Origin: Bryobacteraceae bacterium
Lineage (GTDB): Bacteria; Acidobacteriota; Terriglobia; Bryobacterales; Bryobacteraceae
NCBI GenBank assembly: GCA_025928545.1
Contig: JAICJH010000008.1
Span: 62,001-126,000 of the forward strand
Reading direction: 5' to 3'
DNA: 64,000 bases
Below, piece by piece: positions 1 through 64,000 of the stretch (the stretch's first letter is position 1; the number at the start of each line of letters is the position of its first letter). Made by a program: the position numbers and the translations under genes. Under the pieces are notes generated by a model. It saw only the letters and a list, made by a program, of their open reading frames with translations, was not told the origin of the DNA and made no database searches.

Positions 1-19
1 TTCATCAATTTTCACCCTG

Positions 20-48
20 TTGACTTGGCGGTCTCCTGTTGCTAAATT
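20..48 (+). promoter_or_regulatory. Sigma-70-type promoter of the lactonase-epimerase operon
   Basis: TTGACT at 20-25 and TAAATT at 43-48 are separated by exactly 17 bp. This would give a leader of about 30 nt before the GTG at 83, which supports that otherwise weak start. A TTGC half-site at 39-42 resembles the operator family seen elsewhere in the window but is too degenerate to call. Confidence 0.5.
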
Positions 49-82
49 TCCAGATTGATCTGCGCGGCAGGGTGATCTTTAT

Positions 83-1138
83 GTGCCGACGGGGGAAGGA
101 AAATATCCAGAAGTGAAGCCCACTAACCCAATCCTCGACTTTGGGATTGACCGCGCGGAACTGCGGTACATCGGTCGCGAGTTGCAGCGACCCGAGTGCA
201 TTCTTGCCGAGCGCGACGGAACCCTCTGGGCAGCGGACGCGCACGGTGGCGTGATCCGCATCGGAACCGACGAGACACAGCAGCTTGTGACGCAGAAGCA
301 GTCGGGCTTTTTCGCGGACGCGGGCAGCGAGGCCGACCGATACCTCACGGGCACTCTGCCCAACGGTCTCGCCTTCGCCTCCAACGGCGATTTTCTGATC
401 GCGAATTTCGGCACCGATCGCCTGGAGAGAATGACCCGTTCCGGCGAATCCACGGTTCTGGCGGATCGTCTGGACGGGCGTGAAATCGGCAAGGTTAATT
501 TCGTTCTCCGCGATTCGAAGAACCGCCTGTGGGTGACGGTGTCCACACGCATCAAGAACTGGATGCACGCTCTGCGAACGGATCTCAAAGATGGCTACAT
601 CGCCCTGTATGAGAATGGCGTTTTCCGTGTTGTCGCCGAGGGCTTCGGTTTCACCAACGAAGTGCGATTCGACGCCGCGGAGCAGTGGCTTTACGTGGTG
701 GAAACTACGGGCGGTTGCATCACGCGGCTCCGGATTGACGACGGCGGTAATGTCGCTGAGCGCGAAGTCTTCGGTCCGGCCAACCTCGGCAAGGGGGCGT
801 GGCCCGATGGGATCGCGTTCGACACTTTCGGCAACCTCTGGGGAACCATGGTTTATTCGGATAAACTTTTCGTTCTGACACCGGAAGGAGACCTGCGCAT
901 TCTTCTGGATGAAGGCGATCCCGCAAAAGTCGATGCGCTGGAAAAGCAGTTTTTCGCAGGAGCGGTTACCGAAGAAGTTCTGTTTGCGACGGGGCGCGGC
1001 GTAGCTCCCTGGATGGCGAGTGTCACGTTTGGGGGGCCGCAACTCCGTACAGCTTACATCGGCTCGCTGAGAGGGACGCGGATTCCTTACTTCCAGGCAC
1101 CCGTTTCAGGTCTGCCAATGGCGCACTGGAACGACTGA
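83..1138 (+). CDS. SMP-30/gluconolactonase-like beta-propeller protein
   Basis: Encodes 351 aa with the repeated Asp/Gly-rich blades of the SMP-30/LRE family (for example DGTLWAADAHGG and FGNLWGTM). Family members hydrolyse sugar lactones such as gluconolactone, using a bound divalent metal. No signal peptide is visible, so it is probably cytoplasmic. The GTG start at 83 is weakly supported: the frame is open back to a stop at 56-58, there is no in-frame ATG upstream, and only a GGCAGGG stretch resembles a ribosome site. The promoter at 20-48 fits this start. The next gene begins 2 nt after the stop, so the two should form an operon linking lactone opening with an NAD-dependent sugar enzyme. 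The substrate cannot be read from sequence. Confidence 0.8.
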   Translation: MPTGEGKYPEVKPTNPILDFGIDRAELRYIGRELQRPECILAERDGTLWAADAHGGVIRIGTDETQQLVTQKQSGFFADAGSEADRYLTGTLPNGLAFASNGDFLIANFGTDRLERMTRSGESTVLADRLDGREIGKVNFVLRDSKNRLWVTVSTRIKNWMHALRTDLKDGYIALYENGVFRVVAEGFGFTNEVRFDAAEQWLYVVETTGGCITRLRIDDGGNVAEREVFGPANLGKGAWPDGIAFDTFGNLWGTMVYSDKLFVLTPEGDLRILLDEGDPAKVDALEKQFFAGAVTEEVLFATGRGVAPWMASVTFGGPQLRTAYIGSLRGTRIPYFQAPVSGLPMAHWND

Positions 1139-1140
1139 CG

Positions 1141-2088
1141 ATGCGAGTGGTTGTCATCGGAGGGACCGGACACATTGGTTCGTATCTGGTCCCGCTCCTG
1201 ATTAACGCCCATTTCGATACTGTGTGCGTTTCGCGAAGTCTGCGACAGCCCTATGTGGCGAGTTCCGCATGGGAAAAGGCTGAGCGGGTAAAGCGTGACC
1301 GCAACGATCCCGGCTTCGACGCCGCCATTGCGGGGCTCGGAAGCGACGCCGTCATCGATCTCACCTGTTACACGCCGAATTCCGCGATGACACTGGTGGA
1401 AGCATTGAGCGGACGGAAGACACGTTTGCTCCATTGCGGGACGATCTGGGTTCACGGCGCGAGCGCGGAGATTCCGACTACGGAAGATCAGCCGCGCTGC
1501 CCGATCTCGGATTACGGCGTTCGGAAAGCGGAGATCGAGAGCTTTCTGCTCCATCAGACCCAGGTTCCAGCCGCCGTCATTCATCCGGGCCACCTGGTGG
1601 GAGAAGGATGGGTGCCGTTGAATCCGACTGCAAATTTCAATCCACGGATTTTTGCGGACCTCGCAAGCGGCCGTGAGATCGCGCTCCCTAACCTTGGCAG
1701 GGAAACACTGCACCACGTTCACGCGGCCGACGTCGCGCAATGCTTTGTCAGGGCGCTGGAGCGCTGGCCGGCTGCCGAAGGACTGAGCTTTCATGCCGTT
1801 TCAGAAGGGGCGATCACGATGGCGGACTATGCCGGGGCCGTCGCGGGTTGGTACGGACAGAGGGCACGAATCTCTTTTCTGCCATGGGAAGAATGGCGCC
1901 GGACGGTGACAGAGAAAGAAGCGGCGGTTACCTGGGATCACATTGCCCGATCACCCAACTGCAGCATCAGCCGCGCGAAGGAACACCTTGGTTATTCGCC
2001 TGGTTACAGTTCGCTCCAGGCTATTCGGGAGGCGCTGTTTTCGCCGTTGTATCCGGGCGACCGCCTCGCTCAAAGCGGCAACCATTGA
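1141..2088 (+). CDS. NAD(P)-dependent epimerase/dehydratase family protein
   Basis: Encodes 315 aa of the extended short-chain dehydrogenase fold. The nucleotide-binding GGTGHIG is at residues 7-13 and the catalytic-type YGVRK at 125-129. Members oxidise, epimerise or dehydrate sugars or sugar nucleotides in the cytoplasm. The length is typical of the family. It follows the lactonase-like gene by 2 nt and is probably translationally coupled to it, which suggests a sugar-acid or lactone pathway rather than cell-wall nucleotide-sugar work. That assignment is inference from context. The gene ends 30 bp from the convergent regulator gene. Confidence 0.85.
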   Translation: MRVVVIGGTGHIGSYLVPLLINAHFDTVCVSRSLRQPYVASSAWEKAERVKRDRNDPGFDAAIAGLGSDAVIDLTCYTPNSAMTLVEALSGRKTRLLHCGTIWVHGASAEIPTTEDQPRCPISDYGVRKAEIESFLLHQTQVPAAVIHPGHLVGEGWVPLNPTANFNPRIFADLASGREIALPNLGRETLHHVHAADVAQCFVRALERWPAAEGLSFHAVSEGAITMADYAGAVAGWYGQRARISFLPWEEWRRTVTEKEAAVTWDHIARSPNCSISRAKEHLGYSPGYSSLQAIREALFSPLYPGDRLAQSGNH

Positions 2089-2118
2089 CCAGTCGGTTTC
2101 TATTCCGCCAGTACGCGT

Positions 2119-3438
2119 TTACCAGAATTGCGCTGCCAGCACTTTGGGCGGCCCCGGGGACCCGTCAATTATCTTCGTTCCCAGCACGAACTGGACGTTA
2201 CCGTGGCGCCAGGATTCGGGAGCCGCGCGCAGTGCTTCGCCCAGATATTCGGCATGGGTCACAAACTCGCCCGCTGCAAGCGTGCCGTAAGTTTCGATTC
2301 CCGCCGCCGAAACGACAGTCTTTTCAGTATCAGGGTCAAACACCCTGGTGACAATGGCAAAATCTTCCGTCATTTGCGCGCCCGCCGGCTGCGCCACCTT
2401 CCAGTTGATGGCATCGGGATGTCGGCTGTCGATGATGCAGTTATAGGTCGTGCCGGCAAGTGTCCGGTGCTCGAATGAAAAACGAAGCTGTGAAGTAACC
2501 CGCATGGCCCAGGCATTATTGAAAGCACCGATCGCGACCAGCGGCACATGGCGCAGACGCGCATAGTCTGCCTGTGCGACGGACATCAATTGGTAAGCGC
2601 GTCCGTGGGCCTGAATCCACGCGGCGACATTAAACCCGGCCAGTGCATCGCGCAGGAACAGGTATTCCGGAGCCACCCAGGCAACCTCCGCCGGGCTAAC
2701 CGACAGTCTTGTGGAGTTGCGTTCCTGCGATGCGGGTCCTCCGAGGACGCGGTTTAGTTCTTCTGTACGGGGTCCAGTAAACCGATACACACGGGTGGGT
2801 TGCCCGATAAAGACCTGTACCGGGCTCCCCTCCCGGAGCAGGGGCTGCCAGAATGCCTCAAGTTCGGTCGCGGGGGTTCTGCGCTGGTACCAGAGCCATG
2901 ACGCGATTGCCAGCAGACCGAGAACAGCCACCGCGGCCAGCAGTTTAAGGGCGCGACGGGAAACCGGCATCACATCGGCCGGTGCGATTACGGTCGACTT
3001 GCCTGTGTCGGCATCTGCGATCAGGGGTTCCAAAGCAACCTGGGCCATCTTTGGTTGCTCTGCCGCCTCCACTGAAAAAATCGGATGGTAGGAGCCCACG
3101 GGCAACTCAATTCGCAGTTCGCCGGTGTGGTTCGGCTCCATATAATATTGCGCGAGGCGCTTGCGAACATCAATCGCGGCATTCCGAACCACCGGATCCT
3201 GCGCTGTGTCATAGGCCGGATCGCGTCCAAAAACGGCGGCTCCGATGACACGCTCCTTTAACGAATTCTGGTCTCCGGCAAGAGTGGTCTCCACCACGAA
3301 TCTCAGCAGCGCCTGACTGCGTTTACTGTTGCGGAAATGGGAACTGTCGAGGACTCTTGCGAGCTGGGAAGGCACCGGACGATATTGCTCCGGGATATCA
3401 CTCGCATCGCAGATATCGGCGTTCGAAGTCTTCAGCAT
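2119..3438 (-). CDS. Membrane-anchored putative DNA-binding regulator (ToxR/CadC-like layout)
   Basis: Encodes 439 aa. Residues about 20-120 carry a block common in Acidobacteria, with FGRDPAYDTAQDPVVRNAA followed by ELPVGSYHPIF; in my recollection this resembles the winged-helix-type N-termini of cyclase- or TolB-linked proteins. A single transmembrane segment follows at about 165-180 (LLAAVAVLGLLAIASWLWY). The remaining 250 or so residues should be periplasmic and have no recognised domain. The layout of cytoplasmic DNA-binding-like head, one membrane helix and outer sensor resembles one-component membrane regulators. Upstream, two perfect palindromes at 3453-3469 and 3473-3489 lie between it and the divergent receptor gene, so it may control itself and that receptor. 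DNA binding is inferred, not shown. Confidence 0.6.
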   Translation of the reverse strand: MLKTSNADICDASDIPEQYRPVPSQLARVLDSSHFRNSKRSQALLRFVVETTLAGDQNSLKERVIGAAVFGRDPAYDTAQDPVVRNAAIDVRKRLAQYYMEPNHTGELRIELPVGSYHPIFSVEAAEQPKMAQVALEPLIADADTGKSTVIAPADVMPVSRRALKLLAAVAVLGLLAIASWLWYQRRTPATELEAFWQPLLREGSPVQVFIGQPTRVYRFTGPRTEELNRVLGGPASQERNSTRLSVSPAEVAWVAPEYLFLRDALAGFNVAAWIQAHGRAYQLMSVAQADYARLRHVPLVAIGAFNNAWAMRVTSQLRFSFEHRTLAGTTYNCIIDSRHPDAINWKVAQPAGAQMTEDFAIVTRVFDPDTEKTVVSAAGIETYGTLAAGEFVTHAEYLGEALRAAPESWRHGNVQFVLGTKIIDGSPGPPKVLAAQFW

Positions 3439-3452
3439 TCCTGTGTGACCCG

Positions 3453-3489
3453 TCGTGATTCTATCACGAAACGCCGGTACGGTACCGGC
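3453..3489. promoter_or_regulatory. Two adjacent perfect palindromes in a divergent intergenic region
   Basis: TCGTGAT-TCT-ATCACGA occupies 3453-3469, and GCCGGTAC-G-GTACCGGC occupies 3473-3489. Both are 17 bp, with arms of 7 and 8 bp and centres about 20 bp apart. They begin 15 bp upstream of the minus-strand regulator start and about 200 bp upstream of the receptor at 3693. Likely operators, possibly for autoregulation. No clear promoter for the receptor was found in 3490-3692. Confidence 0.5.
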
Positions 3490-3692
3490 AACGTCAGGCC
3501 ACGCGAATTTGGCCTAATTGATTGAAAAGAAAGGCCCTGCGCCGGGGAATACAGGTCGCGCACCGTAGCGGGCCTTGTCTTGTTCCGGCAAATGCGTCGT
3601 ACTGTCCATCAAGTCCGACGGAATGCAATCCGAATAAGCGGCGAACGCCGACGCTTCCATTATCCGGGGCGCTTCAGGAGAAATAAATACCG

Positions 3693-6600
3693 ATGAATTT
3701 ACCACTGAAAAGGACAGGCTTGCTGCTTGCGTTACTCTGCATAACGTTGGCGCGACCGGTCTTCAGCCAGACTTTGGGCTCGATTACGGGTGAAGCGCTC
3801 GACGCAACGGCCGCCCCCATTCCGGGGGTTGCCGTCCAGGCGGCCAATACAGGTACGGGCGCTGTCCGGTCCACCACAACCAATGAAGCAGGAGTCTATG
3901 CCTTTCCTTCGCTGCCGCCGGGCGTATACACGGTTCAGTTCGAAAAAACCGGATTCAAGACTCAGGTCCGCAAGGATTTTGAACTGCACGTCCAGGACGC
4001 CGCGCGCATTGATCTGCGAATGGAACTGGGTAACGTCTCCGAGTCGATTGAAGTAGAGGCGGCCAGCACACAGATCGCGACCGACAATGCAACTGTTGGT
4101 ACGGTGATCGAGAACCGCCGCATCGTCGAACTGCCGCTGAACGGACGCAACTATCTCCAGCTTGTTTCTCTCTCTCCCAACGTTTCGACGGGATTTGCGG
4201 GACAGGGACAGTCTTCTGCCCGTCAGGGCGGAATCCGCGCCGGTCAAACGATTGCGGTCGGCGGCCAACGCACGAACTTCAACCATTACACGCTGGATGG
4301 AGTGGAGAATACGGACCCCAATTTCAATACTTTCATCGTTCTGCCATCAATCGACGCCCTTGAGGAATTCAAGGTTCAGACCGGCGTGTATCCCGCGGAA
4401 TTCGGACGCGAATCTGCTCAGATCAACGTGTCCACCAAATCGGGCACCAACAAGTACCACGGGGCTCTGTTCGAATTCCTGCGAAACGAAAAATTAGATG
4501 CCGCCAGCTATGCGTTTACAGCGCTGCGGCCAGCTAAAGACCCATTCAAGTGGAACCAGTACGGGTTCGTATTGTCCGGACCCGTGCGGATTCCTCACCT
4601 CATCAACGGCAAGGACAAGCTGTTCTTCATGTCGAATTACGAGGCCTACAGGAAACGCGGCAGCGTCTCGGCGCTGTTCAGCCTCGCTTCCGCGCCGATT
4701 CAGGGCGGAGATTTTTCAGGCATTGCGGCCAAGATTTATGACCCGACGAGTCGTGTGCTGGCGGGAGACGGTAAGACGATTACGGCGACGCCGTTCACCG
4801 GGAATATAATCCCGCCAAGCAGGATCAGTCCGATTTCGATGGCGCTGCTGCAGTACTATGCAAAGCCGACCCTGTCGGGTTCCACGAACAATTTCAACGA
4901 ATCTCTGGCGCGGCCGGATAACCGAGATCAATACATTCTGCGCATGGATTACGTCGAATCGCCCAAGTCGGCATGGTCGGGACGATATAGCTGGGGCGAC
5001 GAAAATTCCTCGAGCCCGGGCCTGAATCTGAACGGCACAAAGCTGTTGACGAACTTCGAACAGTATGCCGGATCGAACACGCGGGTGCTGTCGCCGTCGA
5101 TAGTGACCGAAACGCGCTTCGGTTATACACGGTTTTATAATTCGGTGGGTACTCTTCTGGCCGGCGTCAGAAATGTGGTGGATGAATTGAAGATCCCCGG
5201 TCTGGCCGGGGGTGATCCGGTGACATGGGGTATCCCTTCCGTCGGAATTGCCAACTATACCGGGATCGGCGACAGCACTGACGGACCGTTCGTCAACAAC
5301 AATAGATCGCTGCAGTTTCTGAACAACACAACGATCGTCCATGGCAAACACACGTTCCGCTTTGGCGCCGAATTCCGCCGTGATCAGTACAATCAGGACG
5401 GGAATCAGTTCGGACGCGGCAACTTTACGTTCTCCACGACGCCGACTCTCAACCCCGCCACCAATACCGGCGGGGATGCCTTCGCATCGTTCCTTCTCGG
5501 CAACATAACGCTGACCGAAGTGGCGGCCCAGATTGCATCCGTGCGTTACCGCCAGACAACGTACTACCTGTACCTCGACGATACCTGGAAGGTTACCCCG
5601 CATTTGACGCTCTCGCTCGGATTGCGTTATGAGAACACCCCGCCATGGACGGACCAGAGCGGGAATCTGATAACCGTTTTCTACAACGCCTACGACACGA
5701 CGCCCAATGTGGCCGACCAGAGCCGGTATCCGATCTTCCTCCGGCAAGGCAAGGGCACGGGCGATCCTTATGCAGGCATCCGCGTGCGCTGGCCAAATAT
5801 CCCGCTCGTTCAGGATGGCCGGCTGGGCGATGGTCTCGTCCAGCGCGACAACAACGATTTTGCTCCGCGCATCGGTATTGCGTGGAGCCCGAACGAGAAA
5901 TGGTCATTCCGCATGGCGGGTGGTACCTTCTACAACCAGGATCAAGGTAACCCGTGGTTCGATGTCGGACGCAACGCCGCGGGCAGATCGCGCAACGACG
6001 ACAATCCTTCGTTTCCCGCGGAAAACTGGAACAACGCGCTGGGCGCCGCCGGCGCCGCCAATGCGATCATCACAACGCCGCAAGCCTTCTCGATGAAGTT
6101 CGACCGGAGAACACCATACTCAAATCAATACCTGTTCAACGTCCAGCACCAGATGTCGAACAGCCTGACGGTGGAAGCGGGCTACCTGGGCTCGGTCAGC
6201 CGGCACCTTGAGTCGTACCGCGCCGTCAGCGCCGCTGTCCCCGGACCGGGCACGCCGGCGAGCCGTTCGCCGTATCCGAATTTCGGCCTGCTCGTGCTGA
6301 TCGACGATGGTTCGAATGGCGATTACAACTCGCTTGGAACGAAGCTCACGAAGCGTTATTCGAGGAGTTTGACTACGCTTGTCAGCTACACATGGTCCAA
6401 GTCGATCGATGAAACGAGCGGTATCAGGACGCAGGACAGCGACACGCTGTTCTGGCAGAACGGCAATTGTATGCGCTGCGAGCGGGGTCTTTCGTCATTC
6501 GATGTGCGGCATCGCCTTTCCGTCTCGGGACTCTATGACCTGCCGGTCGGCAAGGGCCGCGGTCTGGACCTCGGGAATGCATTTGCGGATGCGGTTGTCG

Positions 6601-7043
6601 GGGGCTGGCAGATGGGCTCCATCGTAACGTGGCGGAGCGGATTCCCGATCAATCCCTCAGCCGGAGTGAATCGCTCCAACACAAACATCAACGTAGACCG
6701 TCCGGACGCGACGGGAATCAGCCAGTCTCTGGATAACCGGTCGCCGGCGGGCTGGTTCAATACCGCCGCCTTCCAGCTTGCGCCCATTTATAATTTTGGC
6801 AACGCAGGCCGCAACAGCATCACTGGACCTCCGGGTTTTAGTCTGGATTTCTCGCTGCACAAGGATTTTCCGATGTTTAAGGAGAATCACAAGCTCCAGC
6901 TCCGCATGGAGGCCTTCAATTTCCTGAACCACCCTGTGTGGGGAGCGCCGAATACGAACTTTTCCAGTCCTCAGTTTGGGAAGATTTCATCGACAAACGG
7001 ATCGATGCGCCAAATGCAGATCGCACTGAAATATGTTTTCTGA
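3693..7043 (+). CDS. TonB-dependent receptor, Oar-like (receptor 1)
   Basis: Encodes 1116 aa. A signal peptide (MNLPLKRTGLLLALLCITLA, cut near FSQ) is followed by a carboxypeptidase-regulatory-like beta-sandwich at about 28-115 (ITGEALDATAAPIPGV), a plug domain at about 120-240 with the family motif ELPLNGRNYLQLV, and a long beta-barrel. It ends in ALKYVF, the C-terminal aromatic expected for outer-membrane assembly. Such proteins import large substrates, often oligosaccharides, using TonB energy, but no TonB/ExbBD gene lies in this window. AGGAG precedes the ATG by about 12 nt. It is the only receptor here without the shared TTGC-N7-GCAA operator; two other palindromes lie upstream instead, so its regulation probably differs. 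Substrate unknown. Confidence 0.9.
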   Translation: MNLPLKRTGLLLALLCITLARPVFSQTLGSITGEALDATAAPIPGVAVQAANTGTGAVRSTTTNEAGVYAFPSLPPGVYTVQFEKTGFKTQVRKDFELHVQDAARIDLRMELGNVSESIEVEAASTQIATDNATVGTVIENRRIVELPLNGRNYLQLVSLSPNVSTGFAGQGQSSARQGGIRAGQTIAVGGQRTNFNHYTLDGVENTDPNFNTFIVLPSIDALEEFKVQTGVYPAEFGRESAQINVSTKSGTNKYHGALFEFLRNEKLDAASYAFTALRPAKDPFKWNQYGFVLSGPVRIPHLINGKDKLFFMSNYEAYRKRGSVSALFSLASAPIQGGDFSGIAAKIYDPTSRVLAGDGKTITATPFTGNIIPPSRISPISMALLQYYAKPTLSGSTNNFNESLARPDNRDQYILRMDYVESPKSAWSGRYSWGDENSSSPGLNLNGTKLLTNFEQYAGSNTRVLSPSIVTETRFGYTRFYNSVGTLLAGVRNVVDELKIPGLAGGDPVTWGIPSVGIANYTGIGDSTDGPFVNNNRSLQFLNNTTIVHGKHTFRFGAEFRRDQYNQDGNQFGRGNFTFSTTPTLNPATNTGGDAFASFLLGNITLTEVAAQIASVRYRQTTYYLYLDDTWKVTPHLTLSLGLRYENTPPWTDQSGNLITVFYNAYDTTPNVADQSRYPIFLRQGKGTGDPYAGIRVRWPNIPLVQDGRLGDGLVQRDNNDFAPRIGIAWSPNEKWSFRMAGGTFYNQDQGNPWFDVGRNAAGRSRNDDNPSFPAENWNNALGAAGAANAIITTPQAFSMKFDRRTPYSNQYLFNVQHQMSNSLTVEAGYLGSVSRHLESYRAVSAAVPGPGTPASRSPYPNFGLLVLIDDGSNGDYNSLGTKLTKRYSRSLTTLVSYTWSKSIDETSGIRTQDSDTLFWQNGNCMRCERGLSSFDVRHRLSVSGLYDLPVGKGRGLDLGNAFADAVVGGWQMGSIVTWRSGFPINPSAGVNRSNTNINVDRPDATGISQSLDNRSPAGWFNTAAFQLAPIYNFGNAGRNSITGPPGFSLDFSLHKDFPMFKENHKLQLRMEAFNFLNHPVWGAPNTNFSSPQFGKISSTNGSMRQMQIALKYVF

Positions 7044-7211
7044 CATACAGGCCCGGTTGGCCCAACAGGTCGGCGGTTCCGAATTCGGAAATGAATGGCC
7101 TGACTGGCTGGTAAGTTCGCGGCCTGTCGAATCTGGCGGCCCTGTCCCCCGGTCAACGGGATTGTTTCTGGATTGCGACTCGGTACCGGCGATTGACCCG
7201 CCACGTCATGG

Positions 7212-7230
7212 TACGGCATGGGATGCCGTA
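7212..7230 (+). terminator. Hairpin after receptor 1
   Basis: TACGGCAT-GGG-ATGCCGTA is a perfect 8-bp stem with a 3-nt loop, followed after 6 nt by TTTT. It lies 168 nt past the receptor 1 stop and 25 nt before the next promoter, so it may insulate the two units. The rest of 7044-7254 shows no gene. Confidence 0.45.
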
Positions 7231-7254
7231 AGCTGATTTTCTGCTGACGTTTGC

Positions 7255-7322
7255 TTGACTTCCTGATGCCGCATTGATAACATCCAATGCGTTAGTAACA
7301 CCTGTCATTGCGCATTATGCAA
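7255..7322 (+). promoter_or_regulatory. Promoter and tandem operator of receptor 2
   Basis: The -35 TTGACT (7255-7260) and -10 TAACAT (7278-7283) have a 17-bp spacer. The 15-bp palindrome TTGCGCATTATGCAA lies at 7308-7322, and a degenerate copy, ATGCGTTAGTAACAC, at 7287-7301 is displaced by exactly 21 bp. Both lie downstream of the -10, which suggests repression by blocking initiation or early elongation. About 150 nt of untranslated leader (7323-7473) follow, with no further structure recognised. Confidence 0.65.
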
Positions 7323-7473
7323 GACTAGGTTTGGGGGCTTCTGTTGGGGATTGTAGGTTCGCTGGCGTCTGTCCAACGCGCATAGCAATATCGTTTGACG
7401 CTTCGCCGATTGCCTGTCCGGATTCGGGTAACACGGCGCGTTCAGGCGGACACGTTATAGGGAGATCAAATTT

Positions 7474-10400
7474 ATGCACACACCGCGAAAAGTTGTCCTT
7501 TTTCTTCTGTTAGCCGCCCTTACGGCGATTCCGCTGTTGGCTCAGGGCGATCGAGGCGAGATCACGGGAACGGTCATGGACGCGAGCGGGGCGGTCATAC
7601 CCGGTGTCCAGATATTGGCCACGCAAAAGGCCACGAACTCCCAATTCAAAACCACGACTAGTTCAGCGGGTGCTTTCACGGTGACATCTTTGCCCGTCGG
7701 TGAGTATCTGTTGCGTGCGGAAAAAGCGGGGTTCAAATCGTCGGTCACCGATGGCGTAGTGGTTACGGCTAACGGAACAGCTCGTGTGGATGCCAAGCTG
7801 GAAATTGGCCAAACGCAGCAGACCATCGAGGTGAGCGCCACCACACAGTTGGTGCAGACCGAAAATGCCAGGGTGTCGACGTCGGTATCGAGCGCGCTGG
7901 TGGATGCACTACCGGTTCAGGTAGTCGGGGGCTCGCGAAGTCCATTCGACCTGGCGGCTACTACAGCGGAGGTCAACACCGCGGGCACATTCCGCATTGG
8001 CGGCGGCAACAACACTGTAGGGGTAACGCTCGATGGCTCATCGCTTGCCGGAGTGAAAATCGGCAACGACGCCGGGAGCGGCGGTGCGGTTGCAATGAAC
8101 AGCCCGTCCGTGGAAGCTCTCACTGAGTTTAACGTGGAATCCTCCGGGTTTAAGGCTGAGACGGGCCACGTTTCCGGTGGCACCCTCAGCTTCGTCTCGA
8201 AATCCGGCACGAACACGCTCCATGGGAGCGCCTTTGAATATCTGCGCAATCAGGCTTTCGATGCGCGAAATTTCTTCGCGGCCAAGAAGTCCGTCTACAA
8301 GCAAAGCAATTTCGGAGCGACAGTGGGCGGTCCGGTCTGGCTTCCGAAAATCTACAACGGCAAGAATAAGACGTTTTTCTTTTTCTCTTATGAAGGATTC
8401 CGCAACCGGGTCGGAGCGAGCGTCACTCCCTCCAGCGTGGCGCCCACAGAGTTCTACACCGGCGATTTGCACAACTGGGTCGACGCCAATAACAAGCCAT
8501 ACCAGATCTACGATCCAGGGACGCAACGCCTTTCCGGCACGACCTATGTCCGTGATCCTTTCGCCGGAAATATTATTCCGCCGAGCCGGATCGATCCTAT
8601 AGCCGCTGTCATCGCGAACTATGTCAAGGGTATTCTCGCACCGAACCTCCCGAATCTGGTGCCGGGAACGTCGGCATACGTTCGCAACAATTTCACATCG
8701 ACGGGCGTTCAGCTCAGCCCCAGTGATCGATGGAGTGCGAAGGTCGACCAGAATCTGGGTTCGAAGCATCACCTGTCCTACCTGATGAACCGTTACCGCG
8801 ATGGCGCTATTGCAGGGGCAAACGGCCCTCCCGGCCTGCCGGTACCGATCGGGGGCTTTAACACGGGTTTCAATGCTACTCAGGTTTATCGCGGCACGTG
8901 GGATTACACCATCACTCCAACGCTGGTCAGTCGATTCTACGGTGGGTTCAACTACTTCCGTGAAGACCACGGCTCAACGGCCATTACAGAAGACTCACCG
9001 CAGGCCGAGGGATTCAGCGGGCTGTTGCCTGCCGGTTACTGGAAGTCCAAAGGGATCTGCATCCCGAATTACCCGGTATGCGCCAACTTTCCCATCATTA
9101 ACCTTGGCGATTTCGCCGGCCTGGGCACTAACGGTCCGAACGGTTCCGACCGCCTCGTCTTTGAGTTGCATGAAGACATTACGAAAATTAAGGGTTCGCA
9201 CGTAATCAAGTGGGGCTACTTCTACGGAAACAGCCACTATGATGGCTTCGGATTGCAGAACGGATCCGGCAGCCTGGGGTTCAGTTTCCAGGGTACTTCG
9301 GTGCCGCAGGCAACGACGCAGGCGAGCGGCGGCGGCAGCGGTTTTGCATCTTTCCTGCTGGGCCAGGTGAATAACTACGCGCTGGATACGCCGCGTTACC
9401 TGACCGCTGTTTATCGCACTCATCAGGGGTACATCCAGGACGACTGGAAGGTATCAAAGAAGCTGACGCTGAACATCGGCTTCCGCTACAGCATGGATCA
9501 GGCGCCGATTTCGACCGACGATAAGATCAGCGACTTTTCTCCGACTACCCCGAATCCGGGCGCAGGCGGACTGTTGGGCGCCACCATATTTGCCGGGAGC
9601 GGAACGGGAAGGATCGGCAGACGCAACGTCATCGACAGCTTCTGGAAAGGGTATGAGCCGCGCTTCGGCTTCGCGTACGCGCCCAACAACAAGACCACAA
9701 TTCGTGGCGCGGCTACCCGCAGTTTCGGTCCTGTAGCCGGGATCGGGCAATCTTCGCACAATCTTGGTTTCGCTGTCCGCCTCACGGTTGGCAACGCCAG
9801 CAGCGGTCTGCTCCCATCCTGGATCCTGAAGAACGGCGCTCCGGCATGGCCGCCTCCACCGACGCTGGATCCTTCGGCAGGCCTTGGCACCAACCCGCCG
9901 GCTTACAACGGGAATCAGGCTACCCGGCCAGACAGCGAACTGAACTACTCGTTCAATATTCAGCGGCAGATTTCGAAGAGCTCGGCGATCGAGGTGGGCT
10001 GGGCCGCTACGCTCGCAAGCGATATCAGTTCCAACTTCCTTGCGCTGAACCAGATCCCCTACCGGTCTCTGCCGGCCTCTTTGAGTCCGTTCACGGCAAG
10101 CGGACGCGCGGCGCTGGGTTCGCTGGTGGGTTCCACCGCTGCGACTAACGCCGGGGTGACCGCACCACCATGGACTTGTGGCACGGGTTCATCGAGTTCC
10201 TGCGTCGCATTCAGCACTCTATATGGCAGCGGCGCAACAGTGCAGCAGGCACGTCGGCCGTTCCCGCAATACACGACGATTAATACTCTGGATGGAGGTG
10301 GCGATCGCATCGGCCATTCGACTTACCATTCGCTGACCGTCAAGTATGACAAGCGTACCGGCGGGGGGCTTACGATTCAGGCTTCCTATAAGTTCTCGAA

Positions 10401-11052
10401 GGAACTAACAGATACGGATTCGACCGGCGCGGCAGCCGGCGATATGTACAATCTGCGGCTGCTTAAATCCATCGCGTCATTTGACCAGACACACCAGGTC
10501 AAATTCGCGTGGGTGTACGAACTCCCCGTTGGCCGTCACAAGGCGTTTCTGAGCAACGGCGGCGTGGTTGCCGCGATAGTTGGCGGCTGGCGCATCTCCG
10601 CCATCCAGACTTATGCCAGCGGCTTGCCGACGAACCTGGCGTCGACGGTCAGCTTCCCGATCGGCGACTTTTCGAACCGTCCGACGATCAGCACTTATGA
10701 TGGCTGGGCAGCGACGTTGGACCACAAGTTCGATCCGAACGCGGACAACTATCTTCAGCCCCAGTCCTTCTTCCCGGCACAACCGATCAGTGCGTTTGGT
10801 AATTCCACCCGGTTCAACCCTAAGTTCCGGTTGGCTCCCACGATTTCGGAGAACCCTTCTTTGGCACGCATCTTCTCCTTTAAGGAGCGGGCGCGCCTGG
10901 AGGTTCGCGGCGAAGCGTTCAATGTGCTCAACCGCGTTTATTTTTCTCCGCTCAACGGTGGCCTGACGCTCGGGAATGCCAACTTCGGGCTGTGGCGCAA
11001 TCAGGCCAATTCGCCCCGCAACATCCAGTTAGTAGCCAAGTTGACCTGGTAA
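7474..11052 (+). CDS. TonB-dependent receptor, Oar-like (receptor 2)
   Basis: Encodes 1192 aa. Signal peptide with core VVLFLLLAALTAIPLLAQ, carboxypeptidase-regulatory-like domain at about 28-115 (GEITGTVMDASGAVIPGVQI), plug at about 120-260 and a beta-barrel ending in LVAKLTW. The plug lacks the usual LPLNGRN box and reads DALPVQVVGGSRSPFDLA instead, so it belongs to a different Oar subgroup from receptor 1. AGGGAG at 7459-7464 supports the ATG at 7474. The promoter and operator pair upstream place it in the proposed shared regulon. A 10-bp hairpin lies immediately after the stop, and the membrane TPR gene follows closely. Outer-membrane uptake is expected from the family; the ligand is unknown. 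Confidence 0.9.
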   Translation: MHTPRKVVLFLLLAALTAIPLLAQGDRGEITGTVMDASGAVIPGVQILATQKATNSQFKTTTSSAGAFTVTSLPVGEYLLRAEKAGFKSSVTDGVVVTANGTARVDAKLEIGQTQQTIEVSATTQLVQTENARVSTSVSSALVDALPVQVVGGSRSPFDLAATTAEVNTAGTFRIGGGNNTVGVTLDGSSLAGVKIGNDAGSGGAVAMNSPSVEALTEFNVESSGFKAETGHVSGGTLSFVSKSGTNTLHGSAFEYLRNQAFDARNFFAAKKSVYKQSNFGATVGGPVWLPKIYNGKNKTFFFFSYEGFRNRVGASVTPSSVAPTEFYTGDLHNWVDANNKPYQIYDPGTQRLSGTTYVRDPFAGNIIPPSRIDPIAAVIANYVKGILAPNLPNLVPGTSAYVRNNFTSTGVQLSPSDRWSAKVDQNLGSKHHLSYLMNRYRDGAIAGANGPPGLPVPIGGFNTGFNATQVYRGTWDYTITPTLVSRFYGGFNYFREDHGSTAITEDSPQAEGFSGLLPAGYWKSKGICIPNYPVCANFPIINLGDFAGLGTNGPNGSDRLVFELHEDITKIKGSHVIKWGYFYGNSHYDGFGLQNGSGSLGFSFQGTSVPQATTQASGGGSGFASFLLGQVNNYALDTPRYLTAVYRTHQGYIQDDWKVSKKLTLNIGFRYSMDQAPISTDDKISDFSPTTPNPGAGGLLGATIFAGSGTGRIGRRNVIDSFWKGYEPRFGFAYAPNNKTTIRGAATRSFGPVAGIGQSSHNLGFAVRLTVGNASSGLLPSWILKNGAPAWPPPPTLDPSAGLGTNPPAYNGNQATRPDSELNYSFNIQRQISKSSAIEVGWAATLASDISSNFLALNQIPYRSLPASLSPFTASGRAALGSLVGSTAATNAGVTAPPWTCGTGSSSSCVAFSTLYGSGATVQQARRPFPQYTTINTLDGGGDRIGHSTYHSLTVKYDKRTGGGLTIQASYKFSKELTDTDSTGAAAGDMYNLRLLKSIASFDQTHQVKFAWVYELPVGRHKAFLSNGGVVAAIVGGWRISAIQTYASGLPTNLASTVSFPIGDFSNRPTISTYDGWAATLDHKFDPNADNYLQPQSFFPAQPISAFGNSTRFNPKFRLAPTISENPSLARIFSFKERARLEVRGEAFNVLNRVYFSPLNGGLTLGNANFGLWRNQANSPRNIQLVAKLTW

Positions 11053-11056
11053 TGCC

Positions 11057-13327
11057 TTGCAGGCTGCGCGATTTTTCGCGCAGCCCGCTGTCGCGGGATC
11101 TTTGCCTTCGTCTCATCATAAACAGCGAAAGAGGCGCGGGAGCTCTTCGCCTCCCGGAGCTGTTTTAACTTCCGGCCAGGGGCATCACTGGTGGCTGCTG
11201 GTGCTTTGCGGCCTCGTTCTGGCCGCGTACTCCAATTCTTTCCATGGGGCGCTGACATTCGATAGCAACGCGGTGATTGCGCAGGATCCACGCATCCGGC
11301 AGTTTACCTGGGCAAATACTGCGTCGATTCTGAATGGCGGCTACTGGTATGGAAATCCTGATGGCGGTTTGTACCGGCCGCTGACCACCTTCTCATACCT
11401 GCTGAATTACACGCTGTTCGGTAACGGCGCTGCGCCAGCCGCATACCACCTGGTCAATCTCGCACTGCACGAGATGAATGTCGTACTCGTGTATGTGCTG
11501 GGAGTACTGATTTTGGAGGAAGTGATGCCTGCGCTCGCGCTGGCCGCCATTTGGGGACTCCATCCGCTGCTTACCGAATCAGTCACCAATATTGTGGGAC
11601 GGGCCGACTTGCTGGCAACTCTTGGCGTATTGACGGGGATGCTGTGCTACACGAAAAGCGTGAATGGCCCTCGGTGCCGCCTGACATGGCTGGCAGCCTT
11701 GTTCGCCGCGCAGACGGTTGCGATCTTCGCAAAGGAAAGTGGCGCAGTATTGATCGGCCTTATGCTGCTCTTTGACGTCACGCGCCCCGACCGAACGAAA
11801 TGGAGGCCGCGGATACTCTCCTATGCCGTCGTGCTACTTCCGCTGGCGGCCTTCTTCTTTCTGCGCAGCGGACTGGGACTGCACATGCGGATCGAAGTTT
11901 CCGAGAATCCATTGGTCGGAACCGATTTTTGGACAGCTCGCCTTACCGCTATCAAAGTGATTGGCAGATACCTCTGGCTGTTTCTATGGCCGTCTCAGCT
12001 TTCGGCCGACTATTCCTGGAATGCGACGCCGTTATTCGGTTGGCGGCTCGCAAACCTGGACGATGCGAAAACGCTGATCGCCGCCGTGGCTTTGTGCGTC
12101 GCGGGAATCGCGGCGACCTTTCCAGTGGTGCGCATGCGTGCAGGCAGAGCCCTGTTGTTCTTTTTTGGTTTCTTTTTCGTCGCGTTGCTGCCTGCTTCGA
12201 ATCTGATCGTCCTGATCGGGAGCATCATGGCAGAGCGATTTCTCTATTTGCCTTCAGTTGGACTTGCGGGCGTCCTGGTTGCGGCAGTGTACGCGCTCAG
12301 TCGAGTGAGATCCGCGCTGGTCGTGTGGGTAGCGCTGGCATTGGTCTGCGTGACGTTTGCCGTTCGCACATACGCCCGCAATTCAGACTGGCAGGATGGC
12401 CTTAGTCTCTGGACCAGCGCGGCAGCCGTTTCTCCTGAAAGCGCGAAGGTGCACTACAATCTCGCCAGGGAACTCGAGCGTTTACCGGGGCGCCTGCCCG
12501 AGGCCATCGCAGAGTACCGGGAAGCCGTGCGTATCGAGCCTTACCGCGCCGATGCGCACGATAATCTTGCAAATGCGTTGTCCGGCATGCCTGACCGTCT
12601 GCCCGAGGCAATCGCGGAATACGGGAAGGCTTTGCGGATCGATCATGGTCTCGCCGCCGTTCATAACGATCTGGCAAACGCTCTGGTGCGATTGCCCGGC
12701 CGCACGGACGAAGCGATTGCCGAGTACCGTGCGGCACTGCGGATTCAGCCGCAAAACGCGGAAATTCATTACAATCTGGCGAACGCGCTATCCGGGATGC
12801 CCGACATGCTTGAGACGGCGATTGGAGAATACCGCGCCGCGCTCGCAATTCAACCGGATCATGCGGACGCTCACAATAATCTGGGCAACGCTCTCGCTGG
12901 GACATCGGAACAGTTGCCAGCGGCGATCCACGAATATGAGGAGGCCCTCCGGGTTGAACCGGAGATGGTGGCCGCCCACATCAATCTGGGAAATGCGCTG
13001 GCCCGCATCCCGGGCCGCCTGCCCGACGCTATCGCTCAATACCGCGCGGCGCTTCGACTCCAACCTGACAGCCCGGAAGCGCACAGCAGCCTGGGGAATG
13101 CACTGGCGAACATGCCAGGTCACCTGCCGGAGGCCATTGCCGAGTTTGAATCCGCTCTGCGGATCGAACCCAATTTCGCCGATGCGCACGTTAGTCTCGG
13201 AAAGGCGTTGGAACTGACGCCGGGGCGAACCGTGGACGCTGTGGCGGAGTATGAGGCGGCGTTGCGGATCAGGCCGGATCCCCGGTTACGCCAGGCCGTG
13301 GATAGATTACGAGCGGGTTTGCGATAA
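11057..13327 (+). CDS. Multi-pass membrane protein with C-terminal TPR array
   Basis: Encodes up to 756 aa. Residues about 45-440 hold roughly nine to eleven hydrophobic segments with a loop after the first helix, like PMT/TMTC-type glycosyltransferase-like membrane proteins that end in TPRs. Residues about 455-750 are eight tandem TPR-like units of 35 residues, one longer than the usual 34, each containing a version of LPEAIAEYEAALRI. The start is doubtful: the frame opens with TTG at 11057, inside the run-up to a hairpin, and another TTG at 11102 also fits; neither has a strong ribosome site. It begins 4 nt after receptor 2 and may be cotranscribed by read-through. Function not established; protein glycosylation or an envelope scaffold is possible. 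Confidence 0.75.
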   Translation: MQAARFFAQPAVAGSLPSSHHKQRKRRGSSSPPGAVLTSGQGHHWWLLVLCGLVLAAYSNSFHGALTFDSNAVIAQDPRIRQFTWANTASILNGGYWYGNPDGGLYRPLTTFSYLLNYTLFGNGAAPAAYHLVNLALHEMNVVLVYVLGVLILEEVMPALALAAIWGLHPLLTESVTNIVGRADLLATLGVLTGMLCYTKSVNGPRCRLTWLAALFAAQTVAIFAKESGAVLIGLMLLFDVTRPDRTKWRPRILSYAVVLLPLAAFFFLRSGLGLHMRIEVSENPLVGTDFWTARLTAIKVIGRYLWLFLWPSQLSADYSWNATPLFGWRLANLDDAKTLIAAVALCVAGIAATFPVVRMRAGRALLFFFGFFFVALLPASNLIVLIGSIMAERFLYLPSVGLAGVLVAAVYALSRVRSALVVWVALALVCVTFAVRTYARNSDWQDGLSLWTSAAAVSPESAKVHYNLARELERLPGRLPEAIAEYREAVRIEPYRADAHDNLANALSGMPDRLPEAIAEYGKALRIDHGLAAVHNDLANALVRLPGRTDEAIAEYRAALRIQPQNAEIHYNLANALSGMPDMLETAIGEYRAALAIQPDHADAHNNLGNALAGTSEQLPAAIHEYEEALRVEPEMVAAHINLGNALARIPGRLPDAIAQYRAALRLQPDSPEAHSSLGNALANMPGHLPEAIAEFESALRIEPNFADAHVSLGKALELTPGRTVDAVAEYEAALRIRPDPRLRQAVDRLRAGLR
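11062..11085 (+). terminator. Perfect 10-bp hairpin just after receptor 2
   Basis: GGCTGCGCGA (11062-11071), a 4-nt T loop and TCGCGCAGCC (11076-11085) form a perfect stem 9 nt after the receptor stop. No T-tract follows, so it could act as an attenuator, an mRNA-stabilising end or an imperfect terminator. It overlaps the longest possible reading frame of the following TPR gene. Confidence 0.5.
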
Positions 13328-13404
13328 GGATAGACTTGGCGCGTACGGGCCTATCGGGACTACGGCTCTCCGACAAACCCGCACGGGCGAAATCATAAAC
13401 GCAA

Positions 13405-13439
13405 TTCCCGCCCGCTGACCGCTCATTCTGCGGCGGGAA
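13405..13439. terminator. Hairpin between convergent genes
   Basis: TTCCCGCC (13405-13412) and GGCGGGAA (13432-13439) pair perfectly around a 19-nt loop, between the convergent TPR gene and receptor 3. There is no T-tract on either side, so termination is only suggested by position. The rest of 13328-13454 holds nothing recognisable. Confidence 0.35.
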
Positions 13440-13454
13440 CATCCCTGACCGAAC

Positions 13455-16400
13455 TCAGAACGATATTCTTCCGACAACCAGCATGTTCCTCGCGGAGCCT
13501 GCGGCGATGTTATTGATGTTCATAAATCCGAACCCGCCGGTTAGCGCGCCATTTGAGTTGTGCGTAGCCGCAGTGATTGGATTTCCCACCCCGATACCGG
13601 GAAATACGAGCCGGTTAAACGGGTTGTACATCTCAAAGCGAAGCTCAAAGAATCTGCCCGCGTGCGCATCTGAGAGGACAAATCTTCGGCCCAATCCGAT
13701 ATCTTCCTGAGGCGTTCGTCGCTGACGGAAATCGGTGTAACGCGGCGAGCCGCAGCCGAATGTGGCTGTGGGTCCGCATTCTGTCCAGGCAGCCGGATTG
13801 AGCAGCAGTTGTCGGGTTGGATCTATCTTGCCATTGGGATCGGTGAGGTAAAGCGGCTGACCCGAAACCCGCGCCATGTATTGAGTCGAAGCCCCTGCAA
13901 GATACGTGCCGAGATTGTTGTTCGATCCGGGAGCGGTGAGTAAAGCACCGCTTTGGTAACGCAGTACTCCGCTGACCTGCCAATCGCTGAAGACTGTCTT
14001 CGTAATCCTGTTCGAGCCCATAAAGCCAGAGGTCAGGTGGGGCGTCTGGTAGATAAGGTTCAGCGAGAGGGCCTGCGGAATGCTGTTCACATCGAGAACT
14101 TTCTGGGTGGCCAGATTCGTCCAGTCATTGAATGTGCTGATGCGGGTAATCGACTTTGCCCACGTGTACGTGCCGAGCGCGGTAATGTTGTATTTTAGCT
14201 TGGCATTCAGTTTCATCTGCAGCGAGTCATACCAGGAATCGCCCGATGGAGTAGTGGGGGTAATGTTTCCGTACTGAGGAAACGGCCGGAGCGTGTTAGT
14301 AACGGAAGTCGTCGTCGGATAATTCGAGAACGGCAGAGAATATCCGGCTGTCTTAGCGGTCCCCGACCCGATTTGCGAATTTAAAAGGGTAAGATTCGAC
14401 GCGTTGGCGAGACTGAGCCCGTGCGCGGCCAGAATCGCCGGAGTGACCGAGTTGATCGGCGTCATCGTACCCTGAAGCCAGACTCCGCGGTTACCCACAT
14501 AGGCAGCTTCCAGTGTCATGCCGCGCATGATCTCCCGCTGCAACGCGATATTGAACTGCGCGACGCGCGGAGGCCGGCCAAGTGACGGGGCGTAGAAGGT
14601 GGGGGTGTTGAGATTACTAAGGCCCGTGATTGGGTTCACCGTGGGGAGCGCGCCTGCCTGGTGCAGTGTTGAAGCGAACAGAGCGGTATTGGCGGGCAAT
14701 CCGCCCTGGAGGCCATTAGGAAGCGCGGATTGACCTGCTTTAGACGAGAAGGTGATGGTGTCGTATCCGGTTCCCGCGCTGGGACTCTGAGGAGCGCTGG
14801 CGGTAAAAGTATCGGGCGCGCCGAAGAAAAAGCCCCATCCGGCCCGGATCACCGTCCTGGAATCCAACTGGTAGGCGGCGCCGAACCGCGGTGCGATGGC
14901 GAATTTGTACAGGTCGAGAAAGTTCTTGCAATTACATGTGCCCGCGCCGAAGCCCTGGTAAAGCACTGCTCCGGGAAGATTACCGGCGCTCGGATTGGGA
15001 GTGGTTGGGGAGAACGAACTGACTCGATTACGGTCTTCGAGTGGCGGATTCTGCAAATCGTACCGCATACCTAAATCCAGCGTTAGTTTTCTGGTTACTT
15101 TCCAGTTGTCCTGCGCATACACCGCCGTCGCCCTGTCGTGCCAGTTGACACTGGTGCAGGGCGCGAGACTGGATGTGTTCGGCAGGCCGAGCAGAAAACT
15201 GGCGTAGTTCAGGCCGGGACTCCCGTTCGTGGTCGCCAGGGTTACACCTCCCGCGCCGAAAGGTTGGCCAGTCTGGGCTGCGGAAAATGCATACGTTCCC
15301 CATCCACCCTGGCATTGATTGAAGCCTTCCATGCGCGTTTGCGCGCTGCCTCCGAACTTGAACGAATGCGACCCCTTCACCCATGTAAGCGCCGCCGACG
15401 AAGTGAACTCGCCGGTGTTTACGTACTGATTGAAGTTCGCCCCAATGTTCTGGGACATTCCACCGATAGGAGCCCCACTGGACGAGTTATTCCCCAGGCC
15501 GCTGATCTGCGGGAAACCGCTCGTGATAGCGCCAGTCAGGCCAAGTTTGCTTTGGTCAAAGCTCAGCACTTCCGGGAACGGGAGTTTCGATACCTGCGCA
15601 TTCACGTAACCCACTCCAAGATGCAGAAGCATTGACGGGCGAAGCGTATCATCCACGTTCAGACGAGCGGTGCTGGACTGGCTTGTATTGAAGCCTGCCG
15701 TCGTGATGTTCACCGGCAGAGCGTCAGTGCTGGTCTGACCCGACCCTCCGACATACGAGTAGAGCGCCGAGAGTTTCAAATTAGAAGAAACATTGTGATC
15801 AATCTTGATGGACGGAATGTTCTGAGGTCTGGGCGTGGATCCGTACAGTTGAAAATTATTCGACTGGAGCCCGTTCCCCGGCTTCGGCAGAAAGCCCTGG
15901 ATCTTCAGGGCGACCGGATCGAGCCGGCTTGAGGGTAAGGCGTTACCCGAAAACGGAAGCCGCGTAAAGCCATCGGCGGCAAGAGCCTTCGGGTCGAAGA
16001 TTTGCCCCGCCAGCACGGCATTCCCCAGTCCGTCTTTGCACGGAACGCCTCCGCAATTCACCTGGGCGCCAAGGTCGGCCGCAAAATTGCCGATGACATC
16101 GTTTGCATTCGGCACAGTAGTGAAGTTTCCGGAATTGGGGGCCGGGAGAATCGAGCGAAATCCTTCGTACGAAAAAAAGAAAAATGTCTTGTCGTGTCCG
16201 TTATAGACGTGCGGAATACGAACAGGACCACCGAACGTACCGCCGAAGTTGTTTTGCCGGCTCGGATTGCGAACGCCCGTGTATGGCTGGTGGGCATTCA
16301 GGTCCTCGTTCGTAAGGCGGTAGAAAGCGCCCCCGTGATATTGGTTCGTGCCGGATTTCGCCGTGAAGTTGTAGATGCCCCCCTGAGCCTGTCCGAACTC

Positions 16401-17111
16401 GGCGGCGAAGTTCCCGGTCTGAAGACTGACTTCTTCCAGGGCCTCCACCGACGGCTGCTGATAAAAGAAGAATCCCGCGGCATATAGATTGGTGCTGTCC
16501 TGACCGTCGACCAGGGTCTTGAACGATCCATTTGGCGATCCGTTAATCGAAGCGCCGCCGCCCTGGAGTCCATTCGAGCCGAAGTAGGTGGTGCCGCCAC
16601 TCATGCCCGGTAAAATCTGCGCTATGGAAAGCGGATTACGGACCGCCTGGTTTCCATAAAAACCGTTCGACCATTGGATGGGAAGCTCGACAAAAAGTTC
16701 ATTGGAAACGGTGGTGGTAATGTCGGCGTCTTCAGTCCTGATCGCTACCGCTTCCGCCTGAACGGTGATGCTCTCCGAGCTTGAGCCGATCTCCAATTTT
16801 ACATCAACTCGGATTGTCTGCGCGACTTCAATTTTGTTGGCGACGGACGAGTACCGCTTAAATCCCGGCGCCTCCACGGCGACATCCCAGGCTCCAACCG
16901 CCAACTGCGGCAATGTGAAATTACCGGTGGGAGTGGTAACCGTTTCCACGACGTTATGAGTGTCGGCATTCTGCGCGCTTACTTTGGCGCCCGCCACGAC
17001 GGCACCCGACTGGTCCGTCACCGTCCCGGTAATCGTTCCGCGATCACCTTGAGCAAACGCGCCACCGATTACAAGGGCGCACAGGCACGATATTCTTACG
17101 AGGTATCTCAT
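13455..17111 (-). CDS. TonB-dependent receptor, Oar-like (receptor 3)
   Basis: Encodes 1218 aa from the ATG at 17111, chosen because AGGGGAAG sits 5 nt upstream and the protein then opens with a clear signal peptide (MRYLVRISCLCALVIGGAFA); the frame extends 33 codons further with no such support. The carboxypeptidase-regulatory-like domain lies at about 22-105 (GTITGTVTDQSGAVVAGAKV), the plug at about 115-260 and the barrel ends in LVVGRISF. The plug lacks LPLNGRN and has ELPIQWSNGFYGNQA, so it resembles receptor 2 in this respect. It is transcribed divergently from receptor 4 across 510 bp holding two separate promoters, each with the shared operator. Confidence 0.9.
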   Translation of the reverse strand: MRYLVRISCLCALVIGGAFAQGDRGTITGTVTDQSGAVVAGAKVSAQNADTHNVVETVTTPTGNFTLPQLAVGAWDVAVEAPGFKRYSSVANKIEVAQTIRVDVKLEIGSSSESITVQAEAVAIRTEDADITTTVSNELFVELPIQWSNGFYGNQAVRNPLSIAQILPGMSGGTTYFGSNGLQGGGASINGSPNGSFKTLVDGQDSTNLYAAGFFFYQQPSVEALEEVSLQTGNFAAEFGQAQGGIYNFTAKSGTNQYHGGAFYRLTNEDLNAHQPYTGVRNPSRQNNFGGTFGGPVRIPHVYNGHDKTFFFFSYEGFRSILPAPNSGNFTTVPNANDVIGNFAADLGAQVNCGGVPCKDGLGNAVLAGQIFDPKALAADGFTRLPFSGNALPSSRLDPVALKIQGFLPKPGNGLQSNNFQLYGSTPRPQNIPSIKIDHNVSSNLKLSALYSYVGGSGQTSTDALPVNITTAGFNTSQSSTARLNVDDTLRPSMLLHLGVGYVNAQVSKLPFPEVLSFDQSKLGLTGAITSGFPQISGLGNNSSSGAPIGGMSQNIGANFNQYVNTGEFTSSAALTWVKGSHSFKFGGSAQTRMEGFNQCQGGWGTYAFSAAQTGQPFGAGGVTLATTNGSPGLNYASFLLGLPNTSSLAPCTSVNWHDRATAVYAQDNWKVTRKLTLDLGMRYDLQNPPLEDRNRVSSFSPTTPNPSAGNLPGAVLYQGFGAGTCNCKNFLDLYKFAIAPRFGAAYQLDSRTVIRAGWGFFFGAPDTFTASAPQSPSAGTGYDTITFSSKAGQSALPNGLQGGLPANTALFASTLHQAGALPTVNPITGLSNLNTPTFYAPSLGRPPRVAQFNIALQREIMRGMTLEAAYVGNRGVWLQGTMTPINSVTPAILAAHGLSLANASNLTLLNSQIGSGTAKTAGYSLPFSNYPTTTSVTNTLRPFPQYGNITPTTPSGDSWYDSLQMKLNAKLKYNITALGTYTWAKSITRISTFNDWTNLATQKVLDVNSIPQALSLNLIYQTPHLTSGFMGSNRITKTVFSDWQVSGVLRYQSGALLTAPGSNNNLGTYLAGASTQYMARVSGQPLYLTDPNGKIDPTRQLLLNPAAWTECGPTATFGCGSPRYTDFRQRRTPQEDIGLGRRFVLSDAHAGRFFELRFEMYNPFNRLVFPGIGVGNPITAATHNSNGALTGGFGFMNINNIAAGSARNMLVVGRISF

Positions 17112-17151
17112 TTTTCTTCCCCTGACACTTTCTTTTTGGACCTGAGTGACG

Positions 17152-17210
17152 TTGCGTATAACGCCGTATGGATTGGCGATGATGCTATCAAACGTACCTA
17201 AGGGTGTCAA
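17152..17210 (-). promoter_or_regulatory. Promoter and operator of receptor 3
   Basis: On the minus strand, -35 TTGACA (17210-17205) and -10 TAGCAT (17187-17182) have a 17-bp spacer. The operator at 17166-17152 reads CGGCGTTATACGCAA on that strand, 12 of 15 matches to TTGCGYAATRCGCAA. A degenerate site displaced by 21 bp (17173-17187) overlaps the -10. The downstream position fits repression. Confidence 0.6.
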
Positions 17211-17383
17211 GGGGAGCCTTGTCTACCTGTCGTTAACATGTGATTTGTCCGGTCGAATTAACAGGTGTTCTGTCCGCTTCGATAAAACCAGGGCGGAACG
17301 CGCAAGGCTGCGATGTGAACCCGAGCCTGACGTACTAATTCGCCCTGACGGTTTACATATTATGACAAAACCTAAAAAAACCC

Positions 17384-17454
17384 TTGACTTCAATAGAAGT
17401 GATCCATAGAATGCTTCTGTGGGCAATGCGCGACAGGTCGTGCGTATTAAGCAA
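17384..17454 (+). promoter_or_regulatory. Promoter and tandem operator of receptor 4
   Basis: -35 TTGACT (17384-17389) and -10 TAGAAT (17407-17412) are 17 bp apart. Operators GTGGGCAATGCGCGA (17419-17433, 12/15) and GTGCGTATTAAGCAA (17440-17454, 12/15) are exactly 21 bp apart and follow the -10. The region 17211-17383 between the two divergent promoters is AT-richer, with no gene seen; 17455-17608 is leader. Confidence 0.65.
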
Positions 17455-17621
17455 TGAAACGGCCTCTAGAGCACACTCAGGCAGGGGACACAGGACACAG
17501 AATCAGTTGAAACGCTTTCCCTGCTTCTCCGAAAAGTGATTTCCGGGGGGACGAAGTCTCGGCTATTTTCCGAGACGGAGCTGGCGGAATATTAGTGGGT
17601 CGATCCCAAGGAGGATCAACA

Positions 17622-20600
17622 ATGAGTTGGAATCGCGTTGCATCTGTTTTAGCTACTTTCGCCGTCGCGTGTGGCTTTGCCTTCGCCCAGACCACAGGGG
17701 CCACGTTGGTGGGGACTTTGAACGACCCGTCAGGTTTGGCTGTGCCGAACCTGACTGTGGATCTGAAGAGCGCTGCGACCAACGCCCTCCGAACGGTAAC
17801 CACTACCAATGAGGGCATCTTCCGATTCAATGCTCTCGAGCCCGGCGTTTACGACCTAACCGTCCGCCCTGGCGCGGGTTTCCAGCAATACGTCGTCAAT
17901 CAAATCACCCTCAACGTCAGCGAAACCCGCGACCTTGGCCGCCTTAGGCTGAGCTTGGGCTCTGTAACGGAGTCGGTAAGCGTCACAGCGGCGACGACGC
18001 CCGTGCAGACCGCGTCCAGCGAGAACTCGAACGTGGTCGATTTCGATCAGATGGCGAACCTCACCGTCCGGGGACGCGACGTGATGTCGATGCTGCAGAC
18101 GCTACCCGGTGTGAGTTTCGGAAATAACTTCATCACACAGGGTGGCAGCGGCCAGAGCAATAACGAGACGGTGAACCCGTTTGCTCTGGGCCAGATGAAC
18201 CTCAACGGCAAAGGCAGCGCCGCCAACTATACGGTGGACGGTGTTACGGGCATGGACATGGCTGGCGATGGTCTGAGCACCGTCTCCCCCAACCTTGAGG
18301 CGATCGCCGAGGTTCGCGTGCTTGCAACCAATTATTCGGCTGAATTCGGCCGCGACCTCGGCGGCCAACTCCAGGTCATCACGAAGGGCGGCACCAGCCA
18401 GTTTCACGGCAGCGCCAACGTCAACAAGCGGCATGAAGAGTTCAACGCCAATAGTTTTTTCAATAACCGCGATGGTCAGACCAAGCCGTTTTACCGCTTT
18501 CTGGACACCGCTTTTTCCATTGGCGGCCCCGTGTATATTCCGAAAATTATGACCAGGACCAGGAACAAGGTCTTTTTCTTTTTCTCCCAGGATTATCTGG
18601 GCCAGAGATCGAATCCCTCCACCGGTTACGCCAGCGTACCTACCGCGAACGAGCGAAAGGGCGATTTTTCTTATTTGCCCGACAGTAAAGGTAATTTCGT
18701 TTCCAATTCACTCCGCAACCCCATAACCGGGCAGTTGTTCACGCCCTGGAATGGCAACGGCACGTATAACGGCTCGCAGAACTTCGCGCAATACCTGGGC
18801 AACTTCGATGCTAAGTCGGAGGCATATGGCGCCGCCATGCTGGCTGCCATCCCTCTGCCCAACCTGTGCAATGCGGACGCCGGAACGTCCGATGGGAAGC
18901 CCTGGAACGGCATTGCGGCTGGCGCGGGCGGTTCCAATCTGATCAGCCCGGGCAATTGCCCGTCCTTTATTACCTCAACCGGGATATCCACCGGTTTGGC
19001 AACCGGTAACATCGACCTGCAGGGTGGCCCTGGCACAAACAACAATTACACGCGTAACTTCGCCTGGATTTTTAATGGCCCGATCAAGCGGCGCAATGAT
19101 GACGCTCGCCTGGACTTCCAGCCCACGCAGAAGCTCCACGCGTTTGTGCATTTCGGCCACGATTATTTTCTGGATAGTTCCGCCGGCTCCATACCGCTGC
19201 TGAACGCTAAAACCGGAAAGTTCGAGTCGACCTCCACTCATCACCCGCTCCCCGGACAAATCTGGGCTATTGACTTCACTTACATCGTCAGCCCGACAAT
19301 CGTCAATCAGTTGACCCTTGGCTACTCGTGGAATGACTACGGCTATGACTTCAATCCAGACCAGTTGAGCCCCGCGAACCTGAACAACCCGCCTTCGTTC
19401 CATAACTTCGCTAAAGACCCGCTTTATAACCAGCCACCCACATCGCGGCCCGAAACGACGGATGGGCAGAGATACTACGCGGCGGGTTTCCCAAGCGCAA
19501 GCTTTGGCGGCGGCAGCAATTCCGAGCAGGGCCTCGGGCAGCCTTTCTGCAATGGGACATGCCCCAATTACAACTTTAATCCCACGTACCAGATCGCTGA
19601 GAGCGTGAGCAAGACCTGGCGCGCTCATAACATCAAGGTGGGAATTCAGTACGAATGGAACCGGAAGACAGAGACCGCCGGCAATAGCCCGCAGGGCAGT
19701 TACAGCTTTAACGGCTCCGTGTCCGATACTTATTTTGCGAATAATACGGGGGACGGATACGCAAATGCCCTCCTTGGCAACATCAGTTCCTATACAGAAG
19801 GGCAACGGTGGCTTGGCCTCAAAACGTCCAAATCGCTTGACGCTTTCGTTCAGGATAGTTGGCGCGTCAGCAAACGTTTAAATCTGGATATCGGTCTCCG
19901 CTTCGACCACATGCCCGCCATGCAGGATGCCAGCGGGAATACGGCGGAGTTTGTTCCTTCCACGTACAACCCCGCGCTTGCCGAGCGAATTTTCTATCCG
20001 TATTGCTCGGTTTCCACCGCAACCACGAGCTGTTCGGCTGCCAACACATATGCCTGGGACCCGGCTACTAATCCCAACGCGAATATCGGCACTGGCCTTG
20101 GCGGTCCGGGAAATATGTACCCCGGCTATATCAAGCCCGGCACATTGATTCCGTTAAATGTTGCTCTGGCTGGCGGTGTGACTGTGGCGAGCGGCGGCTA
20201 CGGTGTGGCGCCCAACCCGTACACCGGCATGCAGGCCGCCACCGACAACAATCCGGCCCTGCCGCTTCAGCACGGAGTCTATCAGGTCCCCAAAATTGGG
20301 GTGGCTCCCCGGTTTGGCTTCGCGTGGGACGTATTCGGAAATGGCAGGACGGCTGTGCGCGGCGGGATCGGCGTAAACCTCCGCAGGGAGCCGAATTCGT
20401 TTCTGAATGGCCAGGTGGGGGCCGCCCCGATCGGCCAGACTCTGACTCAAAACTACGGCACAATTGCGAGCGTCGCTACGAATCCACTGGCTGGCTATAT
20501 ACAATCGGCCCTGCCGAACCCCAACCAGATAACCGGCGTCTCGCCTTACACAACCACTTCGTACGTCGGAAGGTATCCGTATGAGGCGTCCTACAACGGC

Positions 20601-21779
20601 AGCTTCGAGATTCAACAGAATATTGGCTTCTCGACGGTGCTGCAGGCTGCCTACGTTTTTGTCGACACACGTCACTCCACTATGTCCCTGCCCGGCAATC
20701 TCCCGACTTCTGTGGGCGGAGTCAAGAGTGGCAATTCTTTACTCTTCGGTCAGTATCAGCCGGCGTCGCTCGACCCCACCAAGGCCTACCTCGATCAGTA
20801 TCTGCCGGGTAATGCATCCGGGCGCAACCTCAGCGATAACTACTTCCGCACGGATTATCGCGGCTATGGCCAGGTGAGTTACGGATGCTTCTGCGGCAGT
20901 TCGGATGTCAACTCACTTCAGGTTTCAGCGCGGCGTAACCTGACTCACAGGTTCTCGCTGACCGTTGCCTATACCTGGCTCAAGACCATGTCGTTACAGG
21001 GCGGCCGGAGCAACGTCTTTGCGGATAAAGATCGCAACTGGGGACCTTCCTATTCCCCCACGCCGATGTACGCCTCAGTTACCTACACCTACCAGGTGCC
21101 AAATGTTTCCCGCAAACTGGGCTTCAGGCCACTCGGGTGGGTAACGGACAATTGGCAATTGGACGGAGTAACCCAGCTCCGGGGGAATATCGTGGTCGGC
21201 GTTCCGGGCTTCAGCTTCACCACTACCAATTCCACCAACCTCGTGACACCCAACTATACGGGTACGGCGGGCGAAGGTGCGCGCGTCAACATCGTGGGCG
21301 ATTGGAGACTGCCGTCCGACCAGGTCTCCTTCGTCGGCGGACCCACCACCAGCAATATCGGGGTGAACGGAACGCCCGGTAATGCACTGATCAACATGGC
21401 GGCTTTTGCGGCGCCGAACCCCTGCAGTCTCACACCGAACGCCAATCCTCGTGTGGGTATTGGCGAGAACCTGTCCTGCTTCGGCAACGCCGGCGCCGGC
21501 TCACTGATTACCATACCTGGAACTCATCTGAACAACTGGGATATGACCTTCCGGAAACGCTTCCCCATCAAGGGCGAAAAGCGGTTCTTTGAATTCCGCG
21601 CGGAGATGTACAACATCTTCAATCACACCCAGTTCCTGGGGGCCAACATCAGCCAGACCTACGATTGGGGGACCTATAAATCTAACGGCAGCCTGGTTCC
21701 GACGAACGGTAACGCGGGCCGTTACACATCGGCGGCGGGCCCACGCATCATGTCGTTTGCGCTTCGGTTCCAGTTCTAG
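17622..21779 (+). CDS. TonB-dependent receptor, Oar-like (receptor 4, largest)
   Basis: Encodes 1385 aa from the ATG at 17622, preceded 6 nt upstream by AAGGAGG; a GTG 9 codons earlier lacks this. Signal peptide MSWNRVASVLATFAVACGFA, carboxypeptidase-regulatory-like domain at about 25-110 (ATLVGTLNDPSGLAVPNLTV), plug at about 120-260 with NLTVRGRDVMSMLQTLPGV in place of LPLNGRN, and a barrel ending in MSFALRFQF. It is the longest receptor here, some 200-270 residues longer than the others, and has Cys-containing loops (CNADAGT, CSVSTATTSC). The RGRDVMSM-type plug also marks receptor 5's RGRDPFQL relative, so these two may be a subgroup. A hairpin follows the stop. Confidence 0.9.
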   Translation: MSWNRVASVLATFAVACGFAFAQTTGATLVGTLNDPSGLAVPNLTVDLKSAATNALRTVTTTNEGIFRFNALEPGVYDLTVRPGAGFQQYVVNQITLNVSETRDLGRLRLSLGSVTESVSVTAATTPVQTASSENSNVVDFDQMANLTVRGRDVMSMLQTLPGVSFGNNFITQGGSGQSNNETVNPFALGQMNLNGKGSAANYTVDGVTGMDMAGDGLSTVSPNLEAIAEVRVLATNYSAEFGRDLGGQLQVITKGGTSQFHGSANVNKRHEEFNANSFFNNRDGQTKPFYRFLDTAFSIGGPVYIPKIMTRTRNKVFFFFSQDYLGQRSNPSTGYASVPTANERKGDFSYLPDSKGNFVSNSLRNPITGQLFTPWNGNGTYNGSQNFAQYLGNFDAKSEAYGAAMLAAIPLPNLCNADAGTSDGKPWNGIAAGAGGSNLISPGNCPSFITSTGISTGLATGNIDLQGGPGTNNNYTRNFAWIFNGPIKRRNDDARLDFQPTQKLHAFVHFGHDYFLDSSAGSIPLLNAKTGKFESTSTHHPLPGQIWAIDFTYIVSPTIVNQLTLGYSWNDYGYDFNPDQLSPANLNNPPSFHNFAKDPLYNQPPTSRPETTDGQRYYAAGFPSASFGGGSNSEQGLGQPFCNGTCPNYNFNPTYQIAESVSKTWRAHNIKVGIQYEWNRKTETAGNSPQGSYSFNGSVSDTYFANNTGDGYANALLGNISSYTEGQRWLGLKTSKSLDAFVQDSWRVSKRLNLDIGLRFDHMPAMQDASGNTAEFVPSTYNPALAERIFYPYCSVSTATTSCSAANTYAWDPATNPNANIGTGLGGPGNMYPGYIKPGTLIPLNVALAGGVTVASGGYGVAPNPYTGMQAATDNNPALPLQHGVYQVPKIGVAPRFGFAWDVFGNGRTAVRGGIGVNLRREPNSFLNGQVGAAPIGQTLTQNYGTIASVATNPLAGYIQSALPNPNQITGVSPYTTTSYVGRYPYEASYNGSFEIQQNIGFSTVLQAAYVFVDTRHSTMSLPGNLPTSVGGVKSGNSLLFGQYQPASLDPTKAYLDQYLPGNASGRNLSDNYFRTDYRGYGQVSYGCFCGSSDVNSLQVSARRNLTHRFSLTVAYTWLKTMSLQGGRSNVFADKDRNWGPSYSPTPMYASVTYTYQVPNVSRKLGFRPLGWVTDNWQLDGVTQLRGNIVVGVPGFSFTTTNSTNLVTPNYTGTAGEGARVNIVGDWRLPSDQVSFVGGPTTSNIGVNGTPGNALINMAAFAAPNPCSLTPNANPRVGIGENLSCFGNAGAGSLITIPGTHLNNWDMTFRKRFPIKGEKRFFEFRAEMYNIFNHTQFLGANISQTYDWGTYKSNGSLVPTNGNAGRYTSAAGPRIMSFALRFQF

Positions 21780-21794
21780 CCAGTTGCGGAAATC

Positions 21795-21832
21795 CGGGCA
21801 CGCCCCTCGGTTGGGCAATGAGGGCGTGCCCG
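21795..21832 (+). terminator. GC-rich hairpin after receptor 4
   Basis: A stem beginning CGGGCACGCCC (from 21795) pairs with GGCGTGCCCG (to 21832), extended by CTC/GAG with one bulged C, around an 11-nt loop. It starts 15 nt after the stop codon. No T-tract follows on the plus strand, but position and strength suggest the transcript end. Confidence 0.55.
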
Positions 21833-21965
21833 CGGAGTAGATCGCGTTCCGGCATCATGAGAGGTTGGCCGGTGCGGCGTTGCGTTGATCTTATAGCCGT
21901 GACCATCGCTCTTCTTTTCGAAGCCCCGGAGGCCAGCGTCGCGGGTGTGATTCAATTCAAAGGGC

Positions 21966-22484
21966 ATGGATATTTTTCGAATTCTTGCGCTTCTTGAAAC
22001 CAGCGCCGACGAGTTAAAAGATGCTGCGCGCGCGGCAGGCACCCGCTCAGGAGCACATTCTGTCGAACCGGGTGGCTGGAATGCAGTCCAGTGCATCGAG
22101 CATGTGGGCCTCGTGGAGGAGCGTTTTCTTGGAATGCTGCGGACCGCCCAAAACGCCGACGGCACGGACAGTCCGGTAGCGCCGAGAAACGAGGAGAACG
22201 AGGCAAGGATCCACGCGATGGCAGCGAGCCGCAATGTGAAGGTCCCGGCCCCGGAACCGACGCATCCGCTTGACCGTTTTCAGACCGTCAACGACGCGCT
22301 CGCGTATTTTGAAACGGCACGCGCGGCCAACATCCGCTACCTGACGGAGCACGCTGGCAAGCTCTGCATCCCGGTGATGCAGCATCCGCGCTTCGGAAGC
22401 GTCAATGGCCTGGAACTGATGTGCATAGCCGCCGGTCACGCCAGCCGGCACGCGGCCCAGATCCGCGAAATGGATGCGGCCTGA
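21966..22484 (+). CDS. DinB-family protein (putative metal-binding four-helix bundle)
   Basis: Encodes 172 aa. WNAVQCIEHVGLVEE near residues 37-51 and HASRHAAQIREM near the C-terminus match the His-bearing helices of the DinB/YfiT fold. Family members bind divalent metals and many act as thiol-dependent S-transferases, for example with bacillithiol or mycothiol. No signal peptide, so cytoplasmic. AAAGGG stands directly before the ATG with unusually short spacing. It is monocistronic, with 365 bp before the next small ORF. The reaction is not determinable from sequence. Confidence 0.8.
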   Translation: MDIFRILALLETSADELKDAARAAGTRSGAHSVEPGGWNAVQCIEHVGLVEERFLGMLRTAQNADGTDSPVAPRNEENEARIHAMAASRNVKVPAPEPTHPLDRFQTVNDALAYFETARAANIRYLTEHAGKLCIPVMQHPRFGSVNGLELMCIAAGHASRHAAQIREMDAA

Positions 22485-22849
22485 GCTTTGGTCAGAGCAG
22501 CTTGTGAGCGCATTCCAAAACGTCCCGTCTGCCTCCGGTAATCGCCCCGATGCCTGGATACAGGTGAACCGCGACGGTGAAGGAGCGGCGACACACCGCG
22601 CGAAGGACATGCAGTAGTCGATAGCAGACGCTCATTCGGCAATGCGCCGACATTTGCTTCGCTGCGGAATGCCCGGTTCTACCTTGATACTCACTCTTCA
22701 GATCTGTCGAGCCTGATCGACAAAACCTCTGCGTCGTGAAAAGTTGGCCACCGATTGAAACAGGTGATCGGCAGAAATCACGCAAAGGTATTCAGTACGT
22801 ATCTTTTGACGTACGGAAACCGTAGTTAGGAGTGAAAGGAAATCTCACA
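22485..22849. other. Non-coding stretch before the DUF899-sigma operon
   Basis: No convincing gene on either strand. It contains short inverted repeats: TGTCGA-N6-TCGACA (22705-22722), GTGAT-N8-ATCAC (22764-22781) and TACGG-AAA-CCGTA shortly before the operon. One may belong to a promoter used by the operon's own ECF sigma factor, but no pair of elements could be assigned. Confidence 0.4.
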
Positions 22850-22987
22850 ATGTCGATCGCAATGAACGCAGCCAGGACACCGGTTTCGACCACTGGTGCC
22901 GACCGAGGCGTTGGCCGGGCAATAGATCAACGATCCGCGACGTTTGCCCCGTGGACCGCCGCAACTTCGCATGATGCGAAGGAGTAG
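22850..22987 (+). CDS. Small ORF, 45 aa, function unknown
   Basis: ATG at 22850 with AGGAA 8 nt upstream; the frame ends at TAG 22985-22987. The product begins MSIAMNAARTPVS, is polar and has no membrane segment or known motif. It ends 3 nt before the next small ORF, whose ribosome site (AAGGAG) overlaps its last codons, suggesting a leader peptide or a translationally coupled small protein. Composition alone cannot prove it is translated. Confidence 0.4.
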   Translation: MSIAMNAARTPVSTTGADRGVGRAIDQRSATFAPWTAATSHDAKE

Positions 22988-22990
22988 CAA

Positions 22991-23152
22991 ATGTGCCCAC
23001 TTTGCATTGCAGATACAGCCGCAATGGTTGCCGGAGCGGGATCCGCGGGAGGAATTCTCGCGTTGTGCATCGGCAGGTTCAGTAGATATTTCAGAGTGAG
23101 TAAACTCAGCCTGTTCCGGAAATCAAAGGAGAAACACAGTGGAAATGAATAA
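22991..23152 (+). CDS. Small CPxC membrane peptide, 53 aa
   Basis: AAGGAG lies 6 nt before the ATG at 22991. The peptide opens MCPLCIADTAAMVAGAG, continues with a Gly/Ala-rich hydrophobic stretch (residues about 8-28) and ends in a Lys/Arg-rich tail. From memory, similar 35-55 aa MCP-C-I peptides with a TSTGGL-like helix occur in Acidobacteria as unnamed proteins. The CPxC pair could bind metal or be redox active. It overlaps the DUF899 start by 14 nt, so translation is probably coupled. Role unknown; the neighbouring thioredoxin-like DUF899 protein hints at a redox or stress function. Confidence 0.6.
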   Translation: MCPLCIADTAAMVAGAGSAGGILALCIGRFSRYFRVSKLSLFRKSKEKHSGNE

Positions 23153-23897
23153 ACCCCCGATCGTATCGCAGCAGGAGTGGGAAGCCGCACAGAAGCGGCT
23201 TCTCGTGAAAGAGAAGGCCGTTGCACACTCCCGCGATGCGCTGGCAGCTGAACGGCGGCGAATGCCGTGGATGGCTATTGGTAAGCAGTACGAGTTCGAC
23301 GGACCCCGCGGCCGGGTTAGCCTCCTCGATTTGTTTGAGTGGCGACAGCAACTGATCGTCTATCGCGCCTTCTTCGAGCCCGGCGTTTTCGGCTGGCCCG
23401 ATCACGCCTGCCGCGGCTGTTCTCTGGGTGCCGATCAGGTCGGCCACCTGGCCCATCTGAATGCCCGCGACACTACACTCGCGTATGCCTCGCGTGCGCC
23501 ACAGGCCGATATCGCGCGTCTAAAAGCACGAATGGACTGGAAAATGCCGTGGTACACCATTACCGATAGCTTTGACGCGGACTTCGGCGTCGATCAATGG
23601 CACGGCCACAACGTCTTCTTCCGCGACGGCGATAAGGTGTTCCGGACCTATTTCATTAACAACCGGGGTGATGAAATGCTGGGGACAACCTGGAGCTTCC
23701 TCGACATTACGCCCCTCGGCCGGCAGGAGTCATGGGAGGATTCACCCGAGGGTTACCCGCAGACGCCGCCCTACAAGTGGTGGAACTGGCACGACAATTA
23801 CCAGACAGAGTCTGCGCCAAACCCGAAATGGGTCGATATAATCGCCGACCCCCAGGGAGCAGCCACTCGACGGCGTGACGAGGAGGTCAAAGCCTGA
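23139..23897 (+). CDS. DUF899-domain protein (thioredoxin-like family)
   Basis: Encodes 252 aa. GTG at 23139 is preferred over ATG at 23145 because AAAGGAG stands 7 nt before it. The protein shows DUF899 hallmarks: an MPWMAIGKQYEFDGP-like N-terminal block, the Cys-bearing WPDHACRGCSLGADQ at about residues 87-101 and a C-terminal half rich in Trp and Tyr. The family has a thioredoxin-like fold and is usually found beside sigma factors or DinB/SRPBCC proteins; its reaction is not established. It overlaps the preceding small ORF by 14 nt and the following sigma-factor frame by 23 nt, which argues for one tightly coupled operon. Confidence 0.85.
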   Translation: MEMNKPPIVSQQEWEAAQKRLLVKEKAVAHSRDALAAERRRMPWMAIGKQYEFDGPRGRVSLLDLFEWRQQLIVYRAFFEPGVFGWPDHACRGCSLGADQVGHLAHLNARDTTLAYASRAPQADIARLKARMDWKMPWYTITDSFDADFGVDQWHGHNVFFRDGDKVFRTYFINNRGDEMLGTTWSFLDITPLGRQESWEDSPEGYPQTPPYKWWNWHDNYQTESAPNPKWVDIIADPQGAATRRRDEEVKA

Positions 23898-24834
23898 AAA
23901 ACCGCGCGGCTACGCGAGTGCCGACACGCCGGGTTATATGGAAGACAGAGGAAAATTCGAAGCTCGATATCTCGCGTTTCTGGAAACGATCAGCTCTCTG
24001 CGGCCGCGGCTTCATCGATACTGCGCCCGGATGACAGGCTCGATCACGGACGGCGAAGACGTGGTGCAGGACGCCCTGTTTCGTGCCTATCGCGGCCTTG
24101 AGACCTGGGATGAGAGCCGGCCCCTCGCTCCCTGGATCTTTCGCATCGCACACAATCAATGCATCGATTTTCTCCGAAACCGCGGCGTGCGGATTGAGGC
24201 GGAAACCGCGGCGGCTGCGCCGGATTTCAGCGAGCCCGACGACCCGATCGGGCCGGCAATCGGTCCTGCAATCGAACATCTGGTTCTGAACCTGCCGCCC
24301 AAAGAGCGGGCCTGCGTGTTACTGAAAGACGTCTTCGAATATTCGCTGGAGGAAATCGCGGAGTATGTCGATTCCACAACCGGCGGCGTAAAGGCAGCCC
24401 TCATTCGCGGCAGATCGAAACTGGAGTTGTTGCAGGGCCGACCCGCCGCGACCCTGCGCGTCGCGACGCCCGAGCACATGCACATTCTCCGCCTCTATGT
24501 CGATCGATTCAACAACCGCGACTGGAACGGGCTGCGGGAGTTGATCAGCGCCGACGCGCAACTGCTGGTCGCCGATCGCTACTCGGGTAGTTTCGCCGAC
24601 GGCGGCTACCTTGGCGTCTACTCACGCCTGCAGGTAACGTGGCGGTTGACGCTGGGGGAGGTGGACGGCGAGCCCTCGATTATCCTCCTCAACGAGCGCA
24701 ATGGTGAATGGGAAATCGAAGGAATCGTTCGGCTCGACATTGGCGGAGACGGTCGGATCACGCGGGTCTCCGATTACCAGCACTGCCCGTGGACCCTTAT
24801 CGCAGGGTCCATCGGGGTGCGGGAGGCCAACTGA
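23875..24834 (+). CDS. ECF-type RNA polymerase sigma factor with SnoaL-like C-terminal domain
   Basis: Encodes 319 aa from the GTG at 23875; ATG at 23938 is the alternative, and neither has a well-placed ribosome site. Region 2 (about 40-110, with GEDVVQDALFRAYRGLETWD and WIFRIAHNQCIDFLR) and region 4 (about 145-190, LPPKERACVLLKDVFEYSLEEIA) are clear. Residues about 205-310 form an NTF2/SnoaL-like domain, as in ECF41- or ECF56-type sigma factors, where this domain takes over the role of an anti-sigma factor. No anti-sigma gene is adjacent, which fits. It probably activates its own operon, although no matching promoter was identified. Confidence 0.9.
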   Translation: MTRRSKPEKPRGYASADTPGYMEDRGKFEARYLAFLETISSLRPRLHRYCARMTGSITDGEDVVQDALFRAYRGLETWDESRPLAPWIFRIAHNQCIDFLRNRGVRIEAETAAAAPDFSEPDDPIGPAIGPAIEHLVLNLPPKERACVLLKDVFEYSLEEIAEYVDSTTGGVKAALIRGRSKLELLQGRPAATLRVATPEHMHILRLYVDRFNNRDWNGLRELISADAQLLVADRYSGSFADGGYLGVYSRLQVTWRLTLGEVDGEPSIILLNERNGEWEIEGIVRLDIGGDGRITRVSDYQHCPWTLIAGSIGVREAN

Positions 24835-24933
24835 CGTCAGGCGTTTCTCAACTGTTTGGGACAGGGATTGGGCCCTTTGTTCGATATACGATTTTCCGGC
24901 GCGATCGTTTTGGTGACGTCGCCCCACGAACGA

Positions 24934-25869
24934 TCACAGCTTGAAGTTACAGATGTAACCGACGTCATCGCAATACCACAAATATCCATCATGCACCGTC
25001 ACACCGTGGATCAGAGGATCTTTGTCGGTGAGCTGAATCTTCTCCACAATCTCTCCGGATGAACGGTCATGGCGGAAGAACGCTCGCCAGTTGGAGTCAG
25101 CGACCCACAGGGTGTCGTCTTCCCAGCCGACGCCGTGAGCACGTGCCCCGGCCAACTGCCACATCGACTGCACTTCCCAGTTCTTCGGATCGATAACGTA
25201 AAGACGACGCGTTGGCAGCACAGCGGTGTAAAGCAAGCCGTCGCGATATTCCATTCCCTGGCCACCTTCGCCTGCCGCGGCAATCGTTGCTGTCAGCGGC
25301 ACCTGCCCCGGGCCAAGACCACCACGTCCGCCGCCACGGCCACTACCGCCGCGACCTCCGCCGGAGCCTCCGCGTGCGATGCCTGCAGCGGGTGCGGCGG
25401 CAGCAGCGGGCGGATACGCCGGCTGCAGCGGGCTGCGCGCAGCGGGCGGATCATTCTTCAGCCGGAAACCGAGACCGACGCCGGGACAGGTGTATTTCGC
25501 GAGCACCGCACCATCCTGGGAATTGCATTTGAAGATCAGGCCGGCGTGCGTGGAATTGATCCACAGGTTGCCTTCGGGGTCGATCGTCATACCGCTGGGC
25601 TGGTTGAGACCCGCAACCTGAAATTCGCGGATCACCTTGCCATCCGCGTAGTTAACGAGCGACACGTTATTGTTGCCGTCGACGGTGCGATCGTCAACTA
25701 CCCAGAGACCGTCTTTCGTCGCCTGCAGCCCGTTCGGCGAGGTGTGTGGTGACTTGTAAGCAATCTCCACCTTACGCGTACCCCGCGATTTGATCGCCCT
25801 CACGTCGATGGGCGCCGCTGCGAAGGCGGGCAAGGCTCCGGCCAGTGTGAGAAAGTGTCTGCGATTCAT
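24934..25869 (-). CDS. Exported NHL/SMP-30-like beta-propeller protein
   Basis: Encodes 311 aa from the ATG at 25869, chosen because AAGGGA lies 8 nt upstream and the protein then starts MNRRHFLTLAGALPAFAAA, a twin-Arg-type signal; the frame extends 22 codons further. The mature part holds repeated PSGMTIDPEGNLWINSTHAG-like blades of an NHL or lactonase propeller, interrupted in mid-protein by an Ala/Pro- then Gly/Arg-rich insert (about 25305-25415). It is the last gene of a minus-strand operon, 52 bp after the ankyrin gene. It probably binds or hydrolyses a small molecule in the periplasm; no catalytic assignment is possible. Confidence 0.75.
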   Translation of the reverse strand: MNRRHFLTLAGALPAFAAAPIDVRAIKSRGTRKVEIAYKSPHTSPNGLQATKDGLWVVDDRTVDGNNNVSLVNYADGKVIREFQVAGLNQPSGMTIDPEGNLWINSTHAGLIFKCNSQDGAVLAKYTCPGVGLGFRLKNDPPAARSPLQPAYPPAAAAAPAAGIARGGSGGGRGGSGRGGGRGGLGPGQVPLTATIAAAGEGGQGMEYRDGLLYTAVLPTRRLYVIDPKNWEVQSMWQLAGARAHGVGWEDDTLWVADSNWRAFFRHDRSSGEIVEKIQLTDKDPLIHGVTVHDGYLWYCDDVGYICNFKL

Positions 25870-25921
25870 AAATTGGTCCCTTCGGCTTGTCTGCTGCGGA
25901 TTGCCTGCTGCCCGTTTTGCT

Positions 25922-27433
25922 TTATTCTTTTGCACCCAGACTTCGCAGCAGCGCCACGGTGTTTTCGTGGGTGTCGGCGCGACCAGGGCTGGCTACATCG
26001 GCGCCGGCATCGTCCACCGGACGCGGGCGGCGATTTGCGGACAGCGCGGCTGCAAGCGCCGTCTGCCCTTGTCTGTTCTTTGTGTCGAGACGGGCCCCGT
26101 TTGCGACCAGAAAGCGAATCACGGAGTTTCGTCCCTGAGACGCCGCCGTATGAAGCGCGGTCTCACCGGCCGGGTTCTGCGAATTCACATCGGCGCCGAG
26201 CTTCACGGCCATCGTCACGGTTTCGAGGATGCTGGGTTCCGGTTCGGCCTTGCCGAAGTCGATAGCCGCCACGCCGCGGCGGCTGCCGTTCGGCGATGAA
26301 CTGAGCCCCGCTGCAAGCAGCAGCGCATTGGCTCCGTTCGGCATCATCATGCGAATATCCGCCCCTCCCGCCGCGAGCGCCTGCATGATGGCGGGCTCGC
26401 AGAACTTCGCGGCCAGAAGATACGGCGTTGCGCCCAGCAGTGTTTTCGGAAGATTGAAATCGGTATTGTCGCGGCGGATCGGCGTCCCTTTGGTAAGTTT
26501 CGCGTTGGGGTCGGCTTTGTGGGCAAGAAGTGCTTTCACCAGATCCAGCTGGCTTCTCAGCACGGCCGCGTGCAGCGCAGTGTAGCCGATTTCGGCCACG
26601 TTGGGGTCGGCGCCCCGATCCAGCAGCAGAATCCCTACAGGCCCCTGGCCGCTGTACACGGCAAGTCCGACGGCGGTCAAACCGTCCGCCTGCCTGTCGT
26701 TGACGTTCGCGCCCCTGGCAAGCAGAAGCCGCGCGGATTCCAGGTCTCCGTTTCGGGCGGCGAAGAGCAGGGCGGTTTCGCCCCCGCGTTTGACATCGTA
26801 ATTCAATTTCTCCCTGCCCGCGCGTTGGGTTTGTTCATCCACCACGGTCTGTGAGTAAATGAGCGATCGCGCGCTTAGATCCGCGCCGAATTCCAGCAGC
26901 AGCGCGGTGACTTCGGGATGTTTCTCAGCCGCCGCCCACATCAACGCCGTCTGCTGGTGCGCCGACTCTTTCGCGTTGGGATCGGCGTGGTGCGTAAGCA
27001 GCGCCTTTACAGCCTTCGCGTCTCCGGTGCGCGCGCAGTTCATCAAAACCGTTTCGCCGTTCGGCAGCCGCGCATTGGCATTCGCGCCGGCGCTGAGAAG
27101 TCGCTCCACCACGGCGGAACTCCGGTTCGTGCAGGCGAGGTATAACGGCGTTGCGCCATCGTCGTTGGCTGCGTTTACGTTCGCGCCATTCCGGATCAGC
27201 AGCTCGGCCAGCGCAAGGTTATCCCGGTGCGCTGCCCAGTGCAGAGGCGTGGAACCATCACCCTGCTTCGCGTTGGGATCGGCGTGCTGACTCAGCAGCG
27301 ATCTGGCGGAGTCCGTATCGTCGTTTCTCACCGCATCTATCAACCGGTTTTCGGCCGCCTGCACAGCGAGGCTGCAAACCAGCAGGGTACCCGCGAGGTA
27401 TACGCAAAATCTTGTTTCGGTCGGCATGCGCAT
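25922..27433 (-). CDS. Exported ankyrin-repeat protein
   Basis: Encodes 503 aa. A signal peptide (core YLAGTLLVCSLAVQA) is followed by about a dozen ankyrin repeats, many canonical, such as GSTPLHWAAHRDNLALAELL and GETALHTAASQGRNSVIRFL. Ankyrin arrays bind other proteins; outside the cytoplasm the partner is probably an envelope enzyme. The ATG shares one base with the stop of the DUF1552 gene upstream (TGATG), indicating translational coupling; a second in-frame ATG lies two codons later. The pairing with DUF1552/DUF1592 genes suggests a helper role for that exported pair. This is inference. Confidence 0.85.
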   Translation of the reverse strand: MRMPTETRFCVYLAGTLLVCSLAVQAAENRLIDAVRNDDTDSARSLLSQHADPNAKQGDGSTPLHWAAHRDNLALAELLIRNGANVNAANDDGATPLYLACTNRSSAVVERLLSAGANANARLPNGETVLMNCARTGDAKAVKALLTHHADPNAKESAHQQTALMWAAAEKHPEVTALLLEFGADLSARSLIYSQTVVDEQTQRAGREKLNYDVKRGGETALLFAARNGDLESARLLLARGANVNDRQADGLTAVGLAVYSGQGPVGILLLDRGADPNVAEIGYTALHAAVLRSQLDLVKALLAHKADPNAKLTKGTPIRRDNTDFNLPKTLLGATPYLLAAKFCEPAIMQALAAGGADIRMMMPNGANALLLAAGLSSSPNGSRRGVAAIDFGKAEPEPSILETVTMAVKLGADVNSQNPAGETALHTAASQGRNSVIRFLVANGARLDTKNRQGQTALAAALSANRRPRPVDDAGADVASPGRADTHENTVALLRSLGAKE

Positions 27434-28767
27434 CAGCTCAGAGAAAGAATGTGGCTGTCCACTCGCCCGGTGCTGTCGCCGATCTTGTCCTGCTTAACTC
27501 CAAACTGGTCCAGCATCGTGAGGTGCAGATTCGCCAGCGGCATGTTGTTGAATTTCACGTGCCGCCCGCCTTTGAGATTTCCGGCGCCGCCGCCTGCCAG
27601 AATAACCGGAAGATTGTAGGAAGAATGCGCGTTGCTGTCGGCAATGCCGGCCCCGTACATCATCGTCATATGATCCAGCAGCGTACCGTCGCCATCCGGC
27701 GTGGTGCGCAGTTTTTCCAGAAAATACGCGAACATCTTCATGTGATACTGATTGATCTTCGCCACCTTAGCTACTTTTTCGGGCTCCCTCTGGTGGTGCG
27801 AAATCGGATGATGCGCATCGGGCACGCCGATCTGCGGATAAGTCATCCCACTGTGTTCGTGGCCGATCATCATCGTAATGACGCGCGTGAGATCGCACTG
27901 GTAAGCGATCGTCTCCAGGTCAAACATCAGCTTCACGTGATCTTCCCAGTTTGGCGGGACGCCGGCGGGATGCTCCACCACAGGCAGTTCCCGGTTGTTC
28001 TGTTCTTCCGCGATCTGGATCCGTTGTTCGATATCGCGCACGGCGTCGAAGTATTCCGTGAGTTTCGTCCGGTCGGCCGCAGGCAGGTTTCCCTGCATCC
28101 TTTTCAACTCGGCGCCCACTGAATCCAGCACGCTGCGCTGCTCATGCAGGCGCTGGAGACGGGTTTTCGTATCCGTGCTGCCGCTATCGCCAAACAGGCG
28201 CTCAAATACCACGCGCGGATTAAACTCAGTGGCGAGCGGCGTATTGGCGCTCTTCCAGGAGATGGTGTTCGTGTAAGGGCACGCGTACCCCGTATCGCAT
28301 GCGCCTGCCGTTTCACCAGATTCAATCGCCAGTTCGAGCGAAGCCACCTGCGTATTCTTTCCGATTTCGTTCGCCAGGATCTGGTCCAGTGAAATGCCCG
28401 CGTCGAGCCAGGTTTCGCTGGTGGGCGGCGCCACATCCGTCAGGAATTTCGTGGTCGCTTTGGCGTGGGCCCCGCCAGGGCGTGCGGGAGTAGGCAGGCT
28501 GTTGAGGCCGCTCAGGATCAGAACGTGATCGCGCAGCGGGGCGAGCGCTTCGAGCGTCGGCATCATTTCCCACGCGGCGCCTTCCGTCTTCGGCAGGTAG
28601 TTCTCCATGATCATGCCGTTGGGAACGTAGACGACGCCAAACCGATTGACGGCCTTTTGCGGGGCGGAGAAGGCGGGGATCATACTGTCGAGCAGGGGCA
28701 ACGCAAGGGCTCCTCCGAGTCCGCGGAGAATGGTGCGGCGCGACATGGCTTTTTTGGTGACGATCAT
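27433..28767 (-). CDS. DUF1552-domain exported protein
   Basis: Encodes 444 aa. The N-terminus has a Tat motif (SRRTILRGLGGALALPLLDS), and the body shows DUF1552 features including PNGMIMENYLPK, a central YFDAVRDIEQRI helix and the conserved IGHEHSGMTYPQIG and HHPISHHQ segments. AGGAG stands 9 nt before the ATG. The family is abundant in Planctomycetes and Acidobacteria and almost always follows a DUF1592 cytochrome-like gene, as here with a 21-bp gap. The His-rich segments suggest metal binding in an alkaline-phosphatase/sulfatase-like fold. The biochemical role is unknown. Confidence 0.88.
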   Translation of the reverse strand: MIVTKKAMSRRTILRGLGGALALPLLDSMIPAFSAPQKAVNRFGVVYVPNGMIMENYLPKTEGAAWEMMPTLEALAPLRDHVLILSGLNSLPTPARPGGAHAKATTKFLTDVAPPTSETWLDAGISLDQILANEIGKNTQVASLELAIESGETAGACDTGYACPYTNTISWKSANTPLATEFNPRVVFERLFGDSGSTDTKTRLQRLHEQRSVLDSVGAELKRMQGNLPAADRTKLTEYFDAVRDIEQRIQIAEEQNNRELPVVEHPAGVPPNWEDHVKLMFDLETIAYQCDLTRVITMMIGHEHSGMTYPQIGVPDAHHPISHHQREPEKVAKVAKINQYHMKMFAYFLEKLRTTPDGDGTLLDHMTMMYGAGIADSNAHSSYNLPVILAGGGAGNLKGGRHVKFNNMPLANLHLTMLDQFGVKQDKIGDSTGRVDSHILSLS

Positions 28768-28788
28768 TTCTGCGTTCTCCTGAGCGTC

Positions 28789-31302
28789 TTAAGGACGCGA
28801 TGAAACACTGTTCTTTGCAACCTTCGCGGGTTCTTCTCCGGCCGCTGCCTTGCGGAACGGCTCACTCTTCACGATTCCGAGAATGACTGCCGACCAGCGA
28901 TCGCCGTGGTCACCGGCAACGTGAGCAATTTTCCGGACAGCCGGCATGTCGGTGTAGTCGAGACCGCGGCCCAGTGCATAACCCAGCAACTTCCCGGTAA
29001 ACGTGCGCACAAAATCCTCGCGATGGCCCGCAAGCACGTCTCGCAGACCGGACGCGCCATCGAACTTCGTGCCATCCGGTAACGCCGCGCTCGCGTCCAC
29101 CGGAAGTCCGTCGGCAAGGATACGCCACTTTCCATCGGCGTCATAATTCTCCAGTGAAAAACCCAACGGGTCCATGCGTCGATGGCAACCCGCGCAGACT
29201 GGATTCGCCCGATGAATTTCCATTCGTTCGCGAAGCGATTTCGGCGCGCCATCTGCCGTAGCTTCTTTCAGGGCGGGAACATTCGGGGGCGGAGGCGGGG
29301 GCGGAGAACCCAGAAGGTTGGCGAGCAGCCATCGCCCGCGAATTGCGACCGAGGTGCGGTTCGGATAGGAAGTCACCGTGAGGAGACTGGCCTGTGTCAG
29401 CAGTCCTCCACGCCGATTGTCGGGAAGGTTTACGCGGCGAAAGTGACTGCCGTAAATGTTCGGGATACCGTAGTGCTGCGCGAGCCGTTCGTTGAGGTAG
29501 GTGTACTTCGCGGTGAGCAGATTCGAAAGATCGTTATCTTCGCGCAGTTCGTTGCCGATGAACAGGCGGGTTTCCTGCGCCATTGCGTCGCGCAGATTTT
29601 CATCGAATTCGGGATAGAGTTCGGTATCGGGCACGATGCCGGAAAGTTTGTTCAACTCCAGCCAGCGGCTCGCGAAATCGTCGGTGAGCGCCTGTGAACG
29701 GCGATCGCGGAGCATGCGGCGCACCTGCTGTTCCAGCACCGCGGGATCGTGCAGTCTGCCCGCGCCGGCGAGATTGAGCAGCGTGTCGTCCGGAATACTG
29801 CTCCATAGAAAGAAGGAAAGCCGCGAAGCAAGGTCGATATCGCTGACCGCATAAACGGCCCCGGGAACCAGCCCGGCTGGCTGGCTTTCCACACGGAACA
29901 GGAAGCTGGGTGCGGCCAGAATTCGCTCAAGACCTGCGCGTATGCCGCTATCGAAATCGGCTCCCTTGCGGCCGTCGCGATAGAAGCTAAGGACGGTTTG
30001 GGTGTCGGCCTCGGTCAGCGGTCTGCGATATGCGCGTCTGGCCAGAGTTGTGAGAATCTGTTTTGCGCACAGTTCCTGCTCCACAACGCTCTTTGGGGAA
30101 CAGACGAAGACTTTAGAGCGGGCAGCCGAATTTCCCGGCGCTGGTTTACCGAACGGTCCGCCGATATAAACGAATTCCACCGAAGGATTGCCGTGATAGT
30201 ACTCATTCGTTGTTCTTGCGAAGCCGGTCTGTGGAGGCTGCAGAATTCCTTCCGGCTCCCAGAACCGGCGCAGGAATGAGATGCCGACAACGTGTTCTCC
30301 CGCCGTCACCGGCACGCGAACTTCGAGTGCATTGTCCGCATTGTGCATGTAGACTTCAAACTCCGGTCCTCCCTGCGTGTTGCCGGAGTAGCTCTCGGGG
30401 TTGGTCATGCCTTTGGCTTCGCCGCCGATCGAACTTCGTTTGAGGAGCTTGCCATCCAGGCGAATTTCGAGTTGGTGCGGTTCGCCCATCCCGATCAGAT
30501 AATCGTATTCTTCCCGGCGGAGGCGGACCTTAATTGTGTATTCGGCATCGAGCGGAAAGCGGTGGCGGATGGACGTACCGCCTTGTGACCCGAGCGGAAG
30601 ATCTTCGCTCATGCGATCGTCCTGCACAAGGGCTTTGGAGATTTTGTAGGTTTCGATGGAGGAAACCATCTTCGGATCGCCGATCGCCAGTCGGCTGACC
30701 GTGCGCGCGGCACTCAGGTAATTCTGGAGTAACGCGGGCGATACGGAGAGGAGACTGGCGATGTTGTCAAAACCCTCCTGGCTGGTGTCGTCGGCCGAGA
30801 GCAGGGCCGCGCCGTCTACTCTGATCGCGAGAAGATCGCGAACCGCATTGACGTACTCCACGCGATTGAGGCGGTGCACCGCAACCCGGCCGGGGTGAGG
30901 AGTCGCAGCGGCCACCGAATCGAGCGCGTTTTCGACGAGCGCGTTCATCTTCGTGTAAGTGGTCTGGTCGGGGCGATCCACTCCGGGAGGCGGCATTTCC
31001 TGCGTGCGAAGTTTGCGCGCGATTTTCTCCCAGACTTCCGCATTTGACTCGGCGGGCGCCTTCATCACGGAGCTGAGATCGAGCCCGGCAGTTTTGAGCG
31101 ATTCGTTATGGCAGAGGACACAATACTGTTCAAGCACCGGTTTGACAGGGGCAAGGTTTACAGCGGCTACCGGAGCGCGTGGCGGCGCGGCCAACACCCG
31201 TGATGCCGGCGGATCGGCCCGAAGCCACAAATCTGCTCCACTGCCAGCCAAAAGGACGAACGCCCCCGCAGCCATCAACCTGGGGGCCAGGGATCGGACC
31301 AT
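28789..31302 (-). CDS. DUF1592-domain planctomycete-type cytochrome protein
   Basis: Encodes 837 aa, first gene of the minus-strand operon. A membrane-anchor or signal segment (LMAAGAFVLLAGSGADLW) precedes a c-type haem motif CVLCH at about residues 61-65, followed by the DUF1587, DUF1592, DUF1588 and DUF1585 blocks in the usual order (for example LHRLNRVEY-like VHRLNRVEYVNAVRDLLA, RLSFFLWSSIPDDTL and the C-terminal CAGCHRRMDPLGFSLENYD). The CAGCH box may hold a second haem. The start lacks a good ribosome site; an ATG nine codons later is possible. These proteins are thought to work in periplasmic electron transfer or polymer oxidation, without a proven reaction. Confidence 0.88.
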   Translation of the reverse strand: MVRSLAPRLMAAGAFVLLAGSGADLWLRADPPASRVLAAPPRAPVAAVNLAPVKPVLEQYCVLCHNESLKTAGLDLSSVMKAPAESNAEVWEKIARKLRTQEMPPPGVDRPDQTTYTKMNALVENALDSVAAATPHPGRVAVHRLNRVEYVNAVRDLLAIRVDGAALLSADDTSQEGFDNIASLLSVSPALLQNYLSAARTVSRLAIGDPKMVSSIETYKISKALVQDDRMSEDLPLGSQGGTSIRHRFPLDAEYTIKVRLRREEYDYLIGMGEPHQLEIRLDGKLLKRSSIGGEAKGMTNPESYSGNTQGGPEFEVYMHNADNALEVRVPVTAGEHVVGISFLRRFWEPEGILQPPQTGFARTTNEYYHGNPSVEFVYIGGPFGKPAPGNSAARSKVFVCSPKSVVEQELCAKQILTTLARRAYRRPLTEADTQTVLSFYRDGRKGADFDSGIRAGLERILAAPSFLFRVESQPAGLVPGAVYAVSDIDLASRLSFFLWSSIPDDTLLNLAGAGRLHDPAVLEQQVRRMLRDRRSQALTDDFASRWLELNKLSGIVPDTELYPEFDENLRDAMAQETRLFIGNELREDNDLSNLLTAKYTYLNERLAQHYGIPNIYGSHFRRVNLPDNRRGGLLTQASLLTVTSYPNRTSVAIRGRWLLANLLGSPPPPPPPNVPALKEATADGAPKSLRERMEIHRANPVCAGCHRRMDPLGFSLENYDADGKWRILADGLPVDASAALPDGTKFDGASGLRDVLAGHREDFVRTFTGKLLGYALGRGLDYTDMPAVRKIAHVAGDHGDRWSAVILGIVKSEPFRKAAAGEEPAKVAKNSVSSRP

Positions 31303-31428
31303 CTGGGGTAATTCTTTCCAATATCGGAGCCGGAGTCAAGGGGTGCCCGGATGTCAGGGAAGCGGTTCAGTGGAGTCGGGATCCGATTATGAATCGCGGA
31401 CCGCCCCGTACCCCATGGAGCGATCAGG

Positions 31429-31668
31429 CTAATGGGGAAGGGGCTGGAGGCGAACGTCAAAATCGCATTTCTCGCCAGGCTTCAGATTGGGCACAAGGCT
31501 GGTGTCGTCAATCCATGGTCCTTCCCAGTCCGAGTAGCCCTCCGCATGCACGGTCATGAGGAATCCGCGCGAACCAGGGATGAAAACGTCCGCCTTGGCA
31601 ACATTCCATGAACAACCCTGATAAGAAAAATATAACGCAGCCCACACAGGAGAGCTCATGTATGACAT
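31429..31668 (-). pseudogene. Remnant of a secreted beta-sandwich protein
   Basis: A 79-residue open frame whose last 50 or so residues look genuinely coding: FLMTVHAEGYSDWEGP and NLKPGEKCDFDVRLQPLP resemble the end of a carboxypeptidase-regulatory-like or PEGA-type beta-sandwich found in longer acidobacterial secreted proteins. The first 25 residues look unrelated, and no signal peptide or ribosome site is seen. Most likely the 3' end of a decayed gene. The flanks 31303-31428 and 31669-31757 show nothing else. Confidence 0.35.
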
Positions 31669-31757
31669 GCTTCAGCTTGTCCAGTCGAGCAAGGCCTGAC
31701 GAAATCCCCCGCCGGGCCTGATATGTCCTGCCTCACCAGCGCGGCCGCCGGATCACT

Positions 31758-32672
31758 TCACTTCAGAGGAACCAATGGCAATCGTGCATGCCCCCTCGCC
31801 TTCCGGTGCTGAATCTGGTCAACGACCCCAAAAAGATTATCGTGGACCGGCGACCGTTCCGGCAACCGGTCTATTGCGGCAGCATACTGGTCCAGGATCA
31901 GATCGGTGGCGGGAGAATCGATCTTATCCAGTTGTGCAACGGCCCATTCGATAAGCCTGCGATCCTCCTGCGAACTGCTCATCGTCAGTACGGAACTGAG
32001 TGCTTTGACTCGATCCGGATCACGCCACACAATGCGCATGCGGGCTTCACAATATTGAAATTCAGCCTGGCCGTGCTCTCCCGGATTCCAGTACAGCATG
32101 GATTTCTGAATCACCGGCAACGACGTCATCTGCCCTGCATTGCACAACTGAGCCTCCGCCCACGCATGGATTGCGCTGTTGGCCGCCGGTATCGATTTTT
32201 CCCCCAGCGCCGATTCCAGAAGTTCAATCCTCCGCTGGGGATCCTTTTCCCGAAGATAGACAGCCTGACGATATGCGAGTCCGATTGCCGCGTCAGCCAA
32301 GCCAGATGCGGTTGCACCGCGAGCTTTCGGCTTAAGCGCCTCCAGATATGAGAACGCTTCGGGTGATTCGATCTCCGCTATCTTATATATGGCGTGAGCG
32401 CGTACCTCATCGTCCCTGAAAAAATCCATCTCCTCCGGACTCAATTTCAGCCCTGCCGCAGCTGCCACGGTCGGGCTGACGGCTTCCGGTCGCCCTTCGG
32501 CAATCGCTTCAAGTGCCTGCAGACCGGTGCTTGACGAGGTCCCTGACGTGGCTACCAGGAAAATCCTATCCACGATCGCGTTCTCCCGTTCGAAGGGGGG
32601 GCCTTTACTAGCGAAGACCGGCAGTGCAAAGGCCAGGACGGTTAAACAACTTACGCGCATCTCGATCTTCAT
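31758..32672 (-). CDS. Secreted alpha-helical protein, function unknown
   Basis: Encodes 304 aa. GAGGGAGA lies about 9 nt before the ATG. A signal peptide (MRVSCLTVLAFALPVFA) is followed by an almost all-helical, Ala/Glu-rich body with loosely repeated segments such as AIYKIAEIESPEAFSYLEAL and SAIHAWAEAQL, suggesting a HEAT- or TPR-like solenoid. I do not recognise the family. It stands alone, 361 bp downstream of the FG-GAP operon on the same strand and 90 bp upstream of the gene remnant. Confidence 0.65.
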   Translation of the reverse strand: MKIEMRVSCLTVLAFALPVFASKGPPFERENAIVDRIFLVATSGTSSSTGLQALEAIAEGRPEAVSPTVAAAAGLKLSPEEMDFFRDDEVRAHAIYKIAEIESPEAFSYLEALKPKARGATASGLADAAIGLAYRQAVYLREKDPQRRIELLESALGEKSIPAANSAIHAWAEAQLCNAGQMTSLPVIQKSMLYWNPGEHGQAEFQYCEARMRIVWRDPDRVKALSSVLTMSSSQEDRRLIEWAVAQLDKIDSPATDLILDQYAAAIDRLPERSPVHDNLFGVVDQIQHRKARGHARLPLVPLK

Positions 32673-33033
32673 TGTGTTATTCTCCCTCTCGTCTTAGTGA
32701 AAATCTCCCAATATATCAGTGGTCGTGACTTCCCGCGAACGTTTCCGCATCATATTGAAAGGCATACCCGGCGTGGTCAGGGTCGCCATATTGATCCGCC
32801 ACCGTATCTCCGCGATAAGCCCGCGATTCCAGCGTGACCTTCACCCGGTCACGCTAAGATAGCTGAGCCAGCGGGTCCTACACCCTTCGCGTCATGCAGC
32901 TTTGACGATATCCGAAAGATACGATTAGCCGCCGACGAGCAACAGAGTCCGGTTGGCGCGTCCCCTAACGACCAGCCATTGGCGACGAATTAGCATGGCG
33001 GCCTGGCAAAACGTGGCCATGTGGCATTGCCGG
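32673..33033. other. Non-coding stretch, no gene seen
   Basis: No convincing reading frame on either strand. On the minus strand a TATATT sequence about 40 bp before the gene at 32672 could be its -10, but no good -35 stands at the right distance. No hairpin or operator of the shared type was recognised. Confidence 0.4.
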
Positions 33034-34152
33034 CTATTTCCGGGGCGGATTGACAAAGTAATCGTAATGGAGCGTCCAGCTATAGTCTTTGCCTGGATCG
33101 ATTGAATAGGAAAGATACGGCTCAACGGCCTGCACCGTTCTGATGGACCATACCGTAATGCTCGATAGCGGCTTGTCGCCGACCACGTGGTATCCGACGC
33201 CGCTCTGCTTGTCCTCGACGCGGATGTCATAGTCTTTTGCCGTATCGCCGAAGCCGGCGGGATTCGCGGTGCCACGGTCCTTATCGACAAGCGTCTTCAG
33301 ATAGACCAGTTGATTGTCACGGATCTCAATCAGACCCGCGGCCGGAGGGCGAATTGACGTCACTTTGAACGGGAACGTAACCGTTAAGTCCTTGTTGGGA
33401 CCGCCCCCATCGGGGGTAAACATATTGTGGTTATAGACGGTGCCGACGATTGGCTTTGCGCCAGTGTTTCGCAGGCTATGCTCAATCACCATCTCAGGCT
33501 TACCGGGAATCAGCCGAACGACCTTGTGATACACGTAACCATAACCGTCCGCCTTATCGTCGATCACCTGCGTGAATTCAACGGAGTCTTTGTTCTTTTT
33601 GACGGTCCACTTACCGGCGTCGACAATATCGTAGACACGGGAGTGATCATAACGGTCGGGTCCTCCAGGAGGGCCGCCGCGCCCGCCCCCGGCCCCCGCG
33701 GGAGGAGTCGCCGGCGCCGGACGCGGGGGAACCGGTGGTTCACCCTCCTTCGGTTTGCGCAAGACACCTACACCAATCTTGATGAAAGTGCCGCCGAACG
33801 GAGCATCCGCGAAATTCAGGGGACCGCCTGTTGAGTTAAACTCCTCGCCGGGTCCCGCCATGGCTGTGAAGGGCGCGGAGACAACTCCCTTGTCGTCGTA
33901 GCCGAAGTCATAGGTCATGAGGTCGAGCTTGTACCACCAGGGCGTGTAGATCACCTTGCCCTTGTACTCCATCTGGCAGACGATACCCGACCAGTCGAAA
34001 CGCGTCGAACGATAGAAGCCTTTCTCCTGATCGGGAAGGCAGATCTTCGCTTTGATCAATCCGTTCGTTATGCCGGCAGAGGGAGGGTCAGCCGCCGCGA
34101 CAAGCCCAGCGACGCCCGCCACCAGCGCAATCAAACTCGATGCTCGATTCAT
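33034..34152 (-). CDS. Secreted protein of unknown function with mutarotase-like features
   Basis: Encodes 372 aa from the ATG at 34152, preferred over one five codons upstream because GGGGA stands at the usual distance and the signal peptide MNRASSLIALVAGVAGLVAA then begins at once. The mature protein is beta-rich, with segments such as WYKLDLMTYDFGYDDKG, VIEHSLRNTGAKPI and YNHNMFTPDGGGP that suggest an aldose-1-epimerase-like supersandwich (galactose mutarotase fold); this is a tentative reading. A Pro/Gly/Arg-rich insert lies at about 33660-33740. It follows the FG-GAP/DUF1080 gene by 15 bp in the same operon, so a periplasmic carbohydrate role is plausible. Confidence 0.6.
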   Translation of the reverse strand: MNRASSLIALVAGVAGLVAAADPPSAGITNGLIKAKICLPDQEKGFYRSTRFDWSGIVCQMEYKGKVIYTPWWYKLDLMTYDFGYDDKGVVSAPFTAMAGPGEEFNSTGGPLNFADAPFGGTFIKIGVGVLRKPKEGEPPVPPRPAPATPPAGAGGGRGGPPGGPDRYDHSRVYDIVDAGKWTVKKNKDSVEFTQVIDDKADGYGYVYHKVVRLIPGKPEMVIEHSLRNTGAKPIVGTVYNHNMFTPDGGGPNKDLTVTFPFKVTSIRPPAAGLIEIRDNQLVYLKTLVDKDRGTANPAGFGDTAKDYDIRVEDKQSGVGYHVVGDKPLSSITVWSIRTVQAVEPYLSYSIDPGKDYSWTLHYDYFVNPPRK

Positions 34153-34167
34153 AAGGATTTTCCCCAT

Positions 34168-36147
34168 TTACTTTGTTGCCGTAGCCGCAGCCTTTACGTG
34201 AGGCTTGCCCCAAAAAATATACGTACCCAGCTTGGTTGCTGTGACAATGTCCATCGCGCCGTCCTTATTCAGGTCCACAGCGAGAACATCGGAACCGGCG
34301 CCGGACCAGTTGTTGATCAATTCCGGGACGAATTCCGCGCCGCCCGGCGCCTTCGAATTGCGCCGCGTTTTGTAGACATAAAGAACCGGCGGTCCGTAAG
34401 GATCCGGATCGAGGTAATCGTCTTTGTGCGCCCAGAAGCGCTTGCCGACTACAAAATCAGGAATGCCATCGCCGTCCACATCCGCGACGGTTGTGCCGTG
34501 AGGCTCGCTGAAGGCAACACCGCCGGCGTTTCTGGTCGAAAAATCATCCATGACCATATGCTGTTCGAACGAAATATTACCGGCTGCGTCTTTCTTCTGC
34601 TCGTACCACGCCAGGCCCCAGCCGTGCGCGTCAAGAACTGTGACGACGTCGTTTCTTCCGTCGCCGTTCAGGTCATACACGGCCATCACACTGCCACCCA
34701 CGATGCCGCGACCATATCGTGCGAAAGCCTGCGGATGATACCTCCACGGCTCGTGTCCGTCGGCCGGCTGTTCCCACCACCCAAACGCGTTGACCATATC
34801 CATTTTCCCGTCGCCGTTGATATCGCCGACTCCAATGCCGTGAGCGGTCCCGTAGCCGCTCTCGGAAATTGTATGCACCTGCCACATGTCGGTTGGATTT
34901 GTGGGATCGGGCTTCGCGTAGCGAACGAAGCCCTGCGCCATGTACACGATTTCCGGTTTACCGTCGCCATCCACATCGCACAGCACTGCGATTTCGCTTT
35001 GCTGCGCGGCGACCACCAGATGCTTGTCCCAGCGGCGATTCTCTCCTTTTGGATTCACGTAGAGCCAGATGCCGACTTCGCCGCCTGGCGAGTTGTCGAC
35101 GGAAAAGCTGTTGGTGATTACATCCGTCCAGCCATCTCCGGTGAAATCGGCTGCGTACATCATCCAGTCGTCGGTGGAGAACTCGCGCCCGGGGTTGCGG
35201 GGCTCGGCGGGATAGATTTCCCGGCGGCTTGTGAAATCGGGGCCGTAATAAATATAGGGTCCAGAGACGATATCCGTTGCGCCATCATGATTGAAATCGG
35301 CCGCACCCGCGCCCCAGGAATAGTAAAAGGGACTAATTCGCTGCGCGCGGAAGTTGGCGGAAGTGACCTCTTTCGGCATTTCCTTCTTGCCGAGATCCTT
35401 GTAGACGACGTCTTTAAATGTCACCTCGCCGGCTCCCACATAAAGACCGATCGGGCCGTAATTTCCCATCTCGGGATCAGCAACGCCGGTCTCCTGCGTT
35501 CCGTCGTTCAGTGACGTGCGAATGATGTTGAGGTCCAACATGGTTTCGAACTGATTCCAGTCAGTGTTCCTGTAAGCTGCGTCGGGACGCGTCAGCGGAA
35601 GACTCGCCGCGGGGCCACCACGTCCGCCGCGGCCGCTGCCGCCCACGGGGCCACGACCTCTGCCCGCGCCTCCTGCCGCCGCGTTGGGATCGAGCGGCGG
35701 AGCATAGCGGACCTGTCCGCCTTGTGCCCGCAATCGCTCACGAGTCAGAATTTTCCCGTCGGTATCGAGCGTGACACGAAAAGGTCCGGTGTCTCCCGGG
35801 GCCAGGGAAATGAACACTCCTTTCCATCCCGAGGGCGTCTTTTCGGCACGAAAAAGCACGCCGGATCGGCAGCCTTCGCCGCAACGGAACGATGCATTGA
35901 TCCCGACGTCCTGCATAGATTTATCCAGGATGAGCCACCCACCTGCACTGCCGGGCTTTGCCGTTCCGGCCAGATCGCCATTTACCGCTTTCCACTCCGC
36001 CTGCCCAAGTGTGTGCCAACCCGCAAGGGAAGAGCCTTTGATAGCACCGTCGGGATGAAAGGACGCACCAACGCCGAACAACAATGGCAGCGAACTCAGG
36101 CAAAGAGCTGCCGCGGTTGCGACAGCATAGAGGCTCTTCGAAAACAT
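34168..36147 (-). CDS. Exported DUF1080-like plus FG-GAP repeat protein (paralogue 1)
   Basis: Encodes 659 aa. A signal peptide is followed by a DUF1080/3-keto-disaccharide hydrolase-like concanavalin sandwich at about 30-260 (SLAGWHTLGQAEWKAVNGDL, RSGVLFRAEKTPSGWKGV), then seven FG-GAP/VCBS blades with calcium-loop cores (DFNHDGATDIV, DVDGDGKPEIV, DINGDGKMDMV, DLNKDGAMDIV) forming an integrin-like propeller. A Gly/Arg-rich insert interrupts the first domain at about 35610-35690. GGAGAAGGA supports the ATG. It is divergent from the PQQ dehydrogenase gene and shares its operator region. A close paralogue of the same layout lies at 61837-63825. Probably binds or cleaves carbohydrate outside the cytoplasm. 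Confidence 0.85.
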   Translation of the reverse strand: MFSKSLYAVATAAALCLSSLPLLFGVGASFHPDGAIKGSSLAGWHTLGQAEWKAVNGDLAGTAKPGSAGGWLILDKSMQDVGINASFRCGEGCRSGVLFRAEKTPSGWKGVFISLAPGDTGPFRVTLDTDGKILTRERLRAQGGQVRYAPPLDPNAAAGGAGRGRGPVGGSGRGGRGGPAASLPLTRPDAAYRNTDWNQFETMLDLNIIRTSLNDGTQETGVADPEMGNYGPIGLYVGAGEVTFKDVVYKDLGKKEMPKEVTSANFRAQRISPFYYSWGAGAADFNHDGATDIVSGPYIYYGPDFTSRREIYPAEPRNPGREFSTDDWMMYAADFTGDGWTDVITNSFSVDNSPGGEVGIWLYVNPKGENRRWDKHLVVAAQQSEIAVLCDVDGDGKPEIVYMAQGFVRYAKPDPTNPTDMWQVHTISESGYGTAHGIGVGDINGDGKMDMVNAFGWWEQPADGHEPWRYHPQAFARYGRGIVGGSVMAVYDLNGDGRNDVVTVLDAHGWGLAWYEQKKDAAGNISFEQHMVMDDFSTRNAGGVAFSEPHGTTVADVDGDGIPDFVVGKRFWAHKDDYLDPDPYGPPVLYVYKTRRNSKAPGGAEFVPELINNWSGAGSDVLAVDLNKDGAMDIVTATKLGTYIFWGKPHVKAAATATK

Positions 36148-36189
36148 TCAGGGTTTTCCTTCTCCGCAACATTTCGGGGCGCCCCAATG

Positions 36190-36225
36190 TTGCTTAAGAC
36201 GCAACGCTGGTTGCGTTATACTTAG
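36190..36225. promoter_or_regulatory. Tandem operator and -10 in the FG-GAP/PQQ divergent region
   Basis: TTGCTTAAGACGCAA (36190-36204, 13/15) and TTGCGTTATACTTAG (36211-36225, 11/15) are exactly 21 bp apart. The plus-strand -10 TATACT (36217-36222) lies inside the second site, and a minus-strand TATAAC overlaps the same bases, so one operator pair could control both directions. The right arm of the first site and left arm of the second also form ACGCAAC-GCTG-GTTGCGT. Confidence 0.65.
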
Positions 36226-36288
36226 CGTCGCATGGTATCAGCCAATCTGCGTGAAGTCAAGCATTACCGTCGTCGAAAAGGACACTGG

Positions 36289-38280
36289 ATGGACATGAGA
36301 AGTAATCGCCGATTGATCGTGCTCGTGGCAATGTTGGCGCCCGCATCAGGGTTTGCTCAGAATCCCCCGGGCCGTGTGCCACCAGTGCCTCAGGTGCGGC
36401 GGTCGGAGAGCACTGGCGTCAACCTGTTCAAAAATAACTGTACGACGTGCCACGGCGATACTCCGGTGGAACATGCGCCCAGCGAATCGACTATTAAGAC
36501 GATGTCACCAGAGCGCATCTGGGAGGCCATCACAACAGGGGTGATGGCGAATAATGCCAAAGCACTGAGCGATACCGACAAAGTTCTCCTCGCCGAATAC
36601 ATGGGGGGCCGTAAACTCGATACGTCCGAGGCAGGGGCAATGAAGAGTATGCCCAATGCCTGCCCCAGCCACACGCTCGTCAAAGACCTGACCGGTCCGG
36701 TTTGGAACGGGTGGGGCGATCTATCCAATACGCGGTTCCAGCCAGCTGAAGCCGCGGGTTTGACGGCGGGTAAAGTGTCGCGTCTCGAACTCAAGTGGTC
36801 CTTCGGATTCCCGGGCGCAACAGCGATGTACGGAGTAACCGTGGCGGGCGGAAGAGTTTTCGTCGCCAGCGATGCCGGTTACGTTTACTCGCTGGATGCG
36901 AAGACGGGTTGCGTGCACTGGTCCTACAAGGCGGGCGCCGTGGTTCGCAGCAACATCACGATGGGACCGTTGAAGCCAGGCTCCAACAAGATCGTCGCCT
37001 ATTTCGGCGACATCCGTGGTAACGCTTATGCGCTCGATGCTTCGAGCGGCGAACTGATCTGGAAGACGCTGACGGATGGGCATCCGCTGGCCCGCGTGAC
37101 CGGCAACCCGCGCTACTTCGACGGAAAGCTTTATGTGCCGCTCGCTTCGCTGGAAGAAGACGAGTCACGGAGCCCAGCTTACATCTGCTGCACTTTCCGC
37201 GGCGCGATGGTTGCCGTCAATTCGGAAACGGGCAAGATCGCCTGGAAGACATACACCACGCTCGAGCCGCCCAAAGTGTACAAGAAGAACTCCGCCGGAG
37301 TCGACTATATGGGCCCGTCTGGGGCCGGCGTTTGGACCGCGCCGATTGTCGACACTAAACGGCGCGAATTGTACTTCGGTACAGGCAACAGCTTCTCCGA
37401 GCCGGCTACAACATCCGACTCAATCATGGCCCTGAACGCCGATACTGGCAAGATGCTCTGGTACAAGCAAGCCAACTCCGGCGATGTCTGGCATGGCGGA
37501 TGCCAACAGACTATTCCTGGCCGGTCCGGACGGGGCGGACCGCCGGGCGGAGGACGTGGCGCGTTCGGCGCCAGTGGCGGGCGAGGTGGCGCTTTCGGCT
37601 TCAGCGGTGGGCAAGGTGGACCGGCAGGCGCCGGTCGCGGCCCGGCGTATCCGGCGGATAACTGCGTGGAAAAGACCGGGCCGGACTGGGACTACTCCGC
37701 GTCGCCGAATCTGGCAACCCTGCCCGACGGGCGCAGCGTAATTGTGGCGTCGCCCAAACAGGCGGTGGTCCGCACGTACGATCCCGCCAGAGGAGGCGAA
37801 GAAATCTGGCGTCAGGACATAGCCCGCGGCATCGGTGGTGGCGCCGGCGAGACCGTCTTCGGTGGGGCGGTACACGGCAATACGATCTACTACGGTCTCC
37901 AGCTTGGCAACGGCATAATCGCGATGGACCTGCTGACCGGTGTAGAGAAATGGTTCAAGCCGCTACAACAGCCGGCTGACGGCCCGATGGCGAGCCATAA
38001 AGGTATTGTAGCGGCAGTCACTCTGATCCCTGGCGCGCTCTTCGCGGGCGGCATGGACGGCATTCTGCGGGCCGTGCAGCCTGAGAACGGCAACCCCATC
38101 TGGGAGTTCAATACCGCCCAGGAATTCAAAACGGTGAATGGTGTACCGGCAAAAGGCGGTTCGATCGGGGCCGGCGGGCCAACCGTCGCGGATGGCATGG
38201 TGTTCGTCGGTTCGGGATATGTCGGCTTCCAGAACGGTGTTCCTGGAAACGTACTCCTGGCCTTTGCTCCGGCCTGGTAG
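36289..38280 (+). CDS. Exported PQQ beta-propeller dehydrogenase with N-terminal cytochrome c (PQQ1)
   Basis: Encodes 663 aa from the ATG at 36289, which has AAAGGA 6 nt upstream and gives a signal peptide ending SGFAQ; the frame extends 19 codons further. A cytochrome c domain with CTTCH at residues 51-55 precedes an eight-bladed quinoprotein propeller with tryptophan-docking repeats (GYVYSLDAKTGCVHWSY, GNAYALDASSGELIWKT, GILRAVQPENGNPIWEF). The order, haem first, is that of polyvinyl-alcohol-dehydrogenase-like quinohaemoproteins, which oxidise alcohols or sugars in the periplasm and pass electrons to the haem. A long Gly/Arg/Phe-rich insert (about 37515-37650) splits the propeller. The substrate is unknown; nearby SDR genes may continue oxidation in the cytoplasm. 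Confidence 0.88.
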   Translation: MDMRSNRRLIVLVAMLAPASGFAQNPPGRVPPVPQVRRSESTGVNLFKNNCTTCHGDTPVEHAPSESTIKTMSPERIWEAITTGVMANNAKALSDTDKVLLAEYMGGRKLDTSEAGAMKSMPNACPSHTLVKDLTGPVWNGWGDLSNTRFQPAEAAGLTAGKVSRLELKWSFGFPGATAMYGVTVAGGRVFVASDAGYVYSLDAKTGCVHWSYKAGAVVRSNITMGPLKPGSNKIVAYFGDIRGNAYALDASSGELIWKTLTDGHPLARVTGNPRYFDGKLYVPLASLEEDESRSPAYICCTFRGAMVAVNSETGKIAWKTYTTLEPPKVYKKNSAGVDYMGPSGAGVWTAPIVDTKRRELYFGTGNSFSEPATTSDSIMALNADTGKMLWYKQANSGDVWHGGCQQTIPGRSGRGGPPGGGRGAFGASGGRGGAFGFSGGQGGPAGAGRGPAYPADNCVEKTGPDWDYSASPNLATLPDGRSVIVASPKQAVVRTYDPARGGEEIWRQDIARGIGGGAGETVFGGAVHGNTIYYGLQLGNGIIAMDLLTGVEKWFKPLQQPADGPMASHKGIVAAVTLIPGALFAGGMDGILRAVQPENGNPIWEFNTAQEFKTVNGVPAKGGSIGAGGPTVADGMVFVGSGYVGFQNGVPGNVLLAFAPAW

Positions 38281-38308
38281 GCGGCGCCGCGTGGCTTCAA
38301 TCCCGCTA

Positions 38309-38344
38309 ATGCGTAATGCGCAATGGGAGTTGCGCTACACTGTG
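38309..38344 (+). promoter_or_regulatory. Tandem operator before the first SDR gene
   Basis: ATGCGTAATGCGCAA (38309-38323) matches the consensus at 14 of 15 positions. A half-site TTGCGC begins a second unit at 38330, exactly 21 bp on. A -10-like TACACT (38336-38341) lies in the second unit; no good -35 is visible, perhaps because the promoter needs an activator or is weak. Confidence 0.6.
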
Positions 38345-38433
38345 GAGGAGTTCGCAGCCGTTATGCGTCAATCGGCGATCGGATGCCCTGTCCGATTGCA
38401 TTTTCGTGAAGGCGCTCAACCGCACCGCTAAGC

Positions 38434-39216
38434 ATGGATTACAGACTCGAAGGAAAACAGGCTTTTGTCGCGGCAGGCGCCTACGGCATCGGCGAAGCGG
38501 TAGCGAATCTCCTCACTCAGGAAGGTGCCAGCGTCATTGTCGCGGATCGCGACGAGGAAGTCCTTCGGGAAAAGGCTTCGGCGTGGACCGGAGTCGTTGT
38601 CGCCGATCTGGCAACAGCAGGCGGTGTGAATGAGGCGCTCTCATATGCCCTGAAGACCTTTGGGAAAGCACCAGATATCCTGATTAACAATCTGGGCGTG
38701 GGCGATTCTTCTTCATTTGAAGATACGTCGGACGAGCGTTGGGCGAAGAGCATAGAAGTCAACCTCATGGGCTGCGTTCGGATCTGCCGGGGGTTGATTC
38801 CGGAAATGGCGAAGAACGGCGGCGCTTCTGTCGTCAATACCGGCTCGGATCTCGCCAAACAGCCCGAACCAACCCTGATGGATTACGGCGTCTGCAAATC
38901 CGGGCTTCTGTATCTGACCAAGGCGCTGGCTAAACAATACGCTCCGAATGTCAGGGTCAACGCGGTCCTCCCCGGACCGGTCTGGACCCGCATGTGGACG
39001 CGGCCCGGCGGCATTGTGGATCAATTAATCGGACATTATGGCGTGGCGGATCGCGACGCGGCGGTAAAACGGTTTCTGGAAGACCGGTACCTGCCCCTGG
39101 GTATCGGACAGCCGGAGGACGTGGCTCATGCCATTGTCTTTCTCGCATCGCCGCTGGCTAAATTCATCACCGGTTCAACTCTGGACATAGGCGGTACGCT
39201 GCGCGGACTGGTCTGA
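38434..39216 (+). CDS. Short-chain dehydrogenase/reductase (SDR1)
   Basis: Encodes 260 aa, a classical SDR length. The cofactor loop is AAGAYGIGEA at residues 13-22, an unusual form of the TGxxxGIG motif, in which Ala replaces the usual Thr. The NNLG stretch stands at 85-88 in place of NNAG, and the catalytic set is S138, Y151 and K155 (YGVCK). It ends ITGSTLDIGGTLRG. Cytoplasmic NAD(P)-dependent oxidation or reduction of a sugar, sugar acid or similar alcohol is expected. The second SDR begins 16 bp downstream after AGGAGA, so both form an operon. No strong ribosome site precedes this start. Confidence 0.88.
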   Translation: MDYRLEGKQAFVAAGAYGIGEAVANLLTQEGASVIVADRDEEVLREKASAWTGVVVADLATAGGVNEALSYALKTFGKAPDILINNLGVGDSSSFEDTSDERWAKSIEVNLMGCVRICRGLIPEMAKNGGASVVNTGSDLAKQPEPTLMDYGVCKSGLLYLTKALAKQYAPNVRVNAVLPGPVWTRMWTRPGGIVDQLIGHYGVADRDAAVKRFLEDRYLPLGIGQPEDVAHAIVFLASPLAKFITGSTLDIGGTLRGLV

Positions 39217-39232
39217 CGCAAACAGGAGATCT

Positions 39233-40012
39233 ATGAAAGACTATTCGAGTTTTGGACTTCAGGGAAAAACGGCGGTGGTCACCGGCGCCTCGCAGGGAAT
39301 CGGGAAAGCCATCGCGCTGGGGCTTGCGCAGGCCGGCGCAAACCTTGTGCTCGCCAAACATCCCCAGGGACGCCACGAGGAAATTAACCAGGTCAAAGCC
39401 GAAATTGAATCGTTGGGCCGCGAAGCCCTGATCGTCATCACTGACGTGGGCAAAGTGGATGACGTGCGGGCGATGATCGCAAAAGCCAAAGAGGTGTTTG
39501 GCACCGTAGATATTCTGGTCAACAACGCGGGATGGACCGGAAACTCGATGGCTCTCGATGTGACGGAAGAAGAATATGACAACACGATGTCGTCGTCTCT
39601 GAAAAGCGTCTACTTCGCTTGTCAGGCGGCTGCGCGGATCATGATTCCGCAGGGTGGAGGAAAGATCATCAACATCGGATCGAACTTCGGCGAGATCGCC
39701 TTTAAATCGCGTTCGGTTTACGCTGTTGCCAAAGCCGGCGTCCATCATATGAGCCGGGCGCTTTCACTCGAGTGGGCAAAAGATAAGGTGAACGTGAATG
39801 TAGTTGCTCCCTGCATCACCGAAACAGAGACCCGCAGAATTATTCTGGAGAAGCCCGGCTATAAGGAATGGGCGACTACAACTCAGATTCCCGCCGGACG
39901 CTGGAATCAACCGGAGGACCTTGTGGGAGCCGTTCTGTTTTTGTCGAGTTCGCTGTCGGATATGGTGGTTGGACACGTGTTGATGGTGGACGGTGGTTGG
40001 ACGCTCCACTAA
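39233..40012 (+). CDS. Short-chain dehydrogenase/reductase (SDR2)
   Basis: Encodes 259 aa. TGASQGIG at residues 17-24, NNAG at 97-100 and the catalytic S150, Y163 and K167 are intact. Loops such as KHPQGRHEE and the C-terminal VVGHVLMVDGGW resemble 2-deoxy-D-gluconate/gluconate 5-dehydrogenase-like SDRs (KduD-type), which act on keto-sugar acids; that substrate is a suggestion from family resemblance. AGGAGA 4 nt before the ATG supports the start. Second gene of the SDR1-SDR2 operon; 242 bp separate it from SDR3, which has its own promoter. Confidence 0.88.
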   Translation: MKDYSSFGLQGKTAVVTGASQGIGKAIALGLAQAGANLVLAKHPQGRHEEINQVKAEIESLGREALIVITDVGKVDDVRAMIAKAKEVFGTVDILVNNAGWTGNSMALDVTEEEYDNTMSSSLKSVYFACQAAARIMIPQGGGKIINIGSNFGEIAFKSRSVYAVAKAGVHHMSRALSLEWAKDKVNVNVVAPCITETETRRIILEKPGYKEWATTTQIPAGRWNQPEDLVGAVLFLSSSLSDMVVGHVLMVDGGWTLH

Positions 40013-40048
40013 CCTTTAATGACTTCGTTCAGGAGCTTCGTACCTTTG

Positions 40049-40119
40049 TTGACATGCGAAATACGCAAGGATACACTCGGTCTTGCGCAAAGATTGAATG
40101 AAAGTTGCGTAATGTGAAA
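40049..40119 (+). promoter_or_regulatory. Promoter with operator in the spacer, SDR3
   Basis: -35 TTGACA (40049-40054) and -10 TACACT (40072-40077) have a 17-bp spacer that is almost filled by the operator ATGCGAAATACGCAA (40054-40068, 13/15). Further sites follow at 40083 (TTGCGCAA, left arm only) and at 40105-40119 (TTGCGTAATGTGAAA, 13/15). Binding in the spacer would directly exclude RNA polymerase. The leader from here to 40254 has no other recognised feature. Confidence 0.7.
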
Positions 40120-40254
40120 TCGATCTTTCATTTGGTCCCCTACTTAACAATGGGCGGGGGCGCCTGATGGCAGTTGGTGTGCTTTTGTGCGAATCGCGTC
40201 GCGAACTCCCGTGATTGGACTGTTTGGCAGTTTAGAGTTGAGATAAGACAAACC

Positions 40255-41010
40255 ATGAGACTTAAGGGAAAGATTGCGCTCATTACGGGCGCCAGCCGCG
40301 GTATCGGACGCGGCATTGCTGAGATTTTCGCCGAGGAGGGTGCCGATGTAGCGGTCAATTATGTCTCGGCCGCCGCCAAGGCGGATGACGTGGCCGCCTA
40401 CGTTCGCAGTAAGGGCCGGCGCGCCATCACCGTTCCCGGCGACGTTGCCGTACGTGCCGATGTGGAATCGATGGTGGAAAGGACCTGGAAAGAACTCGGT
40501 CCTATTGACATTCTGGTGAACAATGCCGGCATTGAAACGATTGTGCCGTTTCTGGAATTGACCGACGACCAGTGGACGCGGCTGACGGATGTCAACCTGC
40601 GGGGACCGTGGCCCTGTTCGCAGGTGTATTGCGGACGCGCCATTGCGGAGGGCCGCAAAGGCTCAATCGTGCATATCGGCTCGATTCAGGCTGCCAAGGT
40701 CCTCCCTGGACGCACCCACTATGCGCCAACCAAGCTGGGCCTCGAGGCTCTCACGCGGAATATGTCAGCCGAGGTCACACCGCTCGGTATCCGGGTGAAT
40801 TGCGTCCACCCAGGTCTTATCGAGACGGATATGACGGACTGGGTAATGAAAAGCCCCGATCTGTTGCCCGGCATTCTGGCGCAGATCTCAGTGGGTCGGG
40901 CCGGACAGCCGCGCGAAGTCGGTACCGCGGTGGCCTATTTTTCGTCCGATGAGGCCAGCTATTTGACCGGGCAATCGATTCACGTGGACGGCGGCTGGGC
41001 AGGGAAGTAA
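40255..41010 (+). CDS. Short-chain dehydrogenase/reductase (SDR3)
   Basis: Encodes 251 aa from the ATG at 40255; the frame is open 27 codons further up, but the protein then starts canonically with MRLKGKIALITGASRGIG. TGASRGIG at 11-18, NNAG at 89-92 and catalytic S143, Y156 and K160 are present. The NYVSAAAKADD segment after the second strand suggests NADP preference by analogy with glucose-1-dehydrogenase-type SDRs. The third SDR in a row, but under its own strongly marked promoter. Convergent with the TIM-barrel gene, 6 bp away. The substrate is probably a sugar or sugar acid, by context only. Confidence 0.87.
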   Translation: MRLKGKIALITGASRGIGRGIAEIFAEEGADVAVNYVSAAAKADDVAAYVRSKGRRAITVPGDVAVRADVESMVERTWKELGPIDILVNNAGIETIVPFLELTDDQWTRLTDVNLRGPWPCSQVYCGRAIAEGRKGSIVHIGSIQAAKVLPGRTHYAPTKLGLEALTRNMSAEVTPLGIRVNCVHPGLIETDMTDWVMKSPDLLPGILAQISVGRAGQPREVGTAVAYFSSDEASYLTGQSIHVDGGWAGK

Positions 41011-41016
41011 CGCCGT

Positions 41017-41907
41017 TTACGAACGGAACGTATAGCCAAGTTTTTGCAGATAAGCCTTGCTGATCCGCGCGGTTTCAAGCGGCGTCATCGGCATTCCGGG
41101 TGACGGGTCCAGCTCCACCATGATCATCATGTCATTGCCTGTTTTTTCCAGCAGATTTACGATGGCAGGCACGTCGACTTTGCCCTGGCCAAGCGGACAA
41201 TATCCGAGGTAAGCGTTCCCGCCATTGAAATCCTTGAGATGAACGTGGCGGATAATAGCGCTGAAATCCTTCACGACCGCCACTGGATCCGAACCGCCCT
41301 TGGCAAGCTGGCCTACATCGGGTCCGAACTTCACGTACTTGGTATCCACCGCATTCAGGACCGCGTAAGTCTCTTCCCGCGATTCCACACAGGTCCCGGT
41401 ATGTTGATGCAACACGCCCACAAGCCCGACGTCCATCACTGCCTTGGCAATGTCGTTCAGGCTGGCAACGATATCCGCCTTGTGGTCCGCGAAATTGTAC
41501 TGGTTCCGCTGGACGGAATTCGGCCCGATAACCGCAATCGAGCCACCGCATTTTCGGATCAGTTTTGCCCAACCGACAATCTTGCTCACTTCGGCCTTCC
41601 GAATTGCCGGATCCGTCAGTGTCACGGGGCAGTAGGCCGAGCGGAGGCCGAGACCCGCGGCCTGGAGAACCTTATCTAACCCGCCCTTTGCCTCCCAGGC
41701 TTCGAGCACGTTGCCGAAGGATTCGTAGCCGTGATACCCGAGGCTGGCAACGTCTTTGATGGCCTGCTCGGCATCGGCAGGCTCAAAGCCCCAGGTGATC
41801 CCCGTGTGGCCTACCTTCAGACGCCTCGTCTGGGCACCTAATGTGACCGCGCCAAGACCGACTGTCGCAGCTTTCGCAAATTCCCGGCGATTGATCCGGA
41901 GGGACAT
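41017..41907 (-). CDS. Tat-exported sugar isomerase/epimerase-like TIM-barrel protein
   Basis: Encodes 296 aa. It starts with the Tat-type signal INRREFAKAATVGLGAVTLGA, then an AP-endonuclease-2/xylose-isomerase-like TIM barrel with metal-ligand-type residues in GVLHQHTGTCVES, FGPDVGQLAKGG, IRHVHLKDF and MIMVELD. The nearest functional group by resemblance is inosose dehydratase/hydroxypyruvate isomerase-like proteins, which are normally cytoplasmic; the export signal is the odd feature. AGGATCAGG precedes the ATG. It is monocistronic, downstream of receptor 5 on the same strand but beyond a strong hairpin. The substrate is unknown. Confidence 0.82.
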   Translation of the reverse strand: MSLRINRREFAKAATVGLGAVTLGAQTRRLKVGHTGITWGFEPADAEQAIKDVASLGYHGYESFGNVLEAWEAKGGLDKVLQAAGLGLRSAYCPVTLTDPAIRKAEVSKIVGWAKLIRKCGGSIAVIGPNSVQRNQYNFADHKADIVASLNDIAKAVMDVGLVGVLHQHTGTCVESREETYAVLNAVDTKYVKFGPDVGQLAKGGSDPVAVVKDFSAIIRHVHLKDFNGGNAYLGYCPLGQGKVDVPAIVNLLEKTGNDMMIMVELDPSPGMPMTPLETARISKAYLQKLGYTFRS

Positions 41908-42011
41908 TTATTCCTGATCCTTTCAGTCACCACCGAGCATATCGCAAACGGTGCCGCAATTTGCTCCGGCGGTATCCAGCGCCGAAAACATCTCTCGATC
42001 TGAAACTCTGA

Positions 42012-42042
42012 GCGGGAGTGGCGGAACTCCCGCCACTCCCGC
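42012..42042 (-). terminator. Perfect 13-bp hairpin after receptor 5
   Basis: GCGGGAGTGGCGG (42012-42024), a 5-nt loop and CCGCCACTCCCGC (42030-42042) form a perfect stem 9 nt past the receptor 5 stop. No T-tract follows on the minus strand. It is the likely transcript end, separating the receptor from the TIM-barrel gene. The rest of 41908-42011 holds only scattered GCAA/TTGC words without the 21-bp phasing. Confidence 0.6.
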
Positions 42043-42051
42043 CAAAACTTA

Positions 42052-45000
42052 TCAGAACTCGAAACGCAGGGTAAGAACCTGCTGCCGCGGGTTCAATGCA
42101 TTTGTAAACTGACCGGTCGTCGTATTTGTATTGGCGCCGGCGGCGTTAAAGGAATAAGTTGAACCGATACTGCTGAACTCGGTGTGGTTGAAGACATTGA
42201 ATGCCTGCCACTTGATTCTAATGACGCGTTTCTCTCCCAGCGGAATAGACTTGTCGAGGGCCATATCGAAGTTAACTGTAGTCGGTTGGTGAAAAATCCC
42301 AAGTCCCGTGGTTCCAAATGAGCCATACTGGGCCATAGCAAAGGCGGCAGTGTTGAAATTGGAGTAGAAGCCCTGTGTGAAAGCCCGCGGATCCCCAACC
42401 TCCTGGCATCGGGCCGTCATACCCGTCAGGGTAGGATCGTTAGCCGGAAACGCGGCCGTCGAGGAACAGCTTGGCGAGAATGGGGCCCCGGACGATGCGC
42501 TGGTGATGCCGGAAAGCGTCCATCTTCCGAACACACCGTCGAGCAGCTTTTGTTTCGTGAAACTCGGGAGAACGTACGAATAGTTGACTGACAGAACTTG
42601 GCGGCGGTCGGTGCCGGTGGGCCCATAGTAGTACTGTCTTCTGTTGGGAAGAGTCACGGTTTGACCAAGAGCAGTCGTGATCGGCTTCCCGGTGTGATAT
42701 GGATCGGAGCCGTTGGTTCCGAGAGCCTTCGAGAAGGTGTAGGATGCGCCAAAGAACAGTCCGTGAGACAGCCTGCGCTGGCCGGAAAGCGACAGCCCAT
42801 GGTAGTTCAGGTCGGACAGATCGTCGGTAGCGTAACCGATCGTTCCCATGCCAGGGTACGGGCTGCGGATGAAATTCTGGTTGATCTCACTTCCGTTGAA
42901 CACGTTCGCCGGGTTCGCAAATGCCTGGTAGGGAATCGTGTTTATGTTGTTCGAGCCGCCGCCATTTGTGAATCCGCCTTCAGGAGCGTGCCGGTCGAAA
43001 TTGCCGACATACGCAAGCTGCATGACTGTGTGGAAACCAAGCTGCCGCTGGACCGAAAAATTGACGCTATACAGACGTTGGGAAGGCATGTTCGGCGAGA
43101 AGGTAGTGCCGTTGGTGGGCGAAAGAACCTGCGCGGAAGTTCCGAGGCTGGACAAACTGGCAACCTGTCCGTAAAGCACCTGCGGCGTGAAAACAACAGG
43201 CGCCGACCCGATACCCGGAATCTGGATACCTGTGCGGTTAAAAAACACACCAGCCGAGGCGCGAATCGAAGTCTTGCCATCGCCTCTGGGATCCCAGGCT
43301 AAACCAAGACGCGGCGCATAGTTCATATAGGGATATGACCAGTAAGCTCCTGACTCGTTGTAGTGCATTCCGTTGACGATATTGCCGGAGCCAGGCACGA
43401 CCGTCCCCTGAAGCGCATAAAACGTTTGGGAATTGTTCAGAGGGTTGATGGCGACCAGGTTAGCCGTGGAACAGGTTCCTGTAGACGAAAGAGCAACCTT
43501 GCAACCTGGGCGATAAAGTGCGGCGGCGTTCGAGGTTGAATAGAGATTGGGGAAAAAATTCGCCGATGTTTTGGATTGGTCGAACGGAGCCCCCATGTGG
43601 TCGAGGCGCAGACCCATTTCCACGGTCAGTCTCTTGGATAAACGCCAGCTATCCTGCACGTAGAAATCCACCGTATACTGCCAGCTCTGCGGAATGATGC
43701 GGTTGGTCGACTGAGTATAAGTCTGGTAGTTCCCCAGCAGCGCGTTGGCATAACCATTGCCGGAATCCAGCGGGTTACTGGTTGTGCTGGCGAAGTTATA
43801 AGCGCCCATGTACTGGCCGCCCTGGAGGGGTTCCGATTTGTGGTCCTGCTGAATAAGGAAGCCGAATTTGAATGTATGGCTCTTGTAGATCTTGGTGAGG
43901 TCCTCATTGCCCGCGTTGCTGTAACCACGGTTGTTGTACGGAATCAGGCCGCCCTGCCCGCCGGCTCCGGGATTAAAGTTGGTTTGACCAACGGTGTTGC
44001 CTCCGCCGAATGTCTCCGCAGGCAGAAAAGGCTGATACAAAGGGAGCGTGGCCGGAAGCTCGTTGCCGCCATAAGTTGTTCCAGTCGTCGGAATGGGGAA
44101 CAGTGTGGGCGGGTTGAAAGTGGCTGTTCGGTAATAGAGTGAGTCGGGGCCTTCCGGATGGCGCCAGCCATAACGCTGCGTCCCATGATTCACGCCCGTT
44201 TCGCTGATCATCGAAGGCGAGATCGTCCACGTGGCGTGCCCGGCCTCATTCGACTCGGGAACGAAGTTCAAATTCGCTCCAATTCCGGCCGATACCGTGT
44301 TAACGTTTTCGAGGTCATCCCGGTCGACTCCGTGGCGGTAAAACATGACCAGTTTCTTGGTCAGGTTTGCGTCAAATCTCCCGATCGTATCGCTGTGGTG
44401 GTGGTAACCATTCCCGGTGAAAATGGCATTCGCAGTGTACTGCTGTCCTGGCGCAGGGTTGACGTAACCATTCGGCAGTTTCAACTGGTTAATCATGGCC
44501 AGTCCCAGGGGTGTAATAAGAGACGGGGCAATAACATTGCCTGAAAACTGCACGCCCGTCGACGGGTTTATGACAGGAATGACGGTACCATTCGAGGCCC
44601 TCGACTGAGAGAAGTCACCCGCGCGCTCCAGCGTCGTCGGCTCATTCACGGTTTGAGTCGTGGCCGGAGTTTTTGTATGCGCGAACTCCTGGGTGAAGAA
44701 GAAGAAAAATTTGTTCTTGAACCTGCTGGCTTTCGGTAAATAGACGGGGCCACCGACACTGTACCCCAGAACCATGTAGCGGTAAATCGGCCGTGTAATG
44801 TTGCTGCGATTGTTGAAGAAGCTGTTCGCGTTCAGGTCTTCGTTGCGATGATCCCAATGGCCTGTGCCATGCAATGCAAGTGTGCCGCTCTTGGTTGTGA
44901 AATTGATAATCCCGCCGGCGTTTCTCCCGAATTCGGCCTGAAAACCGGCTGTCGAGACACGAATTTCCGCGATGGCATCGGGATTCGGATTAACGTACGT

Positions 45001-45621
45001 GTCCGTTCTCGCGTCGTCGTCATTCGCCATGCCATCGAGCAGGTGCGATTGCTGTGAGGCCGCCAAACCGTTAATCACAATCCCCGTCATGGAATTCCAC
45101 GATTCCATGTCGCGGCTGGTGGTGGTGTCGATGACGCCCGGGAGCAGGTCGATCAACTGGAACGGATCGCGCCCCTTGAGTCCGATGTCCGTGAGTGCCG
45201 AACTGTCGATCGTTTGACCAAGGTCGGAAGTAGACGTATTCACCGGCGTCACTTCGGCAGTGACATTTACCGTCTCCGTCACCGCGCCAATCTGGAAAAC
45301 CAACATTCCCAGATTGCGTTTTTCCGTAGCGGAAAGCGCAATATTATCGAGCTGCAGGTTCTTAAAACCCTTTGCCTCGACCGCAACCGAGTATGTGCCG
45401 GGCAGTAGGTCCGGAAACTGGAATGTACCGTCATTGCCGGAAGCGCCGGTTCGTGCAGTCCCGGTTTCATGGTAGGTCACGGTGATCTTCGCGCCGACGA
45501 CTGCCGAGCGAGCGGGATCGACCACGGTTCCAAGCAGCGTACCCGTCGTGCCCTGGGCGAACGCGTTCGCCGAAGCCGCAAGTAAAAGAGCAAAAACGAT
45601 GGATAACTTTACGAGTCTCAT
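42052..45621 (-). CDS. TonB-dependent receptor, Oar-like (receptor 5)
   Basis: Encodes 1189 aa from the ATG at 45621, which follows AAGGCAGGG and opens with a signal peptide (MRLVKLSIVFALLLAASANA); the frame extends 18 codons upstream without support. Carboxypeptidase-regulatory-like domain at about 25-110 (GTLLGTVVDPARSAVVGAKI), plug at about 120-240 with DIGLKGRDPFQLIDLLPGV and a barrel ending in VLTLRFEF. The GLKGRDP box groups it with receptor 4. It is divergent from the hexuronate-type MFS gene, suggesting outer- and inner-membrane steps for related substrates, and its promoter carries the shared operator. Confidence 0.9.
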   Translation of the reverse strand: MRLVKLSIVFALLLAASANAFAQGTTGTLLGTVVDPARSAVVGAKITVTYHETGTARTGASGNDGTFQFPDLLPGTYSVAVEAKGFKNLQLDNIALSATEKRNLGMLVFQIGAVTETVNVTAEVTPVNTSTSDLGQTIDSSALTDIGLKGRDPFQLIDLLPGVIDTTTSRDMESWNSMTGIVINGLAASQQSHLLDGMANDDDARTDTYVNPNPDAIAEIRVSTAGFQAEFGRNAGGIINFTTKSGTLALHGTGHWDHRNEDLNANSFFNNRSNITRPIYRYMVLGYSVGGPVYLPKASRFKNKFFFFFTQEFAHTKTPATTQTVNEPTTLERAGDFSQSRASNGTVIPVINPSTGVQFSGNVIAPSLITPLGLAMINQLKLPNGYVNPAPGQQYTANAIFTGNGYHHHSDTIGRFDANLTKKLVMFYRHGVDRDDLENVNTVSAGIGANLNFVPESNEAGHATWTISPSMISETGVNHGTQRYGWRHPEGPDSLYYRTATFNPPTLFPIPTTGTTYGGNELPATLPLYQPFLPAETFGGGNTVGQTNFNPGAGGQGGLIPYNNRGYSNAGNEDLTKIYKSHTFKFGFLIQQDHKSEPLQGGQYMGAYNFASTTSNPLDSGNGYANALLGNYQTYTQSTNRIIPQSWQYTVDFYVQDSWRLSKRLTVEMGLRLDHMGAPFDQSKTSANFFPNLYSTSNAAALYRPGCKVALSSTGTCSTANLVAINPLNNSQTFYALQGTVVPGSGNIVNGMHYNESGAYWSYPYMNYAPRLGLAWDPRGDGKTSIRASAGVFFNRTGIQIPGIGSAPVVFTPQVLYGQVASLSSLGTSAQVLSPTNGTTFSPNMPSQRLYSVNFSVQRQLGFHTVMQLAYVGNFDRHAPEGGFTNGGGSNNINTIPYQAFANPANVFNGSEINQNFIRSPYPGMGTIGYATDDLSDLNYHGLSLSGQRRLSHGLFFGASYTFSKALGTNGSDPYHTGKPITTALGQTVTLPNRRQYYYGPTGTDRRQVLSVNYSYVLPSFTKQKLLDGVFGRWTLSGITSASSGAPFSPSCSSTAAFPANDPTLTGMTARCQEVGDPRAFTQGFYSNFNTAAFAMAQYGSFGTTGLGIFHQPTTVNFDMALDKSIPLGEKRVIRIKWQAFNVFNHTEFSSIGSTYSFNAAGANTNTTTGQFTNALNPRQQVLTLRFEF

Positions 45622-45667
45622 AACACCCTGCCTTTTCTGTGGCGTCCCACATTTCTGTGTTTGGTCA

Positions 45668-45736
45668 TTGCGCAATACCCAACAACACCTTCAGGATAAG
45701 CAAAGGGAGAATATCAAACTCGGTAATCAAAGGCAA
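45668..45736 (-). promoter_or_regulatory. Promoter and operator of receptor 5
   Basis: On the minus strand, -35 TTGCCT (45736-45731) and -10 TATTCT (45713-45708) have a 17-bp spacer. On the plus strand the operator reads TTGCGCAATACCCAA (45668-45682, 13/15). A second unit with a perfect GCAA arm, CTTCAGGATAAGCAA, lies at 45689-45703, exactly 21 bp away. Both are downstream of the -10. Confidence 0.65.
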
Positions 45737-45967
45737 GTCTTTAACATGGTTCCGGTTTTAAACAGGTCTTTTAAACGAACTGCTTTTGTAAAAGCGGCTG
45801 GTACACAGGCGGCATATCGGGAGAATTCTGCCGGCAGTCACTTCACGCCAGTCGCCTGGGCACATTGCGCCTTGCCGGAAATGCAAAATCTCCCCTGGGA
45901 AGCGTGGCTCCATGTAAACTATAAACCTGTCAGCGCCGGTAACTGTCAGACCGCTCCGCCCGAACCT
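45737..45967 (+). other. Leader of the MFS-xylosidase operon
   Basis: No gene is seen. Two partial operator words occur (TTGCGC at 45865 and TTGCCGGAAATGCAA at 45872-45886), but they are 7 bp apart rather than 21, so they are not called. TATAAA at 45920-45925 could be a -10 but lacks a good -35. Confidence 0.3.
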
Positions 45968-47236
45968 ATGTCCCACACACGAATCCCGAAACTGCGCTGG
46001 TGGATGATTTCGCTCATCATGCTCGGCGCGACTATCAATTACCTGACGCGGTCCACTTTGTCCGTTGCCGCGCCAACGCTGCTCAAGCAATTGCATATTG
46101 GTCCGCAGCAATATTCCTGGATCAACGCAACCTTTCAGGGCGCCATCATGTTGCAGCCGGTCTGCGGTTTCGTCCTGGACCGTCTCGGTTTGAGAGCGGG
46201 CTATGCAATTTTCGCAATCGCCTGGTCTGTCATCAGCATGTCCCACGCCTTTGCCGGAAGCTGGCAGGCGCTGGCTTCACTTCGCGGCCTGCTGGGGCTG
46301 GCGGAAGGTTCGGCGAACCCCGCGGGCATGAAGGCAACTTCAGAGTGGTTCCCCGCCAAAGAGCGTGGTTTCGCCGGCGGCATCTACAATATCGGCGCCT
46401 CGGTCGGATCCATGTTGGCGCCGCCGCTGGTCGCGTGGGCCATTCTTTTCTACAACTGGCAATTCGCTTTCGTGATCACGGGCGCGTTAGGCCTCTTCTG
46501 GGTCATACTCTGGCTTCGCTTCTATCACTCGCCCGCCAAGCATCCGCTGCTGAGCAAAGACGAGCGTGACTACATTGTCAGCGGACAGGAAGCCGCTCTC
46601 GCCGCGAAAACCAAGCCTTCGATCCTTACGATCGCTCGGCAGAGAAACTTCTGGGGAATCGCGCTGCCACGGTTTCTGGCGGACCCCACCTGGGGCACGC
46701 TCACAGTCTGGCTCCCTCTTTATCTCTCCAGCGTGCGCCACATGAATCTGAAACAGATCGCGCTCACGGCGTGGCTTCCGTTTCTCGCCGCGGATATCGG
46801 TTGCCTGTTCGGCGGTTTCCTGAGCCATCAGTTCCAGCGTCGCGGACTCACGCTCATCAACGCACGGCGCTCCGCGTTTACGTGTGGGGCAATCATTATG
46901 ACCGGGGTGGCTTTTGTTGGTTTCGTGGAGAATCCGTACAGCGCGCTCGCTCTGCTCTGCGTCGCAGGTTTCGCGCACCAGACACTGTCTGTCACCGTCA
47001 TCACGATGTCGTCCGATCTGTTCCCGAGCAGTGAAGTCGCTACTGTTGCGGGCATGGCCGGTGTGTTCGGCAACCTCGGTCTGCTGTTGTTTTCACTTGC
47101 CATCGGCGGTCTGGTAACCACCGTGGGCTACTCGCCGTTTTTCGTCTGCCTGGGGGTGCTGGATCTGATCGGAGCCGTGCTTCTGTGGACCATCGTCAAA
47201 GACCCCGCTTCCGCCAGTTCGGAGCGGCCGAACTGA
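45968..47236 (+). CDS. MFS transporter, hexuronate (ExuT)/anion:cation symporter type
   Basis: Encodes 422 aa from the ATG at 45968; a far longer open frame upstream lies in intergenic sequence and is rejected. Twelve hydrophobic helices are apparent, with MFS motifs such as GFVLDRLGLRAGYAIFA and the ACS-family signature region LLGLAEGSANPAGMKATSEWFP followed by RGFAGGIYNIGASVGSMLAPP. ACS members import hexuronates, galactonate or other organic anions by proton symport across the inner membrane. The GH43 xylosidase gene follows by 12 bp. Together with receptor 5, this suggests uptake of plant-derived glycuronides or aldonates. Substrate inferred from family only. Confidence 0.87.
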   Translation: MSHTRIPKLRWWMISLIMLGATINYLTRSTLSVAAPTLLKQLHIGPQQYSWINATFQGAIMLQPVCGFVLDRLGLRAGYAIFAIAWSVISMSHAFAGSWQALASLRGLLGLAEGSANPAGMKATSEWFPAKERGFAGGIYNIGASVGSMLAPPLVAWAILFYNWQFAFVITGALGLFWVILWLRFYHSPAKHPLLSKDERDYIVSGQEAALAAKTKPSILTIARQRNFWGIALPRFLADPTWGTLTVWLPLYLSSVRHMNLKQIALTAWLPFLAADIGCLFGGFLSHQFQRRGLTLINARRSAFTCGAIIMTGVAFVGFVENPYSALALLCVAGFAHQTLSVTVITMSSDLFPSSEVATVAGMAGVFGNLGLLLFSLAIGGLVTTVGYSPFFVCLGVLDLIGAVLLWTIVKDPASASSERPN

Positions 47237-47248
47237 AAGGTCCTGCCG

Positions 47249-48880
47249 ATGCCACAGACGCCCCGCGCTGAAATCAGAAATCCCATTCTCCCCGGCTTTC
47301 ACCCGGACCCTTCCATCGTCCGTGTAGGCGACGATTACTACATCGCCACTTCCACGTTCGAGTGGTTTCCCGGCGTCCAGATTCACCACTCCCGCGATCT
47401 TGTGAATTGGCGTCTGCTGCGCCAGCCCTTGCGCCGCCCTTCACAGCTCAACATGCTGGGTGATCCGGATTCCTGCGGAATCTGGGCACCGTGCCTGACT
47501 TGGGCCGATGGCCTGTTCTGGCTCGTCTATACCGATGTGAAGCGCTACGGGCGCACCAGTCAGGCGGGTGCGTCAGGCGCTTCGCTCAGGGACTTTCTAA
47601 ATTATGTCGTGACATGTCCCACCATCGACGGCGAATGGTCGGACCCGGTGTATCTCAATGCGAGCGGGTTTGATCCGTCTCTTTTTCACGATGACGATGG
47701 CAGGAAGTATCTGTCCCAGATGCTGTGGGATCATCGCCCGGGACAAAATCGTTTCGCGGGCATTATCCTCCAGGAATACTCGCACTCGGAGCGCCGCCTG
47801 ATTGGCACGCGGGAATTAATTTTCCGCGGCACCGATATTGGCTTCACCGAAGGTCCGCATATTTACAAACGAAATGGTTACTACTACCTGCTGACCGCGG
47901 AAGGCGGCACAGGGTGGGGCCATGCCGTCACGTTTGCCCGTTCGCGGCAACTCAGGGGTCCGTACGAACTGCATCCGGCAAAGTATATATTGACTTCGCG
48001 CGGCCATGCTGAGGCTGCGCTCCAGCGAGCCGGACATGCCGACCTTGTCGAAACTCCCGGTGGCGAAACCTGGATGGTTCATTTATGCGGTCGTCCCTTA
48101 CCGAGCCGCGGGCGCTGCACCCTGGGGCGTGAAACCGCCATTCAGAAGATGGTGTGGAAGGAAGATGACTGGCTCTATCACTCAACCGGAAACAATGTTC
48201 CCGCGGTGACTGTTCCGTTGCCCGCGCTTCCGTTGCATCCGTGGCCGGCAGTCGCCAGTCGTACTACATTCGATATCGCAGAGCTTCCCCCTGAATTTCA
48301 ATGGCTGCGTTCGCCCGAGCCATCCGAACTTTTCAGCCTGAAGGATCGACCCGGATATCTGCGCCTTTATGGACGCGAAACAATTGGCAGCCTGTTCCGC
48401 CAGTCGCTCGTGGCGCGGCGGCAGCAGTCGCACAACTGTTCGATCCGGACGCTGGTCGAGTTCGAGCCGGAGCACTTTCAGCAGATGGCCGGGCTCGTCT
48501 GTTACTACAACGCGGCGAAGTTCCACTACCTCTATATCTGCCGCGACGACGTGAACGGGAAGCATCTTCGCGTCATGTCGGCGCTGCCGGATCAGCCTTC
48601 CGCCGATGCCTTCACCGATCCGGTACGTGTGCCCGAGGGCCCGCTGGAACTCCGCGCGGATATTGCTCTGGACACGCTGCGCTTCGCCTGGAGAAGTAAT
48701 GGAAGCGACTGGCAATGGCTCCCGCAGGTGTTCGACGCCAGCATTCTATCCGATGAAGCTTCCGCGCCGGGACTGCCGAATTTTACCGGCGCTTTCGTAG
48801 GCATGGCCTGCCAGGATATGTCCGGCGCAGGCCTTCCCGCCGATTTTCCGTGGTTCGAATACGTCGAATCACACCTGTAG
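47249..48880 (+). CDS. Glycoside hydrolase family 43, beta-xylosidase-like
   Basis: Encodes 543 aa, the usual length of two-domain GH43 xylosidases (subfamilies 11/12). The five-bladed catalytic propeller carries the expected base D20 (FHPDPS), pKa-modulating D142 (FDPSLF) and acid E201 (TEGPHIY). Residues about 320-543 form the C-terminal concanavalin-like sandwich typical of the family. No signal peptide, so it should act in the cytoplasm on short xylo- or arabino-oligosides taken up by neighbouring transporters. AAAGG stands about 8 nt before the ATG, 12 bp after the MFS gene, so both form an operon. Confidence 0.92.
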   Translation: MPQTPRAEIRNPILPGFHPDPSIVRVGDDYYIATSTFEWFPGVQIHHSRDLVNWRLLRQPLRRPSQLNMLGDPDSCGIWAPCLTWADGLFWLVYTDVKRYGRTSQAGASGASLRDFLNYVVTCPTIDGEWSDPVYLNASGFDPSLFHDDDGRKYLSQMLWDHRPGQNRFAGIILQEYSHSERRLIGTRELIFRGTDIGFTEGPHIYKRNGYYYLLTAEGGTGWGHAVTFARSRQLRGPYELHPAKYILTSRGHAEAALQRAGHADLVETPGGETWMVHLCGRPLPSRGRCTLGRETAIQKMVWKEDDWLYHSTGNNVPAVTVPLPALPLHPWPAVASRTTFDIAELPPEFQWLRSPEPSELFSLKDRPGYLRLYGRETIGSLFRQSLVARRQQSHNCSIRTLVEFEPEHFQQMAGLVCYYNAAKFHYLYICRDDVNGKHLRVMSALPDQPSADAFTDPVRVPEGPLELRADIALDTLRFAWRSNGSDWQWLPQVFDASILSDEASAPGLPNFTGAFVGMACQDMSGAGLPADFPWFEYVESHL

Positions 48881-48927
48881 GGAATGCGGCGTAGCTGGCC
48901 GCCTGCCGCCGCCGCCATTAGGCCCCC

Positions 48928-48988
48928 TTGCACACAAACCAACGTAAGTTGCGTGATGCGCAATATTTCTCGCCGCGCGTGATATACT
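48928..48988 (+). promoter_or_regulatory. Tandem operator and -10 of PQQ2
   Basis: TTGCGTGATGCGCAA (48949-48963) matches 14 of 15 consensus positions. A partial unit TTGCACACAAACCAA (48928-48942, 10/15) lies exactly 21 bp upstream. The -10 TATACT is at 48983-48988, so here the operator covers the -35 region; no separate -35 hexamer can be read. The remaining leader to 49098 holds no alternative convincing start. Confidence 0.65.
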
Positions 48989-49098
48989 CATCCCCCATGG
49001 CGGGCAACTTTCGCCCAAAGAACGACATAGGCCGGCGAATGATTCGCCTCCTGTTCGCGCCATTTTGCACATGTGACTTTGATGAGTTCGGGAGCTTT

Positions 49099-51390
49099 AT
49101 GAAAACAGTCCATCTACGTCCTTTTCCTGTTCTGACGATCCTCCTTATTGTCACCGGAATGGTGTTTGCCCAGCAGGCCGGAACCTCCTGGAAGGATCAT
49201 CTCGGGGGCCCGGACAGTTCACACTACTCCCCGTTGAAGCAGATTAATACCGGCAACGTTAACAAGCTGGATGTCGCATGGTCGTATGACACGGGCGACG
49301 CTACAGCCTACACCTTCAGTCCTCTCGTGATCGATAACATCGCATACGTGGCGGCGAAGCAGGGATCGCTGGTGGCGCTCGATGCCACGACCGGCAGGGA
49401 ACTGTGGGTTCATTCGTTCGGCCCTGCCGCAGGTGGTCGCGGGGGAATTTCCGCGCAGCGCGGCGCAAATTATTGGGAGAGCAGGGACCGCAAAGATAGA
49501 CGCATTTTCGTGTCCGAAGGCGGTTCCCTCCAGGCTATCGATGCATTGACAGGCAATCTGGTCGATTCGTTTGCGGACCACGGCAAGCTCGATCTGAAAA
49601 CTGGTCTGGACCGCGCAACAAGACCGCTCGCATCGAGGAACCCGGGACGAATCTTCGAGAACACTATTATTCTCGGAAGCGCCACGGGCGAAGGCTATCT
49701 GGCGCCTCCGGGCGACATTCGTGCCTTTGACACAGTCTCCGGCAAATTGCTCTGGGTCTTTCATACAATTCCGCGTCCGGGAGAGCCCGGTTATGACTCA
49801 TGGCCGAAGGACGCATACAAGTACATGGGTGGCGTTGATGTCTGGGGGGAGATTACGGTTGATGAGAAACACGGCATCGCATATTTTCCTGTAGCGTCGG
49901 CGAAATATGAGCTCTACGGTGGAGACAGGAAGGGTGACAATCTCTACGCCGATTGCCTGCTGGCGCTCGATGCCCGCACCGGCAAGCACCTTTGGCACTT
50001 CCAGACAGTGCACCACGATGTTTGGGATTACGACCCCAACTCCGCGCCCCAGCTGGTAACGGTGAAACATGACGGGAAGAATGTCGATGCGGTAGCGCTC
50101 GCCTCGAAAAACGGTTTCCTCTATGTGTTCGACCGCATAACCGGAAAGCCCCTGTGGCCGATCGTGGAAAAGCCCGTCCCGCAGAGCGACGTTCCTGGCG
50201 AAGTGACGGCAAAGACGCAGCCGTTTCCAACCGTAGTCCCCGCGTTTGCAAGGCAGGGAATGACGGTCAAAGATATGTACGACGGCTTCATGTCGCCTGA
50301 CGAAAAGACATGGTGGAAAGACCGCCTTGCCAGCGCGCGAACCGGCTTCTTTACTCCGCCGTCGCTGAAGGCAGACACAATCAACCTGCCGAGCGTCAAT
50401 GGCGGAGCCCTGTTCTTCAGCACTGGCGCCGACCCGACCAACGGAACCGTATTCGTGGAATCGAAGGATATGCCCTCGATTGTGAAGCTGGTTCCGGCGG
50501 GAGAGTCCACGGCAGCCAACAACGGTGGCCTGATTCCGGCCCGCGCGGGCCGCGGCGGGCGAGGCGGCTCGGGTCGCGGAGGCGGTACCGCCGCGGGAGC
50601 CACTGCCGGAGTACCGGAGAGACTGGGCCGCGCCGTGTATGAACAGACCTGCATCGCGTGCCACGGAGCTGACCTGAAGGGAGACAGAGGACCCGAACTC
50701 TTAACTGCCGTGAAGCGCCTCGGTCCGCAGGCAATTCGCAATACCGTTGCGAATGGCAAGGCGACGATGCCGCCGCTTACCGGAATACCGGCCGCGTCCA
50801 TGGACAACCTGATTGCATTTCTGACGCAGCCCGATCTCGCTCCCCCTGGCTCTGCTCTCACTGCCGCACCGGCTGCGGGAGGCAGAGGACCGGGCGAGCC
50901 TCCTTATCCCGACGATGTCGAAGGGCCTCCCTCACGTTACAAGACGGGTTACGGAAACGAACAGTATGTGATCTCCCCGCCGTGGACGACATTGACCGCC
51001 TACGATCTGAACACCGGGAAAATCAAGTGGCAGACTCCTTATGGCGATCTGCCGCAGGCCGGGCCGAGCGACAAGCTGCGCGGCAATGTCTATCCGAAAA
51101 GCGGGTTCGTCATTACCGCGGGCGGGCTCGTGCTCTTCGCTGGTAACGACTCTAAGATTTACGCACTGAATGAAGAAACCGGAAAGGTGATCTTCACGAA
51201 GGAAATCCCCAACGGGTCTCTGGGCGTACCCGCGGTTTATGAGGCGAATGGCAGGGAGTTCATTCTCTTTGCCGTGTCCGGTGGCAACCCCTATCCGGCC
51301 GGCGCTTATATCCCGCCCGGCGGCACCACGCCTCCGGCAATTTCGAAGAGTTGGATTGCGTTCGCGCTTCCTTCTCCGAGCACCAGATAG
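49099..51390 (+). CDS. Exported PQQ quinoprotein dehydrogenase with internal cytochrome c (PQQ2)
   Basis: Encodes 763 aa from the ATG at 49099, preceded by GGGAG and opening with a signal peptide (core FPVLTILLIVTGMVFA); upstream in-frame codons give no signal. The first propeller blades (WKDHLGGPDSSHYSPLKQI, GSLVALDATTGRELWVH) resemble glucose-dehydrogenase-type quinoproteins. A cytochrome c domain with CIACH at residues 518-522 is inserted late, and the final blades follow it (YPKSGFVITAGGLVLFAGND). Gly/Arg-rich stretches flank the haem domain (about 50535-50600 and 50870-50905). The haem position differs from PQQ1, so the two are not simple duplicates. Periplasmic alcohol or sugar oxidation is expected. 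Confidence 0.88.
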   Translation: MKTVHLRPFPVLTILLIVTGMVFAQQAGTSWKDHLGGPDSSHYSPLKQINTGNVNKLDVAWSYDTGDATAYTFSPLVIDNIAYVAAKQGSLVALDATTGRELWVHSFGPAAGGRGGISAQRGANYWESRDRKDRRIFVSEGGSLQAIDALTGNLVDSFADHGKLDLKTGLDRATRPLASRNPGRIFENTIILGSATGEGYLAPPGDIRAFDTVSGKLLWVFHTIPRPGEPGYDSWPKDAYKYMGGVDVWGEITVDEKHGIAYFPVASAKYELYGGDRKGDNLYADCLLALDARTGKHLWHFQTVHHDVWDYDPNSAPQLVTVKHDGKNVDAVALASKNGFLYVFDRITGKPLWPIVEKPVPQSDVPGEVTAKTQPFPTVVPAFARQGMTVKDMYDGFMSPDEKTWWKDRLASARTGFFTPPSLKADTINLPSVNGGALFFSTGADPTNGTVFVESKDMPSIVKLVPAGESTAANNGGLIPARAGRGGRGGSGRGGGTAAGATAGVPERLGRAVYEQTCIACHGADLKGDRGPELLTAVKRLGPQAIRNTVANGKATMPPLTGIPAASMDNLIAFLTQPDLAPPGSALTAAPAAGGRGPGEPPYPDDVEGPPSRYKTGYGNEQYVISPPWTTLTAYDLNTGKIKWQTPYGDLPQAGPSDKLRGNVYPKSGFVITAGGLVLFAGNDSKIYALNEETGKVIFTKEIPNGSLGVPAVYEANGREFILFAVSGGNPYPAGAYIPPGGTTPPAISKSWIAFALPSPSTR

Positions 51391-51565
51391 ACAGCTCCAT
51401 TTGGAGTTGAAATTTCCGGAGCAACAAAACCGAACCAGCCTCATTTGGTTCGGACCACTCGCGACCGTACTTGCCTACGGTGTCACTTGGATCTAACCGT
51501 CCCAAACCCTCGGCTCTGCTGCAACACTTCCCGCGACGCCTGCCCCGGGGCACCCGACGCCTCCC

Positions 51566-51632
51566 TTGACTTCGCTGTCCGCTGTTGATAATATCCCGTC
51601 ATGTTAAGCAACGCGCGTTGCTTATTGTGCAA
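51566..51632 (+). promoter_or_regulatory. Promoter and composite operator of receptor 6
   Basis: -35 TTGACT (51566-51571) and -10 TAATAT (51589-51594) have a 17-bp spacer. Downstream lies GCAA-N6-TTGC-N7-GCAA (51608-51632): TTGCTTATTGTGCAA is one 15-bp unit (51618-51632), and the preceding GCAA is the right arm of a unit 21 bp upstream. The perfect 18-bp palindrome AAGCAACGCGCGTTGCTT (51606-51623) spans the junction. The stretch 51391-51565 shows no gene. Confidence 0.68.
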
Positions 51633-51682
51633 CCAATAAAATTTGGCCGAGGGGCACAAATTTCCTTGAGGGGAATTTCAAT

Positions 51683-54600
51683 ATGAACAGAAAGCGAACA
51701 GGTACGATGCTCGCGCTCTTGTTGGCGAGCTTGACAATTCTTATTGCGCCGCTTTACGGGCAGAACTTTTACGGTTCCGTTGTCGGAACGATAACCGATC
51801 CTTCCGGAGCGAATATGGCTGCCGTGAAGGTGTCGATCTCGAATCCGGCGACGGGCGAGCGCCACACTGTGGAAACCGACGCGGACGGCGGATATCGCTT
51901 TCCGAATCTGCTGCCGGGTACCTATAAGGTCGAGATTTCACAGACCGGTTTCAAACAGTATCTTCGGGATAACATCGCGGTCCAGGTGGAATCGACGATA
52001 CGTCTCGATGTGCCAATGCAGGTGGGCGATCTCTCGCAGCAGATCGAGGTTTCGGCAGCCGCTCCGCTTCTACAGACGGAGAATGCTTCCTTGAGCCAGG
52101 TGATCAACGCGCGTTCCGTTGAAGAACTGCCGCTCAACGGCCGAAATATTCTGAACCTGGTCAACCTTTCCCCTGGTGTTGTGCCCCAGGGCTCTACGGA
52201 CGGCAATCTCACAGGCAAGAACGTATTTGCGGCCGGCAACTATCAGATCGGCGGTGGTACGGCCAATCAGAGCGTGACGCTTTTCGACGGTGTCCCGGTG
52301 AATATCACGTACGGTAATGTGACGGCGCTCGTGCCCGTCCCGGACGCGGTCGCCGAATTCCGGGTCCAGACCAGCAACAACAGCGCCGAATATGGCCGGT
52401 ACACGGGCGGTGTGATCAATGTGGCGTCGAAAGGCGGCAGCAACGACTTTCACGGCGGAGTTTATGAATTCCTCCGCAACAAGCAACTGAACGCAACAAA
52501 TTTCTTTGCAAACAAAACGGGCGCGGGTAAGGCGCCGTTTGTTCAGAACCAGTTTGGTGGGAGTCTGGGCGGCCGCATCATCAAAGACAAGCTCTTCTTT
52601 TTTGGCAATTATGAAGGCTTCCGGGCCCGCCAGGGCAATCTCTTCAGCTTGTCGGTGCCGACCACAGCAGAGCGGACCGGGGATTTTAGCGGATACCTCA
52701 ACGGCAGCGGAGCGCAGATCCCGATCTACGACCCCGCCACCCAGTGCGGCGCTTATGGAAACTCCGCTTGCGGAACGGTGCAGCGCACGGCTTTTGCGGG
52801 AAACCTCATTCCGCCAAGCCGCATTGCTTTGGTTTCAAAGAACCTGATAGCGTTTCCGATTCACGCCCTGCCCACGGATAGCGGCCAGAACTTTACCCAT
52901 CTCCAGAATTTCAATCGAAATGTCGCCACTGGCGGTGATAACGACCAGCTCAACCTGCGCGGCGACTATCAAATGAGCCAGAAACAACGTTTGCTGGCGC
53001 GGTTTACACGGTGGCAATCCACCAATCTTCCGGCTGATGTCTACGGAAACGGGTTCCGCAATGGAGATCCGTTTTCGCCCGAGCATTTCGTGACCACCCA
53101 GGCTGTACTGGCGGATACCTACATACTGCGGCCAAACATGGTTCTCGATTTGCGAGCCGGATTCACACGGTGGTTCTATGTGCGGACTCCCGGTACGCTT
53201 GGCCAGAATGGCACGGCGGTCGGCCTGCCCTCGTATTTCGGACAGATCGCCACCCTCAACGGTCTCAGCGGATCGACGACAATCCCCACCATCAGTATTT
53301 CTTCGCCCACGACGAATGCCATTACGACAGGTTATCTGCTGGGCGCCGATAATACCTACACACTGTCGCCCACCATGACGTGGATCAAGGGGAAACACAC
53401 CGTGAAGTTCGGCGGCGAGTTTCACAAGTATGCGCTCGGCTATTTCCAGAACAACGCTCCGGGCGGCACCTTTGGTTTCGACAATCTCTTTACCGCGGCA
53501 TCGGGGGCGGGCGGCGCGAGCGGCAGCGGTTATGCTTCGTTCCTGCTCGGACTGTCGAACAACAACAGCCTTGTCCAGACATCATGGCAGTCCTACACCA
53601 TGATGGATTACGAAGGATTCTTCATAACGGATACGTTTCAGGCCACGAAGAAGCTTTCCATAACGGCGGGACTGCGTTACGAAATACCCGGTGTCTACAA
53701 AGAGCGCTTCAATCGGATCGCTACCTTTAATCGCTTTGAGGCGAATCCCGCGCTGAACGGAACTTTGATCAACGGCAAGCCAATCCTCGGCGCCTATGAT
53801 GCTGTCAACACGCCGAACCACCCGGACGCGGGCCAGACGAAAGAGCACTTCGGTCTGTTCGCCCCTCGCGTCGGCATCGCTTACAGGCTGACCGACTCCA
53901 CCGTAATCCGAACCGGCGGAGGCATATTCTTCATTCCTGGCAACGTGCAGTTCACTCAGGGTCCGCAGGCGAATCCGCTCAGCTTTTACAACAACTCGCA
54001 GGCTGCCAGTATCGACAGCTACGTCACATATAATTCCACTTTTTCGAATCCGTTCCCCACCGGCTTGTTCGGGCCTCCCGGCAGGACCGGCGACTTCCAG
54101 TCCCTCTTCCTCGGCGCGAGCCTGGGCGGCAAAGCCTTTCAGGCCGACGAAAAATCGGGATACACGGAACAGTGGAACTTTACAATTCAGCACCAGTTCC
54201 AGCGCAATATTTCGCTCGAGGCCAGCTACGCGGGCCTTCGCGGCATACATCTGCCGGCAAACCTGCAATACGATCAGCTCGACCCACAGTATTTGTCGCA
54301 GGGTTCAGCTCTGAAGACGCAGGTCCCCAATCCGTTCTATGGCAAGGTCGCAACCGGTACGCTGTCGGCTAAAACCGTTCAGGCGGGGCAACTGTTGTTG
54401 CCGTTCCCCGAATACACATCGGTGTCCAACAGTTCCGCCTATCTCGGGGACAGCACTTATCATGCGCTCCAGGTCAAGCTGGAAAAGCGATTCACCACAG
54501 GCGGTACCTTGCTGGGGGCTTACACTTTCTCGAAGGTTCTCGCGAACGTAGAGACTCTGACAACCTGGCTCGACTCGGGCACAGGAGTGGCAGGCTACCA

Positions 54601-55210
54601 GAACAATTACGATCTGAGCGGCGAGAAGGCGCTTTCGAGCTTCGACTCCCGCCAACGTCTGACGGTCAGCTACGTGTATGATCTGCCCGTCGGCAATGGC
54701 AGGCAGTTTCTCGGTACAACCAATGCTTTCGTCAGCCGCGTCATCTCGGGCTGGGGAATTAACGGTGTGACTACCTTTCAGAAAGGTTTTCCGCTCGGTT
54801 TGACCGCGACTCCCAACAACACCGGCTTCAATACAGGGCTCCGTCCGAATGTAGTTAATGGTTGTCAGAAGACGGTGGGCGGTTCGGCGCAATCGAAGTA
54901 CACGGGCTGGTTCAACACGGCGTGTTTTACGGCCCCGGCTACCTATACTTTCGGCAGCGAATCGCGCACCGATCCCGAGTTACGAGGCCCGGGTATTGCG
55001 AATTACGACTTCTCTCTGTTCAAAAGGACAGCCATCACGGAGAAAGTCAATATGGAGTTCCGGGCAGAGGCTTTTAATCTCTTTAATCGGGTCCAGTTCG
55101 GAAATCCAAATACCGGGCAGACGACGTCCGCGAATAACATATTCGGACAGATCACATCGCAGCAGAACACTCCACGCCTGCTGCAGATGGCTCTGCGCCT
55201 GCGTTTTTAG
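51683..55210 (+). CDS. TonB-dependent receptor, Oar-like (receptor 6)
   Basis: Encodes 1175 aa. GAGGGGA lies about 9 nt before the ATG. Signal peptide (TMLALLLASLTILIAPLYGQ), carboxypeptidase-regulatory-like domain at about 30-115 (GSVVGTITDPSGANMAAVKV), plug at about 120-240 with the classical ELPLNGRNILNLVNLSPGV and a barrel ending in LLQMALRLRF. With receptor 1 it shares the LPLNGRN box, but unlike receptor 1 it has the shared operator. The leader is short (about 85 nt). A textbook hairpin terminator follows. It sits between PQQ2 and a multihaem cytochrome lipoprotein, both redox proteins of the envelope. Confidence 0.92.
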   Translation: MNRKRTGTMLALLLASLTILIAPLYGQNFYGSVVGTITDPSGANMAAVKVSISNPATGERHTVETDADGGYRFPNLLPGTYKVEISQTGFKQYLRDNIAVQVESTIRLDVPMQVGDLSQQIEVSAAAPLLQTENASLSQVINARSVEELPLNGRNILNLVNLSPGVVPQGSTDGNLTGKNVFAAGNYQIGGGTANQSVTLFDGVPVNITYGNVTALVPVPDAVAEFRVQTSNNSAEYGRYTGGVINVASKGGSNDFHGGVYEFLRNKQLNATNFFANKTGAGKAPFVQNQFGGSLGGRIIKDKLFFFGNYEGFRARQGNLFSLSVPTTAERTGDFSGYLNGSGAQIPIYDPATQCGAYGNSACGTVQRTAFAGNLIPPSRIALVSKNLIAFPIHALPTDSGQNFTHLQNFNRNVATGGDNDQLNLRGDYQMSQKQRLLARFTRWQSTNLPADVYGNGFRNGDPFSPEHFVTTQAVLADTYILRPNMVLDLRAGFTRWFYVRTPGTLGQNGTAVGLPSYFGQIATLNGLSGSTTIPTISISSPTTNAITTGYLLGADNTYTLSPTMTWIKGKHTVKFGGEFHKYALGYFQNNAPGGTFGFDNLFTAASGAGGASGSGYASFLLGLSNNNSLVQTSWQSYTMMDYEGFFITDTFQATKKLSITAGLRYEIPGVYKERFNRIATFNRFEANPALNGTLINGKPILGAYDAVNTPNHPDAGQTKEHFGLFAPRVGIAYRLTDSTVIRTGGGIFFIPGNVQFTQGPQANPLSFYNNSQAASIDSYVTYNSTFSNPFPTGLFGPPGRTGDFQSLFLGASLGGKAFQADEKSGYTEQWNFTIQHQFQRNISLEASYAGLRGIHLPANLQYDQLDPQYLSQGSALKTQVPNPFYGKVATGTLSAKTVQAGQLLLPFPEYTSVSNSSAYLGDSTYHALQVKLEKRFTTGGTLLGAYTFSKVLANVETLTTWLDSGTGVAGYQNNYDLSGEKALSSFDSRQRLTVSYVYDLPVGNGRQFLGTTNAFVSRVISGWGINGVTTFQKGFPLGLTATPNNTGFNTGLRPNVVNGCQKTVGGSAQSKYTGWFNTACFTAPATYTFGSESRTDPELRGPGIANYDFSLFKRTAITEKVNMEFRAEAFNLFNRVQFGNPNTGQTTSANNIFGQITSQQNTPRLLQMALRLRF

Positions 55211-55240
55211 GCGCCTTCCGATTGTTGGAATATGATGCGG

Positions 55241-55280
55241 GGCCGGGACGGCGAACATCATTGCCGTCCCGGCCGTTTTG
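55241..55280 (+). terminator. Strong intrinsic terminator after receptor 6
   Basis: GGCCGGGACGGC (55241-55252), a 10-nt loop and GCCGTCCCGGCC (55263-55274) form a perfect 12-bp stem, followed by G-TTTT-G. It stands 30 nt past the receptor stop and before the start chosen for the cytochrome gene, which therefore may have its own promoter or depend on read-through. Confidence 0.75.
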
Positions 55281-55303
55281 TGGCAAAATTTATCAGACCC
55301 GAT

Positions 55304-57079
55304 ATGAGCCGCCTGGCCAGACTGGTTGATCCGGCACTGCGGGTGCGTGCGGTCTTATGGCGTCCCGGGCAGTTCGTTCTGGTATTGGCCCTCGCTCTTC
55401 TCGCAGGCTGTTCCCGCCCAGGCACGGTGAAACAGACGCCCTCTGCCGCGGAGGCCCACTACACAGACACGGCGCAATGCGCCGTTTGCCATGCGGAAAT
55501 CGCTGACGCGTTTGCGACAACCGGGATGGGAAAGTCCTTTTCCCGGGCGCAGCCAATAGAAGGCAAGCTGTATCACGCGGCTTCGGATCGATACTACGAA
55601 ATCGCCGGTGGCAAGATGATCCGCTTTCAACTCGGACCAGCGGGGCATCAGATGAACCGGATCGAAAGCACAATCGACTTCGCAATCGGCTCCGGCATTC
55701 ACGCGAAGACTTTTGTTCACAGGAAAGCCGACGGCTCGCTCACGGAAATGCCGGTGAGCTGGTATAGCGAGCACGGCGGCACATTCGCCATGAGCCCTGG
55801 CTATGATCGCCCGGACCACGACGATTTCCGGCGGCCAATCCCTGAGGATTGTCTGTTCTGCCATAATGCCTATCCCCGGCCGGACAATCCGTATCCGACC
55901 GGAATCGATTGCCAGCGGTGTCATGGCCCGGGCAGTGATCACAATCAGATGGTCAATCCCGCGAAGCTGAGCCGGGCACGACAGATGGATGTGTGTGAGC
56001 AGTGTCATCTCGAACCGTCCAGTTCGCCACCCGCTACAGTTGTCCGGCGCCCCGAGCGGGCTCCATTCTCTTACAGGCCTGGCGAAAAACTGACGGACTA
56101 TGCCGACTATTTTGAGGCGGGTATCGGCGACCGCTTTGAAGTGGCTCATCAGGGCTACCGGTTGCGAAAGTCGGCCTGCTTCGCTAAGAGCCAGATGACC
56201 TGTATCACGTGCCATGACCCCCATCGGACACAGACGGTGTCTCACTACATCGATGTGTGCAGGAGTTGCCACGCGAACTCTCATCGCGCGAATGAAAATT
56301 GCCTGACCTGCCACATGTGGAAACGCGCCACGGACGATGTCCCTCACGTGACGATGACGGACCACTTCATCCAGCGCAGGAAGCCGGCGTCGTTCACGTC
56401 CGGAACGGTTACCATGTCCACGCCATATTTCCCCGGCGAGAACCCCCTTCCCCGCTATTACCAGCGCGGGATGGACGCTTCGAAAGCCGGCGATTATTCG
56501 TCTGCCATCCGTCTGTTCGGCGAGGCTATTCGAACCGGCGATAATGCCGCAGCCGCAAGGCGCGAAATGGCCGCCTCAATGATGTTGGGCGGAAACAACG
56601 CCGGAGCAATCGCAGAACTGGAAAGGCTGCCTGACGATCCCATTGCCCTTACCAACCTCGGTAACGCCTACATGAAGATCGGCCGGGTGGAGGATGCGAA
56701 GCGGGTGCTTTCAAAAGCTTCCCAGGAGCCGGACGCGAACAACTTGCTGGGCCTTGCCTTTCTACAGTTGGGCGACACTGCCGCAGCCGAGACCGCGTTT
56801 CGGGATGCGCTCAGTCTCAAGCCCGATCTGGCCGAAGCAAATAACAATCTGGGTACACTGCTTGCCGGGCGTCGTCAATTTACCGACGCTGCCTGGTACT
56901 TCGGCAAAGCAGTGGCGTCAAGCCCCGCCAGCGCGGAGTTCCACCATAAGCTCGGGCTCGCACTTGTGATGACTGGCGATCCTCGCGGGGCAAGGCGTGA
57001 GTTTGAAACGGCGCTGCGGCTCGCGCCGGATTCGGCGGAGATTCGCGCCGATCTGGAAGATCTGCGTAAGCTGCGATGA
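55304..57079 (+). CDS. Seven-haem cytochrome c lipoprotein with C-terminal TPRs
   Basis: Encodes 591 aa from the ATG at 55304. The frame opens 24 codons earlier, but that part runs through the terminator stem. A lipoprotein signal ends LLAGC with the lipid-bearing C36. Seven CxxCH motifs follow: CAVCH (59-63), CLFCH, CQRCH, CEQCH, CITCH, CRSCH and CLTCH. Residues about 400-591 hold tetratricopeptide units (ITNLGNAYMKIGRVEDAKRV-like, FRDALSLKPDLAEANNNLG). Such cytochrome-TPR fusions occur in Acidobacteria and relatives of cytochrome c554; they probably relay electrons in the periplasm while the TPRs dock a partner. PQQ2 nearby is a possible donor. That pairing is inference. Confidence 0.85.
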   Translation: MSRLARLVDPALRVRAVLWRPGQFVLVLALALLAGCSRPGTVKQTPSAAEAHYTDTAQCAVCHAEIADAFATTGMGKSFSRAQPIEGKLYHAASDRYYEIAGGKMIRFQLGPAGHQMNRIESTIDFAIGSGIHAKTFVHRKADGSLTEMPVSWYSEHGGTFAMSPGYDRPDHDDFRRPIPEDCLFCHNAYPRPDNPYPTGIDCQRCHGPGSDHNQMVNPAKLSRARQMDVCEQCHLEPSSSPPATVVRRPERAPFSYRPGEKLTDYADYFEAGIGDRFEVAHQGYRLRKSACFAKSQMTCITCHDPHRTQTVSHYIDVCRSCHANSHRANENCLTCHMWKRATDDVPHVTMTDHFIQRRKPASFTSGTVTMSTPYFPGENPLPRYYQRGMDASKAGDYSSAIRLFGEAIRTGDNAAAARREMAASMMLGGNNAGAIAELERLPDDPIALTNLGNAYMKIGRVEDAKRVLSKASQEPDANNLLGLAFLQLGDTAAAETAFRDALSLKPDLAEANNNLGTLLAGRRQFTDAAWYFGKAVASSPASAEFHHKLGLALVMTGDPRGARREFETALRLAPDSAEIRADLEDLRKLR

Positions 57080-57118
57080 CGGCCAGTCGAATAGCTGAAA
57101 CACAAACACGTGAAATAC

Positions 57119-57187
57119 TTGACTTCCCTCAGTCCGCCCTGATAGCATCCAATAGATTTTTCGCAACGCGATTTGCATATTAAGCAA
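57119..57187 (+). promoter_or_regulatory. Promoter and composite operator of the YdcZ-type gene
   Basis: -35 TTGACT (57119-57124) and -10 TAGCAT (57143-57148) have an 18-bp spacer. TTGCATATTAAGCAA (57173-57187) is a 15-bp unit; the preceding GCAA (57163-57166) gives the same GCAA-N6-TTGC-N7-GCAA arrangement as at receptor 6, again 21 bp in phase. Confidence 0.65.
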
Positions 57188-57205
57188 CGGAATGGATGAA
57201 CTGAA

Positions 57206-57655
57206 ATGAAACTGCCCCTATACGCATTGACTGTTTTCCTTGGAGTTGTACTCGCGGTTCATCTCGCGATGAATGGCAAAGTCGGGGCGGTCCTCGGCAA
57301 TGCGCGCGTAGGCAACGCCCTTTTCTGGTGCATCGGAGCTTTTGGCGCCGTTGTGATCGGGTTGAGCGGATGGCAATCCGGCGCACTCGGTCCGCTGTCG
57401 CAGGTTCATCCCTTCCTGCTCACCGCTGGCCTCATGGGGGCGAGCCTCGTGTTCGCAATTGCGTGGCTGATTCCGCAGGCTGGCGCGGGCCCTGTGATGA
57501 TCACTCTGATCGCAGGTCAGATCCTCGGCGGCATGGTGATGTCCCATTTCGGCCTGCTCGGCTCGCCGGTGCAGCCTGTTTCTCTGACCAATCTATTGGG
57601 CGCGCTCGTTATGATGGCGGGCGTCGCGATGGCGACGTACATCCCGGCACAGTAA
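57206..57655 (+). CDS. DMT-family membrane protein (DUF606/YdcZ type)
   Basis: Encodes 149 aa with five hydrophobic helices, the size and pattern of YdcZ/DUF606 half-transporters (TVFLGVVLAVHLAMNGKVGA at the N-terminus, ITLIAGQILGGMVMSHFGLL in the middle). These small drug/metabolite-superfamily proteins act in the inner membrane, often as dimers, with mostly unknown substrates. GGATGAA precedes the ATG. It has its own promoter and operator but lies only 131 bp before the dehydrogenase gene, so read-through is possible. Co-regulation with receptors hints at solute export or import in the same pathway. Confidence 0.85.
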   Translation: MKLPLYALTVFLGVVLAVHLAMNGKVGAVLGNARVGNALFWCIGAFGAVVIGLSGWQSGALGPLSQVHPFLLTAGLMGASLVFAIAWLIPQAGAGPVMITLIAGQILGGMVMSHFGLLGSPVQPVSLTNLLGALVMMAGVAMATYIPAQ

Positions 57656-57680
57656 GCGCTGGGTGAATTCCGCGCGAGCG

Positions 57681-57719
57681 GTATAATCGTAGACGCAAGC
57701 AGTTTTGCGTAATACGCAC
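57681..57719 (+). promoter_or_regulatory. Operator and -10 of the dehydrogenase-transketolase operon
   Basis: A consensus -10 TATAAT lies at 57682-57687 with no clear -35. TTGCGTAATACGCAC (57705-57719) matches 14 of 15 positions and is the best single statement of the motif. A perfect right arm ACGCAA (57693-57698) ends a second unit exactly 21 bp upstream, which overlaps the -10. Leader to 57785 otherwise empty. Confidence 0.68.
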
Positions 57720-57785
57720 CGCTCCCCATCGGAGGCGGCGGATTCCACACAGGAAAAGCCGCGCCGGCGGGCACAAGGACATCAA

Positions 57786-59309
57786 ATGGTCGCACAGGAA
57801 ATTAAGAGAACCGGCTTCATCGTGGACGGGAAGTCCCAGACATCCCGTAGTACCAGACATTTTGATATCTTCAATCCAAGCACGGGCGAAGTCATCGCAC
57901 AGGTGCCGGACTGCACTCGCGAAGAAATAGACATCGCGGTCCAGTCGGCCGTCAAGGCGTTCCGCCCCTGGGCCGATACGCCGGTGATGAAGCGCGTGCA
58001 GGTCCTGTTTAAGTTTCGTGAACTGCTCGAAGCCAACATGACGGAACTGACCCGCATGGTGGCGACGGAGCACGGCAAAGTCTGGGATGAGGCCTACGGC
58101 GATGTACTGAAGGCCCGGGAAGTTGTCGAAGTGGCCTGCGGCGTTCCTTCGCTTTCAGTCGGCGAATCGCTGATGAATGCGTCGGCGGGTTATGACACGG
58201 TGCTTTATCGCGAGCCCGTCGGCGTATTTGCCGGAATCACACCGTTTAATTTTCCGGCGATGATCCCCATGGGCTGGATGATGCCGCTTTGCGTCGCCCT
58301 TGGCAACACATTAGTGCTGCGCCCTTCGCCGGTCACGCCGCTGACGTCGATTCGCATGCTCGAATTGCTCTATGATGCAGGCTTGCCGGAAGGAGTAGTG
58401 AATCTGGTAACCAGTGGACCGGAACAGGCTGAACGACTGGTGTCGCATCCCGACGTCAAAGGCGTAATGTTTGTCGGTTCCACGCGCGTGGGTAAACAGG
58501 TGTACGAGAACGCGGCGAAGCACGGCAAGCGGGTCCAGACTCTCTGCCAGGCAAAGAACCATGCCCTCGTGATGGAGGACGCCCCCATTGAGCGGACCGC
58601 GCGCGGCATCATCAACGGTGCATTCGGATGCGCCGGCGAACGCTGCATGGCGCTGCCTGTTGTCGCGGTACAGGAATCGATCGCGGATGAACTGGTGGCG
58701 GCCCTGGTTCGTTTTGCAAAAGAACGCAAACTCGGACCGGGCTACGAGAAATCCTCGGATCTTGGTCCGCTGGTCACGGCTGCCCACAAAAAGTCGGTTA
58801 CCGACTGGATCCAGCGTGGATTGGACGAAGGCGCGAATCTTGTGCTGGACGGCCGCGACGCGGTGGTGGATGGTTATGAAAACGGATTCTTCCTGGGACC
58901 CTGTATCTTCGATCATGTCGAACCTGGCATGAGCGTCGGCGATCAGGAAATTTTTGGCCCGGTTCTTTCCGTGAAGCGTGTGAAGGATTTTGAAGAAGGC
59001 CTGAACCTGATGAATTCCAATCCTTACGCGAACGGTTCTGTGATCTTTACTCAGAACGGATATTACAGCCGCGAATTCGCGCGCCGATCCGACGCCGGCA
59101 TGGTGGGGATCAACGTCAGCATTCCCGTGCCCTGCAGCGTGTTTCCATTTTCCGGCCACAAACAATCGTTTTTCGGCGACCTTCACGCCATGGGAAAAGA
59201 CGGCATCCGTTTCTTCACCCAGGTAAAATCGGTCACCACAACCTGGTTCGATGCGGAGGAACTAAAGCGCGAAAAAATCGATACCTGGGATGGCATGCTG
59301 GGGCGCTGA
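57786..59309 (+). CDS. mmsA: Methylmalonate/malonate-semialdehyde dehydrogenase (CoA-acylating)
   Basis: Encodes 507 aa from the ATG at 57786, which has AAGGAC 6 nt upstream; the frame extends 27 codons into the leader. It is a full-length aldehyde dehydrogenase of the MmsA/IolA type: the catalytic C287 sits in FGCAGERCMA, and the family's FAGITPFNFPAMIPMGWM and KNHALVMEDA stretches are present. MmsA converts methylmalonate or malonate semialdehyde with CoA and NAD to propionyl- or acetyl-CoA, in valine or inositol breakdown. The usual NMGAKNH is TLCQAKNH here, a change close to the active site, so specificity could differ. First gene of an operon with a transketolase 1 nt downstream. Confidence 0.88.
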   Translation: MVAQEIKRTGFIVDGKSQTSRSTRHFDIFNPSTGEVIAQVPDCTREEIDIAVQSAVKAFRPWADTPVMKRVQVLFKFRELLEANMTELTRMVATEHGKVWDEAYGDVLKAREVVEVACGVPSLSVGESLMNASAGYDTVLYREPVGVFAGITPFNFPAMIPMGWMMPLCVALGNTLVLRPSPVTPLTSIRMLELLYDAGLPEGVVNLVTSGPEQAERLVSHPDVKGVMFVGSTRVGKQVYENAAKHGKRVQTLCQAKNHALVMEDAPIERTARGIINGAFGCAGERCMALPVVAVQESIADELVAALVRFAKERKLGPGYEKSSDLGPLVTAAHKKSVTDWIQRGLDEGANLVLDGRDAVVDGYENGFFLGPCIFDHVEPGMSVGDQEIFGPVLSVKRVKDFEEGLNLMNSNPYANGSVIFTQNGYYSREFARRSDAGMVGINVSIPVPCSVFPFSGHKQSFFGDLHAMGKDGIRFFTQVKSVTTTWFDAEELKREKIDTWDGMLGR

Positions 59310-59310
59310 C

Positions 59311-61428
59311 ATGATCGAGCAAGCGACTGTTTTGAGCCGCCAGCGCAATATTGCCGGAACGCCCGAGTATCTGCGGCGGCAGGGATTCCTGAAACTGCTG
59401 GAGATCAAGGATTCCGATATTCGGATCCTCACGATCGAACAATGCCGTGATGCGGCCGATAAAGGCCTGCACGCCGGTGGAGCGTTTTCCGCCACCATCC
59501 CGCTGGTCGCGCTGTTTTACGGCGGCTTCCTGAACCTCGACGTCGAGGACCCGACACGGGTCGGTCAGGACACCTTCGTCCTCAGCAAGGGACATGCTGT
59601 AGCCGCGTTGGCATCCATCTATGCGGAACTCGGCTACTTCGACAGGTCTGTCCTGAAGGGCTCCCGCTCATACGACAGTATTCTCAACGGGCACCCAGGA
59701 CCAGTGCTGCCGGGGATCCAGATTGCCACCGGGCCCATGGGGCAGGGAATGCCTGTCGCGCAGGGTTTTGCAATTGCGGGTCGCGGGAGTCCACGCTTCG
59801 ATTCCTACGCGATGACGGGCGATGGCGAATTGCAGGAAGGCACTATCTGGGAAGCCGTAATGTTCGCTGGCCAGAAGCGCCTCGACAATCTCTGCGTTCT
59901 CGTGGATCAGAACAACGGCCAGCTGGACATTGCCAACCGCATGGTTTTCCCGACTCCGCGCCTCGAATCCGTGTTTGAATCGTTCGACTGGCAGGTCTTC
60001 AGCGTGGACGCCACCCAGTACAATGGCGTGCTCGCAGCGCTCGATCAGTTTCGGTATGGAGCGCGCAACGGCAAGCCGACCGCGATCGTCTGCCACAGTT
60101 CCAAGGGCTACGGCGCCTGCTCGGACGCTCTGAATAAACACAAGGTTGCCCTCGGCAAGGACATCATCGAACAGGAATTGCTGTTGCAGCATCGCCGCCG
60201 CGAAGCCCGCGTTGAAGATTTCGCGGCATTCTTCCGCGCCGTGGATCCCGCCACGCGGGAGCAGCTGACCGGGATGGCCGAAAGCATGCACCTTCGTGTT
60301 GCGAAGGATTCGTCCGCTGGCTTCGGCATGCGCCAGGTGATCGGCCCCGTATTAACCCGCCGGGCCGCGCCCCGGCGAAAGAACATTGAGTATGACCCTG
60401 CGGTGCTGCCTCTTGTCGATGCCGCAAAGGACTACGCCGCCTCCGATATTGTCACCGCGGCCATGAAGGTCTTCGCCCGCGATTCAGCGGTGGTGTCAAT
60501 CGATGCCGATCTCGGTACCACCAGCGGTCTCGAAGCCGGTGTTGCCTATGTCGACCAGCTCCGTGCCCTGAACACGGGCGTCGCCGAAGCCAACATGATG
60601 AATATTGGTGAGGCCTTCGCCGCGCTGGGACGCAACACCTGGGTCAGTACGTTTTGCCCGTTTTTCAACTGGCAGGTCCTGCGTCGAATTGCGGTGGGTC
60701 ATCAGGAGCGCCTCGAATCCATCGCTGATCCGAAGAGCTGGCTCAGCGATGGCCATGGGCTTGACCTCACATTCCTGGCGACTGGCCCGGATTTCGAAAC
60801 CCGCACCAACGGTGCGACTCATATGGGGAATGACGACATCACAATCTTCGACGGCGTTGCCCATCTGCGGATCGTGAATGTATCCTGCCCTCGTCAGTTA
60901 CTCAGCCTGATGAAATGGATCATGGCAGGCAATCGCGGCATGCTGTACGTCAGAGTGATGCGGGCGCCTTCCCCGGTGCTCTATGGGGACGATTTCGAGT
61001 TTGAATTCGGACGGTCCTGGGTTTTGAGAAGCAGCCCCGAAGATAAGGTTGTTATCGTCTCCAGCGGGCGGGGAGCGCATGAAGCGCTGGCCGCATCAAA
61101 GGAATGCGCTGCCCGCGGCTTGGCGGTCGGGGTGATTGACATGCCTTCAGTAGACGAAAGTTGCCTCCTCCGTCTGTGTGACTCCGGAAAGCTCGTTGTG
61201 TTTGCCGAGCAGAACAACGGCTATCTTTGGCAAAACGCAATCCGGACCGCGGCCCGCCACGGGAAGCATTTTGACCGCATACTAACGCTCAACGCTTTGA
61301 CGCCTGACGGACAGGCGCAATACATCCACTCCGGTACCTACGAGCAGTTGCTCGATGCATTCAGCCTTTCACCCGCGAAACTCGCAGCCAGGCTGATTGA
61401 CCACATGAAAGCCGAGACCGTTCAATGA
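59311..61428 (+). CDS. Transketolase-like thiamine-diphosphate enzyme
   Basis: Encodes 705 aa from the ATG at 59311, 1 nt after the dehydrogenase stop; an in-frame GTG seven codons earlier overlaps that gene. The length and domain order are those of full transketolase: a TPP domain with SKGHA (H95) and the GDG motif at 170-172 (TGDGELQEGTIWEA), a pyrimidine-binding domain with the catalytic-Glu segment GVAEANMMNIGEA, and a C-terminal domain. The sequence departs from housekeeping transketolases in several loops (CPFFNWQVLRRI, HSSKGYGACSD), so it may act on another ketose or be a dedicated paralogue. Coupling to mmsA and a cupin suggests a carbon-salvage pathway. Confidence 0.87.
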   Translation: MIEQATVLSRQRNIAGTPEYLRRQGFLKLLEIKDSDIRILTIEQCRDAADKGLHAGGAFSATIPLVALFYGGFLNLDVEDPTRVGQDTFVLSKGHAVAALASIYAELGYFDRSVLKGSRSYDSILNGHPGPVLPGIQIATGPMGQGMPVAQGFAIAGRGSPRFDSYAMTGDGELQEGTIWEAVMFAGQKRLDNLCVLVDQNNGQLDIANRMVFPTPRLESVFESFDWQVFSVDATQYNGVLAALDQFRYGARNGKPTAIVCHSSKGYGACSDALNKHKVALGKDIIEQELLLQHRRREARVEDFAAFFRAVDPATREQLTGMAESMHLRVAKDSSAGFGMRQVIGPVLTRRAAPRRKNIEYDPAVLPLVDAAKDYAASDIVTAAMKVFARDSAVVSIDADLGTTSGLEAGVAYVDQLRALNTGVAEANMMNIGEAFAALGRNTWVSTFCPFFNWQVLRRIAVGHQERLESIADPKSWLSDGHGLDLTFLATGPDFETRTNGATHMGNDDITIFDGVAHLRIVNVSCPRQLLSLMKWIMAGNRGMLYVRVMRAPSPVLYGDDFEFEFGRSWVLRSSPEDKVVIVSSGRGAHEALAASKECAARGLAVGVIDMPSVDESCLLRLCDSGKLVVFAEQNNGYLWQNAIRTAARHGKHFDRILTLNALTPDGQAQYIHSGTYEQLLDAFSLSPAKLAARLIDHMKAETVQ

Positions 61429-61811
61429 GCGTCCCATCGAATCATGAGAGCGAAGTAGAAGGCCTCGACCTTCCCGGTCGCAATCTGCGCTGGCTCGTCA
61501 ATGCCGAGACCCTGGGTTCAAAGCACATGTCTGTCTGCCTGATCCGGGTCGCTCCGGGTGACAAGGTGCGGCCGGCGCATTCCCACCCGAATGGGGAAGA
61601 AGCGATTCACATCATCACCGGCGAGGGGCGGGTAATGGTGGATGGTGAGGTCAGCCCCGTCCGGGCCGGAACGACGGTGTTGTTTCCCCAGGGGCAGATT
61701 CATATGCTGCACAACACTGGTGCGACGGAAATGAAGGTAATTTGTTTTTTTGCGCCACAAACGAACCTGGATAACTACAAATTCTTCGACGACGTGGATT
61801 TCCCGGATTAG
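61425..61811 (+). CDS. Small cupin-domain protein
   Basis: Encodes 128 aa as a single conserved beta-barrel. The first cupin motif, AHSHPNGEEAIHIITGEG, has the two His and one Glu metal ligands; the second reads FPQGQIHMLHNTG with the third His. Its ATG overlaps the transketolase stop (ATGA), showing translational coupling. Single-domain cupins serve as sugar or keto-acid isomerases, dioxygenases or binding proteins; nothing here decides which. It closes the operon, 25 bp from the convergent FG-GAP gene, with a short TCCGGT/ACCGGA inverted repeat between. Confidence 0.87.
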   Translation: MSVPSNHESEVEGLDLPGRNLRWLVNAETLGSKHMSVCLIRVAPGDKVRPAHSHPNGEEAIHIITGEGRVMVDGEVSPVRAGTTVLFPQGQIHMLHNTGATEMKVICFFAPQTNLDNYKFFDDVDFPD

Positions 61812-61836
61812 TCCGGTGTGAAGAAACCAGACCGGA

Positions 61837-63825
61837 TCATTTCCGGCCTCCAGTGGCCTGCGCCCTGTGCTTGCCCCAAAAAATAAATAGTCCGCGATCG
61901 GTGGCTGTGACAATATCCATCGAGCCGTCTTTGTTCAGATCGACAGCCAGTATGCTGGAACCGGCGCCGGATCTGTTATGGATCAGTTCCGGAACAAACT
62001 CCGCTCCCCCGGGCGCCTTGGGATTTCGAACTGTCCGGTACCAGTAGAGTACCGGCGCACCGTAAGCATCCGGGTCGTGCAGACTGTCCTCGTGCGACCA
62101 ATAGCGCTTGCCGACAATCATGTCCGGCGCACCGTCGCCATCCACATCCGCGAAAGCCAGCCCGTGGCTTTCCGAAAAGGTCACTCCGCCGGCATTAGTC
62201 TTCGCATTGGAGTAATCCTTCATGATCGGATGCTCAATGAAAGATATCTTGCCGGCCGCCCCCCGCTTCTGCTCGTACCACGACAAGCCGAAACCGTGCG
62301 CCGACGTGCTGGTCACTACGTCGTTCAGTCCGTCGCCATTGACGTCGTATACCCCCATCAGGGCGCCGCCGGCCATCATCGTTACGCCGCTGGTCAGACT
62401 GACGTTGCCGACCAACCCGCCGCCGCCGCTGCCCAGGTTGTCCCGGTAATAACGGCCGAACGTCTCCGGATGGTACGTCCAGAGTTCCTTGCCGCCGGGC
62501 CCCGGGTTCTCCCACCAGCCAAACACATTCAGCAGGTCCGGGCGTCCATCGCCATTGATGTCGCCGACGCCGATACCGTGCTGGATTCCGTAGCCTGGCC
62601 CGGAGACACTGTGCACGACCCACCGTCCGGTTGGATTGGCGGCGTCGGGCTTGGCGTAGACGACGCCGTCTGTTCTGCTCATGAAGACGATCTCGGGTTT
62701 CCCATCGCCGTCGATATCCCGGGCATCCCAGACTTCGCTCCCGATCGCGGGAAGCACCTGGTATTTGTCCCAGCGGCGAGATTCTCCCTGTGGGTTGACA
62801 TAAAGGGACGTCCCGCACAGGACGTCGGGCCAGCCGTCGCCCGTGAAGTCATACGCGACCGAGAGCATACAATCGTTCGCGTATTCCGTCGAGGGGTTCA
62901 TGGTGCGCGCCGGAAGGATTTCCCGCGACTTCGTATAATCCGGACCAAAGTAGATAAAGGGACCGGCCAGCAGGTCGAGAACGCCATCTTTGTTGAAGTC
63001 GGCTGCGGCAGCGGACCAGGCGTAATAAAACTCGTCGAGGCGCTGCATCCGAAAACGGCTCGAAACCTGTTCAGCCGGAGCATTCCGAATGGCCAGATCT
63101 TTGTACGCGATGTCCTTCCAGCGCACCTCGCCCGACCCGCCCACAAAGAGGGCAATCGGACCAAAGCGCCCGTTCTCCTCATCGGCCCGGCCGATGGTCG
63201 CCTCACTGATGTCGTTCACCCAGGCTCGAACGCTGTTCTCGTCGATCATGGTTTCTACCGAATTCCAGTCGACGGATCGCGGACTGGGCTTGGGTGCCGC
63301 AAACGGTATGTCTGCCGGGGCAACACCCGGAGCGCCGCCTCGCCCACCTCCTCGACCGCCGCCACGGCCGGCCGGATTCGCCGCGGGGAGAATCCGGGGG
63401 CTGGTTTGGGCTGGCGGCAATTTCTCTCGCTGGAGTTCCTTGCCGTCCTGATCGAGTGTCACCCGGTAAGCCGCGACGTCTCCCTCCGTGAGCGAAACGT
63501 AGATGCCCTTCATACCTCCCGCGGTCTTTTCCGCACGGAGCAGGATGCCCGTCTGGCAGCCGCTGTTGCAGCGGAAACTGGCATAGAATGCCACGTCCTG
63601 ATAGGAATGATCGAGCACGAGCCAGCCACCGTAACCGCCCTGCTTCACGGTTCCGACCACTTCCCCGTTTTCGACGCGCCAGTTGGCCTGACCCAAAGTG
63701 TGCCACCCAGCCAGGCTGGTAGCCCTGAACGTAACCTCGGCAATCCAATTAGGCACAGAAGCCAAAACTGGGAAGAAAGACCAGGCGATAGTCGCGGGGA
63801 TTAGCCAGAATCGTTTCTTGTTCAT
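61837..63825 (-). CDS. Exported DUF1080-like plus FG-GAP repeat protein (paralogue 2)
   Basis: Encodes 662 aa with the same layout as the gene at 34168-36147. A signal peptide is followed by a DUF1080-like domain at about 28-260 (SLAGWHTLGQANWRVENGEV, QTGILLRAEKTAGGMKGIYV) and seven FG-GAP calcium loops (DFNKDGVLDLL, DIDGDGKPEIV, DINGDGRPDLL, DLNKDGSMDIV). The Gly/Arg-rich insert falls at the same place in the first domain (about 63310-63400) but with different spacing and flanks. AAGGAGA stands about 10 nt before the ATG. Unlike paralogue 1 it lacks the shared operator and has no mutarotase-like partner gene. Probably a periplasmic or surface carbohydrate-binding or -cleaving protein. Confidence 0.85.
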   Translation of the reverse strand: MNKKRFWLIPATIAWSFFPVLASVPNWIAEVTFRATSLAGWHTLGQANWRVENGEVVGTVKQGGYGGWLVLDHSYQDVAFYASFRCNSGCQTGILLRAEKTAGGMKGIYVSLTEGDVAAYRVTLDQDGKELQREKLPPAQTSPRILPAANPAGRGGGRGGGRGGAPGVAPADIPFAAPKPSPRSVDWNSVETMIDENSVRAWVNDISEATIGRADEENGRFGPIALFVGGSGEVRWKDIAYKDLAIRNAPAEQVSSRFRMQRLDEFYYAWSAAAADFNKDGVLDLLAGPFIYFGPDYTKSREILPARTMNPSTEYANDCMLSVAYDFTGDGWPDVLCGTSLYVNPQGESRRWDKYQVLPAIGSEVWDARDIDGDGKPEIVFMSRTDGVVYAKPDAANPTGRWVVHSVSGPGYGIQHGIGVGDINGDGRPDLLNVFGWWENPGPGGKELWTYHPETFGRYYRDNLGSGGGGLVGNVSLTSGVTMMAGGALMGVYDVNGDGLNDVVTSTSAHGFGLSWYEQKRGAAGKISFIEHPIMKDYSNAKTNAGGVTFSESHGLAFADVDGDGAPDMIVGKRYWSHEDSLHDPDAYGAPVLYWYRTVRNPKAPGGAEFVPELIHNRSGAGSSILAVDLNKDGSMDIVTATDRGLFIFWGKHRAQATGGRK

Positions 63826-63851
63826 TGCTGCAGATTCTCCTTCCGCTCCTG

Positions 63852-63873
63852 ATTGTACGACCTCATATACAAT
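63852..63873. promoter_or_regulatory. Inverted repeat in a divergent intergenic region
   Basis: ATTGTA (63852-63857) and TACAAT (63868-63873) are perfect inverted arms around 10 nt, within the 74 bp between paralogue 2 and the next, divergent gene. TATACA in the right arm and TACAAT on the other strand could be -10 elements. The sequence is unlike the TTGC-N7-GCAA operator, so another regulator is implied. Confidence 0.35.
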
Positions 63874-63899
63874 TGAAAAACTAAAGGAGAAAGCCCGTC

Positions 63900-64000
63900 A
63901 TGAAGGCTCCTCAGGTTACACGCAGGACCGCCCTGGCAGCCGTCGGCGGTATGACTCTTTCCAGCCGGGCGGCGGCTCAGACAGGCAAGTATCCCAGGAA
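63900..64000 (+). CDS. Tat-exported protein, truncated by the window edge
   Basis: AAAGGAG stands 9 nt before the ATG at 63900, and 33 codons are visible. The product starts MKAPQVTRRTALAAVGGM and continues to a likely cleavage site near SRAAAQ, a twin-arginine signal. The mature protein begins TGKYPR and runs off the window, so its family cannot be named. Confidence 0.7.
   Translation, partial: MKAPQVTRRTALAAVGGMTLSSRAAAQTGKYPR

Follow-up and report, generated by a model that had tools for sequence, protein, structure and literature searches.

A probable autoregulated IclR sugar-catabolic regulon with a three-box operator in Acidobacteriota

Background

The described systems closest to this locus are those of the IclR family. 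Suvorova and Gelfand (2021, PMC8222616) give the consensus of IclR group 1 as GKTYCRYW3-4RYGRAMC, with -22 as the commonest position of an IclR site. For the IclR groups they predict three-box operators in 32/181 and tandem sites 18-22 nt apart in 94/181. The operators of PcaU and PobR of Acinetobacter consist of a palindrome with an external direct half-site. HmgR has the added half-site as well, and this third box is needed for binding by PcaU (PMC8222616). TphR of Comamonas sp. E6 is an IclR-family regulator of terephthalate degradation with the operator TTTTTGCGCATAGCGCAAAAA (Table 1 of PMC8222616). Acidobacteria are absent from the taxonomic table and main text of that survey. Our literature search for an IclR regulon in Acidobacteriota found no paper, with most subscription papers beyond its reach. 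In our view transcriptional regulation in these common soil bacteria is poorly described.

Here we consider a 15-bp palindrome, TTGCGYAATRCGCAA, in a Bryobacteraceae genome of 6.70 Mb in 171 contigs. The window is the stretch of 64,000 nucleotides at C7:62001-126000 of that genome. The core of the group 1 consensus, CRYWWWRYG, fits the palindrome letter for letter (C-RY-AWT-RY-G). The outer letters are TTY/RAA there vs TTG/CAA here, a difference of one outer letter per half (PMC8222616). The TphR operator contains TTGCGCATAGCGCAA, which is one base off the symmetric form of our palindrome, TTGCRYAWTRYGCAA. This likeness is one of operator letters; TphR controls aromatic degradation, and Table 1 of PMC8222616 gives it no third box. 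The initial annotation recognised no published regulator with this consensus; TphR is a near relative in print. PcaU and PobR share the plan of a palindrome with an external direct half-site. However, their box letters are different and they are activators of aromatic-acid pathways, whereas the regulon here concerns sugars by its gene content.

The palindrome in the window and the genome

The palindrome is about 4 times commoner in the window than in shuffled sequence. It has 28 matches on both strands at up to 3 mismatches vs 6.8 expected, and 0 of 100 shuffles reach 28. The initial annotation had it marking ten intergenic regions, and this is borne out: every listed site is present at its given coordinate, with 12-14 of 15 matches in the better orientation (see the table below). 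A position weight matrix (PWM) was trained on 13 sites of this genome, so scores within the genome are circular and the relatives are the held-out test. All 12 window sites that score at least 16 are intergenic, while 14% of the window is intergenic (binomial p 6e-11, which concerns site location alone since 11 of the 13 training sites come from the window). The placement between genes holds for these 12, and the weaker site at 17152 is doubtful. Receptor 1 (3693-7043) has no upstream site. It must be noted that genes were called with our own ORF/codon-usage script and not with a standard annotator, and that starts and distances are approximate. Sites 20-30 bp or less from a called start are tallied as intergenic in the carrier contrast, the named loci and the PWM counts.

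Candidate operators and associated features, in window positions
Feature	Position	Strand	Remarks
SMP-30/gluconolactonase-like gene, directly 3' of the IclR gene	83..1138	+	
Candidate operator before TonB-type receptor 2 (7474-11052)	7308..7322	+	PWM 22.8; exact TTGCRYAWTRYGCAA match
Weak, doubtful site before receptor 3 (13455-17021, -)	17152..17166	-	PWM 7.6
Tandem candidate operator before receptor 4 (17622-21779)	17419..17454	+	weak 17419-17433, strong 17440-17454, 21 bp apart
Candidate operator between FG-GAP/3-keto-disaccharide hydrolase gene (34168-36147, -) and PQQ1 (36232-38280, +)	36190..36204	-	PWM 19.3
Candidate operator before SDR1-SDR2 (38434-39216, 39233-40012)	38309..38323	+	PWM 20.5
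Two candidate operators before SDR3 (40174-41010)	40054-40068, 40105-40119	+	PWM 18.4, 19.9
Two overlapping palindromes between receptor 5 (42052-45621, -) and MFS transporter gene (46004-47236, +)	45661-45675, 45668-45682	.	PWM 16.8, 19.7
Candidate operator before PQQ2-cytochrome c (49099-51390)	48949..48963	+	PWM 19.3
Candidate operator before receptor 6 (51683-55210)	51618..51632	+	PWM 21.4; complete three-box match from 51608
Candidate operator before YdcZ-type transporter (57206-57655)	57173..57187	+	PWM 22.9; complete three-box match from 57163
Candidate operator before semialdehyde dehydrogenase (57786-59309), transketolase-like (59290-61428), cupin (61425-61811) run	57705..57719	+	PWM 21.6

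Across the whole genome TTGCGYAATRCGCAA has 30 forward and 29 reverse matches at up to 2 mismatches, vs 10 and 13 for the reversed control. Many of them fall in C7:56910-119719. These matches occupy 51 distinct places, and among the 35 examined 24 are intergenic and 11 genic; the other 16, outside this tally, all carry 2 mismatches. Ten of the 11 genic places drop out of the list for the stricter symmetric form. With at most 1 mismatch, TTGCRYAWTRYGCAA has 19 places among the matches listed vs 4 for the control. The intergenic bias extends to this list, where 18 of the 19 near-perfect places are intergenic and C103:3561 is the sole exception. Ten of the 19 are grouped on one contig, in a stretch of 63 kb.

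An IclR gene adjoins the window

The initial annotation saw no plausible regulator gene in the window. This is literally so for identified regulators, but the likely one is found just outside. An IclR-family gene of 789 bases (C7:61212-62000) ends one base before window position 1. It encodes a protein of 262 aa with an N-terminal HTH_IclR domain (PF09339, 2.2e-12) and a C-terminal IclR_C domain (PF01614, 8.3e-39), and this is the only PF01614 match detected in the genome. An exact match to the symmetric pattern, TTGCACAATATGCAA, ends 17 bp before its start. We infer that transcription of the lactonase gene that follows starts at this same site-bearing promoter.

Orthologues of this IclR (at least 58% identity) are present in 11 of 121 genomes, and 14 further genomes match at 30-35% only. 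In 8 of the 11 carriers the IclR match is preceded by a site at 17-81 bp. G048 has its site 484 bp away from the IclR gene, and in G115 sites precede a gene that runs into the IclR gene. G013 has the orthologue but no exact palindrome in its genome and no site near the IclR gene. The exact palindrome is found in 10/11 carriers vs 6/110 other genomes (reversed control 3/121), and the exact three-box pattern in 9/11 vs 5/110 (reversed control 4/121). Fisher p values are 7e-10 for the palindrome and 9e-9 for the three-box pattern, uncorrected for phylogeny, and the genomes are not independent since 9 of the 11 carriers are of one genus. Sites in carriers are also mostly intergenic, 20/23 vs 8/19 in non-carriers, over 40 chosen stretches from 16 genomes. 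Several sites in carriers stand upstream of orthologues of target genes in the window (FG-GAP, IolE-like, SDR1 and 33034-type).

The six non-carriers with an exact palindrome are of two kinds: G004, G067 and G119 lack any IclR, and IclRs other than the orthologue are present in G031, G045 and G109. The exact sites are genic in G004 and G119. They are intergenic in G031, G045, G067 and G109, which we cannot explain beyond chance or another regulator. Chance or codon effects were considered as a source of the motif, G004 being an apparent counterexample with 9 near matches listed and no IclR, and were set aside: 8 of these 9 sites are genic.

Odd-length palindromes also suit the GntR/FadR family, and a GntR/FadR-type dimer was the initial guess for the binder. 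One can imagine a scenario where such a regulator, encoded at a distant locus of the genome, recognises the palindrome. There are 10 FCD-domain genes in this genome, all 11 carriers have at least one FCD-type GntR gene, and in G003 one FCD gene lies ~7 kb from a site (C73). However, FCD genes are also found in 8 of 10 non-carriers among the 21 genomes tested, and these include G004. None of the 10 FCD genes of our genome is on the cluster contig C7. It is the IclR gene that adjoins the targets, has a site of its own and is found in the same genomes as the motif. For IclR regulators, both the three-box form and the 21-bp spacing are on record (PMC8222616). A GntR/FadR binder is very improbable on this evidence, and we set aside the initial guess.

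Conservation in relatives

A scan of named contigs gave 51 loci: 36 at 48-76% identity (L096-L131), 14 actinobacterial ones at 30-35% and 1 partial locus (L145). They include nearly identical loci, L119 and L122 for example. PWM sites of at least 15 occur in 32 of the 35 loci L096-L130, and there are none at that score in L131, which belongs to the Verrucomicrobiota, or in the 14 actinobacterial loci. Nothing scores above 10.2 in L106 or above 14.7 in L125, a contig of 3.4 kb. At a score of at least 17, the 35 loci L096-L130, all outside the training set, hold 76 intergenic sites and 0 genic ones. For the same loci, 300 permuted palindromic matrices average 0.23 intergenic and 0.37 genic sites, with maxima of 22 and 4. 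At this score the loci of other IclRs have no sites: neither the 217 kb of the 14 actinobacterial loci nor the 51 kb of 15 further acidobacterial ones hold any. In a motif-blind count of inverted repeats, made upstream of 37 IclR genes, TTGC-N7-GCAA and the overlapping TGCA-N5-TGCA share the first rank with 12 loci each. A variant form, TTGCGYANNAYGCAT, is found before genes in both L089 and L091.

In a tree of the loci, all 32 site-bearing rows group within a single clade of 38 rows (support 100/98). The clade has six rows without a site (L070-L072, L105, L106 and L131), and the site label needs 5 changes. L145, L125 and L100 were left out of the tree, and the tool warned of long branches outside the 38-row clade. 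In the paralogue clade L070-L073, three members were tested, and the 400 bp before the regulator hold no site (best score 12.1).

Both checks that the initial annotation set for its regulon, a bias to intergenic positions and sites upstream of orthologues, come out in its favour. A PWM site of at least 15 within 350 bp upstream was tallied over 37 loci (L096-L131 and L145). Such a site precedes the lactonase gene in 17/24, SDR2 in 15/18, the transketolase-like gene in 11/17, the IolE-like gene in 11/14 with a second IolE-like kind in 3/3, the epimerase-like gene (w1141) in 9/15 and the IclR-like gene in 11/36. Counts are low for PQQ2-like (8/20), FG-GAP (3/8), SDR3-like (3/22), cupin (0/13) and aldehyde dehydrogenase genes (0/10), many of these relatives being distant or second in a gene run. 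The transketolase-like gene is followed by the cupin gene in 13/17 cases in the relatives' loci. Most Acidobacteriaceae loci have the site before an IolE-like gene that runs into the IclR gene.

The clustering of near-perfect sites on one contig is what would be expected if the motif were an artefact of composition or repeats, for instance a mobile palindromic repeat. However, conservation is limited to the boxes and a few neighbouring letters while the flanks vary. The sites recur upstream of orthologous genes across acidobacterial families, and the reversed-pattern and permuted-matrix controls are low. We give an artefact almost no credence. The palindrome is very probably a real gene-control site common to many soil Acidobacteria.

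Operator architecture and the sign of regulation

The full operator is larger than the 15-bp palindrome and has the form GCAA-N6-TTGC-N7-GCAA. A second, weaker palindrome lies at exactly 21 bp in 20 of 114 non-redundant intergenic sites. When 110 sites are oriented to the nearest gene this signal is largely one-sided (z 9.4 at -21, taken among offsets of 15-85 bp, and 2.6 at +21). It stems mainly from one extra half-site. At least 3 of the 4 letters of this third box are present in 13/20 sites of our genome and, in relatives, in 39/51 one-gene sites and 21/39 divergent sites. In the same three sets, the counts at other offsets have a median of 1, 2 and 2 and reach at most 4, 9 and 10. A mirror-image box facing the gene occurs in 5/20, 7/51 and 12/39, so the outer box is usually on the side away from the gene. 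The operator at 36190 has the third box GCAA when read on the minus strand. The doubtful site at 17152 has CCAA, read by eye, where the third box is expected.

The initial annotation placed the sites close to readable promoter elements. This is not borne out: a -10/-35 scan of 110 sites from our genome and relatives has no peak and finds no fixed promoter geometry downstream of the sites. Raised scores in the scan at offsets -4, 0, 3 and 5 overlap conserved operator letters. Since the -10 elements stand in no constant relation to the operator, they do not tell repression from activation. We favour repression, also of the IclR gene itself, because in 50 of the 110 the centre of the site falls less than 60 bp from the called start.

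The other sign would make the same IclR an activator in the manner of PcaU and PobR. Bound upstream with its inducer it would recruit RNA polymerase, and the polarity of the three boxes would set the direction. The upstream bias of the third box in one-gene sites argues for this scenario, and the box itself resembles that of PcaU and PobR, which speaks against a repressor. The best sequence match in the PDB is a Pca-regulon regulator (8eju, E 4e-29). However, so many sites within 60 bp of a start codon are close for a classical upstream activator, and the regulator's own site is closer still. We consider an activator unlikely, if worth serious attention, and prefer a repressor.

Regulon content

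Four of the 6 TonB-type receptors in the window (OMP_b-brl_4 with CarboxypepD_reg) have a site, or 5 of 6 if the weak 17152 is counted. The other members in the window are the FG-GAP/3-keto-disaccharide hydrolase, PQQ1, PQQ2-cytochrome c, three SDRs, the MFS transporter and the GH43 gene downstream of it, YdcZ, an aldehyde dehydrogenase of the MMSDH type, the transketolase-like protein and the cupin. Elsewhere in the genome, sites are near genes for a GH10 protein, three further receptors, two esterases, a further PQQ protein, a 3-keto-disaccharide hydrolase and a DUF1592-type protein. The C67 receptor and its divergent esterase have weaker sites only (15.9 and 14.0). Chance may account for the sites that precede a shikimate dehydrogenase-type gene (C8) and a GDP-mannose dehydratase-type gene (C74). 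This gene content supports the initial view of one coherent set for carbohydrate uptake and oxidation.

The aldehyde dehydrogenase passes the NCBIfam model for CoA-acylating methylmalonate-semialdehyde dehydrogenase, and SDR3 passes that for the glucose 1-dehydrogenase subfamily. The D-galactonate transporter model is the best for the MFS transporter, below its cut-off. No NCBIfam model is above cut-off for the lactonase, w1141, IolE-like and transketolase-like proteins. In a PDB search the lactonase had no match, the transketolase-like protein matched generic transketolases, and w1141 and the IolE-like protein matched only weakly. We do not name a substrate because these matches are absent, generic or weak. 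Xylan is suggested by the GH43 gene downstream of the MFS gene and by the GH10 gene, in this one genome only.

Conclusions

We argue, with a probability of about 0.88, that the palindrome is the core of a three-box operator of the C7:61212-62000 IclR, and that this IclR would govern an autoregulated sugar-catabolic regulon. The locus has the IclR domain pair, a consensus-type core, the three-box/21-bp form, and a regulator that adjoins its targets and has its own site. By its operator core, and by the near-identity of its operator to that of TphR, it looks like an ordinary IclR system. As far as we have seen, the phylum, the regulator-target assignment and the box sequence are new.

For binding, oligomeric state, sign and inducer we infer the following. 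An IclR dimer would most likely occupy the palindrome, and the outer box, at a distance of 21 bp or two helical turns, would be contacted by another dimer or subunit. The IclR would control its own gene and probably also the lactonase gene behind it. Its targets would be the genes for TonB-type receptors, PQQ/cytochrome dehydrogenases, FG-GAP/3-keto-disaccharide hydrolases, SDRs, the MFS transporter, YdcZ, the semialdehyde dehydrogenase, the transketolase-like protein and the cupin. We think that it mainly represses and that an intermediate of the pathway releases it; judging by the enzymes, our guess for this inducer is a sugar lactone or sugar acid.

A wider scenario can be put forward tentatively, with the odds somewhat against it. 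A single IclR with a polar three-box operator may couple uptake by TonB receptors, extracytoplasmic PQQ/3-keto-glycoside oxidation and an uncharacterised lactonase/IolE-like/transketolase-like/cupin sugar pathway across Acidobacteriota. This would be a new catabolic route in which operator polarity encodes the direction of regulation.

Regulator, operator and targets are assigned here together. The cultured carriers include Edaphobacter modestus DSM 18101, Terriglobus albidus DSM 26559 and Paracidobacterium acidisoli 4G-K13, and such named isolates make the assignment directly testable. The operator marks what is possibly an undescribed sugar pathway.

Distribution of the predicted IclR operator

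One IclR locus lies on a contig titled as a Rhodanobacteraceae MAG. In the IclR tree its regulator is placed beside that of Granulicella sp. dw_53. We argue the contig is probably misbinned acidobacterial DNA; transfer is the less likely explanation.

The paralogous IclR clade (loci L070-L073) has 49-53% identity, and in L073 the gene contains internal stop codons. No good site was found within 400 bp upstream of the regulator gene in the three of these loci tested. A variant, TTGCGYANNAYGCAT, occurs repeatedly upstream of genes in two of the genomes with this clade (L089 and L091, among the stretches L088-L091 that surround these loci).

Associated genes and operator arrangements

The transketolase-like/cupin pair is conserved in 13 of the 17 relatives' loci that have the transketolase-like gene. 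It is possible that the TPR proteins are electron-transfer or uptake partners.

Features of the window and of IclR-bearing loci in other genomes (L)
Feature	Location	Remarks
IclR and four sites	L128, JANXWZ010000047.1	Rhodanobacteraceae MAG (contig title)
TPR protein, doubled CXXCH haem motifs	window 55232-57079	adjoins receptor
TPR protein, doubled CXXCH haem motifs	L109 951-3218	own site
TPR protein, doubled CXXCH haem motifs	L108 1008-3173	own site
Transketolase-like gene, then small cupin gene	window 59290-61811	transketolase-like protein 712 aa
Two overlapping palindromes	window 45661-45682	between divergent genes
Weak degenerate tandem	L131 8847-8881	verrucomicrobial relative; spacing 20 bp; scores 7.9 and 12.1

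The overlapping palindromes share 8 bases and lie 7 bp centre to centre, which differs from the 21-bp spacing found at other sites. The verrucomicrobial tandem immediately precedes the IclR match at 8901, and from this tandem the operator type may predate the Acidobacteriota.
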